DNA from: Gluconacetobacter takamatsuzukensis
GTDB taxonomy: Bacteria; Pseudomonadota; Alphaproteobacteria; Acetobacterales; Acetobacteraceae
Assembly (NCBI RefSeq): GCF_014174275.1
Contig: NZ_JABEQK010000002.1
Span: 62,001 to 126,000, forward strand
Length of the DNA stretch: 64,000 nt
Direction of reading: 5' to 3'
Under the pieces are notes generated by a model that ran no database searches, was not told the DNA's origin, and saw nothing but the letters and a program-made list of their open reading frames with translations. Position numbers and translations under genes: made by a program. Shown in pieces: positions 1 through 64,000 of this stretch. The first letter of the stretch is position 1, and every line of letters starts with the position of its first letter.

Positions 1-777
1 GGGCCGCCCGCCCTGCTGGCGCGCGGCCCCACCCCGCTGGAGGCGCTGGCCGCCGCGTGGCCCGCCGCGCCGATCGTGATCGACGATATCGCGCTCGGCG
101 CCCGCCTGCCCGCCGGGCTGCGCGGCCGGGTGCAGCGCGAACGCCGGGCCTTCGACGCCGGGACCGAGGCCGCCTGCGCGGCGCTGGCCGACCCGTCGGT
201 GACGCTGCCGGGGGGCATGCGGGCCACGATCACCCCCACGCCGGCGCTGGTGGCCATCGACATGGATGGCGGAGCCGCCAGCACCGACCGGCGTGCCAAG
301 CAGACGGCGCAGTTCGCCGCCAATCGCGACGCCCTGCCGGCCCTGCTGCACCAGATCCGCCTGCGCAACCTCTCGGGCGCCATCGTGATCGACGTCGCGG
401 GGCTGGCCATCCGCAAGCGCCCGGCCCTGCGCGAGACGATCGAGGCCGCGCTGGCGCAGGACCCGCTGCGGCCGCGCTTCCTCGGCTTCAGCGCGCTCGG
501 GCTGGCGGAAATCATGCGCCCGCGCATCCGGCCGCCGCTGCATGCGCTATTGTCGGACGCGCCGGGCCATATGCTGCGGATGCTCGACGACTGGTCGCGC
601 CAGGTCGCGGGCCAGCCGGGCCGGGTGCCGGGCCTGCGCGTGGGCACCGACCTGGCCCGCGCGCTGGAGCACGATCCGGGCGCCGTGGCCGACACCGCCC
701 AGCGATCCGGCCACCAGCCGGGCTGGCGGCTGGACCCGTCCCTGTCCCCTTTGAGCTGGATGCTCGACCATGCCTGA
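1..777 (+). CDS. rng: Ribonuclease E/G family protein, C-terminal part (5' end outside window)
   Basis: The reading frame is open from base 1 to the TGA at 775-777, so only the C-terminal ~258 residues are present. The segment [18 protein letters not shown] followed by a predicted helix and the [14 protein letters not shown] stretch matches the end of the RNase E/G catalytic core, an endoribonuclease for rRNA and mRNA processing. No S1 or C-terminal scaffold domain follows, which favours the short RNase G type. The start of yacG overlaps its last 8 bases, the rng-yacG arrangement common in alphaproteobacteria. The family call rests on this partial sequence. Confidence 0.8.
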
Positions 778-1000
778 CCGCCCCACCCAGACCTCCTCGC
801 CCACGCGCCTGCCCCCCTGCCCGATCTGCGGCCGGCCGGGCGAGACGGCGTTCCGCCCCTTCTGCTCGAAACGATGCAGCGACATCGACCTGGGCCGCTG
901 GTTCTCGGAAAGCTACCGGGTGCCCGACCGGAACGAGGACGGACAAAACTTCGACGAAAACGATCCGAGACGGGTTGATCCCGACGAAGAGGTGGGATAG
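770..1000 (+). CDS. yacG: DNA gyrase inhibitor / zinc-binding protein YacG
   Basis: This 76-residue protein has the family's four-cysteine zinc site: CPICGRP near residue 15 and [14 protein letters not shown] near residue 37. The DLGRW and SESYRVP stretches are hallmark YacG sequence, and the tail is acidic. E. coli YacG binds GyrB and inhibits gyrase. The ATG overlaps the end of the ribonuclease gene by 8 bases, indicating translational coupling. Length is typical for the family. Confidence 0.95.
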
Positions 1001-1059
1001 ATCACACCCCCACGGCGGCACGATCCCGATCGCACCGCCCGCGCCGGTCACGGCCCGGT

Positions 1060-1135
1060 GCCCAAGTAGCTCAGTTGGTAGAGCATGCGACTGAAAATCG
1101 CAGTGTCGGTGGTTCGATTCCGCCCTTGGGCACCA
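1060..1135 (+). tRNA. tRNA-Phe (GAA)
   Basis: A complete 76-nt cloverleaf. The acceptor stem GCCCAAG (1060-1066) pairs with CTTGGGC (1125-1131), the anticodon stem TGCGA/TCGCA encloses loop CTGAAAA with anticodon GAA, and the T-arm is GGTTCGATTCC. The CCA end is encoded at 1133-1135. It marks the left edge of an accessory island, since tRNA 3' ends are common integrase targets. I found no second copy of its 3' end in the window. Confidence 0.97.
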
Positions 1136-1436
1136 TTTCTTTCTTAAAAATCGAATACTCAGTTCGACGGGTGCTTTTTTGGCACGTTGAAGAACGCTAA
1201 CACACCTTAGCACACCCGTTTCGGGCATCGCGCTATGGACATTTATTTCAATGGGTTAGCGAAAATTCCAAAATCGACTAGCACAGTTTCAACACCTGAC
1301 CGAGCATTATAGACATCAAGCTCCCCTGAGCCGGAAGGTGGCGAGCACCTGACCATTCGGACACAGGAGGGCTACTCGATCTTCAATGACTCTGCCCGAT
1401 GAAATGCCCTCGATTTGAAGTAAGGTCTGTCCATTC
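1136..1436. other. Non-coding stretch after tRNA-Phe
   Basis: About 300 bases of moderate GC without a convincing gene. It follows the tRNA 3' end directly and runs into the degraded left end of the IS3 element. No clean terminal inverted repeat is visible. It may be island or IS-end debris. Confidence 0.5.
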
Positions 1437-1586
1437 GAGACGGACGATGACCTGGCGCTTGAAATACGGCGGGATGGAGGTATCGAAAGCGCGGCGGCTC
1501 AAGGCTCTTGAAGAAGAGAACGCAAATCTGAAGCGCCTCCTGGCGGAGAGCGTGATGGACGTCTCGACGCTGAAGGACCTGCTGGC

Positions 1587-1593
1587 AAAAAAC
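1587..1593 (+). promoter_or_regulatory. Programmed -1 frameshift site of the IS3 remnant
   Basis: The heptamer A AAA AAC lies in the X XXY YYZ phase relative to orfA codons, four bases before the orfA stop (1597-1599). This is the classical IS3-family slippery site that produces the OrfAB fusion transposase. It survives although the element is otherwise broken. Confidence 0.7.
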
Positions 1594-1595
1594 TC

Positions 1596-2338
1596 GTGAC
1601 GCCCGGTTTGCAGCGGGAGGCCGTAACCTGGGCGATCCGGGAGAAGACTATTCGCAGCAGCGGGCTTGTCGGCTCATTGGCATGGACCCGAAGACTTGGC
1701 GCTGTGCGTCACGCCGCCCGGGTGATGCCGCAGTGCGGGGGCGCGGGCGCGAACTGGCTGCGGAACGACGGCGATTTGGCTATCGGCGCCTGCAGATCCT
1801 GCTCGACCGGGAGGGGATGGCGATGAACCACAAGAAGCTGTTCCGGCTGTATCGCAAGGAAGGACTATCGGTCCGCAAGCGTGACGGCCAGAAACGGGCG
1901 ATGGGCACGCGCTCGCCGATGATGCTGCCCGACGGGCCCAACCAGCGCTGGAGCCTGGATTTCGTCTCGGGCGCATTGAACAACGGACGGCGGTTCCGGG
2001 TACTGACGGTGGTGGACGACTACACGCGCGAATGCCTGGCGCTGGTGGCGGATACGTCGTTGTCAGGCGAACGGCTCGGCCGCGAATTCGACCGGATCGG
2101 GGAACATCGCGGCTGGCCACTGATGATCGTAAGCGACAACGGCACCGAGATGACCTCGAATGCGATCCTGGCCTGGCAGGAAAAGCGGTCGGTGCTGTGG
2201 CACTACATCGCACCGGGCAAGCCGCAGCAGAACGGGTTCGTAGAGAGATTCAACGGCCGGTTCCGTGACGAATGCCTTAACGAGCACCAGTTCCGCCACC
2301 TCGCCCACGCCCGCTCGGTCATCGAGGGCTGGCGGGCA
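1596..2338 (+). pseudogene. IS3-family transposase OrfB, frameshifted and truncated
   Basis: The frame from the GTG at 1596 reads [17 protein letters not shown]. It then loses one base near 1648, and the family sequence resumes one frame over as [18 protein letters not shown] (about 1650 onward). The DDE residues are visible: D in WSLDFVSG, D in VSDNGTEM and E in [11 protein letters not shown]. Similarity stops after ARSVIEGWR near 2338, where the YNxxRPHxxLG segment should follow, so the 3' end is deleted. The downstream frame to 2479 is not transposase. Confidence 0.85.
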
Positions 2339-2609
2339 TCTGGGTGCGCCGCTTCGTGGAGCGCATCTGTCCAAAAAGGTTCGCGCGCCGGGAATGGGAT
2401 TAGTCCGGGCTTATATCGTGGCGTTCTCCGTCATGGAAACCTGAACGAGGCTGGCGGCGATCCTCTGGCATCGAGCTAATTCATGCGATCAAAATATCGC
2501 ACACTTCGTGGAGCGACCGCCAACATCTCAGGCATTATTTGTTAGAAAGCGAATCTTTTGAATGCATTAAGTTTATTGACCAACTCACTGATTCTGCTAT
2601 AATTTCAGG
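2339..2609. other. Junction between IS3 remnant and methyltransferase gene
   Basis: No gene is recognised. Base composition shifts from GC-rich to clearly AT-richer near 2480, marking the start of the foreign, lower-GC segment. An AT-rich stretch just before 2610 is the likely promoter region of the next gene; no exact promoter is claimed. Confidence 0.4.
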
Positions 2610-3251
2610 ATGGACGCGACATATAATCTTGCCGGGGGTTACAAGCCGACTCTTAAACGGTTTGCGGATCTCGATGGCCCCGACTTCTTCCCTACCCCAG
2701 CTTGGGCAACGGAAGCACTTATCGATAATGAGCAATTCGATGGTGACATATGGGAATGCGCCTGTGGCAATGGTGCAATGTCCGAAGTTTTAACCAAAAC
2801 CAAAAATCAGGTGATTAGCTCCGATCTCTATGATCGTGGATACGGAGAGGCGGGCATCGATTTCCTCTCCTCGTCAAGGCGGGCCTCAAATATTGTTACC
2901 AATCCACCTTTCAATTCCGCAGAGGGTTTTGTTGAGGCCGGATTGCAAGCGGCGGATAGAAAACTAGCACTTCTTCTACGTTTGGCCTTTCTCGAAGGCG
3001 GCAATCGTCAGCGGACGATTTTTTCCAAGGTACCCCCTGCACGGGTATGGGTCTTTAGCGAACGCATCACCTTCTATCCAGAAGGGGCCGAGCAGAAGGG
3101 GAGCGGAACAACCGCCTATGCGTGGTTCGTTTGGGACAAGAATTCTGCCGGACCGACAGAGCTGAAATGGTTTGCTCCGGGATATAAAGCCCGGGCGAAA
3201 ACAACCCGGGCCTTAAAGAAAAAAGAAAAAACGATGTTAGATCTTTTTTAG
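2610..3251 (+). CDS. Putative phage-type N6-adenine DNA methyltransferase
   Basis: This 213-residue protein has a SAM-binding motif I like ECACGNGAMSEVL near residue 50 and the catalytic NPPF motif in SNIVTNPPFNSAEGF near residue 100. Both are typical of N6-adenine methyltransferases. There is no target-recognition domain or fused nuclease, and the length fits small phage or island enzymes. Codon use is AT-richer than in flanking core genes, indicating transfer. The C-terminus is lysine-rich. The convergent gene overlaps its last 15 bases. Start choice is tentative because the ribosome site is weak (CAGG next to the ATG). Confidence 0.75.
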   Translation: MDATYNLAGGYKPTLKRFADLDGPDFFPTPAWATEALIDNEQFDGDIWECACGNGAMSEVLTKTKNQVISSDLYDRGYGEAGIDFLSSSRRASNIVTNPPFNSAEGFVEAGLQAADRKLALLLRLAFLEGGNRQRTIFSKVPPARVWVFSERITFYPEGAEQKGSGTTAYAWFVWDKNSAGPTELKWFAPGYKARAKTTRALKKKEKTMLDLF

Positions 3252-3512
3252 CTTTGCATGGCTGGGGTGAGCTAGACGCCCATCGTATATAGCATTCCCA
3301 GGCGCCTTAGCGTGGCTCACAATATTTCGAACCTGCTGCTCCCAAAGTTCTTCTCCTACTCGTGTAGGAGAAGGCCCCCTATCTGCTGACGTTAATACTA
3401 TAAACCTTGGCAAATTCGCTATGATATTGCGAATATAGTCTTCTTTGCTCGGCAACGTATCAAGATACTTAATGACCGCCTGAGCGATGTCCTCTTCGGT
3501 AGAGCGAGACAT
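3237..3512 (-). CDS. Small hypothetical protein paired with the methyltransferase
   Basis: The 91-residue product (MSRSTEEDIAQAVIKYLDT...) is largely helical and basic toward its C-terminus (HPSHAKLKKI). I do not recognise the family with confidence. The N-terminal half, with the repeated helix-loop-helix look of PSKEDYIRNIIANLP, could be a small DNA-binding or winged-helix module. The start at 3512 was chosen because GGAG stands 7 bases upstream; an in-frame ATG at 3539 is an alternative. It is tail-to-tail with the methyltransferase and shares its low GC, so both probably arrived together. Confidence 0.6.
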   Translation of the reverse strand: MSRSTEEDIAQAVIKYLDTLPSKEDYIRNIIANLPRFIVLTSADRGPSPTRVGEELWEQQVRNIVSHAKAPGNAIYDGRLAHPSHAKLKKI

Positions 3513-3559
3513 TATTTTCTCCATGAGGATAATCCTCATCTAGAAGAATCCCATAAGGT

Positions 3560-3895
3560 CTACTGACACGCAAATTGCAATTTTGCACCCCAGATCTCCA
3601 TCATCTCCCGCCTCTTCTCCAAGAGATCCCCGCGCTGATAGCATGTGCCAAGGCCATCTCGGCCACCTCGCGGAGGTAGTCAGTCTCCTCGGCCGCCCAA
3701 TCGCGGAACGTTGATCACAGCCTATGCACCGTTACGTCTGTCGTACCGGCTGCCGTGTGGAGCGCCTTGGACAGCGCCACATCCGTCAGCGGGCCGGCCC
3801 TCTTTCTGACCCGGGAACACACGGTCGCCATACTCGCGGTCCCGCAGTGGCTGAACATCGCGTAGAACCGCCAGCGTGACCTGCTGCCGGTTTCG
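3560..3895 (-). pseudogene. Decayed P4-family tyrosine recombinase (integrase), C-terminal remnant
   Basis: Reading the minus strand in shifting frames recovers an integrase C-terminus: TLAVLRDVQPLRDREYG and VFPGQKEGRP (about 3890-3800), then a frameshift, LSKALHTAAGTTDVTVH, then STFRDWAAEETDYLREVAEM followed by ALAHA (about 3700-3640). After a short internal deletion it ends with RRGDLLEKRREMMEIWGA and a TAG at 3560-3562. STFRDWAAEET, EMALAHA and the GDLLEKRR tail are hallmarks of P4-like integrases. The N-terminus is absent, replaced by an IS end at about 3896. It was probably the enzyme that inserted an island at a tRNA gene. Confidence 0.75.
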
Positions 3896-4013
3896 TGGAC
3901 ACGAAGATAAGATCGTGACCAAGGAACTGGAGAGTGGGTAGATGAGACGGAAGTTCAGCCGTGAATTCAAGATCGAGGCCGTAAGGCCGGTGACGGATCG
4001 GCGTCCAGCGTGA
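3896..4013 (+). mobile_element. Left end of a second IS3-family element with orfA start
   Basis: At 3896 the integrase remnant stops at TGGACACGAAGATAAG, which looks like an IS3-family end. It is followed by an orfA start at 3942: MRRKFSREFKIEAV, the typical first residues of the IS3 OrfA helix-turn-helix protein. The frame is lost after about 15 codons and recognisable sequence ends near 4013, where an unrelated transposase fragment begins. Only this left end remains. Boundaries are approximate. Confidence 0.6.
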
Positions 4014-4014
4014 G

Positions 4015-4428
4015 ACACTGTGCCGTGTTTTATTGGATCAGGACTCTGAGGTCGAAGTTGCGGTCCTTGTGGATGGCGCGGGAGGCAAATCGCGGGCCTG
4101 TCCCCGCTGTCGGAGCGATCGTATCGGCGCATGGGGATATGCTCACGGTCTGCCGCGCTATCGCTGCAAGACGTGCCTGCGGACCTTCAATGCGCTCACG
4201 GGCACGAGCCTTGCCCGGCTTCGTCACAAGGACCGCTGGCTGGGCTTTGCCGCGGCGCTTGCGCAGGCCACGAGCATCCGCAAGACCGCGAAAGCCTGCG
4301 CAATCACTATCCGGACGTCCTTCCGCTGGCAACATCGCTTTCTGGCCGCCCCTTCCTGCGAACAGCCGGCGCTCATGAGCGGCATCGTGGAGGCGGATGA
4401 GACATTTTTCAGACGGTCCTTCAAGGGG
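4015..4428 (+). pseudogene. IS1595-family (ISXO2-like) transposase fragment
   Basis: The frame containing 4033-4428 encodes a zinc ribbon (CPRCRSD...CKTCLRTF), the conserved TGTSLARLRHKDRW stretch, a helix-turn-helix with SFRWQHRFL, and then GIVEADETFFRRSFKG. The last contains the first catalytic acidic residue of the ISXO2-type DDE nuclease. Similarity ends near 4428; the open frame continues to 4704 but no longer resembles transposase. The N-terminus also looks shortened. It is a remnant without the catalytic C-terminal half. Confidence 0.75.
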
Positions 4429-4488
4429 GTGCACGCCTGGAGCCATTCAGGTGAAGGCATCATTCCGCCGCTCCCGGCCAGTTCCACC

Positions 4489-4509
4489 TGTTCCCACTGG
4501 GTGGGAACA
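4489..4509. repeat. Palindrome TGTTCCCAC-N3-GTGGGAACA
   Basis: A perfect 9-bp inverted repeat with a 3-base spacer, the first and longest of the GTTCCCA palindromes. Its symmetry suggests an operator for a dimeric protein or a replication iteron; the function is unknown. Confidence 0.7.
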
Positions 4510-4586
4510 CGGAGCATTGACGGGGAACTGCCATTTTCTCGGACGCAAGCCTGTTTGTTCCCAGCTGTTCCCACCAGATCTGGGCC

Positions 4587-4605
4587 GTTCCCATCTAATG
4601 GGAAC
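4587..4605. repeat. Palindrome GTTCCCAT-N3-ATGGGAAC
   Basis: A perfect 8-bp inverted repeat with a 3-base spacer, sharing the GTTCCCA half-site and spacing of the palindrome about 100 bases upstream. The repeated architecture argues for a real protein-binding array rather than chance. Confidence 0.7.
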
Positions 4606-4804
4606 ACGATTTTTTGGCAGTTTTCCAACATTTTCTGGGCGCCATTCCCAGTGTTCCCACTGTTCTCACCCCTAAACACAAAGGTAGAAAGTGAATGGAG
4701 GTGAGTGCGTCTCGGCATCGGGCGTCTCCAATGTCCGGCGGGGCGTTCGTCTCTGAAAACGATGGCGGGACTGGAATAAGGTTGAAGAAGGACGACCACG
4801 CGAC

Positions 4805-5128
4805 ATGAGGCCTGCTTTTTGTCTTCTGGCTGGAGCGCTTGCCCTGGGGGCGTGTTCCCGTCCGGCCGGGTCCCCGGAGGACTCGCGTGCCGCCCTTCTG
4901 CGGTCGATGAGGAACGGTGCCGTTCCGGTCGATACGCCCGACAGTGCGCCACATGACGGGAAGATCCACGGGTCGGTGTCGGTAGGCAGTGGCTTCGGGT
5001 CGGGACGCGGGTACCAGAATGGTACGGGACCCCGTATGCCCGGATTGGGGGTTGGATCTTCAGGTCCGGGTGTCGGAACAGATGTCGAGCCGGGGACTGG
5101 GCTGGGTATGGGCACCGACGGGTTCTGA
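4805..5128 (+). CDS. Small glycine-rich putative lipoprotein
   Basis: The 107-residue product starts with a short signal peptide and a lipobox (LALGAC, Cys at residue 17), so it is probably an envelope lipoprotein. The mature part has a short helical segment (SPEDSRAALLRSMRNG) and then a low-complexity Gly/Pro/Ser tail with repeated GxG and PGxGxG patterns. No known domain is recognised. The ribosome-binding site is weak. The opposite strand also has a long frame here, but the lipobox favours this one. Confidence 0.55.
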   Translation: MRPAFCLLAGALALGACSRPAGSPEDSRAALLRSMRNGAVPVDTPDSAPHDGKIHGSVSVGSGFGSGRGYQNGTGPRMPGLGVGSSGPGVGTDVEPGTGLGMGTDGF

Positions 5129-5245
5129 GGGTCAGGCTGCGGGCGCCCGTATGGAGCGGGCATGCACGAACGCAACGAACGAAGCCGTCGGGCGCCGTTC
5201 GCTGCACCGCACGGACCTGTCGGACAGGTGGCAGCCCTGAGCCGG

Positions 5246-5410
5246 CTAGCCCGGGTTCTTGATGTGGTCGATGACGTCGAGCCAGTAGCCCTGTTGCTTG
5301 AGGTCCAGCATTTCCAACGCCACGCCGTACTGCTTTTCGGCTTCCTCGAGGGCCTTGTCGCCCAGCTGGCTGACCAGCTCCCCGGCTTTCTCTTTCGGAT
5401 GCAATGCCAT
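5246..5410 (-). CDS. Conserved small hypothetical protein (54 aa)
   Basis: The product begins MALHPKEKAGELVSQLGDKA and ends WLDVIDHIKNPG. It is mostly helical, with no signal peptide. A strong AAGGAG stands about 7 bases before the ATG at 5408-5410, which decides this start over a longer upstream frame of non-protein-like composition. Function is unknown. It stands alone between the lipoprotein gene and the methionine transporter operon. Confidence 0.65.
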   Translation of the reverse strand: MALHPKEKAGELVSQLGDKALEEAEKQYGVALEMLDLKQQGYWLDVIDHIKNPG

Positions 5411-5884
5411 CGAACAGCTCCTTCCAGATTCCATCAGAGTGGCTTCGCCCGTTGGGGAAGCCGGAGACAGCTTACCCCCTGCGCGGTCGGGAGCCAGCGG
5501 ATAACGCTTCCCGGGGCGTGGCGCGCAGGGAAGACGCGCGGCGGGGCGCACATTTTTCAGGCCAAGATCGTGGTATAAATATCGCACGCGGTAATGGAGG
5601 CCATGGTGTAGGGCAGGCTGGGGGCTGCGTTTCTCTTCCGGCAAGTGGTTGTGTGGACAGGATTCCTTCGCGCTTCTCTTCCGTCCGGGGCGGAGCCGTG
5701 GGGAATATGGGCATGCGGCGGGTCGGGTCGGCGCATGCGAATCCCCGTCTTGATCGCGGGGGAGGCAAGCATATACAACGCCGGGGATGCGTATATTGAT
5801 ACATACGATCGCCTGTCGTCATATTCCCCCTTCCCGGACGGCAGGATGCTTCCCGTCTTTCCTTTTCTCGACCAGGGCCCCGCG
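5411..5884. other. Intergenic region upstream of metQ
   Basis: This stretch separates the divergent small gene and metQ and should hold promoters for both. I looked for SAM- and SAH-type riboswitch landmarks, expected for methionine transport, and found none that convince. A small inverted repeat, ATATAC (5771-5776) and GTATAT (5791-5796), is the only symmetric element near metQ. An in-frame upstream start at 5645 was rejected because that extension is not protein-like. Confidence 0.45.
5771..5796. promoter_or_regulatory. Candidate operator upstream of metQ
   Basis: ATATAC-N14-GTATAT lies about 90 bases upstream of the metQ start in an otherwise GC-rich context. It could be a repressor site or part of an AT-rich promoter. 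This is a weak, symmetry-based call. Confidence 0.25.
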
Positions 5885-6694
5885 ATGATCTCTGTCCTCT
5901 CCCCGTCCCGCCGTGCCTTTCTCGGCCTGCTGGCGACGGCGCCGCTGCTGCGGGTCGCCCGTGCCGCCGAGCCGAAGACCCTGCGGATCGGCATCATGTC
6001 CGGCGAGGACGAGGATATCTGGCGCCTGGTCGCCGCCCATGCCGCGCAGGCCGGGCTGACGCTGAAGATCGTGCCCTTTTCCGACTATAACGCCCCCGAC
6101 GAAGCCCTGGCAGAACACGATCTGGACGCCAACGCCTTCCAGCACGGCCCGTTCCTGGACGCGCAGAAGGCCGCGCACGGCTATGGCATCGTGCCGGTGG
6201 GCAATACCTATTTCTCGCCCATCGGGCTGTATTCCACCCGCTGGCATTCGGTCGCGGCCCTGCCGAAAGGGGCTGTGATCGGCGTGCCGAACGACCCCAG
6301 CAACGAGGGCCGCGCCCTGCACCTGCTGGAGACGCTGGGGCTGATCAAGCTGGCCCCCTCCGCCGGCCTGCTGCCCACCGCGCTGGACATCACCGACAAT
6401 CCGCGCGACCTGTCGGTGAAGGAACTGGATGCCGGGATCGTCGGCCGCACCCTGCCCGACCTGGATGCCGCGATCGTCAATACCGACTGGGCGTTCAAGG
6501 CCGGGCTACAGGTGGACAAGCAGCGGATCGGCCAGGAATCGATGGCCAACAACCCTTATGTCAATTTCGTCGCGGTCAACGAGGCGGACGCCAAGGCGCC
6601 GTGGGTCGCGCCGCTGATGAATGCCGTGCATCAGCCCGATGTGCGGCAGGCCATCCTGGACCTGTATCACAACGCGATCGTCCCGGCATGGTGA
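5885..6694 (+). CDS. metQ: Methionine ABC transporter substrate-binding protein (NlpA/MetQ family)
   Basis: The 269-residue periplasmic binding protein starts with a twin-arginine-like signal (SRRAFLGLLATAPLLRVARA). The mature domain has the NlpA-family stretches DANAFQHGPFLD, PVGNTYFSPIGLYS and GVPNDPSNEGRALHLLE and the C-terminal NPYVNFVAV. Unlike many MetQ proteins it has no lipobox Cys, so it is probably soluble or anchored otherwise. It is first in metQ-metN-metI: metN starts inside its last codons (7-base overlap). It should deliver D/L-methionine to the transporter. Confidence 0.93.
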   Translation: MISVLSPSRRAFLGLLATAPLLRVARAAEPKTLRIGIMSGEDEDIWRLVAAHAAQAGLTLKIVPFSDYNAPDEALAEHDLDANAFQHGPFLDAQKAAHGYGIVPVGNTYFSPIGLYSTRWHSVAALPKGAVIGVPNDPSNEGRALHLLETLGLIKLAPSAGLLPTALDITDNPRDLSVKELDAGIVGRTLPDLDAAIVNTDWAFKAGLQVDKQRIGQESMANNPYVNFVAVNEADAKAPWVAPLMNAVHQPDVRQAILDLYHNAIVPAW

Positions 6695-7716
6695 CGAGCC
6701 TTCTGCGGGTCGACCATGCCAGCCGTCGTTTCGGCGGGCAGACGGCGCTGGACGATGTCTCGTTCCAGGTGCGGCCCGGCGAGATCCTGGGCATTATCGG
6801 CCGGTCGGGCGCGGGCAAGACCACGCTGCTGCGGTGCCTGAACGGGCTGGAGCGGCCGGATAGCGGACGCATCCTGATCGAGGACCGCGACATCACCACC
6901 CTGCCCGAGCGCGAGTTGGTGCAGGTGCGGCGGCGGATCGGGCTGGTGTTCCAGCATTTCAACCTGCTCAATTCCCGCACCGTCGCCGGCAATATCGAAC
7001 TGCCCTTGCAGATTGCCGGCGTGCCCCGCGACAGGCGCCGGGCGCGTGCCGGCGAATTGCTGGATCTGGTCGGGCTGGCCGGGCACGCCGACAAGCGCCC
7101 CAGCCAGCTGTCGGGCGGGCAGAAGCAGCGCGTGGGCATTGCCCGGGCGCTGGCGGCCCACCCCGCGCTGCTGCTGTGCGACGAGGCGACCTCGGCGCTG
7201 GACCCGGAAACCACGCTGTCGATCCTCGACCTGCTGCGCGACATCAACCGGCGGCTGGGGCTGACCATCATCCTGATCACGCACGAGATGGATGTGATCC
7301 GCCGCATCGCGCAGCGGATCCTGGTCATGGATCGTGGCCGCGTGGTCGAGGACGCCGAAACCGCGCAGGTCCTGCGCGGCGGGGCGCGGCACGATGTCAC
7401 CCGGGCCTTCCTGCACGGCGAATCCGCGCGCCTGCCCGACACCATCGCGGCCCTGATGCGCCCGGCCCCGTTTGCCGGGGGCGCCCCGCTGGTGCGCCTG
7501 ACGCTGGATGCCGGGGCGGCGGGCGTGCCGGTGCTGTCGGTCCTGGGGCGGCAGTACGGCATCGACGCCGCGATCGTGCAGGCCGGCATGGCCGACGGGG
7601 GCGCGCAGGCGGAATGCGTGGTGCGCCTGTCGGGGCATGATGACGGGGCCATGGATTTTCTGCGCCAGGCCAGCCCGTCGATGGAGGTATTGGGCTATGT
7701 CCCGGCTGATTCTTGA
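6688..7716 (+). CDS. metN: Methionine import ABC transporter ATP-binding protein
   Basis: The 342-residue ATPase shows Walker A GRSGAGKTT (about residue 39), a Q-loop in GLVFQHFNLL, signature LSGGQKQRVGIARAL, Walker B LLLCDEATSALDPETT and the H-loop LITHEMDVIRRI. Residues after about 245 form the C2/NIL-type regulatory domain that in E. coli MetN binds methionine and gives trans-inhibition. The ATG at 6688, inside the end of metQ, was chosen over an upstream frame start because it opens the conserved protein. The metI start lies within its last 20 bases. Confidence 0.95.
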   Translation: MVTSLLRVDHASRRFGGQTALDDVSFQVRPGEILGIIGRSGAGKTTLLRCLNGLERPDSGRILIEDRDITTLPERELVQVRRRIGLVFQHFNLLNSRTVAGNIELPLQIAGVPRDRRRARAGELLDLVGLAGHADKRPSQLSGGQKQRVGIARALAAHPALLLCDEATSALDPETTLSILDLLRDINRRLGLTIILITHEMDVIRRIAQRILVMDRGRVVEDAETAQVLRGGARHDVTRAFLHGESARLPDTIAALMRPAPFAGGAPLVRLTLDAGAAGVPVLSVLGRQYGIDAAIVQAGMADGGAQAECVVRLSGHDDGAMDFLRQASPSMEVLGYVPADS

Positions 7717-8344
7717 CCTCATCGTCCACGCGACGGCCGAGACCATGGAAATGGTGCTGGCGTCGGGCCTGATCGCGGTGATCGGCGGGCTGCCGCTGGC
7801 CATCCTGCTGATCGCGACCGCGCCGGGGGGCATCCTGCCGCTGCCGGCCGTCTCGCGCGGGCTGGGGCTGCTGATCGATGCCGCGCGGGCGGTGCCGTTC
7901 ATGATCCTGCTGGTGCTGCTGATTCCGGTCACGCGGCTGGTCGCGGGCACCGCGCTGGGCACCGGGGCGGCCATCGTGCCGCTGTCCATCGCCGCCGTGC
8001 CGTATTTCGCCCGCATCGCGGAAGTGTCGCTGCGCGAGGTCGACCGCAACCTGGTCGATGCGGTGCGCGCCATGGGCGGGACGCGCTGGATGGTCATCCG
8101 CTTCGTCCTGCTGCCCGAGGCGCTGCCGGGCCTGATTTCCGGCATTACCGTCACGCTCGTCACGCTGGTCGGGGCGTCGGCCATGGCGGGGGTGATCGGC
8201 GCGGGGGGGTTGGGCGATCTTGCGATCCGCTATGGCTACCAGCGCTTCAATACGACCATCATGCTCTCGGTCGTCGCGGTGCTGATTGCGCTGGTGACGC
8301 TGATGCAGGCGATCGGCAACGGGTTGGCGCGCTGGCTGCGTTGA
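7697..8344 (+). CDS. metI: Methionine import ABC transporter permease
   Basis: The 215-residue permease has about five hydrophobic segments and the EAA-type cytoplasmic loop LVDAVRAMGGTRWMVIRFVLLPEALPG that contacts MetN. The GVIGAGGLGDLAIRYGYQRF stretch near the C-terminus is characteristic of MetI. It overlaps metN by 20 bases and ends only 7 bases from the stop of the convergent mgtA-like gene. Confidence 0.95.
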   Translation: MSRLILDLIVHATAETMEMVLASGLIAVIGGLPLAILLIATAPGGILPLPAVSRGLGLLIDAARAVPFMILLVLLIPVTRLVAGTALGTGAAIVPLSIAAVPYFARIAEVSLREVDRNLVDAVRAMGGTRWMVIRFVLLPEALPGLISGITVTLVTLVGASAMAGVIGAGGLGDLAIRYGYQRFNTTIMLSVVAVLIALVTLMQAIGNGLARWLR

Positions 8345-8351
8345 TCGCCCG

Positions 8352-10919
8352 TCAGTGCCGCCCGGCCGCCAGGCGCTTCACCACCTGCGCCGCACCCAGA
8401 TACCCCGCCGTGATCCCGCCCATGGCCAGCAGCACGCCGGCCCCGGGCGCTGCGAAGCCGAACCAGCGCCCCGCGATGGTAAAGGGCAGCACCAGCGCCA
8501 CCATCAGGGCGCACAGGGCGGAGACCAGCAGCCACCGGTCGGGGGGCGTGCGCCAGGGCAGGCCGCGCGTGCGGATCAGGAAGACCACGAGGATCTGCGT
8601 TGCGATCGATTCCAGGAACCAGGCGGTCCGGAATTCGGATGCTGCGACGTGGAAACCGTAGAGCAGAACGACGAATGTGATGAAATCGAAGATTGAGGAG
8701 AGCGGCCCCATGATGCCGGCATAGCGGACGATGCCGCGCATGCTCCAGCGCTGGGGGCGGTCGAGGTCGGACGGATCGACCGTATCGAACGGGATGCCGA
8801 TTTCCGACAGGTCGTAGAGCAGGTTGTTGAGCAGGATCTGCGTCGCCAGCAGGGGCAGGAAGGGCAGGAACAGCGACGCCATGGCCATCGACAGCATGTT
8901 GCCGAAATTGGAGCTGGAGCCCATGCGGACATATTTCAGGATATTGGCGAATGTCCGCCGCCCCTCGCCCACCCCGTCGGCCACCACGTTCAGGTCCGGG
9001 GCCAGCAGGATCATGTCCGCCGCCGCCCGGGCGACACCGGTGGCGCCATCGACCGAAAGCCCGACATCGGCGGTGCGGATGCCCGGCGCGTCGTTGACGC
9101 CGTCGCCGAGAAAACCCACGGTCTCGCCACGGGTTTGCAGGGCGCGTACCACGCGCACCTTCTGGTCGGGGGTCAGGCGGCCGTAAAGATCGACGCCCTG
9201 GACGCGCGCGGCCAGAGCGTCGTCGTTCAGCATTTCCAGCTCCGGGCCGGCCAGGACGGCCGCCCCGGTCAGCCCGACCAGCCCCGCGACCCGGGCGACC
9301 ACCAGCGGGTCGTCCCCCGACAGCACTTTCACGCGCACGCCGGCCGCCGCCAGCCGCGTGAGGGCGACGGCGGCGCTGGCCTTGGGGGGATCGGCGAAGG
9401 TGCAGACCCCTTCGAAGACCAGGTCGGCCTCGTCCTCGGGCGCCAGCGCATCGGCGGGTGTGGTGCAGGGTTTGGTGGCGACCGCGATGGCGCGCAGGCC
9501 CTGGGCGGCCAGGCCGTGCAGCCGGGCGGCGATCGCATCGCGGGCCGCGTCGTCGAGGGGGATCGCGGCCGTGCCGTCCCGCTGCCGGTCGCAGACCGCC
9601 AGGATGGCCTCTGGCGCGCCCTTGCTGATCAGCAGGCATTCGCCGGCGCGCGCCGCCAGCACGGAGCCGCGCCTGCGCTCGTAATTGAAGCCGATGCGGC
9701 CCTGCGCGGTCCAGCCCTCGGCGGCGTGGGGCGCGGCGGCGGTCAGTGCGCCGTCCATGGCGCCGCGATCGCCCGCGAGGGCGGCGCACAGGCCGGCGAG
9801 CGTGGCGATGCGCGGATCGTCCCTGCCCCCGGCATCGAGGCTGCCGGCCAGAACGATTTTGGCCGAGGTCAGGGTGCCCGTCTTGTCGGTGCACAGCACC
9901 GTCATGGCACCGAGATCGTGGATCGCGGTCAGGCGCTTGACGATCACCCGGCGCCTGGCCATGCGCACCGCGCCGCGCGACAGGGTGACGGTGGTGATCA
10001 TCGGCAGCAGTTCCGGCGTCAGCCCCACCGCCAGCGCCACCGCGAACATCAGCGATTCGACCAGCGACCGCCCGAATAGCAGGTTGATCGCCAGCACGGC
10101 CACGGACAGCACGCCCGCCGCGCGGGCGACGACCAGGCCGAGCGCGCGCAGGTCGCGCTGGAACGGCGAGGGCGCGGCGTCCTCGGCCAGTACCGAGGCG
10201 ACGCCGCCGAACAGGGTCTTGCGGCCGGTGGCCACCGCCAGGGCCGTGGCCTCGCCCGTCTGCGCGATCGATCCGCGAAACAGCGCGTTGGTGGCTTCGG
10301 CGGGGGAACGGGAGGCGATGGTGCCGGGGCGCTTTTCCACCGGATAGGGCTCGCCGGTCAGCGCGGCCTCGTTGGCGGTGAAACTGGACACGTCCAGGAC
10401 CAGGGCATCGGCCGGCACCACGTCGCCGATGCGCACGCGAAAGACGTCGCCCGGCACGACTTCGGCGGTGGGGATGCTGACGAACCGGCCGTCGCGCAGG
10501 ACATCGGCCGTCAGCGCCACCGACTGTTTCAGCGCATCGGCCGTCCGGGCCGCGCGGCCTTCCTGGATCGCATCGAGCGCGATGGACACGACGATGATGG
10601 CGGCGATGATGCCCGCGCTGGCCGCGTCGCCCATGGCCGCCGAAACCCCGGCGGCGAACAGCAGCAGCAGGATCAGCGGCTCCAGGAACCGCCGGCCGAT
10701 CGCAACAAAGGGGGAGATGCGGCGCACCGGCCGGTCGGTATTGGGGCCGTCGGCCGCCAGGCGGGCCGCTGCCTCGGCCGCCGTCAGGCCCTGCGCAGTG
10801 GAGGCGAGGGCGGCGAATGTCGCATCCGGCTTCTGCGTCCAGAAGGGCGTGGCGGATGGCGTTGTGGCCGGCGGAATCCCCAATTCACCCTGTCCCATGA
10901 ACAGCCGACGGGATGGCAT
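8352..10919 (-). CDS. mgtA: P-type Mg2+-transporting ATPase (P3B, MgtA-like)
   Basis: The 855-residue membrane ATPase shows the actuator TGEP motif (near residue 188), the phosphorylation motif DKTGTLT (near 345), the GDGVNDAPG hinge (near 605) and about ten membrane segments. The stretch SNFGNMLSMAMASLFLPFLP and the overall layout fit the magnesium-importing P3B group. The start is uncertain: MGQGELG seven codons downstream is an alternative and neither has a clear ribosome site. It follows the aquaporin-like gene by 18 bases and is probably co-transcribed with it. MgtA and MgtB cannot be told apart here, and no Mg-sensing leader is visible. Confidence 0.9.
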   Translation of the reverse strand: MPSRRLFMGQGELGIPPATTPSATPFWTQKPDATFAALASTAQGLTAAEAAARLAADGPNTDRPVRRISPFVAIGRRFLEPLILLLLFAAGVSAAMGDAASAGIIAAIIVVSIALDAIQEGRAARTADALKQSVALTADVLRDGRFVSIPTAEVVPGDVFRVRIGDVVPADALVLDVSSFTANEAALTGEPYPVEKRPGTIASRSPAEATNALFRGSIAQTGEATALAVATGRKTLFGGVASVLAEDAAPSPFQRDLRALGLVVARAAGVLSVAVLAINLLFGRSLVESLMFAVALAVGLTPELLPMITTVTLSRGAVRMARRRVIVKRLTAIHDLGAMTVLCTDKTGTLTSAKIVLAGSLDAGGRDDPRIATLAGLCAALAGDRGAMDGALTAAAPHAAEGWTAQGRIGFNYERRRGSVLAARAGECLLISKGAPEAILAVCDRQRDGTAAIPLDDAARDAIAARLHGLAAQGLRAIAVATKPCTTPADALAPEDEADLVFEGVCTFADPPKASAAVALTRLAAAGVRVKVLSGDDPLVVARVAGLVGLTGAAVLAGPELEMLNDDALAARVQGVDLYGRLTPDQKVRVVRALQTRGETVGFLGDGVNDAPGIRTADVGLSVDGATGVARAAADMILLAPDLNVVADGVGEGRRTFANILKYVRMGSSSNFGNMLSMAMASLFLPFLPLLATQILLNNLLYDLSEIGIPFDTVDPSDLDRPQRWSMRGIVRYAGIMGPLSSIFDFITFVVLLYGFHVAASEFRTAWFLESIATQILVVFLIRTRGLPWRTPPDRWLLVSALCALMVALVLPFTIAGRWFGFAAPGAGVLLAMGGITAGYLGAAQVVKRLAAGRH

Positions 10920-10937
10920 GACCGCCGACGCGCGGCT

Positions 10938-11837
10938 TTATTGCGTGGCGGACCGCCGCCGCCACGGTAGCAGATAGGGCGCGCGGCCGTGATGGCCGAA
11001 ATGGGCCACCCGCGCCTCGTGCAGTTCGATCGCCCCCAGGGCGCCCAGCCGCACCAGCGCCACCATCAGCGCGGCACCGGCGAACGGGGCCAGGCCATAG
11101 ATCCAGAAACCGCGCCATTGGCCGGAGAACAGCGCCGGCCCCAGGGTGCGGGCCAGATTGGTACTGTCGCCCGACAGCCAGGCCTCGAACGGATTGAGCA
11201 TGAAGAACAGCGGGCCGGCCACCAGCGGCGTCACCCAGCGCAGGCCGGCCGTCCCGCCCGTGAACAGCAGGGTGCCGATCAGCAGCGCCGTGGTGCAGAT
11301 TTCGCCCACGAAGGGCCAGGACAGCGGCACCATCGGCGACGGCAGGGTGGCGGAGAAATGCGTGGCCTGCGACCATGTCGCCCAGCGCGGCCAGACCAGG
11401 CCCGCAAGCGCCACCAGGCCGGTACCGAGCACCGCGCCCGCCGACTGGGCGGCGATGTAGCCCAGCATGTCCCGCCAGGCCAGGCGCCCCATCAGGGTAA
11501 AGGCCAGCGTCACCGAGGGGCTGACATGCCCGCCGCTGACGCGCCCGAAGGGCGAGAGAGCCGCGATCGTGCCGCCCAGGCCGAAGAACAGCCCCTGCAA
11601 TGCCACCTGCAATGCGGGATGGGCCGCCAGCACCCGCCCCACCGGGCTGCCGGCCGCGCCCAGCAGGATGTTGGTGGCCACCCCAAAGACCATCAGCAGC
11701 GCGGTGCCCGCGCATTCGCAGGCATAGAGGCGGGGATGGACCAGCCGGCCCGGATGCGGCGCCCCGGCCAGCGGCCGGTCCTGCGGATGGGGATAACAGG
11801 CCGGATCGGGGGCCGGGGAAGAAGTGGACCCGGACAC
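10938..11837 (-). CDS. MIP (aquaporin-like) family membrane channel with atypical NPA boxes
   Basis: The 299-residue protein has six hydrophobic segments and two half-helix loops in MIP order: GRVSGGHVSPSVTLAF and GDSTNLARTLGPALF. Both replace the usual NPA (HxNPAVT, NPARxxGPA) with SPS and NLA, so pore selectivity may differ from ordinary aquaporins or glycerol channels. A GTG start at 11837, two bases after the upstream VOC stop, was chosen as translationally coupled. The long N- and C-terminal cytoplasmic tails are His/Arg-rich. It sits between a VOC gene and mgtA on the same strand. Confidence 0.75.
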   Translation of the reverse strand: MSGSTSSPAPDPACYPHPQDRPLAGAPHPGRLVHPRLYACECAGTALLMVFGVATNILLGAAGSPVGRVLAAHPALQVALQGLFFGLGGTIAALSPFGRVSGGHVSPSVTLAFTLMGRLAWRDMLGYIAAQSAGAVLGTGLVALAGLVWPRWATWSQATHFSATLPSPMVPLSWPFVGEICTTALLIGTLLFTGGTAGLRWVTPLVAGPLFFMLNPFEAWLSGDSTNLARTLGPALFSGQWRGFWIYGLAPFAGAALMVALVRLGALGAIELHEARVAHFGHHGRAPYLLPWRRRSATQ

Positions 11838-11839
11838 GA

Positions 11840-12232
11840 TCAGCCCTGGTAGGAGGCGATCTCGACCAGATTGCCGTCCGGATCTTCGCAATAGACCGAG
11901 GTGACGGGGCCCAGCGCCCCCAGGCGGGCCACCGGCCCGTCGGTGACGCGGACGCCGCAGCCTTCCAGATGCTCGACCACATCGCCGCTGGAGACGGCGG
12001 TGATGAAGCACAGGTCGTTGGTGCCGGGCAGCGCGTCGGTGGCCGTGGCCCAGCCTTCCGCCCCATGGGGGCGGAGATTGAGCTTCTGGCCGCCGAATTT
12101 CAGCGCCGTGCGGTTGTTGCGGCCATATTCCTCCCGCTCCATGCCCAGGACCCGCTGATACCAGGACGCCGAGACCTCCAGGTCACGGACGGTAATGACG
12201 ACATGGTCCAGCCGATCGACGGTAAAGCGCAT
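11840..12232 (-). CDS. VOC (glyoxalase/bleomycin-resistance) family protein
   Basis: This single-domain 130-residue protein opens with LDHVVITVRDLEVSASWYQRVLG and ends SVYCEDPDGNLVEIASYQ, the paired beta-alpha-beta modules of the vicinal-oxygen-chelate fold. Likely metal ligands are His in LDHVV and Glu in LVEIAS. The substrate cannot be read from sequence; such proteins include lyases, dioxygenases and resistance proteins. The gene starts 49 bases after the fumarase stop and is followed directly by the MIP gene, so it may join a fumA-VOC-MIP-mgtA transcript. Confidence 0.85.
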   Translation of the reverse strand: MRFTVDRLDHVVITVRDLEVSASWYQRVLGMEREEYGRNNRTALKFGGQKLNLRPHGAEGWATATDALPGTNDLCFITAVSSGDVVEHLEGCGVRVTDGPVARLGALGPVTSVYCEDPDGNLVEIASYQG

Positions 12233-12281
12233 GGAACGGGGATCTCCTTGTAGACGGAAGCCGGGGGCGGACCCCCCGGGC

Positions 12282-13946
12282 TCAGCCCGTCAGACCTTCA
12301 TAGAAATCATTGCCCTTGTCGTCGATGACGATAAAGGCCGGGAAATTCTCGACCTCGATCTTCCAGACCGCTTCCATGCCCAGTTCCGGATATTCCAGGA
12401 CCTCGACCTTGCGGATGCAGTCCTTGGCCAGCCGCGCCGCCGGGCCGCCGACCGAGCCGAGATAGAAGCCGCCATATTTGTGACAGGCCTCGCGCACCGC
12501 CTTGGAGCGGTTGCCCTTGGCCAGCATGACATACGACCCGCCGGCAGCCTGGAGCATGTCGACATAGCTGTCCATGCGCCCGGCGGTGGTGGGACCGAAC
12601 GAGCCGGTCGGCAGGCCGTCCGGCGTCTTGGCCGGGCCGGCGTAATAGACCGGATGGTCCTTGAGATATTGCGGCAGGCCCTCGCCGCGCTCCAGCCGCT
12701 CGCGGAACTTGGCGTGGGCGATGTCGCGCGCCACGACCATGGTGCCGGTCAGCGACAGGCGGGTCTTGACCGGGTATTGCGACAGCTGCTTGCGGATCTC
12801 GGTCATCGGCTTGTTGAGGTCGATCTGGACCTCCTCGCCGCCCAGGTGCTCGTCGGTCGTCTCGGGCAGGAAGCGCGCGGGGTCGGTTTCGAGCTGTTCG
12901 AGGAAGAAGCCGTCGGCGGTGACGCGGGCCTTGATCTGCCGGTCGGCCGAGCACGACACGCCGATGCCCACGGGCAGCGACGCGCCGTGGCGCGGCAGGC
13001 GCACCACGCGCACGTCATGGCAGAAATACTTGCCGCCGAACTGCGCGCCGATGCCCAGGCCCTGGGTCAGCTTCAGGATTTCCTGCTCCATCTCCAGGTC
13101 GCGGAAGGCGTGGCCCTGCGGGCTTCCTTCGGTCGGCAGGGAGTCGAGCCACTTGGTCGAGGCCAGCTTGACCGTCTCCAGCGTCTGCTCGGCCGACATG
13201 CCGCCGATCACGACCGCCAGATGGTAGGGCGGGCAGGCCGAGGTGCCCAGCGTGCGCACCTTGACGTCCAGCCATTTCAGCAGGTTTTCCTTGGTCGACA
13301 GCAGGGCCCGGGTTTCCTGGAACAGGAAGGTCTTGTTGGCCGAGCCGCCGCCCTTGGCGACGAACATCAGGTCCATCTGCTCGGCATGATAGTCGCCGGG
13401 CGTGGCCGAGATGTGGAACTGCACCGGCAGGTTGGTGCCGGTATTCACTTCCTCGAACATCGACAGCGGCGCCATCTGCGAATAGCGCAGGCTGGTGCGG
13501 GTGTAAGTGTCGTAGACGCCGCGCGAGAACGCCTCTTCCTCGTTGCCGTCGACCCAGACGCGCTGGCCCTTCTTGCCGTAGATGATGGCGGTGCCGGTAT
13601 CCTGGCACATCGGCAGCACGCCGCCTGCGGCGATGCAGGCGTTCTTCAGCAGGTCCAGCGCCACGAAGCGGTCATTGTCCGACGCCTCGGGGTCCTTCAG
13701 GATCCTGGCAAGCTGGGCCAGGTGGGCGGGGCGCAGCAGATGGGCGATTTCGTGGAAGGCGCGGGCGGCCAGTTCGCCCAGTGCCTCGGGCTTGACGTGC
13801 AGCACGGTGCGGCCGTCGCAGACCGTGGTGTGCACGCCCTCGATTTCCAGCCGCCGATAGGGCGTGTCGTCGTCATGGAGCGGAAAGAGCGGGCCGTAGA
13901 CGAACGGTTTCAACGGAGGCTTGGGGGGGGTGGATGAGGCGTTCAT
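12282..13946 (-). CDS. fumA: Fumarate hydratase class I (4Fe-4S)
   Basis: The 554-residue protein matches the class I, oxygen-sensitive fumarases that interconvert fumarate and malate in the TCA cycle. The N-terminal alpha domain has [19 protein letters not shown] and [11 protein letters not shown]; the C-terminal beta domain has [21 protein letters not shown]. Cluster-ligand cysteines are visible in [17 protein letters not shown] and GVSCSADR. The start at 13946 (MNASSTPP) was chosen because upstream in-frame sequence is not conserved-looking and GGGAGA lies ahead. Confidence 0.95.
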
Positions 13947-14051
13947 TATGGACAGTCTCCCTCTGTGTGCCTGTCTCCCCCGGATTGGTTCCGGGTGGTG
14001 GCGATGCACGGAGAGCCCGGCCGCATCCGGGCCCCCCGGATGGTGTACGGT

Positions 14052-14600
14052 TCAGCCCGGGCCGGAGCCCTTCTTGCGGAAGGCGGCCAGGCTGACCACT
14101 TGTGGCGAGGACGGCGCATCCCCCGGGGCCTCGGCGGCCTCGTCGACCGGGGCCGGTTCGGCGGCGACGGGTGCCGCGTCCTCCTCGTCAGCCGGCTCGG
14201 GCGGGGTGAAGCGCAGGGCGAGCCGGACATGGGGATCGGCGAAGGCGGTCACGGCGTCGACGGGAATGACCAGGGTCGACCCCACGCCGCCGAAGGACAG
14301 GCCGACCGAGATGGTCTGCGTGTCCTCGTCCACCTTCAGGTCCCAGAACTGGTGTTGCAGCACGATGGTGATCTCGTGCGGATACTGGGCGCGCAGGCGG
14401 CTGGGCAGGATCACGCCCGGCCAGTCGGTGCGGTAGGTGATGTAGAAATGGTGCCCCTCGGGCAGGCCCTCGCGCCCCACATGTTCCAGCGCGCGCAGCA
14501 TCACGCCCCGGTACGCATCCTCGATCCAGGAATCGTAGGGCAGGAGGCTTTCGGGAATCGTGGTGTCGAAACCGTTTTCCTCGTCGCGATCGTCGGACAT
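14052..14600 (-). CDS. sspB: ClpXP adaptor protein SspB (alphaproteobacterial type)
   Basis: The 182-residue protein has the SspB core: ALEHVGREGLPEGHHFYITY, GVILPSRLRAQYPHEITIVL, QHQFWDLKV and an SVGLSFGG strand. An acidic Ala/Pro-rich linker follows. The C-terminal peptide (PQVVSLAAFRKKGSGPG) is the ClpX-binding type tail. SspB tethers ssrA-tagged proteins to ClpXP. The tmRNA gene that makes the tag lies immediately upstream on the same strand. The start at MSDDRDEENGF was chosen because the family begins there. Confidence 0.93.
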   Translation of the reverse strand: MSDDRDEENGFDTTIPESLLPYDSWIEDAYRGVMLRALEHVGREGLPEGHHFYITYRTDWPGVILPSRLRAQYPHEITIVLQHQFWDLKVDEDTQTISVGLSFGGVGSTLVIPVDAVTAFADPHVRLALRFTPPEPADEEDAAPVAAEPAPVDEAAEAPGDAPSSPQVVSLAAFRKKGSGPG

Positions 14601-14714
14601 GCGGGATACTCCGTACCGTCCGGCCGCCCCATTGGGGGTCGGCCGGGCCATGATGGCCGTGTGGGTCGCGCCACGCCCTGCCACAGCCTTCAGCCATGCG
14701 TCAAACCGCGCGGC

Positions 14715-15045
14715 CGCACAAGGGCTGCCACGGCAGGTCAGACATCACAACCGCAGGAATAATGGCATGATCTGGCAGCGAAGTGGGAGGGCTTCTGTTG
14801 CCCGGTGCCCTCCCGAACCGCGCTTGTCACTTATGCAGCGACAGCGAGCACCTCAGAGTTATCGTTGGCACTTGTAAGTTAGCCCGATGACGGCGGTACA
14901 ATGCCGGGCAAAAGGCAGGTCTTTACCATGCGTGTCGAGCCTGTTTCGTCCCCATGCTCCCCTGCCCCGAAGGGTCGTGACGGGGAGGTTTCTGGTGGAG
15001 ACGCCGGGTACTGCCCCCGGGTCCACTACACTTATTCCACGTGCC
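14715..15045 (-). ncRNA. ssrA: tmRNA, circularly permuted two-piece form
   Basis: On the minus strand the acceptor piece comes first and ends GGCGTCTCC-A-CCA (CCA at 14995-14993), with a T-arm-like CCGGG/CCCGG hairpin. A 39-nt intervening loop (14992-14954) follows, then the coding piece starting GGGGACGAAACAGGCTCGAC (5' G at 14953). Its first seven bases pair with CGTCTCC of the acceptor piece (one G-U) to form the acceptor stem. The tag frame and then stable hairpins (GGGAGGGC/GCCCTCCC; CTGCCGTGGCAG) follow. This order is the permuted alphaproteobacterial tmRNA. Outer ends are approximate. Confidence 0.92.
14831..14869 (-). other. tmRNA tag-peptide reading frame (ANDNSEVLAVAA-stop)
   Basis: Within the coding piece the resume codon GCC is followed by codons for ANDNSEVLAVAA and TAA. 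The AANDN-like start and the hydrophobic AVAA degron end match alphaproteobacterial ssrA tags recognised by SspB and ClpX. This tag identifies the RNA and its orientation. Confidence 0.93.
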
Positions 15046-15177
15046 GTTTATCGCCATAGCCAAGGAGCAAGCCCCTCCGGCACGTCGGTATATAAGGACG
15101 CCGCTCCCTGGTGGCAAGGCATGTCCGCTTCGTGGTATGCGCGCCGTTGGACCCAGCGGCAGAGACGGAGCGCGGCA

Positions 15178-16128
15178 ATGTTTTCAACGGACCAGAAATC
15201 GGAAATCGATGCGGCCCGCGCCGATTGGGCCCAGACGCGCCGCATCGTCGTGCCCGCCGCCGAGGAGGTTCTGTACGAACCCCAGCCGGTACTGGGCACC
15301 GGGTTCGTGCGGCTGGTCGACTATATGGGCGGCGACGCGGCCATCGTGCAGGGGGCCCGTGTCTCCTACGGGCGGGGCACGCGCAGCACGTCGGACGACC
15401 GGGGACTGATCCGCTACCTGATGCGCCACCGGCACACCAGCCCGTTCGAACTGGCGGTCGCCAAGTTCCATGTCCGCGCCCCGATCTTCGTCACCCGCCA
15501 GTGGTTCCGCCACCGCACGGCCAGCATCAACGAATATTCGGCCCGCTATTCGGTGCTGGAGAAGGAATTCTACTTCCCCCGGCCCGAGGACATCGCCCAG
15601 CAATCGGCCAGCAACAAGCAGGGGCGCGGCGACAGCCTGCCCGCCGATGCCGCCCAGCACGTGCTGGACCTGCTGCGCGAGGATGCGAGCCGCTGCTACG
15701 ACCATTACCTGGAAATGCTGAACCAGGACGAGGAAGGGAATGTCGTCGACCCCGACCGGCCGGTGGTGGCGCGCGAACTGGCGCGCATGACGCTGCCGGT
15801 CAATGTGATGACGCAGTTCTACTGGCAGCTGAACCTGTGGAACCTGCTGCATTTCCTGCGGCTGCGCGCCGACGCCCATGCGCAGTACGAAATCCGCGCC
15901 TATGCCGACACGATCCTGAACCTGGTGGAACGCTGGGTGCCGCTGACCTACGAGGCCTTCCGCGACTACATGCAGGAAGCCGCCCTGCTTTCGGGCCCCG
16001 CCCTGCGGGCCCTGCGCGACGTGCTGGCGGGCCGCGAGGTCGACCTGCAGGCCTCCGGCCTGTCGAAGCGCGAGGTCACGGACCTGATCGGCCTGCTGCC
16101 CGAGATCGGCCCGCGTTTAGGCCGCTAG
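15178..16128 (+). CDS. thyX: FAD-dependent thymidylate synthase ThyX
   Basis: The 316-residue enzyme makes dTMP from dUMP using FAD, NADPH and methylene-THF. The ThyX signature RHRTASINEYSARY is complete near residue 118. The conserved GxRVSYGRGT and RYLMRHRHTSPFE stretches precede it, and RIxLP-type sequence follows (ELARMTLPVNVMTQFYWQLN). The ATG at 15178 has ACGGAG upstream; in-frame sequence further 5' overlaps the tmRNA and was rejected. A palindromic element begins 12 bases after the stop. Confidence 0.96.
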   Translation: MFSTDQKSEIDAARADWAQTRRIVVPAAEEVLYEPQPVLGTGFVRLVDYMGGDAAIVQGARVSYGRGTRSTSDDRGLIRYLMRHRHTSPFELAVAKFHVRAPIFVTRQWFRHRTASINEYSARYSVLEKEFYFPRPEDIAQQSASNKQGRGDSLPADAAQHVLDLLREDASRCYDHYLEMLNQDEEGNVVDPDRPVVARELARMTLPVNVMTQFYWQLNLWNLLHFLRLRADAHAQYEIRAYADTILNLVERWVPLTYEAFRDYMQEAALLSGPALRALRDVLAGREVDLQASGLSKREVTDLIGLLPEIGPRLGR

Positions 16129-16140
16129 AGGGCGGCCCTC

Positions 16141-16272
16141 AGAGCCTGGCCGTAAATGCGGGCTGGTGAGCGAGAGCGGCCCGCCGGGCCGCGCCCGTCG
16201 TGGGTTTCCGAGCACCGGCGCGCAGGAAACGCGCGTCGGATCGCCGCCAGACCGCATTTACGGCCAGGCTCT
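16141..16272. repeat. Palindromic element A, copy 1
   Basis: A perfect 21-bp inverted repeat (16141-16161 and 16252-16272, AGAGCCTGGCCGTAAATGCGG and its complement) encloses a core. The core has GCTGGTGAGCGAGAGCGGCC, a GC hairpin, GCAGGAAACGCGCGTCGGAT and CGCCGCCAG. The element starts 12 bases after the thyX stop, and its last base is the first base of the convergent MOSC gene's stop codon. It can form one long stem-loop in RNA from either strand and probably ends both transcripts. Related copies lie at 30098, 34443 and 46298. Confidence 0.85.
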
Positions 16273-17135
16273 CAGGCTGGTACCAGGTTCGACGGTCCCT
16301 CTTCCAGCAGCCGGACCTGGTCGCCCACCGCGATCCGGCCCGGGCGGACCACCGCCGCGTTCTGGCCGAACATGACCCCGCCCCGGGCGCGGCGGGTGCG
16401 GGCCAGCGTGGCCAGCGGCTCGCGCGGGTCGGGGATTTCGGCCGTCTGCTGGTCGATGGTCGTCACGATGCAGCGCGAGCAGGGCTTGACGATTCGCAGC
16501 AGCGCCGCGCCCACCGCCAGCAGGCGCCAGCCATCCTCGGCCCAGGGCGCGGCCCCTTCCAGCACCAGATTGGGCCGGAAACGGTCCATCGGCACGGCGG
16601 CGGGCAGGTCGCGGTTCAGGGCGTCCAGCGAGTCCCGGCTGGCCAGCAGCACCGCGAACCCGTCGGCGAACCCCACCGTGGCGCCCGGCGGCGCGAAGGC
16701 CGGGTCGGCCGGGCGTGCCCCGGTATCGTGCAGGTAGACCAGCCGGCAGGGGCGGCCCAGCGCGGCGCCCAGCCACGCCGCCGCCGCATCGCCCGCATCG
16801 ACCGCCGGCACGCTGTCCTTCCACACCTGCACCATCCGCCGCGCCCCGTCGGCCGGCGGACGGGCGACCGCGTGCGCGCCCAGCCCCGCCCGCGCCAGCA
16901 CCAGCCCGCCGGGGCCCCGCGCCACGCCGACCAGCGCCATGTGCGGCATCTGGCGCTGGGTCAGGAACCTGCCATCGGGGTCGACCACCATCCAGCGCCG
17001 GTCGTCCTCCAGCCCGCAGGGCCCCAGCCGGCCCTCGGCCACCGCGATGCCGCCCAGCGACTTGACGGGATGGACATGCAGCGCCACGACCCGCGCCACC
17101 GGGGCCCCGGTCGCCGGGTCCGCCAGATCGTTCAT
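16272..17135 (-). CDS. MOSC-domain protein (YcbX-like)
   Basis: The protein (~287 residues) has an N-terminal MOSC_N beta-barrel (VVALHVHPVKSLGGI, GLEDDRRWMVVD) and a C-terminal MOSC domain with the conserved cysteine region KPCSRCIVTTID. MOSC proteins handle molybdenum-cofactor-bound sulfur; YcbX-type proteins reduce N-hydroxylated bases and can carry a ferredoxin domain, which is absent here. Two adjacent ATGs exist (17138 and 17135); GGAGG is better spaced for 17135. The stop codon lies in the right arm of palindromic element A. Confidence 0.88.
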   Translation of the reverse strand: MNDLADPATGAPVARVVALHVHPVKSLGGIAVAEGRLGPCGLEDDRRWMVVDPDGRFLTQRQMPHMALVGVARGPGGLVLARAGLGAHAVARPPADGARRMVQVWKDSVPAVDAGDAAAAWLGAALGRPCRLVYLHDTGARPADPAFAPPGATVGFADGFAVLLASRDSLDALNRDLPAAVPMDRFRPNLVLEGAAPWAEDGWRLLAVGAALLRIVKPCSRCIVTTIDQQTAEIPDPREPLATLARTRRARGGVMFGQNAAVVRPGRIAVGDQVRLLEEGPSNLVPA

Positions 17136-17524
17136 CATGCCCCTCCATATGACCGGGACAGGATGCCGGCGCAGGGGGCGAGCGGTCAATCACGGGAACG
17201 TGAACGAACCTGCCGGGCGGGAGGCGCCGCGCCCGTGCGCGCGTCGTGGGACCGGCCTGCCCATGGGGCGGCCGGCGGCCACGCGGGACCGACCGTTCCG
17301 GACCGGAAACGGGCCCGGCGCCCCGGCGGGGGGTCGAAAATCCCCCCGGCCCCCGCCCTGCTCCGCAGACGCATGACCGAGCGGTCATCGAGAGCGATTG
17401 CACACGCCGCGTCCCATGCTAGAGAGAAGTTTCGCGGACGCGCGTCGACGGGCCGCGAGATCCATTGGCTTCCCCGCGCGTTACAGGCGTTCGGGAACGG
17501 CAGACCAGGGAAACGGGAACGAGC
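17136..17524. other. Intergenic region between divergent MOSC and mlaA genes
   Basis: A GC-rich spacer that must hold promoters for both divergent genes. No ORF with protein-like composition, no repeat shared with other parts of the window and no clear operator were found. Confidence 0.5.
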
Positions 17525-18340
17525 ATGCGTGCAGTGACAGGATCGAACTTACAGCCATCCCGGTCATGTACCCCCGCCCGCCGCCCACGCCGGATCGCCC
17601 GCTTCCTCGCCGGACTGGGGCTGGCCACCCTGGCCGGATGCGCGGCCCCGCCACCCAAGGACCCGGACGCGCTGGCCGAATATCGCGAGGCCAACGACCC
17701 GTACGAATCCCTGAACCGCAAGATGTACGACGTGAGCATGACGCTGGACAAATATTCCATGCGTCCGGTGGCCAAGGCCTATGTCTGGGCCGTGCCCTAT
17801 CGGGTGCGGCAGTCGCTGGGCACCATGGTCCAGACGATGAACGAGCCGGTCGTGTTCTTCAACGATGTCGGCGCGGGCAAGCCCCGCCGCGCGGGCGATG
17901 CCTTCGTGCGCTGGTGCGTCAACATGGTGGCCGGCCTGGGCGGCCTGATCGACGTCGCGAAATATGCGGGCTACCCCCACCATGACAACGATGCGGGGCT
18001 GACGCTGGCGACATGGGGCGTACCGTCCGGCCCGTACCTGTTCCTGCCGATGATGGGCCCGTCCTCGATCCGCGACGGGGCGGGGTACGGCATCGATGTC
18101 GGCCTGTCGCCGTGGAACTATGTCCCCCGGGGCTACGGCCTGCTGACATTCAACTGGGCCTATAACATCATGGGCACGATCAACGGGCGGGCCGACCACC
18201 TGGATGCGCTGGACCAGTTGCAGAAGGACGCGCTGGACCCCTACGCCACCATCCGCAGCGCCTACCAGCAGCAGCGCAAGGCCCAGGCCGAAGCCATCAG
18301 CAACGACCATCGCGCCACCGTACCCGACTGGTACAACTGA
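17525..18340 (+). CDS. mlaA: MlaA (VacJ) family outer-membrane lipoprotein
   Basis: The 271-residue lipoprotein has a signal sequence with lipobox (ATLAGC). The MlaA core follows: NDPYESLNRKMYDVSMTLDK, MVQTMNEPVVFFNDV, TWGVPSGPYLFLPMMGPSSI and IDVGLSPWNY. MlaA sits in the outer membrane and removes misplaced phospholipids, handing them to MlaC. The ATG at 17525 was chosen; it precedes a basic N-region. mlaC follows after 14 bases, and no mlaFEDB genes are present nearby. Confidence 0.94.
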   Translation: MRAVTGSNLQPSRSCTPARRPRRIARFLAGLGLATLAGCAAPPPKDPDALAEYREANDPYESLNRKMYDVSMTLDKYSMRPVAKAYVWAVPYRVRQSLGTMVQTMNEPVVFFNDVGAGKPRRAGDAFVRWCVNMVAGLGGLIDVAKYAGYPHHDNDAGLTLATWGVPSGPYLFLPMMGPSSIRDGAGYGIDVGLSPWNYVPRGYGLLTFNWAYNIMGTINGRADHLDALDQLQKDALDPYATIRSAYQQQRKAQAEAISNDHRATVPDWYN

Positions 18341-18354
18341 ACAGGGACACAGAG

Positions 18355-18975
18355 ATGAAGACAGCCCTCTCCCGTCGTCATGCGCTGGGTCTTGCCGCCG
18401 CAGCCGCCGCCCTGCAGGTCACGGCACCAGCCCGCGCCGCGTCCGCCGAAGAAGCCCGCACGTTCGTCAGCACCTTCGGGCAGCAACTGATCGCGATCGT
18501 CAATTCCGACCGCTCGCTGGCCGACAAGAAGACCGCGATCCTGCCGCTGCTGCAGGACCATGTGGACATGGATTCCATCGGCCGCTACTGCCTGGGCCGC
18601 TACTGGCGGGTGGCCACACCGGAGCAGCAGACCCGCTTCCTGGCCGTGTTTCACCAGATCCTGGTCAACTCCATCTCGGACAAGATCGGCGATTACCGGG
18701 GCGTGACCTTCACCATCGGCAACGTTTCCGCCTCCGGCACCGACCAGGCGGTGGATACGGTGATCAACCGCCCCGAGCAGCCCCCCGTCAACGCGCAGTG
18801 GATCGTCAGCTTCAGCAGCGGCAAGCCCATGGTGGTGGACGTGATGGCCGAAGGCCCCAGCCTACGCCTGACCACCCGGCAGGATTATGCGTCCTTCATC
18901 GGCCGGCATAACGGCAGCATCGACGCGCTGCTGCATGCGCTGGACCATCAGGTGGCGGCGCACAGCACGCCGTAG
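18355..18975 (+). CDS. mlaC: MlaC/Ttg2D family phospholipid-binding protein
   Basis: The 206-residue periplasmic protein has a twin-arginine-like signal (SRRHALGLAAAAAALQ). The MlaC fold follows: MDSIGRYCLGRYWRVATPEQQ, FLAVFHQILVNSISDKI and VDVMAEGPSLRLTTRQDYASFI. It shuttles phospholipid between MlaA and the inner-membrane MlaFEDB complex. It is co-transcribed with mlaA. A two-hairpin repeat starts directly after the stop codon. Confidence 0.93.
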   Translation: MKTALSRRHALGLAAAAAALQVTAPARAASAEEARTFVSTFGQQLIAIVNSDRSLADKKTAILPLLQDHVDMDSIGRYCLGRYWRVATPEQQTRFLAVFHQILVNSISDKIGDYRGVTFTIGNVSASGTDQAVDTVINRPEQPPVNAQWIVSFSSGKPMVVDVMAEGPSLRLTTRQDYASFIGRHNGSIDALLHALDHQVAAHSTP

Positions 18976-19025
18976 GCAAGGGCAAAGCCCTTGACCCACC
19001 AAAGGGCGGAGCCCTTTGGAAACCC
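18976..19025. repeat. Two-hairpin repeat B, copy 1
   Basis: Two stem-loops in tandem: AAGGGC-AAA-GCCCTT (18978-18992) and AAAGGGC-GGA-GCCCTTT (19001-19017). They are separated by GACCCACC and followed by GGAAACCC. The same arrangement recurs at 29822. Here it starts immediately after the mlaC stop, between convergent genes, and may serve as a bidirectional terminator. Confidence 0.75.
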
Positions 19026-19090
19026 ATTCGTTTTCTTGGTGATTGGGGTGCAGGGCCTCGGGCCCTGCGGTCCGGGACCGCGCCCGGGTG

Positions 19091-19759
19091 CTATTCCGGC
19101 AGCCTGATGGGACGGCGCGGCGGCAGGGGGGGTAGCGGGTCGGCGGCGACCTCGCGGATGCTTTCATAGACCAGCATCAGGTGCCCGTCGCGGTCGAAAC
19201 TGTCGCACTGGGTCATGCCGATTCCGCCCAGGATGGTGCGCGAGGCGATGTTGGTGTCGCGCGTTACCGCCATCACCCGGCGGATCCCCGCATCGTGGGC
19301 GAAGCTCAGCGCCGCCGACGCGGCCTCGCGCGCCAGGCCGCGCCCGGCCGCCCACGGCCAGAGCGCGAAGCGCAGGCCGAGGCCCCGCCCGTCGGGGCGC
19401 TCGTGCAGGCCGGTCATGCCGATGAAGCGGCCATCCTCGCGAATGGTGAAGATGCCGACGCCGCGCCGCGCCCAGCAAGCCATGTCGTCGGCCATGTCGG
19501 CCTCGGCCTGCTGGCGGCTGCGTACGCCGCCCAGCATCATGCTGAACGCCCCGGCATCGGCCTTCAGGCGGGCCATGTCGTCGATATCGCGCCACGAGAC
19601 CGGCTCCAGCACCAGCCGCGGCGTGCGGATCGGCCCGCCGGCGATGCGCGCGCGGGTCGTCCATTCCGCACGGTCGGCGGGCTGCCCCCACGGGCCGCGG
19701 CGCAGGTGCCGCGTCCCGGCCGGGTCCGGCCCGTCAGCCCCGCGCGGCGGGCGCGTCAC
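19091..19759 (-). CDS. GNAT family N-acetyltransferase
   Basis: The protein (~222 residues) belongs to the RimJ/RimL-like GNAT group. It opens the fold with IRTPRLVLEPVSWRDIDDMARL and shows GVGIFTIREDGRFIGMTGLH. The acetyl-CoA loop region ALWPWAAGRGLAREAASAAL comes next, then ASRTILGGIGM. The substrate is unknown. The start is uncertain: a GTG at 19759 is the first plausible start after the upstream ettA stop, and conserved sequence begins about 35 codons later. It is tail-to-tail with mlaC across repeat B. Confidence 0.82.
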   Translation of the reverse strand: MTRPPRGADGPDPAGTRHLRRGPWGQPADRAEWTTRARIAGGPIRTPRLVLEPVSWRDIDDMARLKADAGAFSMMLGGVRSRQQAEADMADDMACWARRGVGIFTIREDGRFIGMTGLHERPDGRGLGLRFALWPWAAGRGLAREAASAALSFAHDAGIRRVMAVTRDTNIASRTILGGIGMTQCDSFDRDGHLMLVYESIREVAADPLPPLPPRRPIRLPE

Positions 19760-19802
19760 GGGGGGCCGGCAGGACGATCGGGACGTGCATCGCCCCGGCG
19801 GT

Positions 19803-21482
19803 TCAGCGTGCCAGGGGGCGGTACTTGATCCGTCCCGGCTCGGTCGCATCCGGACCGAGTCGACGTCGCTTGTCCTCTTCGTAGGCCTGGAAATTGCCCT
19901 CGAACCATTCGACGTGGCTGTCGCCCTCGAAGGCCAGGATATGCGTCGCCAGACGGTCGAGGAACCAGCGATCATGGCTGATGATCACCGCGCAGCCCGC
20001 GAATTCGGCCAGGGCGTCTTCCAGCGCGCGCAGCGTGTCGACGTCCAGGTCGTTGGTCGGTTCGTCGAGCAGGATGACGTTGCTTTCCTGGCGCAGCATC
20101 TTGGCCAGGTGCACGCGGTTGCGCTCGCCGCCCGACAGGATGCCGACCTTCTTCTGCTGGTCCGCGCCCTTGAAGTTGAAGGCGCCGACATAGGCGCGCG
20201 AGGGCACGGCGCGCTTGCCCAGATAGATGACGTCGGTGCCGCCGGAGATTTCCTCCCACACCGTCTTGTTGTCATCCAGGCTGTCGCGCGACTGGTCGAC
20301 ATAGCCCAGCTTGACGGTGTCGCCGACCTTCAGCGTGCCGGAATCCGGCTGTTCCTGCCCCACGATCATGCGGAACAGGGTCGACTTGCCGGCACCGTTG
20401 GGCCCGATGACGCCGACGATGCCGCCGGGCGGCAGCTTGAAGCTGAGATCGTCGATCAGCAGCCGGTTGCCGAACGCCTTGCGCAGGTCCTCGGCCTCGA
20501 TCACCGTGCCGCCCAGGCGGGGGCCGGGGGGGATGACGATGTCGGCGGTGCCGGTCGCACGCTCGGCATTCTGGGCCAGCATTTCCTCGTAGCGGGCGAT
20601 ACGCGACTTGCTCTTGGCCTGCCGGGCCTTGGGGCTGGAGCCGATCCATTCCTGCTCGGCGGCCAGGGCGCGCTGGCGGGCGCTTTCTTCCTTTTCCTCC
20701 TGGGCCAGGCGCTTGCGCTTCTGTTCCAGCCACGAGGAATAGTTGCCCTGGAACGGGAAGCCGCGGCCGCGCTCCAGTTCCAGGATCCAGTTGGTGACGT
20801 TGTCGAGGAAGTAGCGGTCATGGGTGATGATCATGACCGTGCCCTCGTAGTCGCGCAGGGTCCGCTCCAGCCACGCCACGCTCTCGGCGTCCAGATGGTT
20901 GGTCGGCTCGTCCAGCAGCAGCAGGTCGGGCTTTTCCAGCAGCAGGCGGCACAGGGCCACGCGGCGGCGCTCGCCGCCCGAAAGTTTGGTCACGGGACTG
21001 TCGGCCGGCGGGCAGCGCAGCGCGTCGAGCGCGATGTCGATCTTGCGGTCCAGCTCCCACCCGTCGCCCGCGTCGATCTTTTCCTGCAGCTCGGCCTGCT
21101 CGGCCAGCAGCGCGGTCATCTCGTCGTCGGACATCGGCTCGGCGAACTTCATCGAGATCTCGTTGAAGCGGTCGACCGCCACCTTCAGGTCGCCGAAGCC
21201 CAGGGCCACGTTCTCGCCGACGGTCAGGGACTCGTCCAGCTTGGGCTCCTGCTCCAGATAGCCGATGCGGGTGCCTTCGGCGGCCCAGGCCTCGCCGCCA
21301 TATTCCTTCTCGATCCCGGCCATGATCTTCAGCAGGGTCGACTTGCCGGCGCCGTTCACGCCCAGCACGCCGATCTTCACCCCGGGCAGGAAGGACAGGG
21401 TGATGCCCTTGAAGACCTCGCGCCCACCCGGATACGCCTTGGTCAGGTCCTTCATCACATAGACATATTGCGTGGCGGCCAT
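19803..21482 (-). CDS. ettA: Energy-dependent translational throttle protein EttA (ABC-F)
   Basis: The 559-residue soluble ABC-F protein has two ATPase cassettes: Walker A GVNGAGKST and GPNGAGKST, signatures LSGGERRRVALCRLL and LSGGERNRVHLAKML. They are joined by the charged linker EKEESARQRALAAEQEWI and SSPKARQAKSKSRIARYEEM, which reaches the ribosomal P-site tRNA. There is no membrane domain. In E. coli EttA gates the first peptide bond according to ATP/ADP. Length and linker match EttA rather than Uup or antibiotic-resistance ABC-F proteins. Confidence 0.96.
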   Translation of the reverse strand: MAATQYVYVMKDLTKAYPGGREVFKGITLSFLPGVKIGVLGVNGAGKSTLLKIMAGIEKEYGGEAWAAEGTRIGYLEQEPKLDESLTVGENVALGFGDLKVAVDRFNEISMKFAEPMSDDEMTALLAEQAELQEKIDAGDGWELDRKIDIALDALRCPPADSPVTKLSGGERRRVALCRLLLEKPDLLLLDEPTNHLDAESVAWLERTLRDYEGTVMIITHDRYFLDNVTNWILELERGRGFPFQGNYSSWLEQKRKRLAQEEKEESARQRALAAEQEWIGSSPKARQAKSKSRIARYEEMLAQNAERATGTADIVIPPGPRLGGTVIEAEDLRKAFGNRLLIDDLSFKLPPGGIVGVIGPNGAGKSTLFRMIVGQEQPDSGTLKVGDTVKLGYVDQSRDSLDDNKTVWEEISGGTDVIYLGKRAVPSRAYVGAFNFKGADQQKKVGILSGGERNRVHLAKMLRQESNVILLDEPTNDLDVDTLRALEDALAEFAGCAVIISHDRWFLDRLATHILAFEGDSHVEWFEGNFQAYEEDKRRRLGPDATEPGRIKYRPLAR

Positions 21483-21567
21483 GACGAAGGCTCCCGATGA
21501 TCCAGAGTAAAAAGAAACCGAACGGCCGGCGTTCCCGAAGGCGGGAGGCGCGGCGTGGTATGCAGCC

Positions 21568-21641
21568 TGCGCCCGGCAGGACTTGAACCCGCAACCAAGC
21601 CGTTATGAGCGGCCCGCTCTGACCAATTGAGCTACGGGCGC
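21568..21641 (-). tRNA. tRNA with CAU anticodon (probably tRNA-Ile2, possibly tRNA-Met)
   Basis: On the minus strand, GCGCCCG pairs with CGGGCGC, the anticodon loop is CTCATAA and the T-arm is GCGGGTTCAAGTCCTGC. CCA is not encoded. The CTCATAA loop, CUUGGU variable region and TTCAAGTCC T-loop resemble bacterial tRNA-Ile2, whose CAU is modified to lysidine by TilS. An elongator Met identity cannot be excluded without an identity-element model. An initiator tRNA is excluded by the paired first base pair. Confidence 0.9.
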
Positions 21642-21801
21642 GCAGGCCGGTCCTCACTTCGCCCATGTGCGGCCGTTTGGCAAGATGCAGCGTGCCCCGC
21701 GCGGGCGATTCCCGGCGCCGAAACGGCGCTTGGCAAGGGCGGGCGGCGTCGATAGGTTCGGCCGTCTTATCTCTCCGTTTCCAAGAGTATGGAGCGCCGC
21801 C

Positions 21802-22329
21802 ATGGATGTGTCGAAAATTTCGCCCGGCAAGGACGTGCCGTTCGATATCAACGTTGTCATCGAGATCCCGCAGGGGTCGTCGGTGAAATATGAAATCGAC
21901 AAGGATAGCGGCGCCGTCGTGGTCGACCGCATCCTGTTCACGCCGATGGCCTATCCGGCCGCCTACGGCTTCATTCCCGGCACTCTGGCCGCCGACGGCG
22001 ACCCGGCCGACGCGCTGGTGCTGATCCCGGCCCCCGTGGTGCCCGGCGCCGTGATCCGCGCCCGGCCGATCGGCATGCTGCGCATGGAAGACGAGAGCGG
22101 GCAGGACGAGAAGATCATCTGCGTGCCGCACGACAAGGTGCATCCGCAGTACTCCAAGGTCGAGAAGCTGGAAGACCTGCCCGAGATCACCCTGCAGGCG
22201 ATCGAGCATTTCTTCACCCGCTACAAGGACCTGGAGAAGGGCAAGTGGGTGAAGGTGACCGGCTGGGCCGGCCGCGAGGAAGCCGGCGAGATCATCAAGT
22301 CCTCGCTCGCCGCCGCCCGGAAAGGCTGA
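21802..22329 (+). CDS. ppa: Inorganic pyrophosphatase (family I)
   Basis: The 175-residue enzyme hydrolyses pyrophosphate to drive biosynthesis. The metal-binding signature is visible as DGDPADALVL (near residue 65), along with KYEIDKDSG, MAYPAAYGFIPGT and DEKIICVPHDKVHP. Length is typical of the hexameric bacterial enzyme. The start MDVSKIS was chosen; the upstream in-frame extension covers the tRNA promoter side and is not conserved-looking. A strong hairpin follows the stop. Confidence 0.96.
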   Translation: MDVSKISPGKDVPFDINVVIEIPQGSSVKYEIDKDSGAVVVDRILFTPMAYPAAYGFIPGTLAADGDPADALVLIPAPVVPGAVIRARPIGMLRMEDESGQDEKIICVPHDKVHPQYSKVEKLEDLPEITLQAIEHFFTRYKDLEKGKWVKVTGWAGREEAGEIIKSSLAAARKG

Positions 22330-22338
22330 TTCCCTTCC

Positions 22339-22368
22339 CCCTCCTGCCGCCCTGGGGCGACAGGAGGG
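22339..22368. terminator. Bidirectional terminator hairpin between ppa and a convergent glycosyltransferase gene
   Basis: CCCTCCTG (22339-22346) pairs with CAGGAGGG (22361-22368) around a GC-rich loop that itself is nearly self-complementary. It occupies the 43-base gap between the two convergent stops, so it probably ends both transcripts. Confidence 0.65.
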
Positions 22369-22372
22369 ACCT

Positions 22373-23599
22373 TCAGGCGCCCCGGCGCGCCACCCGGTCG
22401 ATCAGGTCGCGGTAGCGCGCCAGATAGGCCGCCATGTCCAGCGTGCGCTCGGCCTGCCGGCGCGCGCCCCGGCGCAGCCGGGCGGACAGGCGGGCATCGG
22501 CCAGCACTTCCAGCACGCCCTCGGCAATGCCGTCGGGGTCCAGGAACGGTACCAGCCGGCCGGTGCGCCCGTCGGCCAGGAATTCGCGCACCGGCACCGT
22601 ATCGCTGCCGACGATCGCGCAGCCCATCGCCATCGCCTCGCGCAGCGACCAGGACGCGACGAACGGGTAGGTCAGGTAGACATGCGCGTCCGACCGGCGC
22701 AGCAGCGCGCGGAACGTGTCGTAATCGACCCGCCCCGCGAAATGGACCCGGTCCGGATCGATCCGCCCCGCCAGTTCGGCCATCATCCGCGCCCGCCACG
22801 CGCCCTGCGGCAATCTGGCCCCGTAGCTGACGCCGTCGCCCCCCACCAGCACCACCCGCACGTCCGGCCGGGCCGCCAAAATGCGCGGCAGGGCGCGCAT
22901 GAAGACATGAAAGCCGCGATAGGGCTCCAGGTCGCGGGCCACGTAGGTGACCAGCCGGTCCTGCGGCGCGATGACCGTGCCGGCGACAGGCAGGGGCCGG
23001 CGGAAGGCCGACGGGTCGGGGGAGCAGGCGGACAGGTCGACGCCTTCGGGCAGCAGGGCGATCCGCTCCCGCGCCCAGTCGGGATAGGTCATCCACTGGA
23101 AGCGGGTGGGGGTATGGCCGTGCCCACCCAGCGCCAGCGCCTGCAGGTTGACCGCGTTCCTGGCGCGGATGGTCGGGCGGATGCTCTCGGGCGACGGGAA
23201 TTCGGGGTCGAACCCCACATCCAGCGCGTCGGCATGGTAGAAGAATTCGAAATAGCCCAGCACCGGCACGCCGGGGAACACGTCGCCCAGGTTCAGCAAT
23301 TCCCCCCAGCCATGATGGCCGATCACGATATCCGGGCGATAGCCGAGCTCGCGCAGGCTGAGTGCCGCGCGCGCCACGCATTCGGCCCGCAGCAGCGCGA
23401 GGTCGAAATCCCGCGCCCCCGGATGCACGCCGTCCATCCCGCCGCGCGGCAGGCGATAGGCCACGCGGCGCACACCCTGGATCTGGCTGGCATTGGGTTC
23501 GCTGATGAAGACGATCTCGTTTGCCGGGTCCTGGGCCAGATGCCGCAGCAGATGCAGGAACTGGCCGGGAAAATTCTGGTGAACGAACAGATATCTCAA
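22373..23599 (-). CDS. Glycosyltransferase family 4 protein
   Basis: The 408-residue protein has the GT-B layout. It opens RYLFVHQNFPGQFLHLLRHL, reaches YVARDLEPYRGFHVFMRALP at the domain junction, and has the nucleotide-sugar pocket region (FAGRVDYDTFRALLRRSDAH, then SWSLREAMAMGCAIVGSDT). It probably transfers a sugar from an NDP donor during surface polysaccharide or glycoprotein synthesis. The only plausible start is a TTG at 23599. It heads the downstream end of a same-strand block of glycan and secretion genes. Confidence 0.88.
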   Translation of the reverse strand: MRYLFVHQNFPGQFLHLLRHLAQDPANEIVFISEPNASQIQGVRRVAYRLPRGGMDGVHPGARDFDLALLRAECVARAALSLRELGYRPDIVIGHHGWGELLNLGDVFPGVPVLGYFEFFYHADALDVGFDPEFPSPESIRPTIRARNAVNLQALALGGHGHTPTRFQWMTYPDWARERIALLPEGVDLSACSPDPSAFRRPLPVAGTVIAPQDRLVTYVARDLEPYRGFHVFMRALPRILAARPDVRVVLVGGDGVSYGARLPQGAWRARMMAELAGRIDPDRVHFAGRVDYDTFRALLRRSDAHVYLTYPFVASWSLREAMAMGCAIVGSDTVPVREFLADGRTGRLVPFLDPDGIAEGVLEVLADARLSARLRRGARRQAERTLDMAAYLARYRDLIDRVARRGA

Positions 23600-23711
23600 G
23601 ACATCGTCCCCGGGCCGGTTGGGGCATGCGGGCCGGTGGGCGCGGGCGGGACAGCCGGCATGTCCCGACCGGCCCCGGGCTGCCCGGTGGCGCGGGCAGG
23701 CCGGATTCCGC

Positions 23712-24998
23712 TCACGGGTCCTGTCGGGACCGGCCCCGCGCCGCCATCTGCCGGCGCGCCTTCAGCAGCCCCACACGCGACCCCGGCGCCTTGCGGCCCC
23801 GGCCGGGGCGCGTGGCATCGGCGGGCACGGGGGCGGCGGGCACGGGGGCAGCCGGGGCCTTCACGACCGGTTCGCCGGTGCGGGTCCGGCGTTTCCGGGC
23901 GGCCGGGGGCGCCATCGCCGGGTCGGCCCCCTTCGCCGGCTCCGCCACCGCCGGAGGTTCCGGCAGCGGTCCGGCAGGTTTGGCCCTGCGGCTTCGCGGG
24001 GCCTTGGCCGGAGCCTCCGCCGCCGGTGGGGCGGGCTCGGCCGGCTTGCGCGCGCGGCGGCCGGCTTTTGCCGCCGTCGCCCCGGCCAGCAGCGCCTGCT
24101 CGCCTTCATCGGGATGTTCGGACGGGGCCGCCGGCAGGATCTCGACGCGGAAGGCTTCCAGCGGGGCCCCGCTCTCGGCCTCGGCCACCCCGCCATTCGC
24201 CACCGGGCCGGTGCGGCTGCCATCGGTGAAACTGGCCCAGACGCGGCAGCGATACCGGCCGGCGGCCGGCGGCTTCAGCCGGACGCGCAGGCCCAGGATC
24301 GGCAGCGCCATGCCGCGACTGCCGCAGAACTGCCCGCCCGAGGCCCAGGGCGACAGCCAGCCGCGCCCCAGCACCGCCTGATATTCGATCTCGTCGGGCG
24401 CGATCAGCCGGGCGGGCGCGATGGCGAAGCCCTCGATCCAGTTCCGGCTGCCGGGCGTGCCCATCCAGTCCGCCAGCGCGGTCGCCACGTCGCCACGCCG
24501 CTGGATATGCGCCGTCAGCTCACCCGTGGCGCCCTTGTCGCCCGCGCCCTCACCCTTCTGCCCGGCGGGCGGCGGCGGCGCGGGAAAGGGCGGCGCGGCG
24601 CCGGGGGCCGGCGGGGGCGGTGCGGCCGCCGCCGGGCCCGGCGCATCGGCCAAGCGCACCACCTGCAGGCGCGGGGTTTCGGCCAGCCGGGCCGGGTCCT
24701 GGTAGATGGTGATCAGGATCTGCCCGGCCGCCGCCGGCACGCGGACCAGCGCGGCATTGCGCGCCGACCCCAGCCAGCCCTCGTCGTCGAAGGTCGCGAT
24801 CCCCACGCCCAGGCCGCCCGGCCCCGGCGCGCGCGAGATCCGCACGCCCGGCAGGTCCTCGCCCGCCGCCCCGGCCGGCCCCTCGGCGCCCGTGGCGTGG
24901 AAGATGCAATACAGTCCCGCATCCAGCGTCATCAGCCGGCCGGCGACCTTCAGGTCCAGGATGCGGCCCGGATTGTCCATCGTCATGCTGTCGGGCAT
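23712..24998 (-). CDS. Hypothetical protein with proline-rich linker and long basic Ala/Lys/Arg tail
   Basis: The 428-residue protein is not recognised. Residues 1-110 look globular (ILDLKVAGRLMTLDAGLYCI, VGIATFDDEGWL). A Pro/Ala-rich linker follows, then a second globular part (about 165-290) with WIEGFAIAPARLIAPDEIEY and a Trp-rich beta pattern (YRCRVWASFTDGS). The last ~120 residues are a low-complexity Ala/Pro tail studded with Lys/Arg, resembling histone-like tails. It starts in a TGATG overlap with the upstream GT2-GT4 fusion gene, so the two are translationally coupled and probably act in the same glycan pathway. Confidence 0.7.
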   Translation of the reverse strand: MPDSMTMDNPGRILDLKVAGRLMTLDAGLYCIFHATGAEGPAGAAGEDLPGVRISRAPGPGGLGVGIATFDDEGWLGSARNAALVRVPAAAGQILITIYQDPARLAETPRLQVVRLADAPGPAAAAPPPPAPGAAPPFPAPPPPAGQKGEGAGDKGATGELTAHIQRRGDVATALADWMGTPGSRNWIEGFAIAPARLIAPDEIEYQAVLGRGWLSPWASGGQFCGSRGMALPILGLRVRLKPPAAGRYRCRVWASFTDGSRTGPVANGGVAEAESGAPLEAFRVEILPAAPSEHPDEGEQALLAGATAAKAGRRARKPAEPAPPAAEAPAKAPRSRRAKPAGPLPEPPAVAEPAKGADPAMAPPAARKRRTRTGEPVVKAPAAPVPAAPVPADATRPGRGRKAPGSRVGLLKARRQMAARGRSRQDP

Positions 24999-27900
24999 CA
25001 GCGGGCCTTCCGTCGACGGGCGGGGGAACGGATGGCGTGAGGTGCCGGCAGGCGGTCGACTGGATGCAAGGTCGCGATCTCCCTTTTCTCCCGGCGGCCC
25101 GTGCCGGCCGCCCCGATCCGCCCATAAGACAGCAAAAACGTATTCAATTCGTGAATGGACAGCTCGGGCGGCAGCACCGTGCCGCGCCCGGTCCGGCGCA
25201 CGCGTTCGGCCGGCGCCCCCAGGTCGAACACCACCGCGCGCAGCCCCGCCTGCCATGCCAGCCCCAGCGCGAAGCACCAGGTCTCGGGCCAGATCGAGGG
25301 CAGGAAGGCCAGGTCCGCCCGCTGCGCCGCCAGCAGCGCGGCGCCGTCGGCTTCCGCATAGGGTCCGGTGACGAACACCCGGCCGGTGGCCATCAGCGCG
25401 TCGTCGTCCGGCGTATGCCCCACAACGACGAATTCCAGCGCCAGCGCCCGCGCGGCGGCATCCTGCGCCGCCGCCAGCAGGACGCGGTACCCTTTCTCGA
25501 CCCCGATCGCGCCGGGGACCGCCACCCGTATCCGTGCCCCGGGGGCCCGCGCCCGCGCGGGGGGCGGCGCCTCGTCGTCCAGCGGCGGCACCACGCCGAT
25601 CGCAAGCCCGGGAAAGGCCTGTTCCATCCGGCGGGCGGTATCGGCGGAGGGCGCCGTGACCGACGCTGCCCCGCGCAGCACGGTACCCGCGCGGGCGCGA
25701 TAGGCCGCCAGCCGCACGGGCACCGGGCCCGTACCCGTCAGCAGGCTGTCCCCCGTGCGCAGGCAGGCGGCGCACCCCGCCGGGCCCGGCATGCCGCAAT
25801 GGCGGCCGGACGGGTCCACCAGCGCGACGCGGGGGCAGAACCAGGCGTAATCATGGACATGCACCGCATAGGGCACGCCCAGCCCGGCCGCCAGCGTCGG
25901 CGCGTCGAGGGTGTGGCCCAGCCCGTGATGCCATTCCATCCGGCCCACCCCCGACGCGCGCAGCACCGTCAGCAGCAGGTCCCGGTCCGCCGGCAGGCGA
26001 AAGCGCGGCATGGCGGCCCCCGCACCGGCCGCCGCATCTTCCAGCCGGCAGCCATCGGGCGTGGGGCGCAGCACCACCGGCCGCAGGCCCTGCGCGCGCC
26101 ACATCCGGGCGCGGTCGCGCACCACGCGCTCCACCCCGCCACCCTGGTCGTGCGTGACCAGCAGCACCGCCCGCCGCCAGCCGGCGCCGCCGCGCCGCCA
26201 GCACACCAGGTCCAGCCGCCGCCGGGCGACAAACAGCGGATCGGCCACCAGATGGGCGGCGACCAGCCCGCCATAGCCCGGATGCAGCCGGTCCAGGATC
26301 GCCAGGTTGCGCCGCAGCAGCGCCGGGCCGGCGGCACCGAACGAGGCCCCTCCCGCATGGCCGACAAACGCGCCGGGTGCGGCGACATGCCGCCAGCCCG
26401 CCCCGGCGGCGCGGCGGCAGAATTCGTTCTCCTCGCCATAGCCCTGCGCGAACAGGTCGGCCCGAAAGGGCCCGGCGGCGGCCAGGCAGTCATGGCGGAG
26501 GAACAGGCAGAACCCGTGGCCGGTCGGCACCTCGACCGCCTGCCCGCGATTGGCCGCGCGCGCCGCCGCCATCAGGCGGTCTACCGTCTCCAGGTCCGGC
26601 ATCGGTGCGGGCGGGTCGCCGGGCAATGCGTCCGCGCCGGGCCACGAGAACAGGTCGGCGCGGTTGGACAGCGGCGTGACGGTGCCGATATCCGCCGCGC
26701 CATAGGCGATGTCGGCCAGTTCCTCCAGCCATCCCCCGGCCACCAGCGTATCGCTGTTCAGCAGCACCACATCCTGCCCCGCCGCCGCGCGCAGGCCCGC
26801 ATTGGCCGCGTGCGGAAAGCCCAGGCAGCGCGGGTGACGGATCAGGCGGATGCTCCCCGCATGCGCCCGCCGGTCCAGTTCGGCCGCCAGAACCGGGTCC
26901 GGCGTCGCGTCGTCGACCACGATCACCGTCACGCCGTCGCCCACGCTGGCCCGTACCGATTCCAGGCAGGCCAGCGTGGCGGCACGGTCGCCATGCACCG
27001 GGATGACGATGGCCGGCCCGGCCCGGCGCGGCGGCACGGGGGGCGGCGGGCGGACAGGCCCGCCCGGCGATGCCGCCGGATGCACCGCCAGCGGGCTGCC
27101 CGGCAGGTCGCGCCCATCCGGCCCTTCCACATGCAGCAGGCCGGGCGGCAGGTCCGCCGCCGCCACGGCGAAGCGGCGGGGGCGGGCCAGCGGCAGCAGG
27201 CTGTCGGCCTCCGGCGCGGCATCGGCAGCGATGACACGGCGGATCGGGCGCCTTTCCGCGTCGCGGATATGCAGGACGGGCGCATGATCCGGGTCCGACG
27301 GATGCCACGCCCAGCCCGACAGTCCCTCCGATCCGGCCGTCACCAGCCCGTCGATCCGTTGCAGGGCCGCCGGCTCCAGCGGGCTACCCAGCAGCGCAGC
27401 ACCACCGGCCAGCACCTCCACCCGCCCGGCGCGGCGCCAGCGCGCGGGCAGCAAGGTGCCGTCCATCGCGCCCGGGACCGGCCGCCCGTCGACCAGGACC
27501 GTCACCGCCGGCACCCCTGCCCCCAGATGCAGCCGCCCGCTCGCCGACAGCCCGCACCAGCCCGGCCGCCCGGCCAGCATGGCCAGCCGCGCGCAGAATG
27601 GCTCCATCCCCTCGGATGGCGCGTGGCGGGACAGGGCCTGCTGCCCGGCGGCGATGGCGGCCGCATCCTCGCCCGCCATCAGCAGGGCGGCGGCCTGCGC
27701 GATCCAGCCCTCGCGGAAATCGAAACGCCCGGTCAGCGCGCGCAGCACCTGCGCGGCACCCGCGCCGTCGCCGCCGCGCAGCCGTGCCATCGCCAGCGGA
27801 AAGGCCACCACGATGCTTTCCGGCGCCAGACGGTGGGCCCGTTCGTACCACGCCCATGCGCTGGCCGGGTCGCCGGACGCCTCGCACGCCCGCGCCCGGT

Positions 27901-28000
27901 GAAAGGCCGACTGGGCCTGGGCATCGGCCCAGGCCTGCTGGGCCGCCGGGTCCTCCGCCATGGCGCGGCCGCTTGGGGGTACCGTGCGCGCCGGTGCCAC
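24998..28000 (-). CDS. Bifunctional glycosyltransferase: N-terminal helical region, GT2 domain, GT4 domain
   Basis: This 1000-residue fusion has three parts. Residues 1-120 are TPR-like (AWYERAHRLAPESIVVAFPL). Residues ~325-560 are a GT2 domain (AIVIPVHGDRAATLACLESV, then VIVVDDATPD and VVLLNSDTLVAGG with the metal-binding NSD). Residues ~620-960 are a GT4-type GT-B domain (VLLVTHDQGGGVERVV, VHVHDYAWFCPR, GVEKGYRVLLAAAQDA and an E in IWPETWCFALGL). Such fusions add successive sugars to O-antigen-like or S-layer glycans. The GTG at 28000 follows the upstream stop; ATG at 27961 is an alternative. Confidence 0.85.
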   Translation of the reverse strand: MAPARTVPPSGRAMAEDPAAQQAWADAQAQSAFHRARACEASGDPASAWAWYERAHRLAPESIVVAFPLAMARLRGGDGAGAAQVLRALTGRFDFREGWIAQAAALLMAGEDAAAIAAGQQALSRHAPSEGMEPFCARLAMLAGRPGWCGLSASGRLHLGAGVPAVTVLVDGRPVPGAMDGTLLPARWRRAGRVEVLAGGAALLGSPLEPAALQRIDGLVTAGSEGLSGWAWHPSDPDHAPVLHIRDAERRPIRRVIAADAAPEADSLLPLARPRRFAVAAADLPPGLLHVEGPDGRDLPGSPLAVHPAASPGGPVRPPPPVPPRRAGPAIVIPVHGDRAATLACLESVRASVGDGVTVIVVDDATPDPVLAAELDRRAHAGSIRLIRHPRCLGFPHAANAGLRAAAGQDVVLLNSDTLVAGGWLEELADIAYGAADIGTVTPLSNRADLFSWPGADALPGDPPAPMPDLETVDRLMAAARAANRGQAVEVPTGHGFCLFLRHDCLAAAGPFRADLFAQGYGEENEFCRRAAGAGWRHVAAPGAFVGHAGGASFGAAGPALLRRNLAILDRLHPGYGGLVAAHLVADPLFVARRRLDLVCWRRGGAGWRRAVLLVTHDQGGGVERVVRDRARMWRAQGLRPVVLRPTPDGCRLEDAAAGAGAAMPRFRLPADRDLLLTVLRASGVGRMEWHHGLGHTLDAPTLAAGLGVPYAVHVHDYAWFCPRVALVDPSGRHCGMPGPAGCAACLRTGDSLLTGTGPVPVRLAAYRARAGTVLRGAASVTAPSADTARRMEQAFPGLAIGVVPPLDDEAPPPARARAPGARIRVAVPGAIGVEKGYRVLLAAAQDAAARALALEFVVVGHTPDDDALMATGRVFVTGPYAEADGAALLAAQRADLAFLPSIWPETWCFALGLAWQAGLRAVVFDLGAPAERVRRTGRGTVLPPELSIHELNTFLLSYGRIGAAGTGRREKREIATLHPVDRLPAPHAIRSPARRRKAR

Positions 28001-29764
28001 TCAGCCGGCCTCGGCGCCGGCCGCCGGACCGGTGCCCAGCCTGGCCAGCTCGGCCGCCGCATCGGGCACGCCCTGTGCTGCGGCGCGTTCCAGCCACAGC
28101 CGGGCCTCCGCCGGGTCGGTCATGCCGGCCAGGCCGCGCAGCAGGTAGCGGCCCAGCATCAGTTGCCCCAGCGCGTTGCCGCGTTCGGCGGCCATGCGGA
28201 ACCAGTGCTGGGCCTCTCCACGATCCACCGGCACATCGTGGCCGCCGCCCAGCAGCGCGCCCAGCGAGAACATGGCATCGACCTGCCCCTGTTCGGCCGC
28301 CGCCCGATAGAGTGCCGCCGCCCCCGCATGGTCGCGCGGGCCGCCGCGCCCGGTCAGCATCAATTGCGCCAGCGCCACCCGCGCATCGTCCATCCCGGCT
28401 TCCGCCGCCCGCGCGATCCAGCCCCGGCCCGCCACCGCGTCGGGCGCGCAGCCGCGCCCGTCCAGCAGCATGCGGCCGTACCAATATTGCGCGTTCACCA
28501 CGCCATCGGCCGCGCGCAGCATCCACGCCGCCGCCGCCGGCTCGTCCCGCGCCATGCCCAGCCCGTGGGACAGGCAGATGCTGAAATTGAACGCCGCGAC
28601 CAGGTCCCCGGCCTGGGCCGCATGGGCGAAATAGCGCCCGAGATCGCGCCGGTCGTCCTCCGACACATCCTGCTCCAGCAGCAGGTTGCCCAGATCGGCC
28701 CCCGCCCGGTCGTCACCCAGCGCGGCGGCCTGGCGGAAGCAGCGCGCGGCCTCGGTCACGTCGCGCGGCTGGCCGGCCCCGGTCAGGGCCAGCATCCCCA
28801 GCGCCCGCCACGACGCCGCATGGCCCGCCGACGCCGCCCGCCGGTACCACAGCGCGGCCTCGACATAATGCGGCGGCAATTCGCCGCCGGCGGCGTACAG
28901 GTCGCCCAGCAGCGACGCGGCCTCGCGATCACCCGCCAGGGCGGCGCGTCGCAGCCAGCTTTCCGCCCGCCCCGCATCGCGCGCGCAGCCCCGGCCCTCC
29001 AGCAGCGCCAGGCCGAACCGCGCCTGCGCCGCGCGCACCCCGGCCTCTGCCGCACGCCCATACAGCGCGGTGGCCGCCGCGACATCCCGCGTCACGCCGC
29101 GTCCCTGTTCGGTCAGCGCCCCCAGCATGAACTGCGCCGACCCCAGCCCGGCCTCGGCCGCCACGCGCAGGGCCCCCGCCGCCCGCGCATGCCCGTCCCC
29201 ATCGGTCGCCGCCCGCAGCCACAGCAGCCCCAGCCCCAGATGCCCCTGCGGGCAGCCGGCGCCGGCGGCACGGGCAAACCAGCCCTCCGCCGCCGCCGGA
29301 TCGCGCATGTCCGCCGGCCCCTCGGCCAGAATATAGCCATACAGCGCCTGCGCATCGGGCGATCCGGCCTCCGCCGCCAGCAGGGCCCACCGGGCGGCCT
29401 CGACCGGGTCCGGCACCCGGTCGGCCGGCGTTTCGGCCACCAGCCGCACGCCCTGACCGGCCGCCCCCTCGCGCGGCAGGCCGAACAGGTAGAGCGTGCC
29501 CAGCACCATCCGCGCCTCGACCCACCCGGCCTCGGCCGCGCGCCGCATCCAGCGCGCGCCCTCCACCAGGCTGGGCGGCACGCCCGTACCGTCCAGATAC
29601 GCCCGCCCCACCCGAAACTGCGCCTCCGGCATCCCGGCCTCGGCCACGCTGCCCAGCAGCGCCACCCCGGCCACCACATCCCCCTCCTCGATCAGCCGCA
29701 CCGCACGCGCCAGCCGCGCCCGAAGCGAAAACCGCGCGCCCAGAGCGGACAGAACCCGCTTCAT
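28001..29764 (-). CDS. Sel1-like repeat (TPR subfamily) protein
   Basis: The 587-residue protein is almost entirely Sel1 repeats of about 36 residues with the pattern AxxxLGxxYxxGxGVxxDxxxAxxWxxxAA. Examples are AQFRVGRAYLDGTGV, AQFMLGALTEQGRGVTRDVA and NAQYWYGRMLLDGRGCAPDA. Roughly fourteen repeats form a helical solenoid for protein-protein contacts. There is no signal peptide, so it is probably cytoplasmic. It lies directly upstream of the GT2-GT4 fusion (stop TGA, then GTG), suggesting a scaffold for the glycosylation machinery. Confidence 0.9.
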   Translation of the reverse strand: MKRVLSALGARFSLRARLARAVRLIEEGDVVAGVALLGSVAEAGMPEAQFRVGRAYLDGTGVPPSLVEGARWMRRAAEAGWVEARMVLGTLYLFGLPREGAAGQGVRLVAETPADRVPDPVEAARWALLAAEAGSPDAQALYGYILAEGPADMRDPAAAEGWFARAAGAGCPQGHLGLGLLWLRAATDGDGHARAAGALRVAAEAGLGSAQFMLGALTEQGRGVTRDVAAATALYGRAAEAGVRAAQARFGLALLEGRGCARDAGRAESWLRRAALAGDREAASLLGDLYAAGGELPPHYVEAALWYRRAASAGHAASWRALGMLALTGAGQPRDVTEAARCFRQAAALGDDRAGADLGNLLLEQDVSEDDRRDLGRYFAHAAQAGDLVAAFNFSICLSHGLGMARDEPAAAAWMLRAADGVVNAQYWYGRMLLDGRGCAPDAVAGRGWIARAAEAGMDDARVALAQLMLTGRGGPRDHAGAAALYRAAAEQGQVDAMFSLGALLGGGHDVPVDRGEAQHWFRMAAERGNALGQLMLGRYLLRGLAGMTDPAEARLWLERAAAQGVPDAAAELARLGTGPAAGAEAG

Positions 29765-29821
29765 GCGCTGACCCGGATCGGATAATTGCTGATCTGGACA
29801 GCATGTGTTGCCCGCGCGGAC

Positions 29822-29878
29822 AGGCAAGGGCTTTGCCCTTGACCCACCAAAGGGCAGTCGCCCTTTGGAAACCCGGTC
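29822..29878. repeat. Two-hairpin repeat B, copy 2
   Basis: AAGGGC-TTT-GCCCTT, then GACCCACC, then AAAGGGC-AGTC-GCCCTTT and GGAAACCC. This is the same two stem-loops and spacer as the copy after mlaC, with loop and middle bases changed but stems kept. It lies upstream of the Sel1 gene rather than after a stop codon. Confidence 0.75.
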
Positions 29879-29882
29879 GTTA

Positions 29883-30097
29883 TCAGAGGATTTGCGCCAA
29901 CGGACGGAAAGCCACGGTTAGACGTCAAGACGATCCGGCATGAGTCGTGCAGCTTCAATAAAGAAAAATGATTTAGATAAAAAGAATTTCCAAAATCCAT
30001 ATGCCAACCGCGCGCTGCCAGGCAGCGGCGCAGCACAGCCCCATCGGCCGTAAACACCGCAATTACGAACCGCGCCCCGGATCGGGTCAGGCCGCAG
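29883..30097. other. AT-richer intergenic stretch between repeat B and palindromic element A
   Basis: About 215 bases without a gene. The part near 29950-30000 is notably AT-rich (TAAAGAAAAATGATTTAGATAA), unlike the surroundings, and is the probable promoter region for the minus-strand Sel1-glycosyltransferase operon. No specific box is assigned. Confidence 0.4.
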
Positions 30098-30261
30098 AGT
30101 TTTGGCCCGCAAACGTGGGCTGGTGAGCGAGAGCGGCCCACAGGGCCGCGCCCGTCGTGCGTTTCCGAGCACCGGAGCGGAGCGGCCTTATGGGCCGTGA
30201 GCACCGGAGCACAGGAAACGCGCGTCGGATCGCCACCAGCGCGCGTTTGCGGGCCAAAACT
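30098..30261. repeat. Palindromic element A, copy 2 (longest)
   Basis: The outer arms AGTTTTGGCCCGCAAACG (30098-30115) and its exact complement (30244-30261) differ in sequence from copy 1 yet pair perfectly. Inside are the family core (GGGCTGGTGAGCGAGAGCGGCC, GTTTCCGAGCACCGGAGC, CACAGGAAACGCGCGTCGGA and TCGCCACCAG) and an extra ~30-base internal hairpin (CGGCCTTATGGGCCG). The right arm overlaps the TAG stop of the minus-strand hlyD-like gene (30260-30262). Confidence 0.85.
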
Positions 30262-31693
30262 AGGGTTCGCGCATGCCATTGGTTATTATCGGCACCAGAT
30301 GGTTCAGCAGATATTGCATGATGGTGCGGCGGCCGACATGGATGTCGGCTTCGACCGGCATGCCGGGCTGGGGGTGGAAAAAGGGCGGCACGCCGTGCAG
30401 CGTGTAGCGGTCGACCCGCACCCGCGCGCGGTAATAGGCCTCCATCCCGCCCGTATCGGCCGGCTGGGCGGGGGCGGACGCGCCCGGGGTGCCGCGCCCG
30501 TTCTCGCCGGGGGCGAAGGAATCGGCGCTGATGACGCGCACGACCCCTTCGGCCCCGCCATATTGGGTATAGGGGAAGGTCGCGAATTTCAGCAGCACAT
30601 GGTCGCCGGCCCGGATGAAGCCGACATCGGAGCCCCGGATCGCGGCCTCGACCTCCAGCCCGCTATCGACCGGCACCAGCGTCATCAGTTGCGTGCCCGA
30701 CTGCATGACCGAGCCCACGGACAGGGCGGCGATGCTCAGCACCACCGCGTCGCGGTCGGCGCGCATCACCATCATGCTGTGCCGCAGCCCGGCCTTGCGG
30801 GATTCGTCGCGCGCGTCGGCCAGGTGATGCTGGGCGGTCGCCAGGTCCTCGTAGACCCTTGCCTTCCAGTTCTGCACGAAGCCGTCGCGTTCGGCCGTCA
30901 CGGCCTCCAGCTTCGCGCGGGCACTGTCGGCGGCCTGGTGGGCGGCGATCTGGGCGCGCTCGACCTCCATCAGGTCGTTCTGCGCCGCCAGCGTGGACAG
31001 GCGGCTGCCCACCTGGTCGCGTTGCAGGCGCAGGCGCATGGCATGCACGTTGGCCGCCACGCGGGCGCGGGCGCCATACATGGCGGCATCGGCCAGATTG
31101 CCCTGCATGTCGCTGCGCGCGCCGGCGATCTGCTTGTCGTAATTCTCGACCCGGGCGGTCAGCTCGGCCCGGCGGCGGGCGAAGGCGGCGGCTTCCTGCA
31201 TCGTGGCCGGGTCGGCGGGGTCGGGCGCGTACTCCCGGCCCTCGGCCTCCGCCGTCAGGCGCGCCACCTGGGCGGCATAGGCGCCGGCCTGCTGGCCCAT
31301 ATCCTCGACATCCGCGCCGGTCACGGTCGGGTCCAGCCGGGCCAGGACCTGGCCCTTATGGACGAAATCGCCCTCATGCACGTCGATGGAGCGGATGATC
31401 GCGGTTTCCAGCGGCTGGACCACCAGCGTCGCCTCGGTCGAGACCATCCGCCCCTGCGACGTCACCACCTGGTCGAGCGGGAAGACCGACATCACGACCA
31501 CGCCCATGATCGCGAGCGCGGAGATGATCCACGACAGATAAAGCGCCGAGGCGGTGGGCGGCAGGTCGATCAGCGCCAGGCTGGGCGAATGGAATTCCAG
31601 CAGGGCGCGGGGCATGTCGCGCTCGGCGGTCTCGGGCAGGATATAGGCCTCGACCGCATCGGTTTCGGGCGGCACCAGGGGGGTGGCGGTCAT
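30260..31693 (-). CDS. Type I secretion membrane fusion protein (HlyD family)
   Basis: The 477-residue protein has one membrane helix near residue 55 (LSWIISALAIMGVVVMSVF). A lipoyl-type half-motif follows (IRSIDVHEGDFVHKGQVLARL), then a long periplasmic coiled coil (about 130-300) and a beta-barrel region with GVVRVISADSFAPG. It bridges the inner-membrane ABC protein to an outer-membrane TolC-type channel. Its ATG overlaps the ABC gene stop by 4 bases (ATGA). No TolC gene or RTX substrate lies in the window. The gene ends inside palindromic element A. Confidence 0.92.
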   Translation of the reverse strand: MTATPLVPPETDAVEAYILPETAERDMPRALLEFHSPSLALIDLPPTASALYLSWIISALAIMGVVVMSVFPLDQVVTSQGRMVSTEATLVVQPLETAIIRSIDVHEGDFVHKGQVLARLDPTVTGADVEDMGQQAGAYAAQVARLTAEAEGREYAPDPADPATMQEAAAFARRRAELTARVENYDKQIAGARSDMQGNLADAAMYGARARVAANVHAMRLRLQRDQVGSRLSTLAAQNDLMEVERAQIAAHQAADSARAKLEAVTAERDGFVQNWKARVYEDLATAQHHLADARDESRKAGLRHSMMVMRADRDAVVLSIAALSVGSVMQSGTQLMTLVPVDSGLEVEAAIRGSDVGFIRAGDHVLLKFATFPYTQYGGAEGVVRVISADSFAPGENGRGTPGASAPAQPADTGGMEAYYRARVRVDRYTLHGVPPFFHPQPGMPVEADIHVGRRTIMQYLLNHLVPIITNGMREP

Positions 31694-33924
31694 GGCGCGT
31701 CCCCCTCGGCCAGCATCGCCGCCGGATGGGCGTGGGCGCGGCTCGCCTCGTGCCGGTTCTGTTGCAGCCACAGCGCGCGGTAGATGGCGCAGCGTTCCAG
31801 CAGGACGGCGTGGGGGGCGATATCGACCACCAGCCCCTGGTCCATGACGCAGATCTGGTCGCAATCGACCAGCGAGGACAGGCGGTGCGAGACGATGACC
31901 ATGGTGCGCCCACGCGCGATGCGTTGCAGGTTGGCGTTGACCACCGCCTCGCTCTCCGGGTCCAGGGCCGAGGTCGCCTCGTCCAGGATCAGCAGCTTGG
32001 GGTCGCAGATCAGGGCGCGGGCGATGGCCAGGCGCTGGCGCTGGCCGCCGGAGATGTTGGTCGAGCCTTCCTCGATCCAGGTTTCGTAACCCGCCGGCAT
32101 GCGCTCGATGAATTCCTCGGCGCCCGCCAGACGGGCGGCGCGGATCACGTCGTCCAGCGTCAGGCCCGGCCGGCCGGCGGTGATGTTGTCGCGCACCGTG
32201 CCGCGGAACAGGAAATTGTCCTGCAACACCACGCCCAGCGACCGGCGCAGATGCGTCAGGTTGATCTCGCGCAGGTCCACCCCGTCCAGCCGCAGGTAGC
32301 CGGTATAGGACCGGCTGACGCCCTGGAGCAGGCGGGTGACGGTCGACTTGCCCGAGCCGCTGCGCCCCACCAGCCCCAGCGTGCTGCCGGCCGGGACGTC
32401 GAAGCTGACGCCCGACAGGGCGCGCGTGGTGGCGCCGGGATAGGCGAAGCAGACATCGCGGAACGACAGGGCGCCCCGGATGGCGGGACGCAGGCCGGTC
32501 GTCAAGGCCAGGCGCTCGGTCGGCCGGTTGAGCACGTGCCCGGCCTCGCCCAGCGCGGTGCGGACCTCGTTCAGGTCGTCCAGCAGCCGCGCCAGCCCGA
32601 CCAGTGGCGAGGCCACGCGGCCGCCCAGCATCATGAACGCCATCAGCGCCCCGCCGCCCATGTCGCCGCGATGGGTCAGGATCAGCCACGCGCCCACCAG
32701 CAGCACGCCGCGATTGATGAACAGTTCGAACGGCTGGGCCACGGTCGCGGCCATGTTGCCCATCCGCCCCGCCGCCAGCCCCCACAGGGCGGCCTCGGCC
32801 GAGCGTTCGTCCCAGACCTGCCGCCGCGTCTGTTCCAGCGCCAGCGTCTTGACGGTGCGGATGCCGGCCACCGTTTCGTGCAGCACGGCGCCGCGCGCCA
32901 TGTCGGCGGCCACCTTGCGGCCGATCAGATACCCGACCGGCCGCACGAAGCCGAACACCACCAGGCCGATCCCGCCGGCGGCGGCAACGGTCATCCAGGC
33001 CAGGGGCATACTGAAATAGAACAGGAACGGCAGCACGACGACCAGCGTGAACAGGTCCAGCACCGTGTTCATCAGCTTGCCGGTCATGAAGTCGCGCACC
33101 TTGTAGATGGCCGATACGCGGCCGATCACCTGCCCGGCCTGCTCGCGCTCGAAGAATTCCAGCGGCAGGGACAGCAGCCGGTCGAACACCAGCAGCGAGA
33201 TCCTGGTATCCAGCCGCGTCGTCACTACCAGCGCCAGCTCGCGCCGCGCATAGGTCAGCAGCACCTCGTAGAAGCTCATGACGCCCAGGATGGCCGAGAC
33301 CGAGACCAGGGTGGCGAACGAGCGGTAGTTCACCACCTTGTCGATCACCTGCATGACGATCAGCGGCGGGAAGATCGCCAGCACGCTCAGCACCATCGAG
33401 GCCAGCAGGATATCGCGCAGCAGCCCCTTCTCGCGCAGGACCATGCGGCCCAGCCAGGCGGCGTTGACCGGCGCATCGGCCTCGCCCTGGTCGCGGCGGC
33501 GCTTGACCAGCAGCACGTCGCCCGTCCAGACCCGCGCCAGGCGCAATTCGTCCAGCGGCACGGGGGGCGTGCCTTCGTCGCCCAGCGGGTCGCGCAGCCA
33601 TACCACGCCGCGATCGGGGTCGCCCGCCACCATCAGCCCCGCCGAGCCGTCGCGAAACATCAGCACCAGCGGCGGCACGTTGCGCAGCCGCACCAGGTCG
33701 CGCCAGCGCAGGCGCATGCCGCGCGCCACCGCCCCCTGGTCGTTCAGCCACCGCGCCAGCGCCGCCGGCGAGGGCGCGGCCTCGCCCGGTTCGGCGACGA
33801 AATCGCGCACATCCATCGACAGCCCATGATACCGCGCCGCGGCGACCGCCGCGTACAGGCGGATCATCGTCGGCGTGAGCCGCGCATCCGTCCCCTGATC
33901 TGGCCCCTGCTCTGGCTGCGCCAC
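31690..33924 (-). CDS. Type I secretion ABC transporter (HlyB-like, degenerate C39 domain)
   Basis: The 744-residue protein has an N-terminal peptidase-C39-like domain (residues 1-135, AAVAAARYHGLSMDV) without the catalytic Cys, as in HlyB. A six-helix exporter domain (about 155-450) and an ATPase domain follow, with Walker A GLVGRSGSGKST, signature NISGGQRQRLAIARAL, Walker B KLLILDEATSALDPES and the H-loop VIVSHRLSSL. A Cys-less C39 domain docks unfolded substrates instead of cleaving them, so the cargo probably carries a C-terminal signal. The GTG start has AAGGA 7 bases upstream. Confidence 0.92.
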   Translation of the reverse strand: MAQPEQGPDQGTDARLTPTMIRLYAAVAAARYHGLSMDVRDFVAEPGEAAPSPAALARWLNDQGAVARGMRLRWRDLVRLRNVPPLVLMFRDGSAGLMVAGDPDRGVVWLRDPLGDEGTPPVPLDELRLARVWTGDVLLVKRRRDQGEADAPVNAAWLGRMVLREKGLLRDILLASMVLSVLAIFPPLIVMQVIDKVVNYRSFATLVSVSAILGVMSFYEVLLTYARRELALVVTTRLDTRISLLVFDRLLSLPLEFFEREQAGQVIGRVSAIYKVRDFMTGKLMNTVLDLFTLVVVLPFLFYFSMPLAWMTVAAAGGIGLVVFGFVRPVGYLIGRKVAADMARGAVLHETVAGIRTVKTLALEQTRRQVWDERSAEAALWGLAAGRMGNMAATVAQPFELFINRGVLLVGAWLILTHRGDMGGGALMAFMMLGGRVASPLVGLARLLDDLNEVRTALGEAGHVLNRPTERLALTTGLRPAIRGALSFRDVCFAYPGATTRALSGVSFDVPAGSTLGLVGRSGSGKSTVTRLLQGVSRSYTGYLRLDGVDLREINLTHLRRSLGVVLQDNFLFRGTVRDNITAGRPGLTLDDVIRAARLAGAEEFIERMPAGYETWIEEGSTNISGGQRQRLAIARALICDPKLLILDEATSALDPESEAVVNANLQRIARGRTMVIVSHRLSSLVDCDQICVMDQGLVVDIAPHAVLLERCAIYRALWLQQNRHEASRAHAHPAAMLAEGDAP

Positions 33925-33982
33925 GGATCGTCCTTCGCTGGTCCCGGTAGGGGGAGCCTAGAGCGCGAAGACGAATGGACGG

Positions 33983-34375
33983 TTAATGCGCGGGTGTGTC
34001 CGCCACGGGCAGCCAGGCGGGGCGATAGCGCGCGGCGACCACGCGATTGGCCTCCAGCGCCTGCCGCGTGCCCGCGCGCAGGGCAGCGGGCACCACCACC
34101 AGAACCCGGGCGAACCATGGGCGCCGGCCGGTGACGCGGGCGCGAAACAGGTCGGCCAGCATGGCGGCGATCGCGCCGTCGGGCGTGCAGCAGGCGCAGC
34201 CCCCGCCATGGGCGAAGGGCGACGGCGCCGGCAGCACAAGCTGGTCCAGCCACTGCCCGCCGCCGCCATCGGTGCCGGCCATGCGAAGCACCAGCGTCGC
34301 GCCGTCGCCCGGCATGCGGGCGAATGCCGCATCATCCGTCAGATCCAGCGCGATCCGCCCCTCATCGCCCCGCAT
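33983..34375 (-). CDS. Hypothetical protein with CACC motif
   Basis: The 130-residue soluble protein has a central GGGCACCTPDG motif (near residue 62) followed by IAAMLADLFRARVTGRRPWF and ARVLVVVPAALRAGTRQALE. The Cys pair next to a Gly/His-containing loop suggests metal binding or thiol chemistry. This pattern recurs in small alphaproteobacterial proteins that I recall but cannot name. GGGAGGG upstream of 34375 sets the start. It precedes the secretion ABC gene on the same strand with a 58-base gap. Confidence 0.6.
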   Translation of the reverse strand: MRGDEGRIALDLTDDAAFARMPGDGATLVLRMAGTDGGGGQWLDQLVLPAPSPFAHGGGCACCTPDGAIAAMLADLFRARVTGRRPWFARVLVVVPAALRAGTRQALEANRVVAARYRPAWLPVADTPAH

Positions 34376-34442
34376 GATGTCCCTCCCCGCCAATCAGCGG
34401 AGAGTCTATCACATCACGCCATGCCGATGGGGAGGCGCCCTG

Positions 34443-34539
34443 GACGCTGTTTGAAAAGTCGGCCTGCCGAGCGCGAGTGCCGCGAAGCACAGGAAACGCG
34501 CGGAGGACACGCCGGCAGAGCGACTTTGCAAATAGCGTC
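34443..34539. repeat. Palindromic element A, copy 4 (short variant)
   Basis: The arms GACGCTGTTTGAAAAGTCGG (from 34443) and CGACTTTGCAAATAGCGTC (to 34539) pair with a few mismatches. Inside are GAGCGCGAGTGCCGCGAAGC and ACAGGAAACGCGCGGAGGA, related to the right half of the core in copies 1 and 2. The right arm ends exactly one base before the TAA stop (34540-34542) of the minus-strand DUF336 gene. Confidence 0.7.
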
Positions 34540-35025
34540 TTACGCGTGGAAGTTGGTCGCCGCGTCGGTCGCGACGGCATCGTCCAGATCGTCGGTCGCG
34601 CCGCTGACCCCGACCGCGCCGATGACGTATTTGCCGTTCATGACCGGGTGGGAACCCGGCACCGCCGCAATACCGGGCAGCGTCATCAGGAAGGCCTGGT
34701 TCTGCTTGATGCGCTGGGCGAATTCCTTGCCCGGCGAGGAATAGAGGGCTGCCGTCCGCGCCTTCTTGATCGCGGTGTCGTCCGTTCCCGTCTGGGAATC
34801 GTCCATGCGGGTAAAGGCCAGAAGGCGGCCCGATCCATCGACGACGGCGATGCTGACCCGCATGCCGCGCTGCCTGGCCGAGGCCTCGGCGGCGTTCAGC
34901 AGGCTTTTCGCGCCCTCGCTGCTGAGAATCGCACGTGTCAGCAATTTGCCTTCATCGGCATGGGCCGCCGCGAAGGCGGGGAACAGCGCCAGAACGGCCA
35001 GGGGGCCGAGATGTCTGATTTTCAT
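34540..35025 (-). CDS. Secreted DUF336 / GlcG-HbpS-like protein (1)
   Basis: The 161-residue protein has a signal peptide (LGPLAVLALFPAFAAAHA) and a single DUF336 domain: GAKSLLNAAEASARQRGM, VSIAVVDGSGRLLAFTRMD, IKKARTAALYSSPGKEFAQR, and GKYVIGAVGVSGATDDLDDA. Family members include the haem-binding HbpS and GlcG of glycolate loci; the exact function is often unknown. GGAG 5 bases ahead selects the ATG at 35025. A second DUF336 gene lies 39 bases upstream on the same strand, so they form a tandem pair. Confidence 0.88.
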   Translation of the reverse strand: MKIRHLGPLAVLALFPAFAAAHADEGKLLTRAILSSEGAKSLLNAAEASARQRGMRVSIAVVDGSGRLLAFTRMDDSQTGTDDTAIKKARTAALYSSPGKEFAQRIKQNQAFLMTLPGIAAVPGSHPVMNGKYVIGAVGVSGATDDLDDAVATDAATNFHA

Positions 35026-35064
35026 GTCCACTCCGGATGCGGGAATGATGGGAACGCGGTTGTG

Positions 35065-35538
35065 TCAGTGAAAATGCTTGGCGGCGTCGATGACGAGCGC
35101 CTGCTCGTTCTCGTTGGTGTCGCCGCTGGTGCCGATGCTGCCGACGACCACATCGCCCTGCTTGAAGACCGCACCGCCCGCCGACGGCAGGATGCCGGGG
35201 ACGAAGCCGATGGGCAGGTTCTGCGCCCGCGCGGCATCGAAGAATTCGATCGTGTTCCGTGCGAACCGCGCCGCCGATTTCGCCTTGGCGATCGAGGCAT
35301 CGACGCAGCCCGAATACGCACCCTGCATCCGGATGAAGGCGACGAGATTTCCGTCGGTATCCTCGACGGCGATGCAAAGCTTGAGATGCCGGCTTTCGGC
35401 CAGGCCGACCGCGTAATGCGCCATGTTCAGCGCCGCCTCGGTGGTGATGTTGAGCTGCGGGGCCGTCGACGACGATTGCGCCAGCGCCGGGGTGCTGAAG
35501 GACGCCAGGGCGGCGAGAACTGTAAACATCCGCTTCAT
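35065..35538 (-). CDS. Secreted DUF336 / GlcG-HbpS-like protein (2)
   Basis: The 157-residue paralogue of its neighbour has a signal peptide (FTVLAALASFSTPALA) and the same fold: ALNMAHYAVGLAESRHLKLC, VEDTDGNLVAFIRMQGAYSG, SIAKAKSAARFA, GGAVFKQGDVVVGSIGTSGD and ENEQALVIDAAKHFH. It keeps the GG-I/V-K-x-G strand typical of DUF336. Cysteines near residues 58 and 81 could form a disulfide in the periplasm. The start MKRMFTV opens a proper signal; the longer upstream frame does not. The pair probably serves the nearby oxidation genes. Confidence 0.88.
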   Translation of the reverse strand: MKRMFTVLAALASFSTPALAQSSSTAPQLNITTEAALNMAHYAVGLAESRHLKLCIAVEDTDGNLVAFIRMQGAYSGCVDASIAKAKSAARFARNTIEFFDAARAQNLPIGFVPGILPSAGGAVFKQGDVVVGSIGTSGDTNENEQALVIDAAKHFH

Positions 35539-35756
35539 GTCACGGGTTACCTTATTCTGATTGTTATTCGTGAACCCTGATGACGTTTCGATCGCAGCGC
35601 GAGCACACAGGCGCCGAAAATGAAAACGTCTGTCAGTCAAAAGACTTTTACATGGTTTACTTGATGGTATTTACTATACTTCCGCAAGATATCAAACCAT
35701 CAGGAGAAGAAACCACAAATCCTCTCATCCATGTGATGAGATCCCACCTCCTGTTT
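35539..35756. promoter_or_regulatory. AT-rich regulatory region upstream of the DUF336 pair
   Basis: Markedly AT-richer than its neighbours. It contains ATGGTTT (35652-35658) and its complement AAACCAT (35694-35700), plus two direct TTGATGGT/CTGATGGT-like copies, an operator-like arrangement. A small hairpin TCTCATC/GATGAGA (35723-35741) follows the DoxX stop on the minus strand and may terminate that transcript. Promoter boxes are not assigned. Confidence 0.35.
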
Positions 35757-36632
35757 TCACGAATCGGGGTCCGCGCCCTCGGGCGTGGCGGGCACGCAGA
35801 GCGGCCGCAGGATACGCGGCATCCAGCCACGGGCGAGCAGCCAGGCGTCGATCGAGACTTTTCCGGCACCGGCCAGCGAAAAGCTCGCGAACAGCACGAT
35901 CATGAGCATGGGGTATTCCCAGCCGCCGACCGGCGCGTTGTTCCAGGTGAAACCGTCGCCGAAATGACGGCCATATTGATTGGCGATCAGGTAATAGATC
36001 GCCCCGCCCAGGCCGGCCGCGCGGGTCAGCACCCCCATCCCCACGCCGATTGCAATCGACAGTTCGCACAATCCGGCGGCGATCACGGCCAGCCCCCCCG
36101 ACGGCAGGCCGAAGCCGACGAAGAGCTGGGCCATGTGATGGAAGGAATGCGATCCCGCAAACAGTTTTTCCGCGAAATGCCCCACCATGTCGAAGCCGAA
36201 ATAGATGCGGATCGTCGCGACCTGCCACTGCATGAGGCTGCCCGACCCGGACCCGCGACAGGCCGCCCAGTCCCGGACCGCGCAATCGGCGTACAGCGCC
36301 AGATAGACCAGGAACGCGATGGTGGACGTCGCCATGCCCGGCACCGAGCCATGGATGGCCGCCACCCGCCAGGCGATCACGAAGGGCAGCATCGAGCCCA
36401 GGAAGCCGACGATGAAATGCCGGGGCATGACCAGCACCGCGACCAGCAGCGCCAGCGCGTCGAGACCGATTGTCGAGAGGCGCGCGAAATCCGGAATCAC
36501 CGGATCGACGAACGAAGAATAGACCATCGCCCCGCCGCACGCCGCCAGCGCCGGCCACAGCAGGCGGCAGGGCACGAAGCGCGGATGGAGCGCCACGAAG
36601 GATGACGGCGGGGCATGCGGTTTCAGCAACAT
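35757..36632 (-). CDS. DoxX family integral membrane protein
   Basis: The 291-residue protein has several hydrophobic helices. The DoxX-like core occupies the C-terminal half: IRIYFGFDMVGHFAEKLFAG, LAVIAAGLCELSIAIGVGMG, AGLGGAIYYLIANQYGRHF and PMLMIVLFASFSLAGAGKVS. DoxX proteins relate to the small subunit of thiosulfate:quinone oxidoreductase and often accompany redox enzymes. The gene starts 17 bases after the OprB porin stop, so the two form an operon. The partner redox enzyme is not evident. Confidence 0.82.
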   Translation of the reverse strand: MLLKPHAPPSSFVALHPRFVPCRLLWPALAACGGAMVYSSFVDPVIPDFARLSTIGLDALALLVAVLVMPRHFIVGFLGSMLPFVIAWRVAAIHGSVPGMATSTIAFLVYLALYADCAVRDWAACRGSGSGSLMQWQVATIRIYFGFDMVGHFAEKLFAGSHSFHHMAQLFVGFGLPSGGLAVIAAGLCELSIAIGVGMGVLTRAAGLGGAIYYLIANQYGRHFGDGFTWNNAPVGGWEYPMLMIVLFASFSLAGAGKVSIDAWLLARGWMPRILRPLCVPATPEGADPDS

Positions 36633-36649
36633 TGTTTTTCTCTTGAACG

Positions 36650-38071
36650 TCACAGGATGGCGTGGAAATTGACGCCGAGGATCGTTGCATTGGCAACGCG
36701 GCCCGAACCGCCCGGTCGCCAGAAATACTGAAAATCCGGCGCGATATCGATGCCGTTGCGAAGATGGAAATTGTAGGTGGCGTCGAAGATCGCCTCGTGG
36801 CTGGCCAGCAGCGGCAGGTCCGGCGCCAGCGGATCGGGCGTGTATGTGGTCGCGGTCGGCTGCCAGATCGACTTGACGTTGGGGCCGTAGCGCAGGGTGG
36901 ACCAGGTCAGCCCCAGCGCGTCGCGCGGCCGGCCGGGAAACTGCCCGACATCCAGCAGCCCGACATAGGCCTGGTCCGACACCACGGAGATGGCGGAGGT
37001 GACATGGGTGTAGCCGCCCTGGACAATGACGCCGCTGTCGGAATAATGGCCGTTGCGCAGCACCATCTGGTCGAACGCGATATAGCTGATCATCTGCCCG
37101 TGCCGCCAGCGCGTTGCGCCGTCGGCCGCCGGCACGTTGTAGGCGTGGGGCGAGGAATCCCACAACATGCCCGCCTTGTAATGGCCGTTGAGGTGGTGCG
37201 GGCCGAAGACCGGCTCGTAACCGCCGCCGAACGCCAGGGTCACGCCCGTCAGGTGGTCGCCGCCCCAGTCGGTGCCGGCGGTGCCGCCCTTGATCGGGCT
37301 GGTCGCATAGGCGCCGAAGGTGATGTAGGTCGGCGTGGTGGGGCGCACGCGCAGCATCGCGGACCACACGGTGCCGGGCCAGGAGGAATAGCCGTCGGTC
37401 AGGGTCGTCGCGCGGGGCTGGCTGCATGTCGCCTGGCCCATGACCAGGCATTGCAGCGGGCTGGAATCGAAATCCGGCCCGGGCGCGTAGCGGCCCATGG
37501 TCAGGATCACCCGTCCGTGCATCCATTTCTTCTGGGCGTAGAAATAGACCAGATGGATCACGACATTGCCGCCGCCGCCATAGATCTGCTCGGGGTTGAC
37601 GATGCCGTCCTGCAACGCATCGGTCGACAGGCGCCGCCCATGGCGCTGGACGGCGGTGATGGTGGTGGTGAAATCGGGAATATGCAGGATCCTGTCCCAG
37701 TCCAGGTCGATTTCGACCGCGACCTGGCCCGCGAAATCCTGCGCCTTGCGGGTGCCGCCCGAAAGATTGCCGGCGAATTCGGACCAGTCGTCGATCAGCA
37801 GGTTGATCCCCTTGTCGGCCAGGGATGCGCGCCAGCGCGCCGCCTCGCCCTGGAAGAGATGGGTGACGGGCGGCGGCGGCGGATAATCGGATTCCGGCGG
37901 AATGGCATTGAGGATTTCCGGCAGGGCACCGGGGCCGGTATTCGTCGACTGGGCCCATGATCGCACGGCCGGCATCGTCATGGCCGCCACGAGAAGGACG
38001 AACGCGGGAAACGACCATGTCGCCCGCCGCGCGCGCAGGGTGTGCCCGACCGTATCAGCACGGCTGAACAT
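36650..38071 (-). CDS. Carbohydrate-selective porin, OprB family
   Basis: The 473-residue outer-membrane protein has a signal peptide (FPAFVLLVAAMTMPAVRSWA). The OprB-type beta-barrel pattern follows: GINLLIDDWSEFAGNLSGGT, FAGQVAVEIDLDWDRI, GRVILTMGRYAPGPDF, ITFGAYATSP, GVIVQGGYTHV, and a C-terminal phenylalanine-containing strand (ATILGVNFHAIL). OprB porins admit sugars and polyols, fitting the neighbouring sugar-acid genes. GAGG 8 bases upstream supports the start. The gene leads an operon with doxX. Confidence 0.9.
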   Translation of the reverse strand: MFSRADTVGHTLRARRATWSFPAFVLLVAAMTMPAVRSWAQSTNTGPGALPEILNAIPPESDYPPPPPVTHLFQGEAARWRASLADKGINLLIDDWSEFAGNLSGGTRKAQDFAGQVAVEIDLDWDRILHIPDFTTTITAVQRHGRRLSTDALQDGIVNPEQIYGGGGNVVIHLVYFYAQKKWMHGRVILTMGRYAPGPDFDSSPLQCLVMGQATCSQPRATTLTDGYSSWPGTVWSAMLRVRPTTPTYITFGAYATSPIKGGTAGTDWGGDHLTGVTLAFGGGYEPVFGPHHLNGHYKAGMLWDSSPHAYNVPAADGATRWRHGQMISYIAFDQMVLRNGHYSDSGVIVQGGYTHVTSAISVVSDQAYVGLLDVGQFPGRPRDALGLTWSTLRYGPNVKSIWQPTATTYTPDPLAPDLPLLASHEAIFDATYNFHLRNGIDIAPDFQYFWRPGGSGRVANATILGVNFHAIL

Positions 38072-38208
38072 GAAGAAACCTCTTGTTCTTATTATTTTTT
38101 CAGATTTCTTGATGAAGGCGTTTCGTCGTCATGCCATGCGGATGATTTCCTTTTGGGGCGGGAGGATTCCCGCCCCTGTTTCCACGACCGCGCGGGGCCG
38201 GTTCTCCC

Positions 38209-39708
38209 TTACCCGTGCGTGGGCATGGCGAATTCCGCGCCGCTGCGGATGCCCGTGGGCCAGCGCTGGGTCACCGCCTTCATGCGCGTGAAGAAGCGCA
38301 CCCCCTCCGGCCCGTGCATATGGTGGTCGCCGAACAGCGAATCCTTCCAGCCGCCGAAGGAATGGAAAGCCATCGGCACCGGGATCGGCACGTTGATGCC
38401 GATCATCCCCGCCGTGACGCCGTGGGTGAAGGCGCGGGCGCTGTCGCCGTCGCGGGTGAAGATGGCCGTGCCGTTGCCATAGGGGCTGCCGTTGACCAGC
38501 TTCAGCGCGGTTTCGAAATCAGGCGCGCGCATCACGCACAGGACCGGGCCGAAGATCTCCTCGCGATAGATCTCCATCTCCGTCGTCACATGGTCGAACA
38601 GCGTGCCGCCGATGAAGAAGCCGCCTTCGTGATCCTTCACCGCCAGGTCACGCCCGTCGACCACCAGCGTCGCGCCCTGCTCGACGCCGGAATCGACCAG
38701 CGCGCGGATCTTCGCGCGATGCTGGGCGGTCACGACCGGGCCCATCTCGCTGGCCTCGTCGGTGCCGGGGCCGACGCGCAAGGTCCGCGCCCGCTCGGCG
38801 ATCATCGCCACCAGCGGGTCGGCAATCGGGCCGACGGCCACCGCGACCGAGATCGCCATGCACCGCTCGCCGGCCGAGCCATAGGCTGCGCCGATCAGCG
38901 CGTCCACGGTCTTCTCCAGGTCGCAATCCGGCATGACAACAGCATGGTTCTTCGCCCCGCCCAGCGCCTGGACCCGCTTGCCGGCCGCCGTCCCGGTCGC
39001 ATAGACGTGCTTCGCGATGGGCGTGGAGCCGACGAAGCTGACGGCGGCGATGGCCGGGTGTTCGAGGATGGCGTTGACCATGTCCTTGTCGCCATGGACG
39101 ACCTGGAACACGCCGTCGGGCAGCCCGGCCTCCTTGAAGATGTCGGCCAGCAGGACGGCCGCCGACGGATCGCGCTCCGACGGCTTCAGGATGAAGCAAT
39201 TGCCGGTGGCGATCGCCATCGGCGCCATCCACAGCGGCACCATCACCGGGAAATTGAACGGCGTGATGCCGGCGGCGATTCCCAGCGGCTGGCGCATGGT
39301 CCAGGCATCGATGCCGCGGCTGACCTGCTCGGTATATTCGCCCTTCAGGATCTCGGGCGCGGCGGTGGCGAATTCCACGACCTCCAGCCCGCGCGTGATC
39401 TCGCCTTTCGCGTCCGACAGCACCTTGCCGTGCTCGGCGGTGATGATGGCCGCCAGGTCGTTGCTGCGGGCTTCGATCAGGTCGCGGGCGCGGAACAGGA
39501 TACGGGCGCGGGTCAGCGGCGGGGTTTCGGCCCAGGCCGGAAAAGCCTTTTGGGCGGCGGCAATCGCGGCCTCCAGGTCCTGGACGTCGCCCAGGGCGAC
39601 CTGGCGCGCGACCTGGCCGGTCGCGGGATTGAAGACATCGGACCGGCGCGCGCCGTGGCCTTCGGTATGGCGGCCGCCGATGACGTGGGGAATGGTGTGC
39701 GTGCTCAT
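38209..39708 (-). CDS. mmsA: CoA-acylating (methyl)malonate-semialdehyde dehydrogenase type enzyme
   Basis: The 499-residue aldehyde dehydrogenase matches the MmsA group: IGGRHTEGHGARRSDVFNPA, ITPFNFPVMVPLWMAPMAIA, NAVVMPDCDL-like AKNHAVVMPDCDL, and the catalytic Cys in GSAGERCMAIS (near residue 285). MmsA enzymes oxidise malonate or methylmalonate semialdehyde to acetyl- or propionyl-CoA. In this sugar-acid cluster it may act on another semialdehyde from the aldolase step (inference). It follows the aldolase gene on the same strand. Confidence 0.9.
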   Translation of the reverse strand: MSTHTIPHVIGGRHTEGHGARRSDVFNPATGQVARQVALGDVQDLEAAIAAAQKAFPAWAETPPLTRARILFRARDLIEARSNDLAAIITAEHGKVLSDAKGEITRGLEVVEFATAAPEILKGEYTEQVSRGIDAWTMRQPLGIAAGITPFNFPVMVPLWMAPMAIATGNCFILKPSERDPSAAVLLADIFKEAGLPDGVFQVVHGDKDMVNAILEHPAIAAVSFVGSTPIAKHVYATGTAAGKRVQALGGAKNHAVVMPDCDLEKTVDALIGAAYGSAGERCMAISVAVAVGPIADPLVAMIAERARTLRVGPGTDEASEMGPVVTAQHRAKIRALVDSGVEQGATLVVDGRDLAVKDHEGGFFIGGTLFDHVTTEMEIYREEIFGPVLCVMRAPDFETALKLVNGSPYGNGTAIFTRDGDSARAFTHGVTAGMIGINVPIPVPMAFHSFGGWKDSLFGDHHMHGPEGVRFFTRMKAVTQRWPTGIRSGAEFAMPTHG

Positions 39709-39751
39709 CTCTGTGTTCCTGGACTGCATGGTTGGGGCGGGGGTGACCGGG

Positions 39752-40570
39752 TCAGTAGGAGGACGCGCCCGTGGCGCCCGCCACCACGTCGCCGGTGCGG
39801 GCAAGCCGCCGGACCTCGGCCACCGAATCCTGCGCCGCCTGCGCAAGCAGGCGGACATCGTTGGAGACCGTGACCAGGTCGCACCCCCAGCCGATCGCAC
39901 GGGCCGCATAGGCGGCCGAGCCGTTATGCAGCCCCATGCGGATGCCGGCCGCGCGGGCGGCGGCGATGATGCGCCGGATGGCATCCAGCATCTCGGGCTC
40001 CTCGCGGTCGAAGCCGGTGCGATAGCGCCGCCCGGTCAGGCCCAGCGTCAGGTCGGCGGGGCCGACATAGACACCGTCCAGCCCCGGCGTGCGGACGATC
40101 TCGTCCAGATTGGCCATCGCTTCCGCCGTCTCGATCATCGCGAAGCACAGGACCTCGTCATCGGCGACGGCGCCGTAATCGCTGCCCAGCGCGAAATTGG
40201 CCCGCGTCGGCCCGAAGCTGCGGCAGCCACGGGGCGGATAGCGCACGTAGGAGACCAGCCTTTCGGCATCGGCGCGGCTGTTGACCATCGGGCAGATCAC
40301 ACCCCAGGCGCCGGCATCCAGCGCCTTCATGATCGAGGCAGGGTCGAGCCAGGTCGAACGCACCATCGGCGCCACGCCCGACGCCCGCATCGCCTGGAGC
40401 ATGCCGAGCATGCCTTCGTAGCCGATGGCGCCGTGCTGGGTGTCGATGGTCACCGAATCGTAGCCGGCGGCGGCCATGATCTCGGCCGAGAACGGGTTGG
40501 CGATCGACAGCCAGCCGTTGATCGCCGCCCCGCCCTCTGCCCAGATGCGCCGGATCGGGTTCCTGTTCAT
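39752..40570 (-). CDS. HpcH/HpaI family class II aldolase
   Basis: The 272-residue TIM barrel matches 2-keto-3-deoxy-sugar-acid / 4-hydroxy-2-oxoheptanedioate aldolases. Visible are NGWLSIANPFSAEIMAAAGY, SVTIDTQHGAIGY, the metal-binding Glu in FAMIETAEAMANLDEI and the metal-binding Asp in GVYVGPADLTLGLTG. Retro-aldol cleavage yields pyruvate plus an aldehyde. It lies between the dehydratase and the semialdehyde dehydrogenase, so the three probably form one pathway. Substrate chain length cannot be set from sequence. Confidence 0.88.
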   Translation of the reverse strand: MNRNPIRRIWAEGGAAINGWLSIANPFSAEIMAAAGYDSVTIDTQHGAIGYEGMLGMLQAMRASGVAPMVRSTWLDPASIMKALDAGAWGVICPMVNSRADAERLVSYVRYPPRGCRSFGPTRANFALGSDYGAVADDEVLCFAMIETAEAMANLDEIVRTPGLDGVYVGPADLTLGLTGRRYRTGFDREEPEMLDAIRRIIAAARAAGIRMGLHNGSAAYAARAIGWGCDLVTVSNDVRLLAQAAQDSVAEVRRLARTGDVVAGATGASSY

Positions 40571-40599
40571 GATGTCTGTCCTGACCTGTCGGGGCGGCG

Positions 40600-42381
40600 C
40601 TAGTAGATGACCGGCTCGGGCACCGGGGCGCCGAAATCGGTCTGGAGGAAATCGAAATCGCACCCTTCGTTGGCCTGGCGCATGTGATGCGCGGCCATCC
40701 AGCCATAGCCGCGCCCGTAGCGCGGCGGCGGCGGGGTCCAGGCCGCGCGGCGGCGGGCCAGCTCGTCCTCCGGCACTTCCATCGAGATCGACCGGGCCTC
40801 GACATCGATCGAGACGATATCGCCGGTTTTCAGCAGGGCAAGCGGGCCGCCGACATAGCTTTCGGGCGCCACATGCAGCACGCAGGCGCCGTAGCTGGTG
40901 CCGCTCATCCGCGCATCCGACAGGCGGAGCATGTCGCGATGCCCTTCCTTGATCAGGCGCTTGGGCATCGGCAGCATGCCCCATTCCGGCATGCCCGGGC
41001 CGCCCAGCGGGCCGGCATTGCGCAGCACCAGGACATGGTCGGGGGTGACGTCCAGCGTCTCGTCCTCGATTGCCTTCTTCATGCTCGGGTAATCGTCGAA
41101 GACCAGCGCCGGGCCGCTATGCTTGTGAAATTTCGGGTCGCAGCAGGCCGGTTTCATCACGCAGCCATCGGGGGCCAGGTTGCCGCGCAGGACGGTAAGC
41201 GCCCCGCCCGCCCGGCCGGTGAACATCGGCCTGTCGAGCGGCCGGATGACGTCGTCGTTCCATACCTGCGCGTCCCTGATGTTCTCGCCCACGCTGCGGC
41301 CGGTCACGGTCAGGCAGGTGAGGTCGAGAAAGGACGAAATCCGGTTCATCAGCGCCGCGATGCCGCCGGCGTAATAGAAATCCTCCATCAGATAGGTCGT
41401 GCCGGTGGGCCGGACATTCGCGATCACCGGCACCTCGCGGCTGGCGCGGTCGAAATCGTCGAGCCCGATCGGCACCCCGGCGCGGCGCGCCATGGCGATG
41501 ACGTGGATGATGGCATTGGTCGAGCAGCCCATCGCCATCGCCACCGCAATGGCGTTGAGGAAGGCGGCATGGGTCTGGATCCTCGACGGTTTCAGATCCT
41601 CGCGGACCATGTCGACGATCCGCCGCCCCGAACTCTTGGCCATGCGGATATGGTTGGAATCGACCGCCGGGATCGAGCTGGCCCCCGGCAGCGACAGGCC
41701 GATTGCCTCGGCGATGGCGGTCATGGTGCTGGCCGTGCCCATCGTCATGCAGGTGCCCGCGCTGCGGGCGATCCCGGCCTCGACCCCCTGCCAGTCCGCC
41801 TGTGTGATCTTGCCGGCCCGCAATTCGTCCCAGTATTTCCAGGAATCCGCGCCCGAGCCCAGCGTCTTGCCCTGCCAGTTGCCGCTCAGCATCGGCCCGG
41901 CGGGCACGTAGATCGCGGGGATGTCCATGCTGGTCGCGCCCAGCAGCAGGCCGGGCGTGGTCTTGTCGCAGCCGCCCATCAGCACCGCGCCGTCCACGGG
42001 GTAGGAGCGCAGCAATTCCTCCGCCTCCATCGCCAGCATGTTGCGATAGAGCATGGTGGTCGGCTTCATGAAATTCTCGGACAGCGAGATCGCCGGCAGC
42101 TCCAGCGGAAAGCCGCCGGCTTCCAGCACGCCGCGCTTCACGTCCTCGACCCGCTGCTTGAAATGCATGTGGCAGGGGTTGATGTCCGACCAGGTATTGA
42201 GGATCGCGATAACCGGCTTTCCCTCCCAGTCCTGCGGATCGTACCCCATCTGCATCGCGCGCGAACGGTGCCCGAAGCTGCGCAGATCGGCCGGCCCGAA
42301 CCACCGCTCGCTGCGCAGCGTGCGCCTCTCGGTGGTGCCCGTGGCCAGGTCGGGCGTCCGGGCTCCGGCGTCTTCTGTCAT
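40600..42381 (-). CDS. IlvD/Edd family sugar-acid dehydratase (L-arabonate dehydratase type)
   Basis: The 593-residue Fe-S dehydratase shows the cluster cysteines in LMGGCDKTTPG and RSAGTCMTMGTAS, with ALSLSE-like AISLSENFMKPTTM and RLSDARMSGTSYGACVLHVA near the C-terminus. RSFGHRSRAMQMGYDPQDW and CDFDFLQTDFGAPV are characteristic of the arabonate/xylonate branch, not of dihydroxy-acid dehydratase. It should convert an aldonic acid to a 2-keto-3-deoxy acid. AAGGAG before the ATG at 42381 supports the start. It is divergent from a LysR gene and begins the dehydratase-aldolase-dehydrogenase run. Confidence 0.9.
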   Translation of the reverse strand: MTEDAGARTPDLATGTTERRTLRSERWFGPADLRSFGHRSRAMQMGYDPQDWEGKPVIAILNTWSDINPCHMHFKQRVEDVKRGVLEAGGFPLELPAISLSENFMKPTTMLYRNMLAMEAEELLRSYPVDGAVLMGGCDKTTPGLLLGATSMDIPAIYVPAGPMLSGNWQGKTLGSGADSWKYWDELRAGKITQADWQGVEAGIARSAGTCMTMGTASTMTAIAEAIGLSLPGASSIPAVDSNHIRMAKSSGRRIVDMVREDLKPSRIQTHAAFLNAIAVAMAMGCSTNAIIHVIAMARRAGVPIGLDDFDRASREVPVIANVRPTGTTYLMEDFYYAGGIAALMNRISSFLDLTCLTVTGRSVGENIRDAQVWNDDVIRPLDRPMFTGRAGGALTVLRGNLAPDGCVMKPACCDPKFHKHSGPALVFDDYPSMKKAIEDETLDVTPDHVLVLRNAGPLGGPGMPEWGMLPMPKRLIKEGHRDMLRLSDARMSGTSYGACVLHVAPESYVGGPLALLKTGDIVSIDVEARSISMEVPEDELARRRAAWTPPPPRYGRGYGWMAAHHMRQANEGCDFDFLQTDFGAPVPEPVIY

Positions 42382-42514
42382 GCGGTCTTCTCCTTGCCCG
42401 GTCGCGGCCATCGGCCGTGGCGGGATGACGGGTGCGTTGGGGCGCAAGTTAGGGCGCGACAGATCTGCGGTGTCCAGATTAGATACGGCATGGATTGAGA
42501 CAGGATTGGTATCG
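42382..42514. promoter_or_regulatory. Divergent promoter region between the dehydratase and lysR genes
   Basis: This 133-base spacer lies between a catabolic gene and a LysR regulator transcribed away from each other, the standard site for LysR control. GATAC at 42482 and GTATC at 42509 form a spaced inverted repeat. No canonical T-N11-A site is assigned with certainty. Confidence 0.45.
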
Positions 42515-43432
42515 ATGCTTCAGCTCACCCAGGTCCGGTGCTTCGTCGCGGTCGCCGAGGAATGTCATTTCGGGCGGGCGGCGGCACGGCTGAACATGAC
42601 GCAGCCGCCGCTGAGTCGGCAGGTCCAGCTTCTGGAGCACGAGCTGGGGGTGGAACTGCTGGAGCGCACCAGCCGCAGCGTGCGGCTGACCCAGGCGGGC
42701 ACCGTGTTCCTGCCCGAGGCGCGGCGCCTGCTGCGCAGCACCGAGGACGCGGTGCAGGCCGCCCGCCGGGCCGGGCGCGGCGCGCTGGGGCAGATCGCGA
42801 TCGGCTTTACCCCCTCGAACAGCTACGATTTCCTGCCCCGGCTGATTTCCGCCCTGCGCGCGGACTACCCCGACGTGGAACTGATGCTGGAGGAGATGAT
42901 CACCCGCGACCAGCTCGCGGCCCTGGCCTCGCACCGCATCGACCTCGCCTTCATGCGCCCGCCCTTCGAGGCCGCCGGGATCCGGTCGCGCCGCGTGCTG
43001 GCCGAACGCATGGTCGCCGCCCTGCCCGCCGACCACCCGCTGGCGGCGCGCGACGCGCTGACCCCGGCGGACCTGGAGGGGCAGGAGCTGATCATGTACT
43101 CCATCCTGGGCAGCGGCTATTTTCATGACATCGTGCACCGGCTGCTGGTCAGCGCGAACATTCGGCCCCGACTGGTGCATCACCTGACGCAGATCCACGC
43201 CGTACTCTCGATGGTGAAGACCGGCGTGGGCATGGCGCTGATCCCCGAATCGGCGTCGCGGCTCGGTATCGGAAATGTCATCTGTCGCCCCCTGGCCTTC
43301 GGCGAGGAGATCGCGGTCGAGCTTTTCATGGCCCATCGTGCGGACGACGCAAGCCTGGTCCTTGAAAATGTCATGGCTGTCGCCGCAAAGATCGCCGAAA
43401 CGGGTCGCCCGTCCACCCCGTCCATCCCCTGA
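42515..43432 (+). CDS. LysR family transcriptional regulator
   Basis: The 305-residue protein has the N-terminal helix-turn-helix (MLQLTQVRCFVAVAEECHFG, AAARLNMTQPPLSRQVQLLE) and a substrate-binding domain starting GQIAIGFTPSNSYDFLPRLI. The effector is probably a sugar acid or its 2-keto-3-deoxy derivative (inference from context). The start at 42515 was chosen because it opens the canonical LysR N-terminus. It probably controls both the divergent dehydratase operon and the downstream MFS gene. Confidence 0.93.
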   Translation: MLQLTQVRCFVAVAEECHFGRAAARLNMTQPPLSRQVQLLEHELGVELLERTSRSVRLTQAGTVFLPEARRLLRSTEDAVQAARRAGRGALGQIAIGFTPSNSYDFLPRLISALRADYPDVELMLEEMITRDQLAALASHRIDLAFMRPPFEAAGIRSRRVLAERMVAALPADHPLAARDALTPADLEGQELIMYSILGSGYFHDIVHRLLVSANIRPRLVHHLTQIHAVLSMVKTGVGMALIPESASRLGIGNVICRPLAFGEEIAVELFMAHRADDASLVLENVMAVAAKIAETGRPSTPSIP

Positions 43433-43624
43433 CCGGCGGAGCCGTCGTGCGGCCGATCCGGCGCCAACGATGCGCGCCCTGTATCGATCCATGCGAAGTT
43501 TGGCTTTGACGCGGCCCGTCGCCACGCGCTCCCTATGCCGCAGGATCGCGTGATGTCGCGGTGCGGCGGCCCCTGAACCCCGGTTCCGCAGCCCCCCGGC
43601 CAGCGCACTGAGGGAGAATACAGG

Positions 43625-45001
43625 GTGACGACAACAAGAGGGCCAATGGCATGCCCCCCGGTCACGCATCCGTCGGCGACCAACGAGGCAAGCAGGGCGG
43701 GGCGGCGCACCATCGTGCGCTATTCCGTCCTTTCGTTCCTGTTCGTGATCACCGCGATCAATTACGGCGACCGCGCCACGCTCGGCATCGCGGGCTCCAG
43801 CATCGCGCATGACCTCGGCCTGACGCCGGTGGCCATGGGCTATGTCTTCTCGGCCTTCGGCTGGGCCTATGTGCTCAGCCAGGTGCCGGGCGGCTGGCTG
43901 CTGGATCGCTTCGGCTCGATCCGCGTCTATGGCGCCAGCCTGTTCGCCTGGTCGCTCTGCACGCTGGCCATTGCCGGGATCGGCCGGATTCCGCACGCTA
44001 TCGCCTTTCCCGCGCTGTTCGTGCTGTGGGCCGGGCTGGGGCTGGTTGAGGCACCGACCTTCCCCGCCAACAGCCGCATCGTGTCCAGCTGGTTTCCGAC
44101 CTCGGAGCGCGGGCTGGCGACCTCGATCTTCAATTCGGCGCAATATGTCGCGGTGGCGTTCTTTGCCCCGGTGATGGGCTGGGTCACCCAGCAATTCGGC
44201 TGGGAATATATCTTCGCCGCCATGGGCATCGCGGGCATGGGGCTCGCACTCTTCTGGCTGGCGCGGATGCGGCCACCGGCCACCCATCCCGCCGTCAACG
44301 CCGCCGAGCTGGCCTTCATGCGCTCCGGCGGCGCGCTGGTCGACATCGACGACCGCAGCCGGCGGGTCAAGCGCACGCTCACCGGGCGGCAGATCCGCTT
44401 CATGCTGACCGACCGGACCCTGCTGGGCGTCTATGGCGGCCAGTACTGCATTACCGCGATCCTGTATTTCTTCCTGACCTGGTTCCCGCTCTACCTGCAC
44501 CAGTCGCGCGGGCTTTCGATGGCCCAGACCGGGCTGGCGGCCAGCGTGCCGGCGCTGTGCGGGCTGGCCGGCGCGATCGTGGGCGGCGCCCTGTCCGACA
44601 TGCTGCTGCGCGCCGGCCGGTCGGAGACGCTGGCGCGCAAGGCGCCCTATGTGATCGGCATGGCCATCGCCTCGACCATCTGCCTGTGCAATTTCGTCCA
44701 CTCCGCATGGCTGATCGTGGCGATCATGTCCTTCGCCTTCTTCGGCAAGGGTGTCGCCGCCATCGGCTGGGCCGTCATCTCCGACATCGCCCCCCGCGAA
44801 ACGCCGGGGCTGGCCGCCGGGATCTTCAACGGCATCGGCAATATCGCCGGCATCGTGACGCCCATCGTGATCGGCTACATCGTCGCGTGGACGAAATCCT
44901 ATGACGGGGCGCTGCTTTTCGTCGCCGCGCACTGTGTCGTCGCGATCCTTCTCTATCTCTTCGTGGTGGGCAGGATCCGGCGCCTGTCCCTGCCTGCCTG
45001 A
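43625..45001 (+). CDS. MFS transporter, anion:cation symporter (sugar-acid) type
   Basis: The 458-residue protein has twelve predicted helices. The first is YSVLSFLFVITAINYGDRAT, the N-YxDR signature of the ACS family that includes glucarate/galactarate importers GudP and GarP. The intermediate loop is GWLLDRFGSIRVYG, and WAVISDIAPRETPGLAAGIF lies near helix 10. It should import the acid used by the dehydratase with protons. A GTG start with GGGAGA upstream was used. It is downstream of lysR and upstream of the Yellow-like gene. Confidence 0.9.
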   Translation: MTTTRGPMACPPVTHPSATNEASRAGRRTIVRYSVLSFLFVITAINYGDRATLGIAGSSIAHDLGLTPVAMGYVFSAFGWAYVLSQVPGGWLLDRFGSIRVYGASLFAWSLCTLAIAGIGRIPHAIAFPALFVLWAGLGLVEAPTFPANSRIVSSWFPTSERGLATSIFNSAQYVAVAFFAPVMGWVTQQFGWEYIFAAMGIAGMGLALFWLARMRPPATHPAVNAAELAFMRSGGALVDIDDRSRRVKRTLTGRQIRFMLTDRTLLGVYGGQYCITAILYFFLTWFPLYLHQSRGLSMAQTGLAASVPALCGLAGAIVGGALSDMLLRAGRSETLARKAPYVIGMAIASTICLCNFVHSAWLIVAIMSFAFFGKGVAAIGWAVISDIAPRETPGLAAGIFNGIGNIAGIVTPIVIGYIVAWTKSYDGALLFVAAHCVVAILLYLFVVGRIRRLSLPA

Positions 45002-45097
45002 AGCCGGCCGGCAGCGTCGCGGGGGCGACGGCGACCGGCAGCGACCAACGACAACAGAAAATCTCCGACAACAATAACAAGAACAAGAGAATATCCC

Positions 45098-46297
45098 ATG
45101 TCTCATCTTGTCGATGCTTTCAACCGGCCGCTCTCGCGGCGCGCCGCGCTGACGGGGCTGGCCGGCGGCCTGGCGCTGGCCGGGTGCGAGGCCGCCGGCC
45201 TCCGGCAGGCCATGGCCGCTTTCCGGCCGCCGCATCTGCGCGCGACCGTCATCGCCTCCTCACCCCGCTATCTGTGCAACGCCGTGGCCGCGACGCGGGA
45301 CGGCACGCTGTTTCTGGGCGCGCCGCGCTGGGAACTGATGGAAGACACGCCCAGCGTGTTTCGCGTGGCGCCCGACGGCGGCCTGCACCCGTTCCCCGGT
45401 GGAAGCTGGAACCAGTGGAAGCCGGGCGGCGACCCGACCAACGCGTTCCTGATGGTCAACGGCCTGCATATCTTCAGCGACGATACGCTGTGGGTGGTGG
45501 ACCAGGGCGTCGACCCGACGACGGGCAGCACGGTGCCCGGCGGGCAGAAGCTGGTGCAGTTCGACACCCGAAGCGGCAAGGTGCTGCAGGTGCTGCGCTG
45601 GGGGGCCGACATCCTGCCGCCGGGCTCGGCCATGAACGATTTGCGCATTGCCGGCGACCTGATGTTCGTGACCGATTCCGGCCTGGGCGGGATCATCATC
45701 CATCACATGGGCAGCGGCGAGACAGTGCGCCGGCTGTCCGAACATCCCCTGCTGCGGGCAACCGATGCCAAGCCGATGCGCGCGCGTGACGGGCATATCT
45801 TCACGGACCGGAACGGCAAGCGGCCGCTGGTCCATTCGGACATGCTGGAGATCACCGCTGACCGGAAATGGTTCTATTTCTCGGCCCCCGTCGGCCCGCT
45901 GCGCCGCCTGCCGACCAGCGCGCTGCTGGACATGAGCCTGACCGACGCCCAGCTGGCCGCGCAGATCGAAACGGTTCTGGACATGCCGACGATGATGGGC
46001 ACGGCCATCGACACGCTGGACAATGTCTACTTCGCCGATGCCGAGCACGGGCGCATCACGGTGCTGACGCCCGAGCGCAAGCAATTGACGCTGTTCGAAG
46101 ACCCGCGACTGGTCGATGGCGATGCCCTGTTCATCACCGCCGACCGGCACATGCTGGTCCCGATTGCACAGACCGAGCGCCTGCCGGGCAACAATGCGGG
46201 CATCAATGCCCTGAAGCCACCCTTCATCAGCCTCGGCTTCGCACTACCGGAGACGCTGGACGGCCATCGGCTAGGCAATGTCGTAAGCAGCCTCTGA
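45098..46297 (+). CDS. Yellow/MRJP-type beta-propeller protein, exported
   Basis: The 399-residue protein has an N-terminal export signal with SRRAALTGLAGGLALAGC, combining a twin arginine and a lipobox-like Cys. The Major Royal Jelly/Yellow pattern follows: VNGLHIFSDDTLWVVDQGVD, KLVQFDTRSGKVLQVLRW, MNDLRIAGDLMFVTDSGLGG, VHSDMLEITADRKWFYFSA. These are six-bladed propellers related to lactonases, so a periplasmic sugar-lactonase role beside the dehydrogenase is attractive but unproven. Palindromic element A starts right after its stop. Confidence 0.82.
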   Translation: MSHLVDAFNRPLSRRAALTGLAGGLALAGCEAAGLRQAMAAFRPPHLRATVIASSPRYLCNAVAATRDGTLFLGAPRWELMEDTPSVFRVAPDGGLHPFPGGSWNQWKPGGDPTNAFLMVNGLHIFSDDTLWVVDQGVDPTTGSTVPGGQKLVQFDTRSGKVLQVLRWGADILPPGSAMNDLRIAGDLMFVTDSGLGGIIIHHMGSGETVRRLSEHPLLRATDAKPMRARDGHIFTDRNGKRPLVHSDMLEITADRKWFYFSAPVGPLRRLPTSALLDMSLTDAQLAAQIETVLDMPTMMGTAIDTLDNVYFADAEHGRITVLTPERKQLTLFEDPRLVDGDALFITADRHMLVPIAQTERLPGNNAGINALKPPFISLGFALPETLDGHRLGNVVSSL

Positions 46298-46398
46298 GAG
46301 CCTGAGCGTAAATGCGCTCTGGTGGCGATCCGACGCGCGGGCGCGGCCCGGCGGGCCGCCGCTCTCGCTCACCAGACCACATTTCCGGTCAGGCTCCG
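46298..46398. repeat. Palindromic element A, copy 3 (inverted orientation)
   Basis: GAGCCTGAGCGTAAATG pairs, with three mismatches, with CATTTCCGGTCAGGCTC at the right end. The core is the reverse complement of that in copy 1 (CTGGTGGCGATCCGACGCGC ... GCCGCTCTCGCTCACCAG). It begins at the base after the TGA (46295-46297) of the Yellow-like gene and separates that gene from the dehydrogenase operon. Confidence 0.8.
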
Positions 46399-46496
46399 AT
46401 TCTGTCGGCCGGAAATATCGGAAACACAAAGTCATCAAGACGATTTTTTGCGACCGCATGATGCCGGTTGCGAAAACAGAGGAGTGGGAGAACGGA

Positions 46497-47222
46497 ATGA
46501 AACGGCGCGACGTCATGAAAGGGGGGCTGGTGCTGATGGCGACCGCCACGCTGGCCTCCATCTACAAACCGGCCTATTCCAAGACATTCGTCGGCGGCAG
46601 CGGCCTGTGGAAGGCCGATCCGCCGCCGCCGCTGACGGTGGTCGATTCCAGCCGGCTGGTCTATCTGACCCAGGCCGAGGCGAAGCTGGTCGGCGCGGTG
46701 TTCGATGTCCTGATCCCCCATGACGAACTCGGGATCGGCGCGACCGAGGCCGGCTGCGTCACCTTTCTCGACCACCAGTTGGCCGGCCCCTATGGCGCGG
46801 CGGCCAAGGATTACAGGCTGGGCCCGGTGGTCGAGGGCCTGCCGCAACAGGGTCCGCAAAGCATCGCGACCCCGGCGGAGCTTTACCGCACCGGCCTGGC
46901 CGAACTGGACCGCGCGGCACAGGCCAAGTTCGGCAAGCCGTTCATCGACCTGCCGGAAGAGCAGAAGATCGCCTTCATGAAAGGGATCGAAACCGGGGCC
47001 ATCGCCTTCGAAACCCTGAAATCGAACGAATTCTTCTCGATGCTGTTGCAGAATGTCCGCGAGGGCTACCTGGCCGACCCGATGTATGGCGGCAACCGCG
47101 ACATGGTCGGCTGGAAGCTCGTCGGCTTCCCCGGTGCCATCTACGATTATCGCGACTGGATGGTGTCGAAGCGGGGCAAGAAGATCGACGTCGAACCCGT
47201 CAGCCTGCTGAGCCGCGCCTGA
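46497..47222 (+). CDS. Gluconate 2-dehydrogenase subunit 3 family protein (small subunit)
   Basis: The 241-residue protein has a twin-arginine signal (KRRDVMKGGLVLMATATLAS) and the subunit-3 pattern AKLVGAVFDVLIPHDELGIG, AGCVTFLDHQL, YRTGLAELDRAAQAKFGK, FFSMLLQNVREGYLADPMYG and VGWKLVGFPG. This small subunit is folded in the cytoplasm and carries the GMC flavoprotein through the Tat pathway. The start has GGGAG 7 bases ahead. It precedes the flavoprotein and cytochrome genes in the same order as known membrane-bound polyol/aldonate dehydrogenases. Confidence 0.93.
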   Translation: MKRRDVMKGGLVLMATATLASIYKPAYSKTFVGGSGLWKADPPPPLTVVDSSRLVYLTQAEAKLVGAVFDVLIPHDELGIGATEAGCVTFLDHQLAGPYGAAAKDYRLGPVVEGLPQQGPQSIATPAELYRTGLAELDRAAQAKFGKPFIDLPEEQKIAFMKGIETGAIAFETLKSNEFFSMLLQNVREGYLADPMYGGNRDMVGWKLVGFPGAIYDYRDWMVSKRGKKIDVEPVSLLSRA

Positions 47223-47300
47223 TAGCGGGGCGCCCGGCGGACCGTCCCGGGCGCTTTCGTTTCGATCAAGCGACAATAAGAAGAAAAAAGGTACGTTTCC

Positions 47301-49076
47301 ATGAATTACAAGAGGCCGAAGGCCGATGTCGTCATCATTGGGCTGGGCTGGTCCGGCTCCACGATGGCCGAGGAGCTGACCCGCGCGGGATTGAACGTCG
47401 TCGCGATCGAGCGCGGCGCGTGGCGGGACACCACCACCAGCTTCCCCACCACACGCGACCCCGACGAGCTCAGCGGCTCGGTGCGCAAGGATATTCTCCA
47501 GGCGCCGGTGACCGAAACCTATACGGTGCGCAACAAGGCCGACCAGACCGCCCTGCCGCTGCGCAGATATCATAACCTGACGCTGGGCAACAATGTCGGC
47601 GGCGCGGGCACGCACTGGGCCGGGGCAAGCTGGCGCTGGCAATCGTTCGACCACCAGCCCTACACCCGCGTCATGGAACGGTACGGCGCCAAGCAGCTTG
47701 TCGACGGGCTGATCCTGCAGGATTGGGGCGTGACCTACGACGATCTGGAGCCGTTCTACGACCGGTTCGAGAAGATCGCGGGCACGTCGGGTACGGCGGG
47801 CGTGATCAACGGGGTCAAGCAGCCGGGCGGCAACCCGTTCGAGGGGTCGCGCACCAGCCCCTACCCCACCCCCGCGCTGGAACGGACCCGCGCCAACCTG
47901 CTGTTTTCCGAAGCCGCGACCCGCCTGGGCTATCACCCGTTCCCGGTCCCGTCCGCGATGATCGGCGCGCCCTATACCAACGCGCTGGGCCTCAACCTGG
48001 CGCCCTGCACCTATTGCGGCTACTGCCAGTTGTACGGATGCGGCAACTGGTCGAAATCCAGCCCCAATATCTGCATCCTGCCGGTGCTGATGCAGCGCCC
48101 CAACTTCACGGTCGTCACCGAATCCGAAGTGATCCGGATCAATACCACGCCCGACAAGAAGATGGCGACGGGCGTGACCTTCGTCGATTCCAACGGCGAT
48201 ATCGGCGAGCAGCCGGCCGACATCGTCATCACCGCCACCTTCACGCTGGACAATACCCGCCTGCTGCTGCTGTCGGGCATCAGCACGCCCTATGATTTCG
48301 CATCGGGCCAGGGTGTCGTCGGGCGGGCCTTCACCTTCCAGACCCTGTCCTGGGGCTTCATGTTCTTCGAGAACGAGTATCTGAACCCGTTCATGAACAC
48401 CGGCGCGCTGGCCACCCAGATCGACGATTTCAACGGCGACAATTTCGACCATACCGGGCTGGGCTTCATCGGCGGCGCCGGCATCCAGTCGCTGTGCAAC
48501 CAGGGGCTGCCGATCGGCATGGCCGGCCTGGTGCCCGAGGGCAGCCCGCAATGGGGAAAGGGCTGGAAGCAAGCCTTCCAGAAAGGTTACCAGAATTACG
48601 CGCAGATCCAGGGCCAGGGCACGAATTTCGCCCATCGCGAGCAGTTCCTGGACCTCGACCCGACCTACAAGGACCGTTTCGGCCAGCCGCTGCTGCGCAT
48701 CACCTTCGACTACAACGAGAACGATCGCCGATCGGGCCGTTTCGTCCGCGACAAGTGCGTGGAAATCGCCCGCGAGATGGGCGCCAAGCAGGTCTGGGGC
48801 GATTCCTTCCCCGACCAGCCCTATTCCGGCTACCGGCCGTGGGATTCGTCGCACGTGCAGGGCGGCGTGGTGATGGGCGAGGACCCGAAGACCAGCGTGC
48901 AGAACCGGTATCAGCAGAACTGGGACATTCCCAACCTGTTCGTGATCGGCGCCTCGTCCTTTCCGAACAATGCCGGATACAACCCGACAGTTGCCGTGGG
49001 GGCCACGACCCTGTGGACCGCGAAGGCGATCAGGGAGATGTACCTCAAGAATCCCGGCCCGCTGGTAAGGGTGTGA
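47301..49076 (+). CDS. GMC family FAD-dependent dehydrogenase (large subunit)
   Basis: The 591-residue flavoprotein has the FAD dinucleotide motif VIIGLGWSGSTMAEEL and the GMC stretch LGNNVGGAGTHWAGASWRW. A cysteine cluster CTYCGYCQLYGCG, seen in FAD-glucose dehydrogenases with a 3Fe-4S centre, is present. The C-terminal active-site region is SSHVQGGVVMG...NLFVIGASSFPNNAGYNPTVA. It lacks its own signal, agreeing with export by the small subunit. It should oxidise a sugar, polyol or aldonate at the periplasmic face and pass electrons to the cytochrome subunit; the exact substrate is open. Confidence 0.93.
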   Translation: MNYKRPKADVVIIGLGWSGSTMAEELTRAGLNVVAIERGAWRDTTTSFPTTRDPDELSGSVRKDILQAPVTETYTVRNKADQTALPLRRYHNLTLGNNVGGAGTHWAGASWRWQSFDHQPYTRVMERYGAKQLVDGLILQDWGVTYDDLEPFYDRFEKIAGTSGTAGVINGVKQPGGNPFEGSRTSPYPTPALERTRANLLFSEAATRLGYHPFPVPSAMIGAPYTNALGLNLAPCTYCGYCQLYGCGNWSKSSPNICILPVLMQRPNFTVVTESEVIRINTTPDKKMATGVTFVDSNGDIGEQPADIVITATFTLDNTRLLLLSGISTPYDFASGQGVVGRAFTFQTLSWGFMFFENEYLNPFMNTGALATQIDDFNGDNFDHTGLGFIGGAGIQSLCNQGLPIGMAGLVPEGSPQWGKGWKQAFQKGYQNYAQIQGQGTNFAHREQFLDLDPTYKDRFGQPLLRITFDYNENDRRSGRFVRDKCVEIAREMGAKQVWGDSFPDQPYSGYRPWDSSHVQGGVVMGEDPKTSVQNRYQQNWDIPNLFVIGASSFPNNAGYNPTVAVGATTLWTAKAIREMYLKNPGPLVRV

Positions 49077-49078
49077 CC

Positions 49079-50344
49079 ATGGCAAGATATCTGCTCCGCA
49101 GCGCGCTGCGTGCCTGCATCAATGGTGGGGTGGCCCTGTCCGTGGCGGCCCTGTTCGCCCACGGCGCCCAGGCGCAGGATGCACCCGCCGACAGGGTCGA
49201 ACATGGCCGCTATCTCGCGATCGCCAGCGATTGCGTCGCCTGCCATACCGCCCCTGGCGGCAAGCCCTTCGCCGGCGGGCTGGACCTGAACACGCCCTTC
49301 GGCACCATCACGGCGAGCAACATCACATCCGACAGGGCGACGGGCATCGGGTCGTGGACCTTGCAGCAGTTCGATGCCGCGGTCCGGCACGGCAAGGGCC
49401 CGAATGGGCACCTCTATCCCGCCATGCCCTATACGGCCTACGCCAGGATGACCGACGCCGACCTGGCGGATCTCTGGGCGTATATCCGCACCGTTCCGGC
49501 GGTCAGCCAGAAGGTGGTCGAGAACAAGCTGCCCTTCCCCTACAATATCCGCGCGGCCCTGATCGTGTGGAACGCCCTGTTCTTCGACAGCACGCCCTTC
49601 AAGCCCGATTCCGCAAAAAGCGACGCCGTCAATCGCGGCGCCTATCTGGTCGAGGCGCTGGCCCATTGCGGCATCTGCCATACGCCCAAGAACGCGTTCG
49701 GCAGCGATAGCGGGGCGACCTATCAGGGGACGTCGCTGCAAGGCTGGCACGCGCCCGACCTGACCAACAACGACCATACCGGCCTGGGCAAATGGAGCGC
49801 GGAGGACATCGTCACCTATCTGCGCAGCGGCACCAACCGCTACACGGCCTCCTCGGGGCCGATGACGGAAGTGATCGTGAATTCCACGCAGCATCTGACG
49901 GATGCCGACCTGCAGGCCATCGCCGCCTATTTCAAGGCCCTGCCGGCGCGGCATGTCGAGGCTCCCCAGCCGCTTCCCGCCACCAACGCACAGGTGGAGG
50001 CCGGCCGGCGCGAATTCGTCGTGCAATGCAGCGCCTGCCACACCAGCAGCGGCCAGGGCGTGGCGAACATGATCCCGTCGCTTCAGGCCAACCCCGCGAT
50101 CAACGCGAAAAGCCCGGACAGCCTGCTGAACATCCTGCTGGCAGGCACCACCGGCCCCGCGACCACAGCGAACCCGACGGGCGCCGCCATGCCCGGCTTC
50201 GCCTGGAAATTGCAGGACGACCAGATCGCGAATGTCCTGACCTATATCCGCAACAGCCAGGGCAATGCCGCGCCCGCCGTCTCGACCACCGATGTTGCGA
50301 AGGCCCGCAAGGCGCTGGGTGCCCAGCCGGTGGTCTGGCACTGA
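49079..50344 (+). CDS. Triheme cytochrome c subunit of the GMC dehydrogenase
   Basis: The 421-residue protein has a Sec signal (GGVALSVAALFAHGAQA) and three haem c sites: CVACH (near 52), CGICH (near 200) and CSACH (near 320). This is the standard cytochrome subunit of acetic-acid-bacterial membrane dehydrogenases. It passes electrons from the flavoprotein to ubiquinone. It begins 2 bases after the flavoprotein stop, so the two are coupled. The C-terminus lacks an obvious anchor helix. A strong hairpin follows the stop. Confidence 0.94.
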   Translation: MARYLLRSALRACINGGVALSVAALFAHGAQAQDAPADRVEHGRYLAIASDCVACHTAPGGKPFAGGLDLNTPFGTITASNITSDRATGIGSWTLQQFDAAVRHGKGPNGHLYPAMPYTAYARMTDADLADLWAYIRTVPAVSQKVVENKLPFPYNIRAALIVWNALFFDSTPFKPDSAKSDAVNRGAYLVEALAHCGICHTPKNAFGSDSGATYQGTSLQGWHAPDLTNNDHTGLGKWSAEDIVTYLRSGTNRYTASSGPMTEVIVNSTQHLTDADLQAIAAYFKALPARHVEAPQPLPATNAQVEAGRREFVVQCSACHTSSGQGVANMIPSLQANPAINAKSPDSLLNILLAGTTGPATTANPTGAAMPGFAWKLQDDQIANVLTYIRNSQGNAAPAVSTTDVAKARKALGAQPVVWH

Positions 50345-50352
50345 CGACGGCA

Positions 50353-50390
50353 CCGGCCGCTGCCCCCGAAATATCGGGTGCGGCGGCCGG
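50353..50390. terminator. Hairpin between convergent cytochrome and nitroreductase genes
   Basis: CCGGCCGC (50353-50360) pairs with GCGGCCGG (50383-50390), and CCCGA/TCGGG inside extends the stem. It lies in the 60-base gap between two convergent stops and probably ends both transcripts. Confidence 0.65.
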
Positions 50391-50404
50391 CCCGGCGGAC
50401 CGGA

Positions 50405-51016
50405 TCAGGAAAACCGGTTCCGGAAGATGATGTCTTTGTCGGGCACGATGCCGCCGGTCGGGTACGGGGCGGCGGCGGTCTTGCCGATGGCGACGAACAT
50501 CACGATCTCATGGTCGGACGGCAGGCCGATCAACTCCCCCACCGCCCCGAAATCGAACCCGTCCATCGGGCAGGTCGCATAGCCCATGCTTTCGGCCAGC
50601 AGCATGATCGCGCCGGCGGCCATGCCGCAGGAGCGCATGCCCTCGTCCCGCTGCACCTGCTCGCGCCCGCGATAATACTGGTCGATCGCGCCCACCATGA
50701 AGTCGCGCACGCCCGGTTCGGCATTTTCCCAATACCGCTCGGGCGCTTTTTCCCACGCCGCGATATCGGCGCACAGCACCAGCAGGACCGAGGCATCGGT
50801 CACCTGCGGCTGGTCCCAGGCCACCTTGCGGATCTGCCTGCGCAGGTCCGGATCGGTCACGACCAGGAAGCGCCAGTTCTGGATATTGAAGGCGGTGGGC
50901 ATGCGCCGCGCCAGGCCGAGGATGGTGTCCAGGTCGGCATCGGGCATGCGACAGGCGGCATCGAAGCTCTTGGTCGCGCGGCGCTTGAGGATGGAGGCGG
51001 CGACATCGAGGGCCAT
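50405..51016 (-). CDS. Nitroreductase family protein
   Basis: The 203-residue FMN-dependent oxidoreductase has the fold's start (AASILKRRATKSFDAACRMP), DTILGLARRMPTAFNIQNWR (FMN-binding Asn/Gln/Trp region) and MLLAESMGYATCPMDGFD near the C-terminus. It may reduce quinones or nitro compounds; the substrate is unknown. The ATG at 51016 starts the conserved protein; a GTG at 51076 overlapping the upstream stop is an alternative. It is last in the ABM / Tm-1 / PEP-hydrolase operon. Confidence 0.9.
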   Translation of the reverse strand: MALDVAASILKRRATKSFDAACRMPDADLDTILGLARRMPTAFNIQNWRFLVVTDPDLRRQIRKVAWDQPQVTDASVLLVLCADIAAWEKAPERYWENAEPGVRDFMVGAIDQYYRGREQVQRDEGMRSCGMAAGAIMLLAESMGYATCPMDGFDFGAVGELIGLPSDHEIVMFVAIGKTAAAPYPTGGIVPDKDIIFRNRFS

Positions 51017-51072
51017 CGCGGAATCGTCCTTTTTCTTCGGCGCGGGGGAGGCAGGGTCCGGGAACACGATTG

Positions 51073-51903
51073 TCACCGCGTCATGGCCTTGAAGCTGCGG
51101 GTCTGCGCGACCAGCGCGGTTTCGGCCGGCAGGCGCTCCATGCTCGATGCGCCATAGAAGCCGTGGCAATCCGGGCAGGCATCCAGCACCGCCTGCGCAT
51201 CGGCCGGCATCGCGATGGGTCCGCCATGGCACAGCAGGATGACATCGTCGCGCACGCTCTTCGCGGCATCGGAAATCTCGTTGATCAGCCTGATCGAATC
51301 TTCCAGCGTAAAGGCGGTCTCGGCGCCGATGCTGCCGCCGGTGGTCAGCCCCATATGGGCGACCAGGATATCGGCACCCGCGCGGGCCATGTCCTTCGCC
51401 TGTTCGACATCGAAGACATAGGGCGTGGTCAGCATGTCCTTGCGGCGCGCCCGGGCCACCACGTCGACCTCCAGGCTGTAGCTCATGCCCGTCTCTTCCA
51501 GGTTCTTGCGGAAATTGCCGTCGATCAGGCCCACGGTCGGGAAATTCTGGATGCCCGAGAACCCGACGCGGCGCAGATCGTCGAGAAACACGTCGAAATC
51601 CACGAACGGGTCGGTGCCGTTCACCCCCGCCAGCACCGGCGTATCCGGCACCACGGGCAGCACCTCGCGCGCCATGTCCATGACGATCTGGTTGGCGTTG
51701 CCATAGGCCAGGATGCCGGCCAGCGACCCGCGCCCGGCCATGCGATAGCGGCCGGAATTGTAGATCACGATCAGGTCGATCCCGCCCGCGGCCTCGCATT
51801 TCGCGGACAGGCCCGTGCCCGCGCCCCCGCCGACGATGGGCCTGCGCTCCGCGATCAGCGTGCGCAGGCGGCCGAGGATGGCGCTCCGTTCAATTCTGGG
51901 CAT
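51073..51903 (-). CDS. Phosphoenolpyruvate-hydrolase-like TIM-barrel protein
   Basis: The 276-residue protein matches the TIM-barrel half of plant Tm-1. Visible are [60 protein letters not shown] and [20 protein letters not shown]. The family (PEP hydrolase, PF09370-type) resembles PEP mutase/isocitrate lyase enzymes. Its start overlaps the end of the Tm-1-like gene by 14 bases, so the two are co-translated and probably form one functional unit. Confidence 0.88.
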
Positions 51904-53113
51904 GGGGCTGTGTCTCCTTGAAGAGGGTTTTGAAGTCCGTCGCCATCGCGCGGGCGAAGGCGGGATCGTTCAGGGCGCAGGGCAGGCTGACGAAGCGCCG
52001 CTGCCGCGTCTGCCGCAGGGTGGCCAGCAGCGCGTCGCGAAACGCCGCGTCCGCCGCCGGATCGTGAAAATTCTGTCCCGGCAGGTCGAGTTCCGAAAAC
52101 CCGCCTTCGGGGTAATAGAAGCGCACCGGCCCGTCGCACCGGTTCAGCCGCTCGCCGATCAGGCGGCCCATCTCGCGGCATTCCTCCGCCGTCGTGCGCA
52201 TCAGCGTGATGAAGGGATTGTGCCGCACCAGCACCCGGTCCCGATAGCGATCGGGCACGCTGTCCATGGCGCCGAAATTGACCATGTCCAGCCCGCCGCA
52301 GCTTCCGACATACGGCACCCCGGTGCGGGCGATCGCCTCCAGCCGCTCCGCCCCGCAGGCGAAGATGCCGCCCGCCACGAAATCGCAGAATTCGGTGGTG
52401 GTGATGTCCAGCACCCCGCGGATCACGCCCTGCTCCACCAGCCGTTCCATCGACCGCCCGCCGGTGCCGGTGGCGTGGAAGACCAGGCTTTCGAACCCGC
52501 CCCCCAGCACCCGCACCGCCTCGGTGACGCAGCGCGTCGTCACGCCGAACATGGTGATGCCGACGGCCGGGCGCGGATCGGCATCGGGCGGCGGCCGGTG
52601 GCGCGCCATGCCCGCCATGGCGTTGGCCGCGTTGGTCAGGATGGACCGCGAAATCCGGTTCAGCCCCTGCAGGTCGACCACCGAATAGACCATGGACAGG
52701 TCGACATCACCCACATAGGGCGCCACGTTGCCCGATGCGACGGTGGAAACCAGGATCTTGGGCAGCCCGATGGGCAGCGCCTGCATGGCCGGCGCCACCA
52801 CGGCGGCCCCGCCCGACCCGCCGATGGCCACCACCCCGGCCAGGTCGTCGCAGGCGGGCAGGAAGCGCCGCAGGGCCTCGGACATCGCGGCGATGGCCCG
52901 GCCGCGCTCGCCGCAGAACACTGCCCCCGCGCCGCCGGGGTGATGCCCGGCCACCACCCGCGCGGCGATATCCGCGCAGTCCGGCGAGGTGCCGCCGGTG
53001 CTGACATCCACGATCCGCCCGCTGACGCCCCGCTCGGCCAGCACGGCGCGCAGGAACAGCAATTCGTCGGGCTTGGTGTCGGCCGTGCCCAGGATGTAGA
53101 CGTGCGAGCCCAT
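51890..53113 (-). CDS. Tm-1-like ATP-binding (UPF0261) protein
   Basis: The 407-residue protein starts [20 protein letters not shown] and contains [40 protein letters not shown] and [35 protein letters not shown] follows, matching the ATP-binding half of tomato Tm-1, which blocks tobamovirus replicase. In bacteria the role is unknown. ATG at 53131 in a TGATG overlap with the upstream ABM gene is an alternative start; 53113 opens the conserved domain. The operon order is ABM, this gene, PEP-hydrolase-like, nitroreductase. Confidence 0.88.
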
Positions 53114-53130
53114 GGCGTGCCGGCCCGTCA

Positions 53131-53448
53131 TCAGGACAGGATGTCGACGTCGCTCAGAAAGGTCACGGCCGGCGGCCCGGCCAGCCCCCGGTCGAACAGG
53201 GCCTTCATCGCCAGGAAATGGGGCAGCGTCTCGTGGGCCCTGATGGCGGCCAGGCTGCGCCATTGCTCGATGAACACGAAGCGCGTCGGGTCGCCGAGGT
53301 CCCGCCGACAGGTATAGGACAGGTTCGTCGCCTCCTGCCGCGACGCCTTCACGCAGGCGGCGACGACCGGCAGCACCGTGTCCAGATGGTCAGGACCGAC
53401 ATGAAACGCCGCGACCACCGTCACGACGCCCCGCTGTTCCTCGTGCAT
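53131..53448 (-). CDS. Antibiotic biosynthesis monooxygenase (ABM) domain protein
   Basis: The 105-residue protein has the ferredoxin-like ABM fold: VVTVVAAFHVGPDHLDTVLP, VVAACVKASRQEATNLSYTC, RFVFIEQWRSLAAIRAHETL and PHFLAMKALF. Relatives include the quinol monooxygenase YgiN and haem-degrading enzymes. It probably acts on a quinol or small aromatic. It is first in the operon and sits 55 bases downstream of the MocR gene on the same strand, so MocR may control or be co-transcribed with it. Confidence 0.85.
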   Translation of the reverse strand: MHEEQRGVVTVVAAFHVGPDHLDTVLPVVAACVKASRQEATNLSYTCRRDLGDPTRFVFIEQWRSLAAIRAHETLPHFLAMKALFDRGLAGPPAVTFLSDVDILS

Positions 53449-53502
53449 GAACTGCCTCCGACACCGATGAACGTGGCGGGACCCTAACAGCGCGACACAC
53501 TT

Positions 53503-54948
53503 TCAGGATATCGCCATAGTGTCACGAGACACTTTTCCCGCGACATCGGCACAGGCCTGCCTGATCCGCCCCAGGGCTTCCGGCAGGGCGCGGAACGTCA
53601 CATTGCCGAAGGCCAGCCGCACCCCGGTCCCATCCGCCCCGTCGCCGGACCGGAACGCACCGGCATCCGGCAGCGACACGCCCAGCAAGCGGGCCTGCGC
53701 CACCACCCGCGCCGCCTGCTCGGCCGGCAGCGGCAGCCAGGCATGGAAGGCGTGGCTGGCGGGCCTGACCGCCCACGCGCCCAGCACGGACAGCACGAGG
53801 TCCTGCCGCCGCACGGCTTCGGCATGCAGGGCAGTGCGGACGCTTTCCGCCGTGCCGTCCTGCATCCATTGCGCCATCATGGCGTATGACAGCGGGGCGA
53901 TCATGAGCGAGGACGCCAGCAACGCTGGCAGGCAGGCCTCCGCATGGCAGGCGGGCGGGATCAGCGCGCCGATGCGCAGGCCGGGGCTCAGGATCTTCGA
54001 CAGGCTGCTGACATGGAACGTGCGCTCCGGCGCCAGCGCCATCAGCGCCGGGCGGGCGGGGTCGTCCCGATGGACATACACCCCGTCCTCGACGATCAGC
54101 GCGTCGAACCGCCGGCACAGCGCCACGATATCCTGGCGGCGGCGCAGGTCCATCGTCGCCGTGGTCGGGTTGTGCATGACGGGCGTCAGGTAGACGATGG
54201 CGCGTTCGCCGCGCCGGGCCGCCAGGATGGCCTCCAGCGCGGCGGGCTGCATGCCCTGCCCGTCCATGGCGGCCGGCCAGATCTCCAGCCCGGCCTGGCG
54301 CATGGCGCCCAGCATGCCAGGATAGGTCTGGGCCTCGGCCACCGCATAGGAGACGTGCGGCCGGGCCACATGCACCGCCACGTTCAGCGCCTGCTGCGCG
54401 CCCCCGGTCAGCAGCAGCCGCTCCGGCGCCACCGCGACCCCCATCCCCGCCAGCCAGTGCGCCATGATGCGCCGATGTTCCAGATGCCCGGCCACGGGGG
54501 GATAGATGTTGAACAGGCCCGGATCGACATGCCTCGCCAGCCGGTTGAGCGTGCGGGCCAGCGCGCGGTCGCTGAACATCGGCGGCGGCATGTTGGTCGC
54601 CAGGTCCAGCATGGGCCCCGCTGCATCGTGCCGCACGGCGACGAAGCTGCCGCGCCCGTGCACGCTGCGCACCAGCCCGCGCCGTTCCAGGATGGCATAG
54701 GCGCGCGTCACCGACCCCACCCCGATCCCCAGCCCCCATGCCAGGGGCCGGTGGGCGGGCAGCCGTTCGTCCTCGCGCAGCACGCCCGACAGGATGTCGC
54801 CGCCCAGCGCCTCGGCCAGGCGCTCGGCCGGGGAGGCCGTACCGGCCGCCAGATGCGGAACCCACGATGATTGCCGGCGCACGCCCGATACCCTCCCTGC
54901 GACCCTCCGCAGGCTGCCGCACGCCCGGGATCGGCCATGGACAGTCAT
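53503..54948 (-). CDS. MocR-type regulator (GntR helix-turn-helix fused to aminotransferase I)
   Basis: The protein (~481 residues) has a winged-helix GntR domain at about 35-110 (RLAEALGGDILSGVLREDER, VGSVTRAYAILERRGLVRSV, HGRGSFVAV). A class I aminotransferase domain follows, with the PLP-Lys region VSSLSKILSPGLRIG and GGAQQALNVAVHVARP. MocR proteins are PLP-dependent activators of amine, vitamin B6 or taurine genes. Its target is probably the adjacent ABM operon (inference). The start is uncertain within ~30 codons. It is divergent from metH with an 80-base gap. Confidence 0.85.
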   Translation of the reverse strand: MTVHGRSRACGSLRRVAGRVSGVRRQSSWVPHLAAGTASPAERLAEALGGDILSGVLREDERLPAHRPLAWGLGIGVGSVTRAYAILERRGLVRSVHGRGSFVAVRHDAAGPMLDLATNMPPPMFSDRALARTLNRLARHVDPGLFNIYPPVAGHLEHRRIMAHWLAGMGVAVAPERLLLTGGAQQALNVAVHVARPHVSYAVAEAQTYPGMLGAMRQAGLEIWPAAMDGQGMQPAALEAILAARRGERAIVYLTPVMHNPTTATMDLRRRQDIVALCRRFDALIVEDGVYVHRDDPARPALMALAPERTFHVSSLSKILSPGLRIGALIPPACHAEACLPALLASSLMIAPLSYAMMAQWMQDGTAESVRTALHAEAVRRQDLVLSVLGAWAVRPASHAFHAWLPLPAEQAARVVAQARLLGVSLPDAGAFRSGDGADGTGVRLAFGNVTFRALPEALGRIRQACADVAGKVSRDTMAIS

Positions 54949-55027
54949 AACGAACTGGACAGGTGACGGCACCACGGGAATAAGAGCCTGCTTCCCTCAT
55001 CTCTTGCCGCCGGACTCCACAGCCGCC

Positions 55028-58000
55028 ATGACCACGCGCCCCCATCTCCTCGACGCCCTTCGTGACCAGGTCCTGCTCTGCGACGGCGGCATGGGCTCGC
55101 GCGTGCAGGTGCTCGACCTCGATGTCGAGCGCGACTACTGGGGGCAGGAGAACTGCACCGAGATCCTGAACCTGTCGCGCCCCGAACTGGTGCGCGAGAT
55201 CCATCGCGGCTATTTCGAGGCCGGGGCGGACATGGTGGAGACCAATTCCTTCGGCGGCTCGCCTATCACGCTGGGCGAATTCGGCCTGACTGACCGCGCG
55301 CGCGAGATCAACCGCACCGCCGCCCACCTGGCGCGCGAGGCCGCCGAGAGCTTCGCCGACGGCCGCCACCGCTATGTGGTCGGCTCGATCGGGCCGGGCA
55401 CCAAGCTGCCCTCGCTGGGCAATATCGACTACGACACGCTGGAAGCCGGCATCGCCGAACAGTGCCGGGGCCTGATCGAAGGCGGCGTGGACGCGCTGCT
55501 GATCGAAACCTGCCAGGACACGCTCCAGATCAAGGCGGCGGTGAACGGGGCGAAGATCGCCCGCGCCGAGCAGGGTACCGACACCCCGATCTTCGTGCAG
55601 GTCACGGTCGAGACCACCGGCACCCTGCTGGTCGGCCCCGACATCGCGGCGGCGGCCACCGCCATCCACGCGCTGGACGTGCCGCTGATGGGGCTGAACT
55701 GCGCCACCGGCCCGCAGGAAATGGCCGAGCATGTGCGCTGGCTGGCCACCAACTGGCCCGGCCTGGTGTCGATCCAGCCCAATGCCGGCCTGCCCGAGCT
55801 GGTCGACGGCCAGACCCACTACCCGCTCTCGCCCGCCGACATGGCCAGCTGGGTGGAACGCTTCATCACCGAGGACGGGCTGAACCTGGTCGGCGGCTGC
55901 TGCGGCACCTCCACCCCGCATATCGCGGCGCTGGACGCCATGCTGCGCCGCCGCGCCGAGGGCACGGGCCGCCACCGCCCCGCCCCCATCGTCCGCCGCC
56001 CGGTATGGATCCCCTCGGTCGCCAGCCTGTACACCCAGGTCCCGCTGCGGCAGGAAAACAGCTATTTCTCGATCGGCGAGCGCTGCAACGCCAACGGGTC
56101 CAAGAAATGGCGCACCCTGCAGGAAGAGGGCGACTGGGACGGCTGCGTCGCCGTGGGCCGCGAGCAGGTGGGCGAGGGCTCCAACGCGCTGGACATCTGC
56201 ACCGCCTTCGTCGGCCGGGACGAAATGCGCGAGATGAACGAGGTCGTGACCCGCTTCACCGCCTCGGTCAACGCGCCGCTGGTGATCGATTCCACCGAGA
56301 CCCCGGTCATCGAGGCCGCGCTGAAACTGTATGGCGGCAAGGCGATCATCAACTCGATCAATTTCGAGGACGGCGAGGGCCATGCGACCGACCGCATGAT
56401 CCTGGCCCGCAAGTTCGGCGCCGCCGTGGTGGCGCTGACGATCGACGAAGTCGGCATGGCCAAGACGGCCGAGGACAAGCTGCGCATCGCGACCCGGCTG
56501 GTGGAATTCGCCTGCGACCGCCATGGCCTGCCGCAATCGGACCTGATGATCGACCCGCTGACCTTCACCATCGGCACCGGGGTCGAGGACGACCGCAAGC
56601 TGGGCCTGTGGACGCTGGAGGGCATCCGCCAGATCCATGAGCGCTTCCCCGACATCCAGATCGTGCTGGGACTGTCCAACATCTCGTTCGGCCTGAACCC
56701 GGCGGCGCGCGCGGTACTGAACTCGGTGTTCCTGGACCATGCGGTGCGCGCGGGCATGACGGCCGCGATCGTCCATGTCTCCAAGATCCGCCCGCTGCAC
56801 CTGATCCCGGCGGAAGAGGTCAAGGTGGCCGAGGACCTGATCTTCGACCGCCGTGCCGAGGGCTACGACCCGCTGCAGAAGCTGCTGGAGCTGTTCGCCG
56901 ACCGCAAGGCCAGCGACGCGGTCAAGAAGGTGCGTGCCGAGACGGTCGAAGGCCGGCTGAAGGACCGCATCGTCGACGGCGACCGCAAGGGGCTGGAAGC
57001 CGACCTGGACGAGGCGATGCAGAGCATCCCGCCGCTGGAGATCATCAACACCATCCTGCTGGACGGCATGAAGGTGGTGGGCGAGCTGTTCGGCGCCGGC
57101 AAGATGCAGCTGCCCTTCGTGCTGCAATCGGCCGAGACGATGAAGGCCGCCGTCGCCTACCTGGAACCGCATATGGAGCGCGTCGAGGGCCAGGCGCGCG
57201 GCATCATCGTGCTGGCGACCGTCAAGGGCGACGTGCACGATATCGGCAAGAACCTGGTCGACATCATCCTGACCAACAACGGCTACCGGGTGATCAACCT
57301 GGGCATCAAGGTGCCGGTCGCCGACATGATCGCCGCGGCGCGCGAGCACGCGGCCCACGCGGTGGGCATGTCGGGCCTGCTGGTCAAGTCGACCGTGATC
57401 ATGCGCGAGAACCTCGAGGAAATGGCCCGCCAGGGGGTCGACCTGCCCGTGCTGCTGGGCGGCGCGGCGCTGACCCGCAATTATGTCGAGGAAGATTGCG
57501 CCGCCGCCTACGGCACCGACGGGCGCGTGGCCTATGCCCGCGACGCGTTCGACGGCCTGTCGCTGATGGACCAGGTGGCGAAGGGCGAGTTCGACAATTA
57601 CCTGGCCGCCGTGCGCTCCCGCCGCGCCGGCAAGGCCACCCGCAATCGCCCGCGCGACATGGAACAGCAGGAGCAGCGCGGCTTCGCCCCCGTCGACGTC
57701 GCCGCCGCCCGCGCCCGGCGCCACCGCCTGACGCAGGACGAGCCGGTCGTCACCCCGCCCTTCTGGGGCGCGCGGGTGCTGGAAGCCACGCCGGATGCGG
57801 TGCTGCCGTTCCTCAACGAGCGGTCGCTGTATCAATTCCAGTGGGGCTTCCGCAAGCAGGGCCGCTCGCTGGACGATTTCATGGGCTGGGCCAGGCAGGA
57901 ACTGCGCCCCGTGCTGCGCCGCATGCTGGCGCTGGCGGCCGAGCAGGACATCCTGCGGCCCCAGGCCAGCTACGGCTACTGGAAGGCCGCCGGCCAGGGC

Positions 58001-58534
58001 AACGACCTGATCCTGTTCGCCGAGGACGGCACGACCGAGGTCGCGCGCTTCGCCCTGCCCCGCCAGCCGCGCGAGGACGGCGCCTGCATCGCCGATTTCG
58101 TGCGCGACGTGGATGACGCGGCCCGCGACGTGATCGGGTTGCAGGTCGTCACCGTGGGGCAGAAGGCGTCGGACATGGCGCGCGAGTGGTTCGAGGCCAA
58201 CCGCTACAAGGATTACCTCTACCTGCACGGCCTGTCGGTCGAGATGGCCGAGGCGATGGCCGAATACACCCACAAGCGCATCCGCGCCGAGCTGGGCTTC
58301 GCCGCCGAGGACGACCGCGACATGGCCAAGCTGCTGCAACAGGGCTATCGCGGGTCGCGCTATTCCTTCGGCTATCCCGCCTGCCCGAAGCTGGAGGACC
58401 AGGAGCCGATCCTGAAGCTGCTGGATGCCGAGCGAATCGGCGTGTCGCTGACCGACGGCTACCAGCTGCACCCCGAGCAATCGACCTCTGCCCTGGTGGT
58501 TCTCAATCCGCAGGCGAAATATTTTTCGATCTGA
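55028..58534 (+). CDS. metH: Cobalamin-dependent methionine synthase
   Basis: The 1168-residue protein contains all four modules. The homocysteine/zinc domain (1-330) has GLNCATGP and GGCCGTSTPH. The methyltetrahydrofolate domain (~350-620) has SIGERCNANGSKKW. The B12 domain (~660-870) has GDVHDIGKN with the cobalt His. The C-terminal activation domain (~920-1168) has RGSRYSFGYPACP. It makes methionine from homocysteine. There is no clear cobalamin or SAM riboswitch in the 80-base leader shared with the divergent MocR gene. The ATG at 55028 opens the conserved start. Confidence 0.97.
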   Translation: MTTRPHLLDALRDQVLLCDGGMGSRVQVLDLDVERDYWGQENCTEILNLSRPELVREIHRGYFEAGADMVETNSFGGSPITLGEFGLTDRAREINRTAAHLAREAAESFADGRHRYVVGSIGPGTKLPSLGNIDYDTLEAGIAEQCRGLIEGGVDALLIETCQDTLQIKAAVNGAKIARAEQGTDTPIFVQVTVETTGTLLVGPDIAAAATAIHALDVPLMGLNCATGPQEMAEHVRWLATNWPGLVSIQPNAGLPELVDGQTHYPLSPADMASWVERFITEDGLNLVGGCCGTSTPHIAALDAMLRRRAEGTGRHRPAPIVRRPVWIPSVASLYTQVPLRQENSYFSIGERCNANGSKKWRTLQEEGDWDGCVAVGREQVGEGSNALDICTAFVGRDEMREMNEVVTRFTASVNAPLVIDSTETPVIEAALKLYGGKAIINSINFEDGEGHATDRMILARKFGAAVVALTIDEVGMAKTAEDKLRIATRLVEFACDRHGLPQSDLMIDPLTFTIGTGVEDDRKLGLWTLEGIRQIHERFPDIQIVLGLSNISFGLNPAARAVLNSVFLDHAVRAGMTAAIVHVSKIRPLHLIPAEEVKVAEDLIFDRRAEGYDPLQKLLELFADRKASDAVKKVRAETVEGRLKDRIVDGDRKGLEADLDEAMQSIPPLEIINTILLDGMKVVGELFGAGKMQLPFVLQSAETMKAAVAYLEPHMERVEGQARGIIVLATVKGDVHDIGKNLVDIILTNNGYRVINLGIKVPVADMIAAAREHAAHAVGMSGLLVKSTVIMRENLEEMARQGVDLPVLLGGAALTRNYVEEDCAAAYGTDGRVAYARDAFDGLSLMDQVAKGEFDNYLAAVRSRRAGKATRNRPRDMEQQEQRGFAPVDVAAARARRHRLTQDEPVVTPPFWGARVLEATPDAVLPFLNERSLYQFQWGFRKQGRSLDDFMGWARQELRPVLRRMLALAAEQDILRPQASYGYWKAAGQGNDLILFAEDGTTEVARFALPRQPREDGACIADFVRDVDDAARDVIGLQVVTVGQKASDMAREWFEANRYKDYLYLHGLSVEMAEAMAEYTHKRIRAELGFAAEDDRDMAKLLQQGYRGSRYSFGYPACPKLEDQEPILKLLDAERIGVSLTDGYQLHPEQSTSALVVLNPQAKYFSI

Positions 58535-58603
58535 CGCAAGACCGCCATTCCCGGGGTCCGCGTGATGTTGACCGCATGATCCACCCCCCGGCATCATCGC
58601 GGG

Positions 58604-59029
58604 ATGGCATCTTCCTCCCTTCCGCCGCCGGGTGACGACCCCGCCGCCGCGCCCGACGCGCGGCAGGCGGTCGAGGCGCTGTGGCAGGCCCTGTCGCAAG
58701 AGGCCGCCGGGGCCGGCCCGCCCACCGAGCGCGACATCCGCCGCCTGGCCCGGGCCTTCGGGCTGCACGGCGACCATTGCGTGGTGGGGCTGATCGCCGC
58801 CGACCGGGGCCAGTTGATCCGCGAGAGCGCCCATGTGCTGACCTGCCTGATGCGGATCTGGGCGGCGCGGAACCTCTCGGCCGGCGCGGTATGGACCGAG
58901 CTGGACCGCCGCACCCAGGTCGGCGAATTGCTGATGATGCTGAACAACACCCCGCGCCGCCGCGCCGGGCGCTCGGCCGGGCGCGCCCTGGGCCGCCCGT
59001 GGAAGATCCAGTCCACGAAGCTGCCCTGA
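58604..59029 (+). CDS. Degenerate HisE-like (PRA-PH/MazG-fold) protein
   Basis: The 141-residue protein resembles phosphoribosyl-ATP pyrophosphohydrolase. IAADRGQLIRESAHVLTCLM and RIWAARNLSAGAVWTELDRR align with the second helix pair, and a GLHGDHCVVGLI segment sits where GEEAxEV metal ligands should be. The acidic catalytic residues are mostly absent, so it is probably not an active pyrophosphohydrolase. The C-terminus is basic (RRRAGRSAGRALGRPW). It lies between metH and cvpA; function is unknown. Confidence 0.6.
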   Translation: MASSSLPPPGDDPAAAPDARQAVEALWQALSQEAAGAGPPTERDIRRLARAFGLHGDHCVVGLIAADRGQLIRESAHVLTCLMRIWAARNLSAGAVWTELDRRTQVGELLMMLNNTPRRRAGRSAGRALGRPWKIQSTKLP

Positions 59030-59207
59030 TGGCTGGCCTGATGGAAGGGATGCGATCTTTCCTTTGGCACCACGGGGGCCGGCTGGCATAAGCGCCCAGG
59101 ATAGCCCCCCGGGCCATGCACGCCCGCCGCAGCACAAGGACAGTCCCGCCCCCCATGTCTCGGGTCCCTTTTTTTCCAGCCTTCGGCCGGGCGGCCGATC
59201 CCGGCCC

Positions 59208-59738
59208 ATGAACGGGGCCTGGGTGGATCTGGCGGCCGCGCTGGTCGTCGCGGCCTCGGCCCTGTTCGGATGGGGGCGGGGCCTGGTTCGCGAGATCCTG
59301 GGCCTGGCGACCTGGGCCGGGGCGCTGGTGCTGGCCATGCGCTGGATGGACCCGGTGCGGCAGGCGCTCGTGCCGTGGATCGACAACCCGCTGGTAGCCC
59401 TGGCCGCCGGCTTCGCACTGCCCTTCATCGGGCTGCTGATCGTCTTTACCCTGCTGGCCCAGCTTGCCGGGCGGATCGTCCGCGACTCGGCGCTGGGCGG
59501 CCTCAACGGCATGCTGGGCATGCTGTTCGGGGGCCTGCGCGGCTATGCGCTGCTGGCCGTGCTGTATATCGCGGTGGGGACGGAAGTGGCCCCGGTGGAA
59601 TGGCCCCAGCCGGTACAAGACGCCCGGGCGACCGCTTTCGTTGCCCGGGGGGCCTTCTTTCTGGGCGGGTTCCTGCCCATTTCCATGCAGGCACGCCTTG
59701 CGCAACCGAAGCAGACGCGCCATGACGCCCCGATATGA
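59208..59738 (+). CDS. cvpA: CvpA family membrane protein
   Basis: The 176-residue inner-membrane protein has four hydrophobic helices and the family pattern FGWGRGLVREILGLATWAGA, PFIGLLIVFTLLAQLAGRIV and RDSALGGLNGMLGMLFGGLR. E. coli CvpA is needed for colicin V export and envelope stress tolerance. The position directly upstream of purF is the conserved bacterial arrangement. The start MNGAWVDL was chosen over longer frame sequence. Confidence 0.93.
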   Translation: MNGAWVDLAAALVVAASALFGWGRGLVREILGLATWAGALVLAMRWMDPVRQALVPWIDNPLVALAAGFALPFIGLLIVFTLLAQLAGRIVRDSALGGLNGMLGMLFGGLRGYALLAVLYIAVGTEVAPVEWPQPVQDARATAFVARGAFFLGGFLPISMQARLAQPKQTRHDAPI

Positions 59739-59813
59739 CCCCCCAGCGGGGCCTCCCCCTGGCCTTCCCAGGGTTTTCGCCGGGTCACCCGCCGAGGAAA
59801 GAGAGAACTGATC

Positions 59814-61358
<1,545 letters not shown>

Positions 61359-61371
61359 CCTGCCGGGCAGC

Positions 61372-62085
61372 GTGATCCCGGGCAGCGTGGCGCTGGTCAC
61401 CGGCGCCAGCCGCGGCATCGGCCGCGCCACCGCCCTGGCGCTGGCCGATGCCGGGGCCCATTGCATCCTCACCGCCCGCACCCCGGGCGGGCTGGAGGAA
61501 ACCGACGACCTGATCGCACGCCGCACCGGCCGCCACGCCACCCTGCTGCCCATGGACCTGCGGGACGGGGCGGCCGTCGACGCGCTGGGCCCCTCGGTCG
61601 CCGCCCGCTTCGGCCGGCTGGACGTACTGGTCCATTGCGCGGCCATGCTGGGCGTGCTCACCCCCGTCACCCACATGCGCGACGCCGACTGGGAGGCCAC
61701 GCTGGCGGTCAACGCCACCGCCGCTTGGCGGCTGATCCGCACCACAGCACCCTTGCTGGACCGTGCCCCGGCCGGCCGCGCCCTGTTCCTGACCGACGGC
61801 CACGCCGCCCGCCCGGCGAGCTTCTGGGGCATGATGGCGGCCTCGAAAGCCGCGATGGAGGCCGTGGTGCTGAGCTGGGCCGACGAAATCGGCCCGGATT
61901 CGGCCCTGCGCGTCAATCTCTACGATCCCGGCCCCGTGGCCACCCGGCTGCGGGTGCAGGCCATGCCCGCCGCCGACCTGTCCGCCCTGCCCCGGCCCGA
62001 GGACGCCGCCGCCACCATCGCCGCCCTGTGCCGCCCCGACGAACAGCGCCACGGGCAGCGGATCGTAGCCCGGGCGGGAGCCTGA
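61372..62085 (+). CDS. Short-chain dehydrogenase/reductase-like protein lacking the catalytic Tyr
   Basis: The 237-residue Rossmann protein has the NAD(P) motif VTGASRGIGRATAL and the VNATAAWRLIRTTAPLL helix. The active-site YxxxK is replaced by MAASK (in FWGMMAASKAAMEAV), and the usual catalytic Ser sits in LFLTDGHA. It is therefore probably a non-catalytic or altered SDR. It is of the type often found after purF in this group. The GTG at 61372 was used because no ATG precedes the fold. Confidence 0.82.
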   Translation: MIPGSVALVTGASRGIGRATALALADAGAHCILTARTPGGLEETDDLIARRTGRHATLLPMDLRDGAAVDALGPSVAARFGRLDVLVHCAAMLGVLTPVTHMRDADWEATLAVNATAAWRLIRTTAPLLDRAPAGRALFLTDGHAARPASFWGMMAASKAAMEAVVLSWADEIGPDSALRVNLYDPGPVATRLRVQAMPAADLSALPRPEDAAATIAALCRPDEQRHGQRIVARAGA

Positions 62086-62116
62086 CGCGCGCGCCCGATC
62101 CTGTTATGACACGGAC

Positions 62117-62608
62117 ATGGCCAAGAAACCCCAGATCCCCGGCACCCCGGCCACCCTGGCCCTGACCCGCGCCGGGATCGCCTTCGTCCCCCTGACCTAC
62201 ACGTACGACCCCGACGCCGACCGGCTGGGCGTGCAGGCCGCCGAGGCGATCGGCGAGCCCCCGGCCCGGGTCTTCAAGACCCTGATGGCGGAAATCGATG
62301 GCAAGCCCGTCTGCGTCGTCGTGCCGTCGGACCACGAGGTGAGCATGAAGAAGCTGGCCGCCGCCTTCGGCGGCAAGAGCGCGAAGATGATGAAGCCGGC
62401 GGACGCCGAGCGCATCACCGGCTTCCGTGTCGGCGGCATCAGCCCGTTCGGGCAGAAAAAGCGCGTGCCCACGGCCTTCGCGCAGCAGGCGGCCGATCTG
62501 CCCTATCTCTACACCAATGGCGGCCAGCGCGGCCTGCAGGTGCGCCTGGCCCCGGCCGACGCGCTACGCGCCAGTGGGGCCGTCCTTGCAGACCTGACGG
62601 CGGAGTAG
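62117..62608 (+). CDS. ybaK: Cys-tRNA(Pro)/Cys-tRNA(Cys) deacylase YbaK
   Basis: The 163-residue protein has the YbaK/ProX fold with the conserved catalytic Lys in ARVFKTLMAEIDGK. VSMKKLAAAFGGKSAKMMKP and the glycine loop GFRVGGISPFGQKKRVP follow, and the protein ends NGGQRGLQVRLAPADAL. It hydrolyses mischarged Cys-tRNA(Pro) as a free-standing editing enzyme. Length and motifs fit YbaK rather than ProXp-ala. Confidence 0.93.
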   Translation: MAKKPQIPGTPATLALTRAGIAFVPLTYTYDPDADRLGVQAAEAIGEPPARVFKTLMAEIDGKPVCVVVPSDHEVSMKKLAAAFGGKSAKMMKPADAERITGFRVGGISPFGQKKRVPTAFAQQAADLPYLYTNGGQRGLQVRLAPADALRASGAVLADLTAE

Positions 62609-62707
62609 TCTTCTTTTGTCTTCCGAAAAAGAAGCAAAAAGACTTCTATCCGTTCAGGTGCATCGCGCGCCCCAGCAAAAAACCCCCGAACGGATCAAAG
62701 TTTTTTG

Positions 62708-62729
62708 GTTCTTTTTTTCAAAAAAGAAC
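62708..62729. terminator. T/A-rich hairpin between convergent ybaK and ompH-like genes
   Basis: GTTCTTTTTT (62708-62717) pairs with AAAAAAGAAC (62720-62729), giving a stem whose arms supply U-tracts on both strands. It lies at the end of a 128-base convergent gap. A second, weaker TCTTCTTTT/AAAAAGAAG hairpin lies near 62611-62636. Confidence 0.65.
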
Positions 62730-62736
62730 GCCTTCC

Positions 62737-63492
62737 TCACCCCTGCTGCTGCTGCTGCGGATCGGCCATCTGCACCGGCGCGGTCGGGAACTTGCCCGAC
62801 TTCGCGATCACTTCCGGGTCCTCGTTCGCCGCCGGCAGATAGACATGCGGCAGGATGGCATTCAGCCGGCTGGCCACCTGGTCGCTGATATCGACCTGCG
62901 GCCCGTGCAGCACGGTCAGGCCCGACTGCACCACCAGGGTCAGCCCGCGCGCCTTCGCCACGCTGTTCACCACCTGGCCGATTTCCCGCTGCACCTGGTT
63001 CAGCGCGATCTGGATGTCTTCCTCCAGGATGCGGTTGCGGTTGCCGAAGGTGCGCTGATCGACCGCCACGCGCTGCTGCAGGCTGCGCTGCTGGGCCTCG
63101 GCCTCGGGCCGGGCCGCGTTCATCATCTGCTGGCGCAGGGCCTGGATCTGCCCTTCCTCGGCCCGCACGTCGCGGATCAGGGCATCGCGCCGGGTGCCCA
63201 TTTCTTTCTCGACTTCCTGGATCGCGACGGATTGCCGCATGATCGCATCGGTATCGAACACGCCGACGACCGGCGCGGGCGGCTTGGCGGCCGGCGGCAG
63301 GGGCGCGAAATCGGGCACCGGCGGCGCGGGCAGCAGCGGCGGCTGGTCGGGGGCGGCAGGTGCGGCGGCGGGCGCGGCTGCCCGCGCCGCCGGGGCGGCC
63401 GCGAAAGCAGGGGCCAGGGCGGCGCCCATCCCGGTCACAACGAAAAATCCGGCCAGAAACCGGCGGCACGAGGTCCGGGAAATATCGGTCAT
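62737..63492 (-). CDS. OmpH/Skp family periplasmic chaperone-like protein
   Basis: The 251-residue protein has a signal peptide (FLAGFFVVTGMGAALAPAFA) and then an Ala/Pro-rich segment. A Skp-like core begins VVGVFDTDAIMRQSVAIQEV, with two long helices (KEMGTRRDALIRDVRAEEGQ, EIGQVVNSVAKARGLTLVVQ) and the terminal VSxRLNAILP-like ASRLNAILPHVYLP. Skp chaperones hold unfolded outer-membrane proteins. The Pro/Ala insert after the signal is unusual in length. The partner bamA/lpxD genes are not in the window. Confidence 0.83.
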   Translation of the reverse strand: MTDISRTSCRRFLAGFFVVTGMGAALAPAFAAAPAARAAAPAAAPAAPDQPPLLPAPPVPDFAPLPPAAKPPAPVVGVFDTDAIMRQSVAIQEVEKEMGTRRDALIRDVRAEEGQIQALRQQMMNAARPEAEAQQRSLQQRVAVDQRTFGNRNRILEEDIQIALNQVQREIGQVVNSVAKARGLTLVVQSGLTVLHGPQVDISDQVASRLNAILPHVYLPAANEDPEVIAKSGKFPTAPVQMADPQQQQQG

Positions 63493-63694
63493 GATCGCAA
63501 TCCGTAAGGCAGGGAGCAAACGCGACGGCGCGAAGGCCGGAAACGGCAAAAAGAGCAATGCTGCCCTGCCTAGCCGATCACCGGGAGCATGACCAGTCCT
63601 CGGCCGTTCAAACCCGTCACATCCGCGCGCGACGACCCTGCCGCGCGCGTGCCATACTCGCCGCGTCACGTTTCCTCCTGAAAGGCCTGTCGTC

Positions 63695-64000
63695 ATGAGA
63701 CCGCGTTGCCGCCGGCACCTTGCCGGATGCCTCACCCTCGCCGCCCTGTGCCTGCCGCCGGCGCTGTCGCTCGCGCGCCCCGCCCCGGCCCCCGCATCGC
63801 GCGTGCATTCCACCTATCCCGACGGCACCGGCGATTCGCTGGTCGACCGGCTGAACGCGGCGCAATTGTCGGGCAGCTATCGCGGCCCGCTCTATTACCA
63901 GGGCCAGGCCATCCCGCAGGCCCAGCCGACGGATGTCGGGACCCTGCCGCCCAACGTGCCGCAGATCGTGCCCCCGCCGCCGCCCGGCGCCCGCGCGCCC
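63695..64000 (+). CDS. Secreted proline-rich protein, N-terminal part (runs off the window)
   Basis: The frame from the ATG at 63695 stays open to the end. It begins with a basic N-region and a hydrophobic signal core (LAGCLTLAALCLPPALSLA). STYPDGTGDSLVDRLNAAQL and SGSYRGPLYYQGQAIPQAQP follow, ending in a Pro-rich run. No domain is recognised. GGCCTG upstream is not a strong ribosome site. The opposite strand has a long low-complexity frame that I rejected. Confidence 0.6.
   Translation, partial: MRPRCRRHLAGCLTLAALCLPPALSLARPAPAPASRVHSTYPDGTGDSLVDRLNAAQLSGSYRGPLYYQGQAIPQAQPTDVGTLPPNVPQIVPPPPPGARAP

Follow-up and report, generated by a model that had tools for sequence, protein, structure and literature searches.

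A dispersed hairpin family is present in all 14 Gluconacetobacter genomes searched, and its copies sit mostly in one orientation to a stop codon, inserted directly behind the natural stops in those genes that could be compared. We consider this family to be probably a non-autonomous mobile palindrome, similar to REPs or MITEs in its working and served in trans by a putative mobiliser. The window, which is the whole stretch of 64,000 nucleotides that was analysed, holds four copies. A sequence-only reading had already described these four as a dispersed palindromic element. All of them are present and real, with the end of copy 4 corrected from 46398 to 46396, and the family is larger than first noted. 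The copies and their neighbouring triplets are:

16142 to 16271, minus strand: copy 1, 130 bp, with the stop-side arm at 16246-16271, the core at 16168-16245 and the distal arm at 16142-16167
16272 to 16274, minus strand: stop codon TGA of the MOSC-domain gene, immediately adjoining copy 1; orthologues end at the corresponding residue
16139 to 16141, minus strand: far-side TGA of copy 1, a direct repeat of the stop-codon triplet
30099 to 30260, minus strand: copy 2, full-length form, with arms at 30235-30260 and 30099-30124 and the core at 30125-30234
30260 to 30262, minus strand: stop codon TAG of the HlyD-family gene, sharing 1 base with the arm of copy 2
34443 to 34539, minus strand: copy 3, taken as internally deleted, CTGCC...GGCAG subfamily
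34540 to 34542, minus strand: TAA stop of the HbpS-like (DUF336) gene, adjoining copy 3
46298 to 46396, plus strand: copy 4, internally deleted, with arms at 46298-46323 and 46371-46396 and the core at 46324-46370
46295 to 46297, plus strand: TGA stop of the MRJP/Yellow-like gene, adjoining copy 4

As had been claimed, each copy adjoins or overlaps a stop codon. Copies 1 to 3 are on the minus strand like their adjacent genes, and copy 4 is on the plus strand like its own; hence all four share one orientation to the stop. The description of the outer arms also holds, with 21 perfect pairs in copy 1, 18 perfect pairs of other bases in copy 2, and mismatched arms in copies 3 and 4. When the copies were folded singly, z-scores of -10.17, -6.35 and -4.58 were obtained for copies 1, 3 and 4, respectively. 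A covariance model of the core, as had been proposed, recovered copy 1 (E 9e-13), copy 2 (E 5e-25) and copy 4 (E 0.027) but missed copy 3, in our view a diverged member with an internal deletion. No Rfam family matched any window copy at the gathering threshold, and among matches up to E 5 at five loci none fell on the copies. Likewise, the open-licence literature that we searched contained no named family matching the element, and the accessible part of PMC2765452 names no palindromic family.

Many more copies were found beyond these four. In the genome G000 the search pattern occurs at 79 places and a control pattern at none, a copy number in keeping with REP elements. The family comparison set comprises 171 distinct copies; 172 places had been collected first, and one of them (L067, 731-840) was a chance match that was removed before recounting. 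The counts of T runs, edge logo, TGA background and stop use still include this match, with an effect of at most one copy or 17 cells. Every copy consists of a 26-bp outer arm pair that encloses a conserved core and folds into a three-way junction. Counted from the motifs GGCGATCC and CTCTCGCTC towards the outside, the arm is 26 bp long and ends at a sharp stem edge, where the logo reads CTGA followed by G or A, with no GTAG end. The full form measures about 160 bp and the internally deleted forms about 130 or 100 bp, while the window copies span 97-162 bp. Conserved C.C and C.A mismatches interrupt the stem. Arm letters show a weak consensus across loci, yet they vary between copies, and the same architecture with other arm letters occurs in other Acetobacteraceae genera. 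The arms lack the conservation expected of a transposon end, an observation that counts against a mobile element.

The placement at gene ends that had been noticed in the window is indeed a preference of the family. To call coding ends, we scored codons by log-odds with a training set of 26 window frames and with thresholds of 60 and 40 that we chose ourselves; 24 of the 172 places were dropped for too short flanks. A coding end lies 0 to 3 nt from the stem edge on the stop side in 74 of the 101 copies for which such an end was detected there, compared to 2 of 34 on the opposite side. Within the searched span, 46 of the 147 copies with flanks have no stop-side coding end above threshold. For 58 of these 147 no stop was detected nearby on either flank, and this number also counts against a mobile element. 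The stop overlaps the arm by 1-8 nt in 30 of the 87 stop-adjacent copies and is wholly inside it in 10.

Comparison of filled and empty loci indicates how these positions arose. G000 carries the element at its MOSC locus, whereas none of the 13 congeners has a full element there, and all 13 orthologues stop at the corresponding residue. The element-free MOSC site of G007 reads TGAGGGCGGC and resembles the sequence after copy 1, TGAGGGCCGC. At secA, ispF, cysK, valS, an mlaD-like gene and hslU (12-13 sequences each; secA of G006 gave no clear reading) the element lies directly behind natural C-termini, such as KHCHGRLA-stop in SecA and LSRFIL-stop in HslU, and at secA, valS, the mlaD-like gene and hslU it is missing in other species. 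A role of the element as general supplier of stop codons was rejected for the genes compared.

The left flank of the arms carries the triplet TGA in 86 of 171 copies and the right flank in 30, against a background of 1.9%. Left and right triplets are identical with a frequency of 0.45 at offset 0, compared to 0.16-0.28 at 12 other offsets. A right TGA is weakly tied to a left one (21/86 vs 9/85, p 0.026), with the reservation, valid for all p-values and shuffle counts given here, that copies share descent and such values cannot be read as if the events were independent. An extension of the palindrome may in part account for the T at the first outer position. One clean pair was obtained, in which the filled site L124 reads TGA[E]TGAAGAAAGGATCAGG and the empty site TGAAGAGGATCAGG. 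Among 20 candidate empty sites this was the one with an exact 3-nt repeat; six held an element or remnant and 13 were without a base-exact right junction. The TGA repeat on both sides, which corresponds to the target duplication of MITEs, is supported by the statistics, by this clean empty site and, by eye, by the MOSC locus.

The arms keep their pairing while their letters change. Watson-Crick pairs make up 90.7% of the outer pairs in 109 non-redundant copies and 56.5% in shuffles (0/2000), so that the covariation suspected from the four copies is above chance. Across the 1853 cells of these copies, 457 are double-changed Watson-Crick pairs, as against 40 G-U and 58 A-C. In 54 copies, the 11 outermost pairs include 7 G-U and 15 A-C as one-sided states on the gene strand; the outer positions are quoted for this count, the overall A-C excess (57 vs 15) being dominated by the C.A pair near the core. 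Also between species at one locus, both sides of the arm pair differ together: 139 both-sided differences, 122 of them paired in both species, were counted against 81 one-sided ones, 57 of which stem from comparisons with one mosaic copy. Orthologues already counted at other loci or below the pairing threshold were left out here, and therefore secA, cysK and hslU hardly contribute. The further step, from pairing kept despite changed bases to selection on an RNA, found no support in that form. Since A-C intermediates are no rarer than G-U ones, the covariation does not prove an RNA function, and the missing G-U excess is what upkeep of the arms at the DNA level would predict.

In the mobile-palindrome reading that we prefer, an enzyme acting in trans would recognise the folded core on one strand and join the element 3' of a TGA, and the C.C and C.A mismatches of the stem would give the fold its polarity. 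Copies would persist where they are least harmful, right after a stop, and would thereby form a hairpin in the gene's 3' UTR, with a putative and likely mild effect on mRNA 3' ends. Once a copy has inserted, the complementarity of its arms would be kept up mainly in the DNA itself, through template switching from one arm to the other as the DNA is replicated. One arm would thus be rewritten from the other, letting the letters drift while the palindromes stay near-perfect; the accessible part of PMC8794818 offers a precedent for such a mechanism. Against this reading count the absence of Y1/RAYT genes from the 14 genomes and of IS110 from G000 and six others, the seven inspected loci in which no inserted gene was seen, the single exact repeat among 20 candidate empty sites and the weak tie of right to left TGA.

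Alternatively, the stop-adjacent three-way junction might block 3'-5' exonucleases, limit Rho loading or end transcription, with selection on the transcript keeping the arms paired. We regard this as possible, if clearly less probable than mobility. The orientation and distance to the stop, the strong folds and the occurrence of the same architecture with different arm letters in other genera all agree with an RNA element. So do the tracts of A and U found at the foot of the stem in the mlaD-like locus copies of several species, but a T run of at least four at or after the arm end was found in only 14 copies (of 171-172). Similarly, the covariation of the arms would be expected, yet one-sided changes on the gene strand reveal no preference for G-U. 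The element is moreover missing at the same genes in congeners, and in 55 of the 87 stop-adjacent copies the downstream stretch scores as co-directional coding, so convergent gene ends are not the main case. Of the options listed in the sequence-only reading (terminator, 3'-end stabiliser, non-autonomous mobile element), the last one fits best; the U-tract of an intrinsic terminator does not follow the hairpin in general, and individual copies may qualify.

Stop use beside the element (TGA/TAG/TAA 58/10/6) equals that of the window genes (38/6/4, p 0.99), and this fits an association with stop codons as such better than a pure TGA target, a point against joining 3' of a TGA in the preferred reading. 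A left TGA ends a coding frame in 48 of 67 cases, against 14% expected, a rough figure based on 48 genes of a single window; this preference for stops beyond TGA we count in favour of the mobile palindrome. Insertion could recognise stop codons as such, with TGA, TAG and TAA used according to their frequency, for instance in an RNA- or ribosome-coupled step; recognition would then rest on the fold and leave the arms free to drift as near-perfect palindromes. We think this unlikely.

Equally doubtful is an origin as a MITE, from a DDE transposon that duplicates 3 bp of its target. Such an origin would account for the TGA direct repeats, the inverted arms and the internal deletions, but the arms differ between copies and hence do not form a conserved terminal inverted repeat. 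For a DDE element with symmetric ends a fixed orientation to the target is not expected, whereas the orientation here is mostly fixed. Furthermore, no parent was found in the loci and records inspected. In G000, seven loci whose left half looked unpaired were examined over about 3 kb on each side, and no inserted gene was seen; L313 and L315 proved to be complete copies belonging to the other subfamily and the remaining five to be truncations. Plasmid and phage records gave no match to the element. IS110 was rejected as mobiliser, as it is absent from G000, where copies are many, and from six other genomes.

A REP family mobilised by a RAYT (Y1 HUH) transposase is highly improbable. The element is palindromic, dispersed, mostly strand-specific and flanked by a short target, and GTAG REPs are reported, in the accessible part of PMC3733652, to give flanking ORFs their stop codons. 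However, other features of this class are lacking: Y1_Tnp/RAYT genes were found in none of the 14 Gluconacetobacter genomes (5 of 14 control genomes were positive), the GTAG end is missing, and the size is 97-162 bp instead of the 20-40 bp that define a REP palindrome according to the same source. Least probable of all, the core would have inserted into the loops of pre-existing terminator hairpins, which would explain locus-specific arms next to stops, but arms are lacking at the element-free sites read by eye. Moreover, the arms always measure 26 bp, end sharply and resemble one another weakly from locus to locus.

The family constitutes a large natural data set, with many copies in many species and orthologous loci both filled and empty. 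Covariation is the usual proof of a functional RNA, and the question is whether palindrome upkeep at the DNA level could produce it as well; near-perfect arm covariation without favoured G-U intermediates makes the two testable against each other. It also raises the question how a mobile element reaches the stops of secA, hslU, valS and other core genes, and does so mostly in a single orientation.

Compared to known systems, the element shares inverted arms, a short direct target repeat and internal deletion derivatives with MITEs, and differs from them in having no conserved terminal inverted repeat, a mostly fixed orientation to the stop and no parent found. Integron attC sites likewise conserve structure above sequence, carry asymmetric mismatches in a long hairpin and lie behind stop codons, whereas the copies described here are dispersed and not arranged in cassette arrays. 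REP/BIME elements of the GTAG class are also dispersed, non-coding palindromes at gene ends, thought to be mobilised in trans (by RAYT), and their termini can form the stop codons of neighbours (PMC3733652, accessible part); the three-way junction, the larger size, the TGA at the edge in place of GTAG, the variable arms and the absence of RAYT from the 14 genomes set our family apart. Palindromic repeats of the CGTC class are dispersed without a dedicated transposase as well, but differ in size and ends and, as stated in the accessible part of PMC3733652, are missing in Acetobacteraceae. The hairpins attributed to template switching (Monttinen and Loytynoja, 2022; PMC8794818), in the part of that work available, come from RNA genes, above all rRNA, and resemble our arms in their multi-base compensatory changes with no G-U surplus, whereas 78.5% of the two-step compensations there affected G-U/U-G pairs, unlike the one-sided cells of the element.

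All four palindromic copies that the sequence-only reading had claimed for the window were found to be present. Oriented by the neighbouring gene, the element runs from the stop codon through a 26-nt arm, a conserved core (start GGCGATCCG, end CTCTCGCTC) and a second 26-nt arm. Searches by DNA and by pattern extracted 61 places from the window's genome (3.78 Mb), and the analysis went on with the 54 whose arms pair well; a genus-wide collection gave 172 places, one of them a chance match, leaving 171 copies. Folded by consensus, 25 copies from the window's genome form a three-way junction, in which a long outer stem encloses two inner hairpins. Here 94.4% of 1315 cells were paired, compared to 87.2% after shuffling, and 25 pairs carried changes on both sides, compared to 10.9; none of 500 shuffles reached either value. 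The fold is polar, because mismatches near the core are conserved (C.C in 112 and C.A in 101 of the 171 copies).

The arm has a sharp, fixed end: pairing was 92% at position 24, 87% at 25, 67% at 26 and 23% at 27. That pairing is kept while bases change, as previously proposed from four copies, holds across the genus. Over 109 non-redundant copies, 90.7% of the outer 17 pairs were Watson-Crick, a value reached in 0 of 2000 trials in which right arms were re-dealt among copies (56.5%, sd 1.1, maximum 60.5). Sliding the arms by 1 to 3 in all 172 places lowered pairing to 16 to 33%. The 1853 outer-arm cells comprised 1224 with the commonest pair, 457 with another Watson-Crick pair, 40 G-U, 58 A-C and 74 others. 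When the same locus was compared across species, both sides differed in 139 cells (122 of which are paired in both) and one side in 81; 57 of the 81 stem from comparisons with one mosaic copy. Double changes thus prevail at single loci. The mosaic copy (L268:356-517, mlaD-like locus of the compared genome G011) equals that of genome G004 in core and right arm and has a left arm of another type. It is a sign of interspecies transfer or conversion, and shows that recombination or transfer between species occurs.

Kept pairing had been taken to suggest selection on an RNA or hairpin structure. Selection at the transcript level should tolerate G-U better than A-C on the gene's strand, but G-U was no commoner there (7 G-U versus 15 A-C in the outer 11 pairs of the 54 copies, 40 versus 58 in the 109 non-redundant copies), and this did not support the inference to an RNA. 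For RNA genes, one study reports G-U pairs to be affected in 78.5% of two-step compensations (PMC8794818). The arms are probably maintained at the DNA level. Template switching, by which one arm would be rewritten from the other, would fit such near-perfect palindromes, whose intermediates are few and roughly symmetric.

Placement at gene ends stood in part. Genus-wide, 101 of 147 flanked copies have a coding end on the stop side (52 at 0, 74 at 0 to 3 and 87 at -3 to 10 nt), and on the opposite side 2 of 34 coding ends fall within 0 to 3 nt, but 58 of the 147 lie near no stop on either side. In the window's genome a clear coding frame ends on the stop side in 34 of 54 copies, 21 at the stem edge and 28 within 0 to 3 nt. 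Stops at 0 to 3 nt (58 TGA, 10 TAG, 6 TAA) match the usage among 48 genes called crudely in the window (38, 6 and 4). Where a TGA marks the edge, a coding frame ends there in 48 of 67 copies (63 without the score threshold); the expectation is 14%, the share of tolerated window TGAs that end a coding frame. At MOSC, secA, hslU, valS and the mlaD-like gene, element-free orthologues terminate at the corresponding residue, hence the stop is the gene's own. It overlaps the arm in 30 of 87 stop-adjacent copies and lies wholly within it in 10.

Against a background of 1.9%, 86 of the 171 copies have TGA on the left of the arms and 30 have it on the right. Agreement between left and right triplets was 0.45 at offset 0 versus 0.16-0.28 at 12 other offsets; the within-copy tie was modest (21/86 versus 9/85, p 0.026). 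In 20 candidate empty sites the left side aligned up to the stop in 14, and an element or remnant was present in 6. The exact TGA repeat occurred in one, the clean pair of a filled G. asukensis site (L124) and an empty G004 site, with a 2-nt difference directly after. At the MOSC locus the site of genome G007, TGAGGGCGGC, is similar to the flank on the right, TGAGGGCCGCC. A 3-nt target repeat and insertion behind a TGA of a unit itself ending in TGA explain this footprint equally well.

A DNA search found the element in all 14 genus members, the window's genome included. A 21-base core pattern matched 79 places there and 32 in genome G001 (reversed control 0 in both); in 118 further genomes of the family the pattern matched 0 to 3 times each and the control 0 to 2 times. 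Among the matches listed, titled records with the core pattern were Gluconacetobacter throughout; plasmid and phage collections gave no match. The covariance-model search suggested earlier did recover further copies: out of 150 genomes from the order, 16 matched a core model, some with a single weak hit and the counts per genome being lower bounds. These genomes belong to one family and to 6 of the 41 genera. Sister-genus relatives share the junction and have quite different arms (31 matches in G014, 7 in G020, 5 in G017, 2 in G019, 1 in G032). Two G014 loci (L331, L341) hold simpler relatives with long arms of unrelated sequence, seemingly without the second inner hairpin. Three-copy tandem arrays, spaced about 140-240 nt, were seen at L315:2960-3400, G014:C1:339488-339940 and G010:C16:1671-2129; right arms, compared at L315, are alike.

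Other features were annotated in the window:
14782-15121, minus strand, alphaproteobacterial permuted tmRNA (Rfam, 237 bits)
14740-15089, tmRNA according to ARAGORN, tag ANDNSEVLAVAA
14887-16128, plus strand, open frame overlapping the tmRNA, matching Thy1 (thymidylate synthase complementing protein) from residue 142 on only
Since the match begins at residue 142, the true start of the Thy1 gene is probably downstream of the tmRNA.

The search for a mobiliser found none: there was no Y1_Tnp in the 14 genomes, and no inserted gene was seen across seven loci inspected. IS110 was rejected as mobiliser, being missing from 7 of the 14 genomes, the window's among them. We conclude that the family consists of palindromic elements that are or once were mobile, associated with stop codons and conserved in structure. 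It works like REP elements and like MITEs, yet lacks defining features of each.
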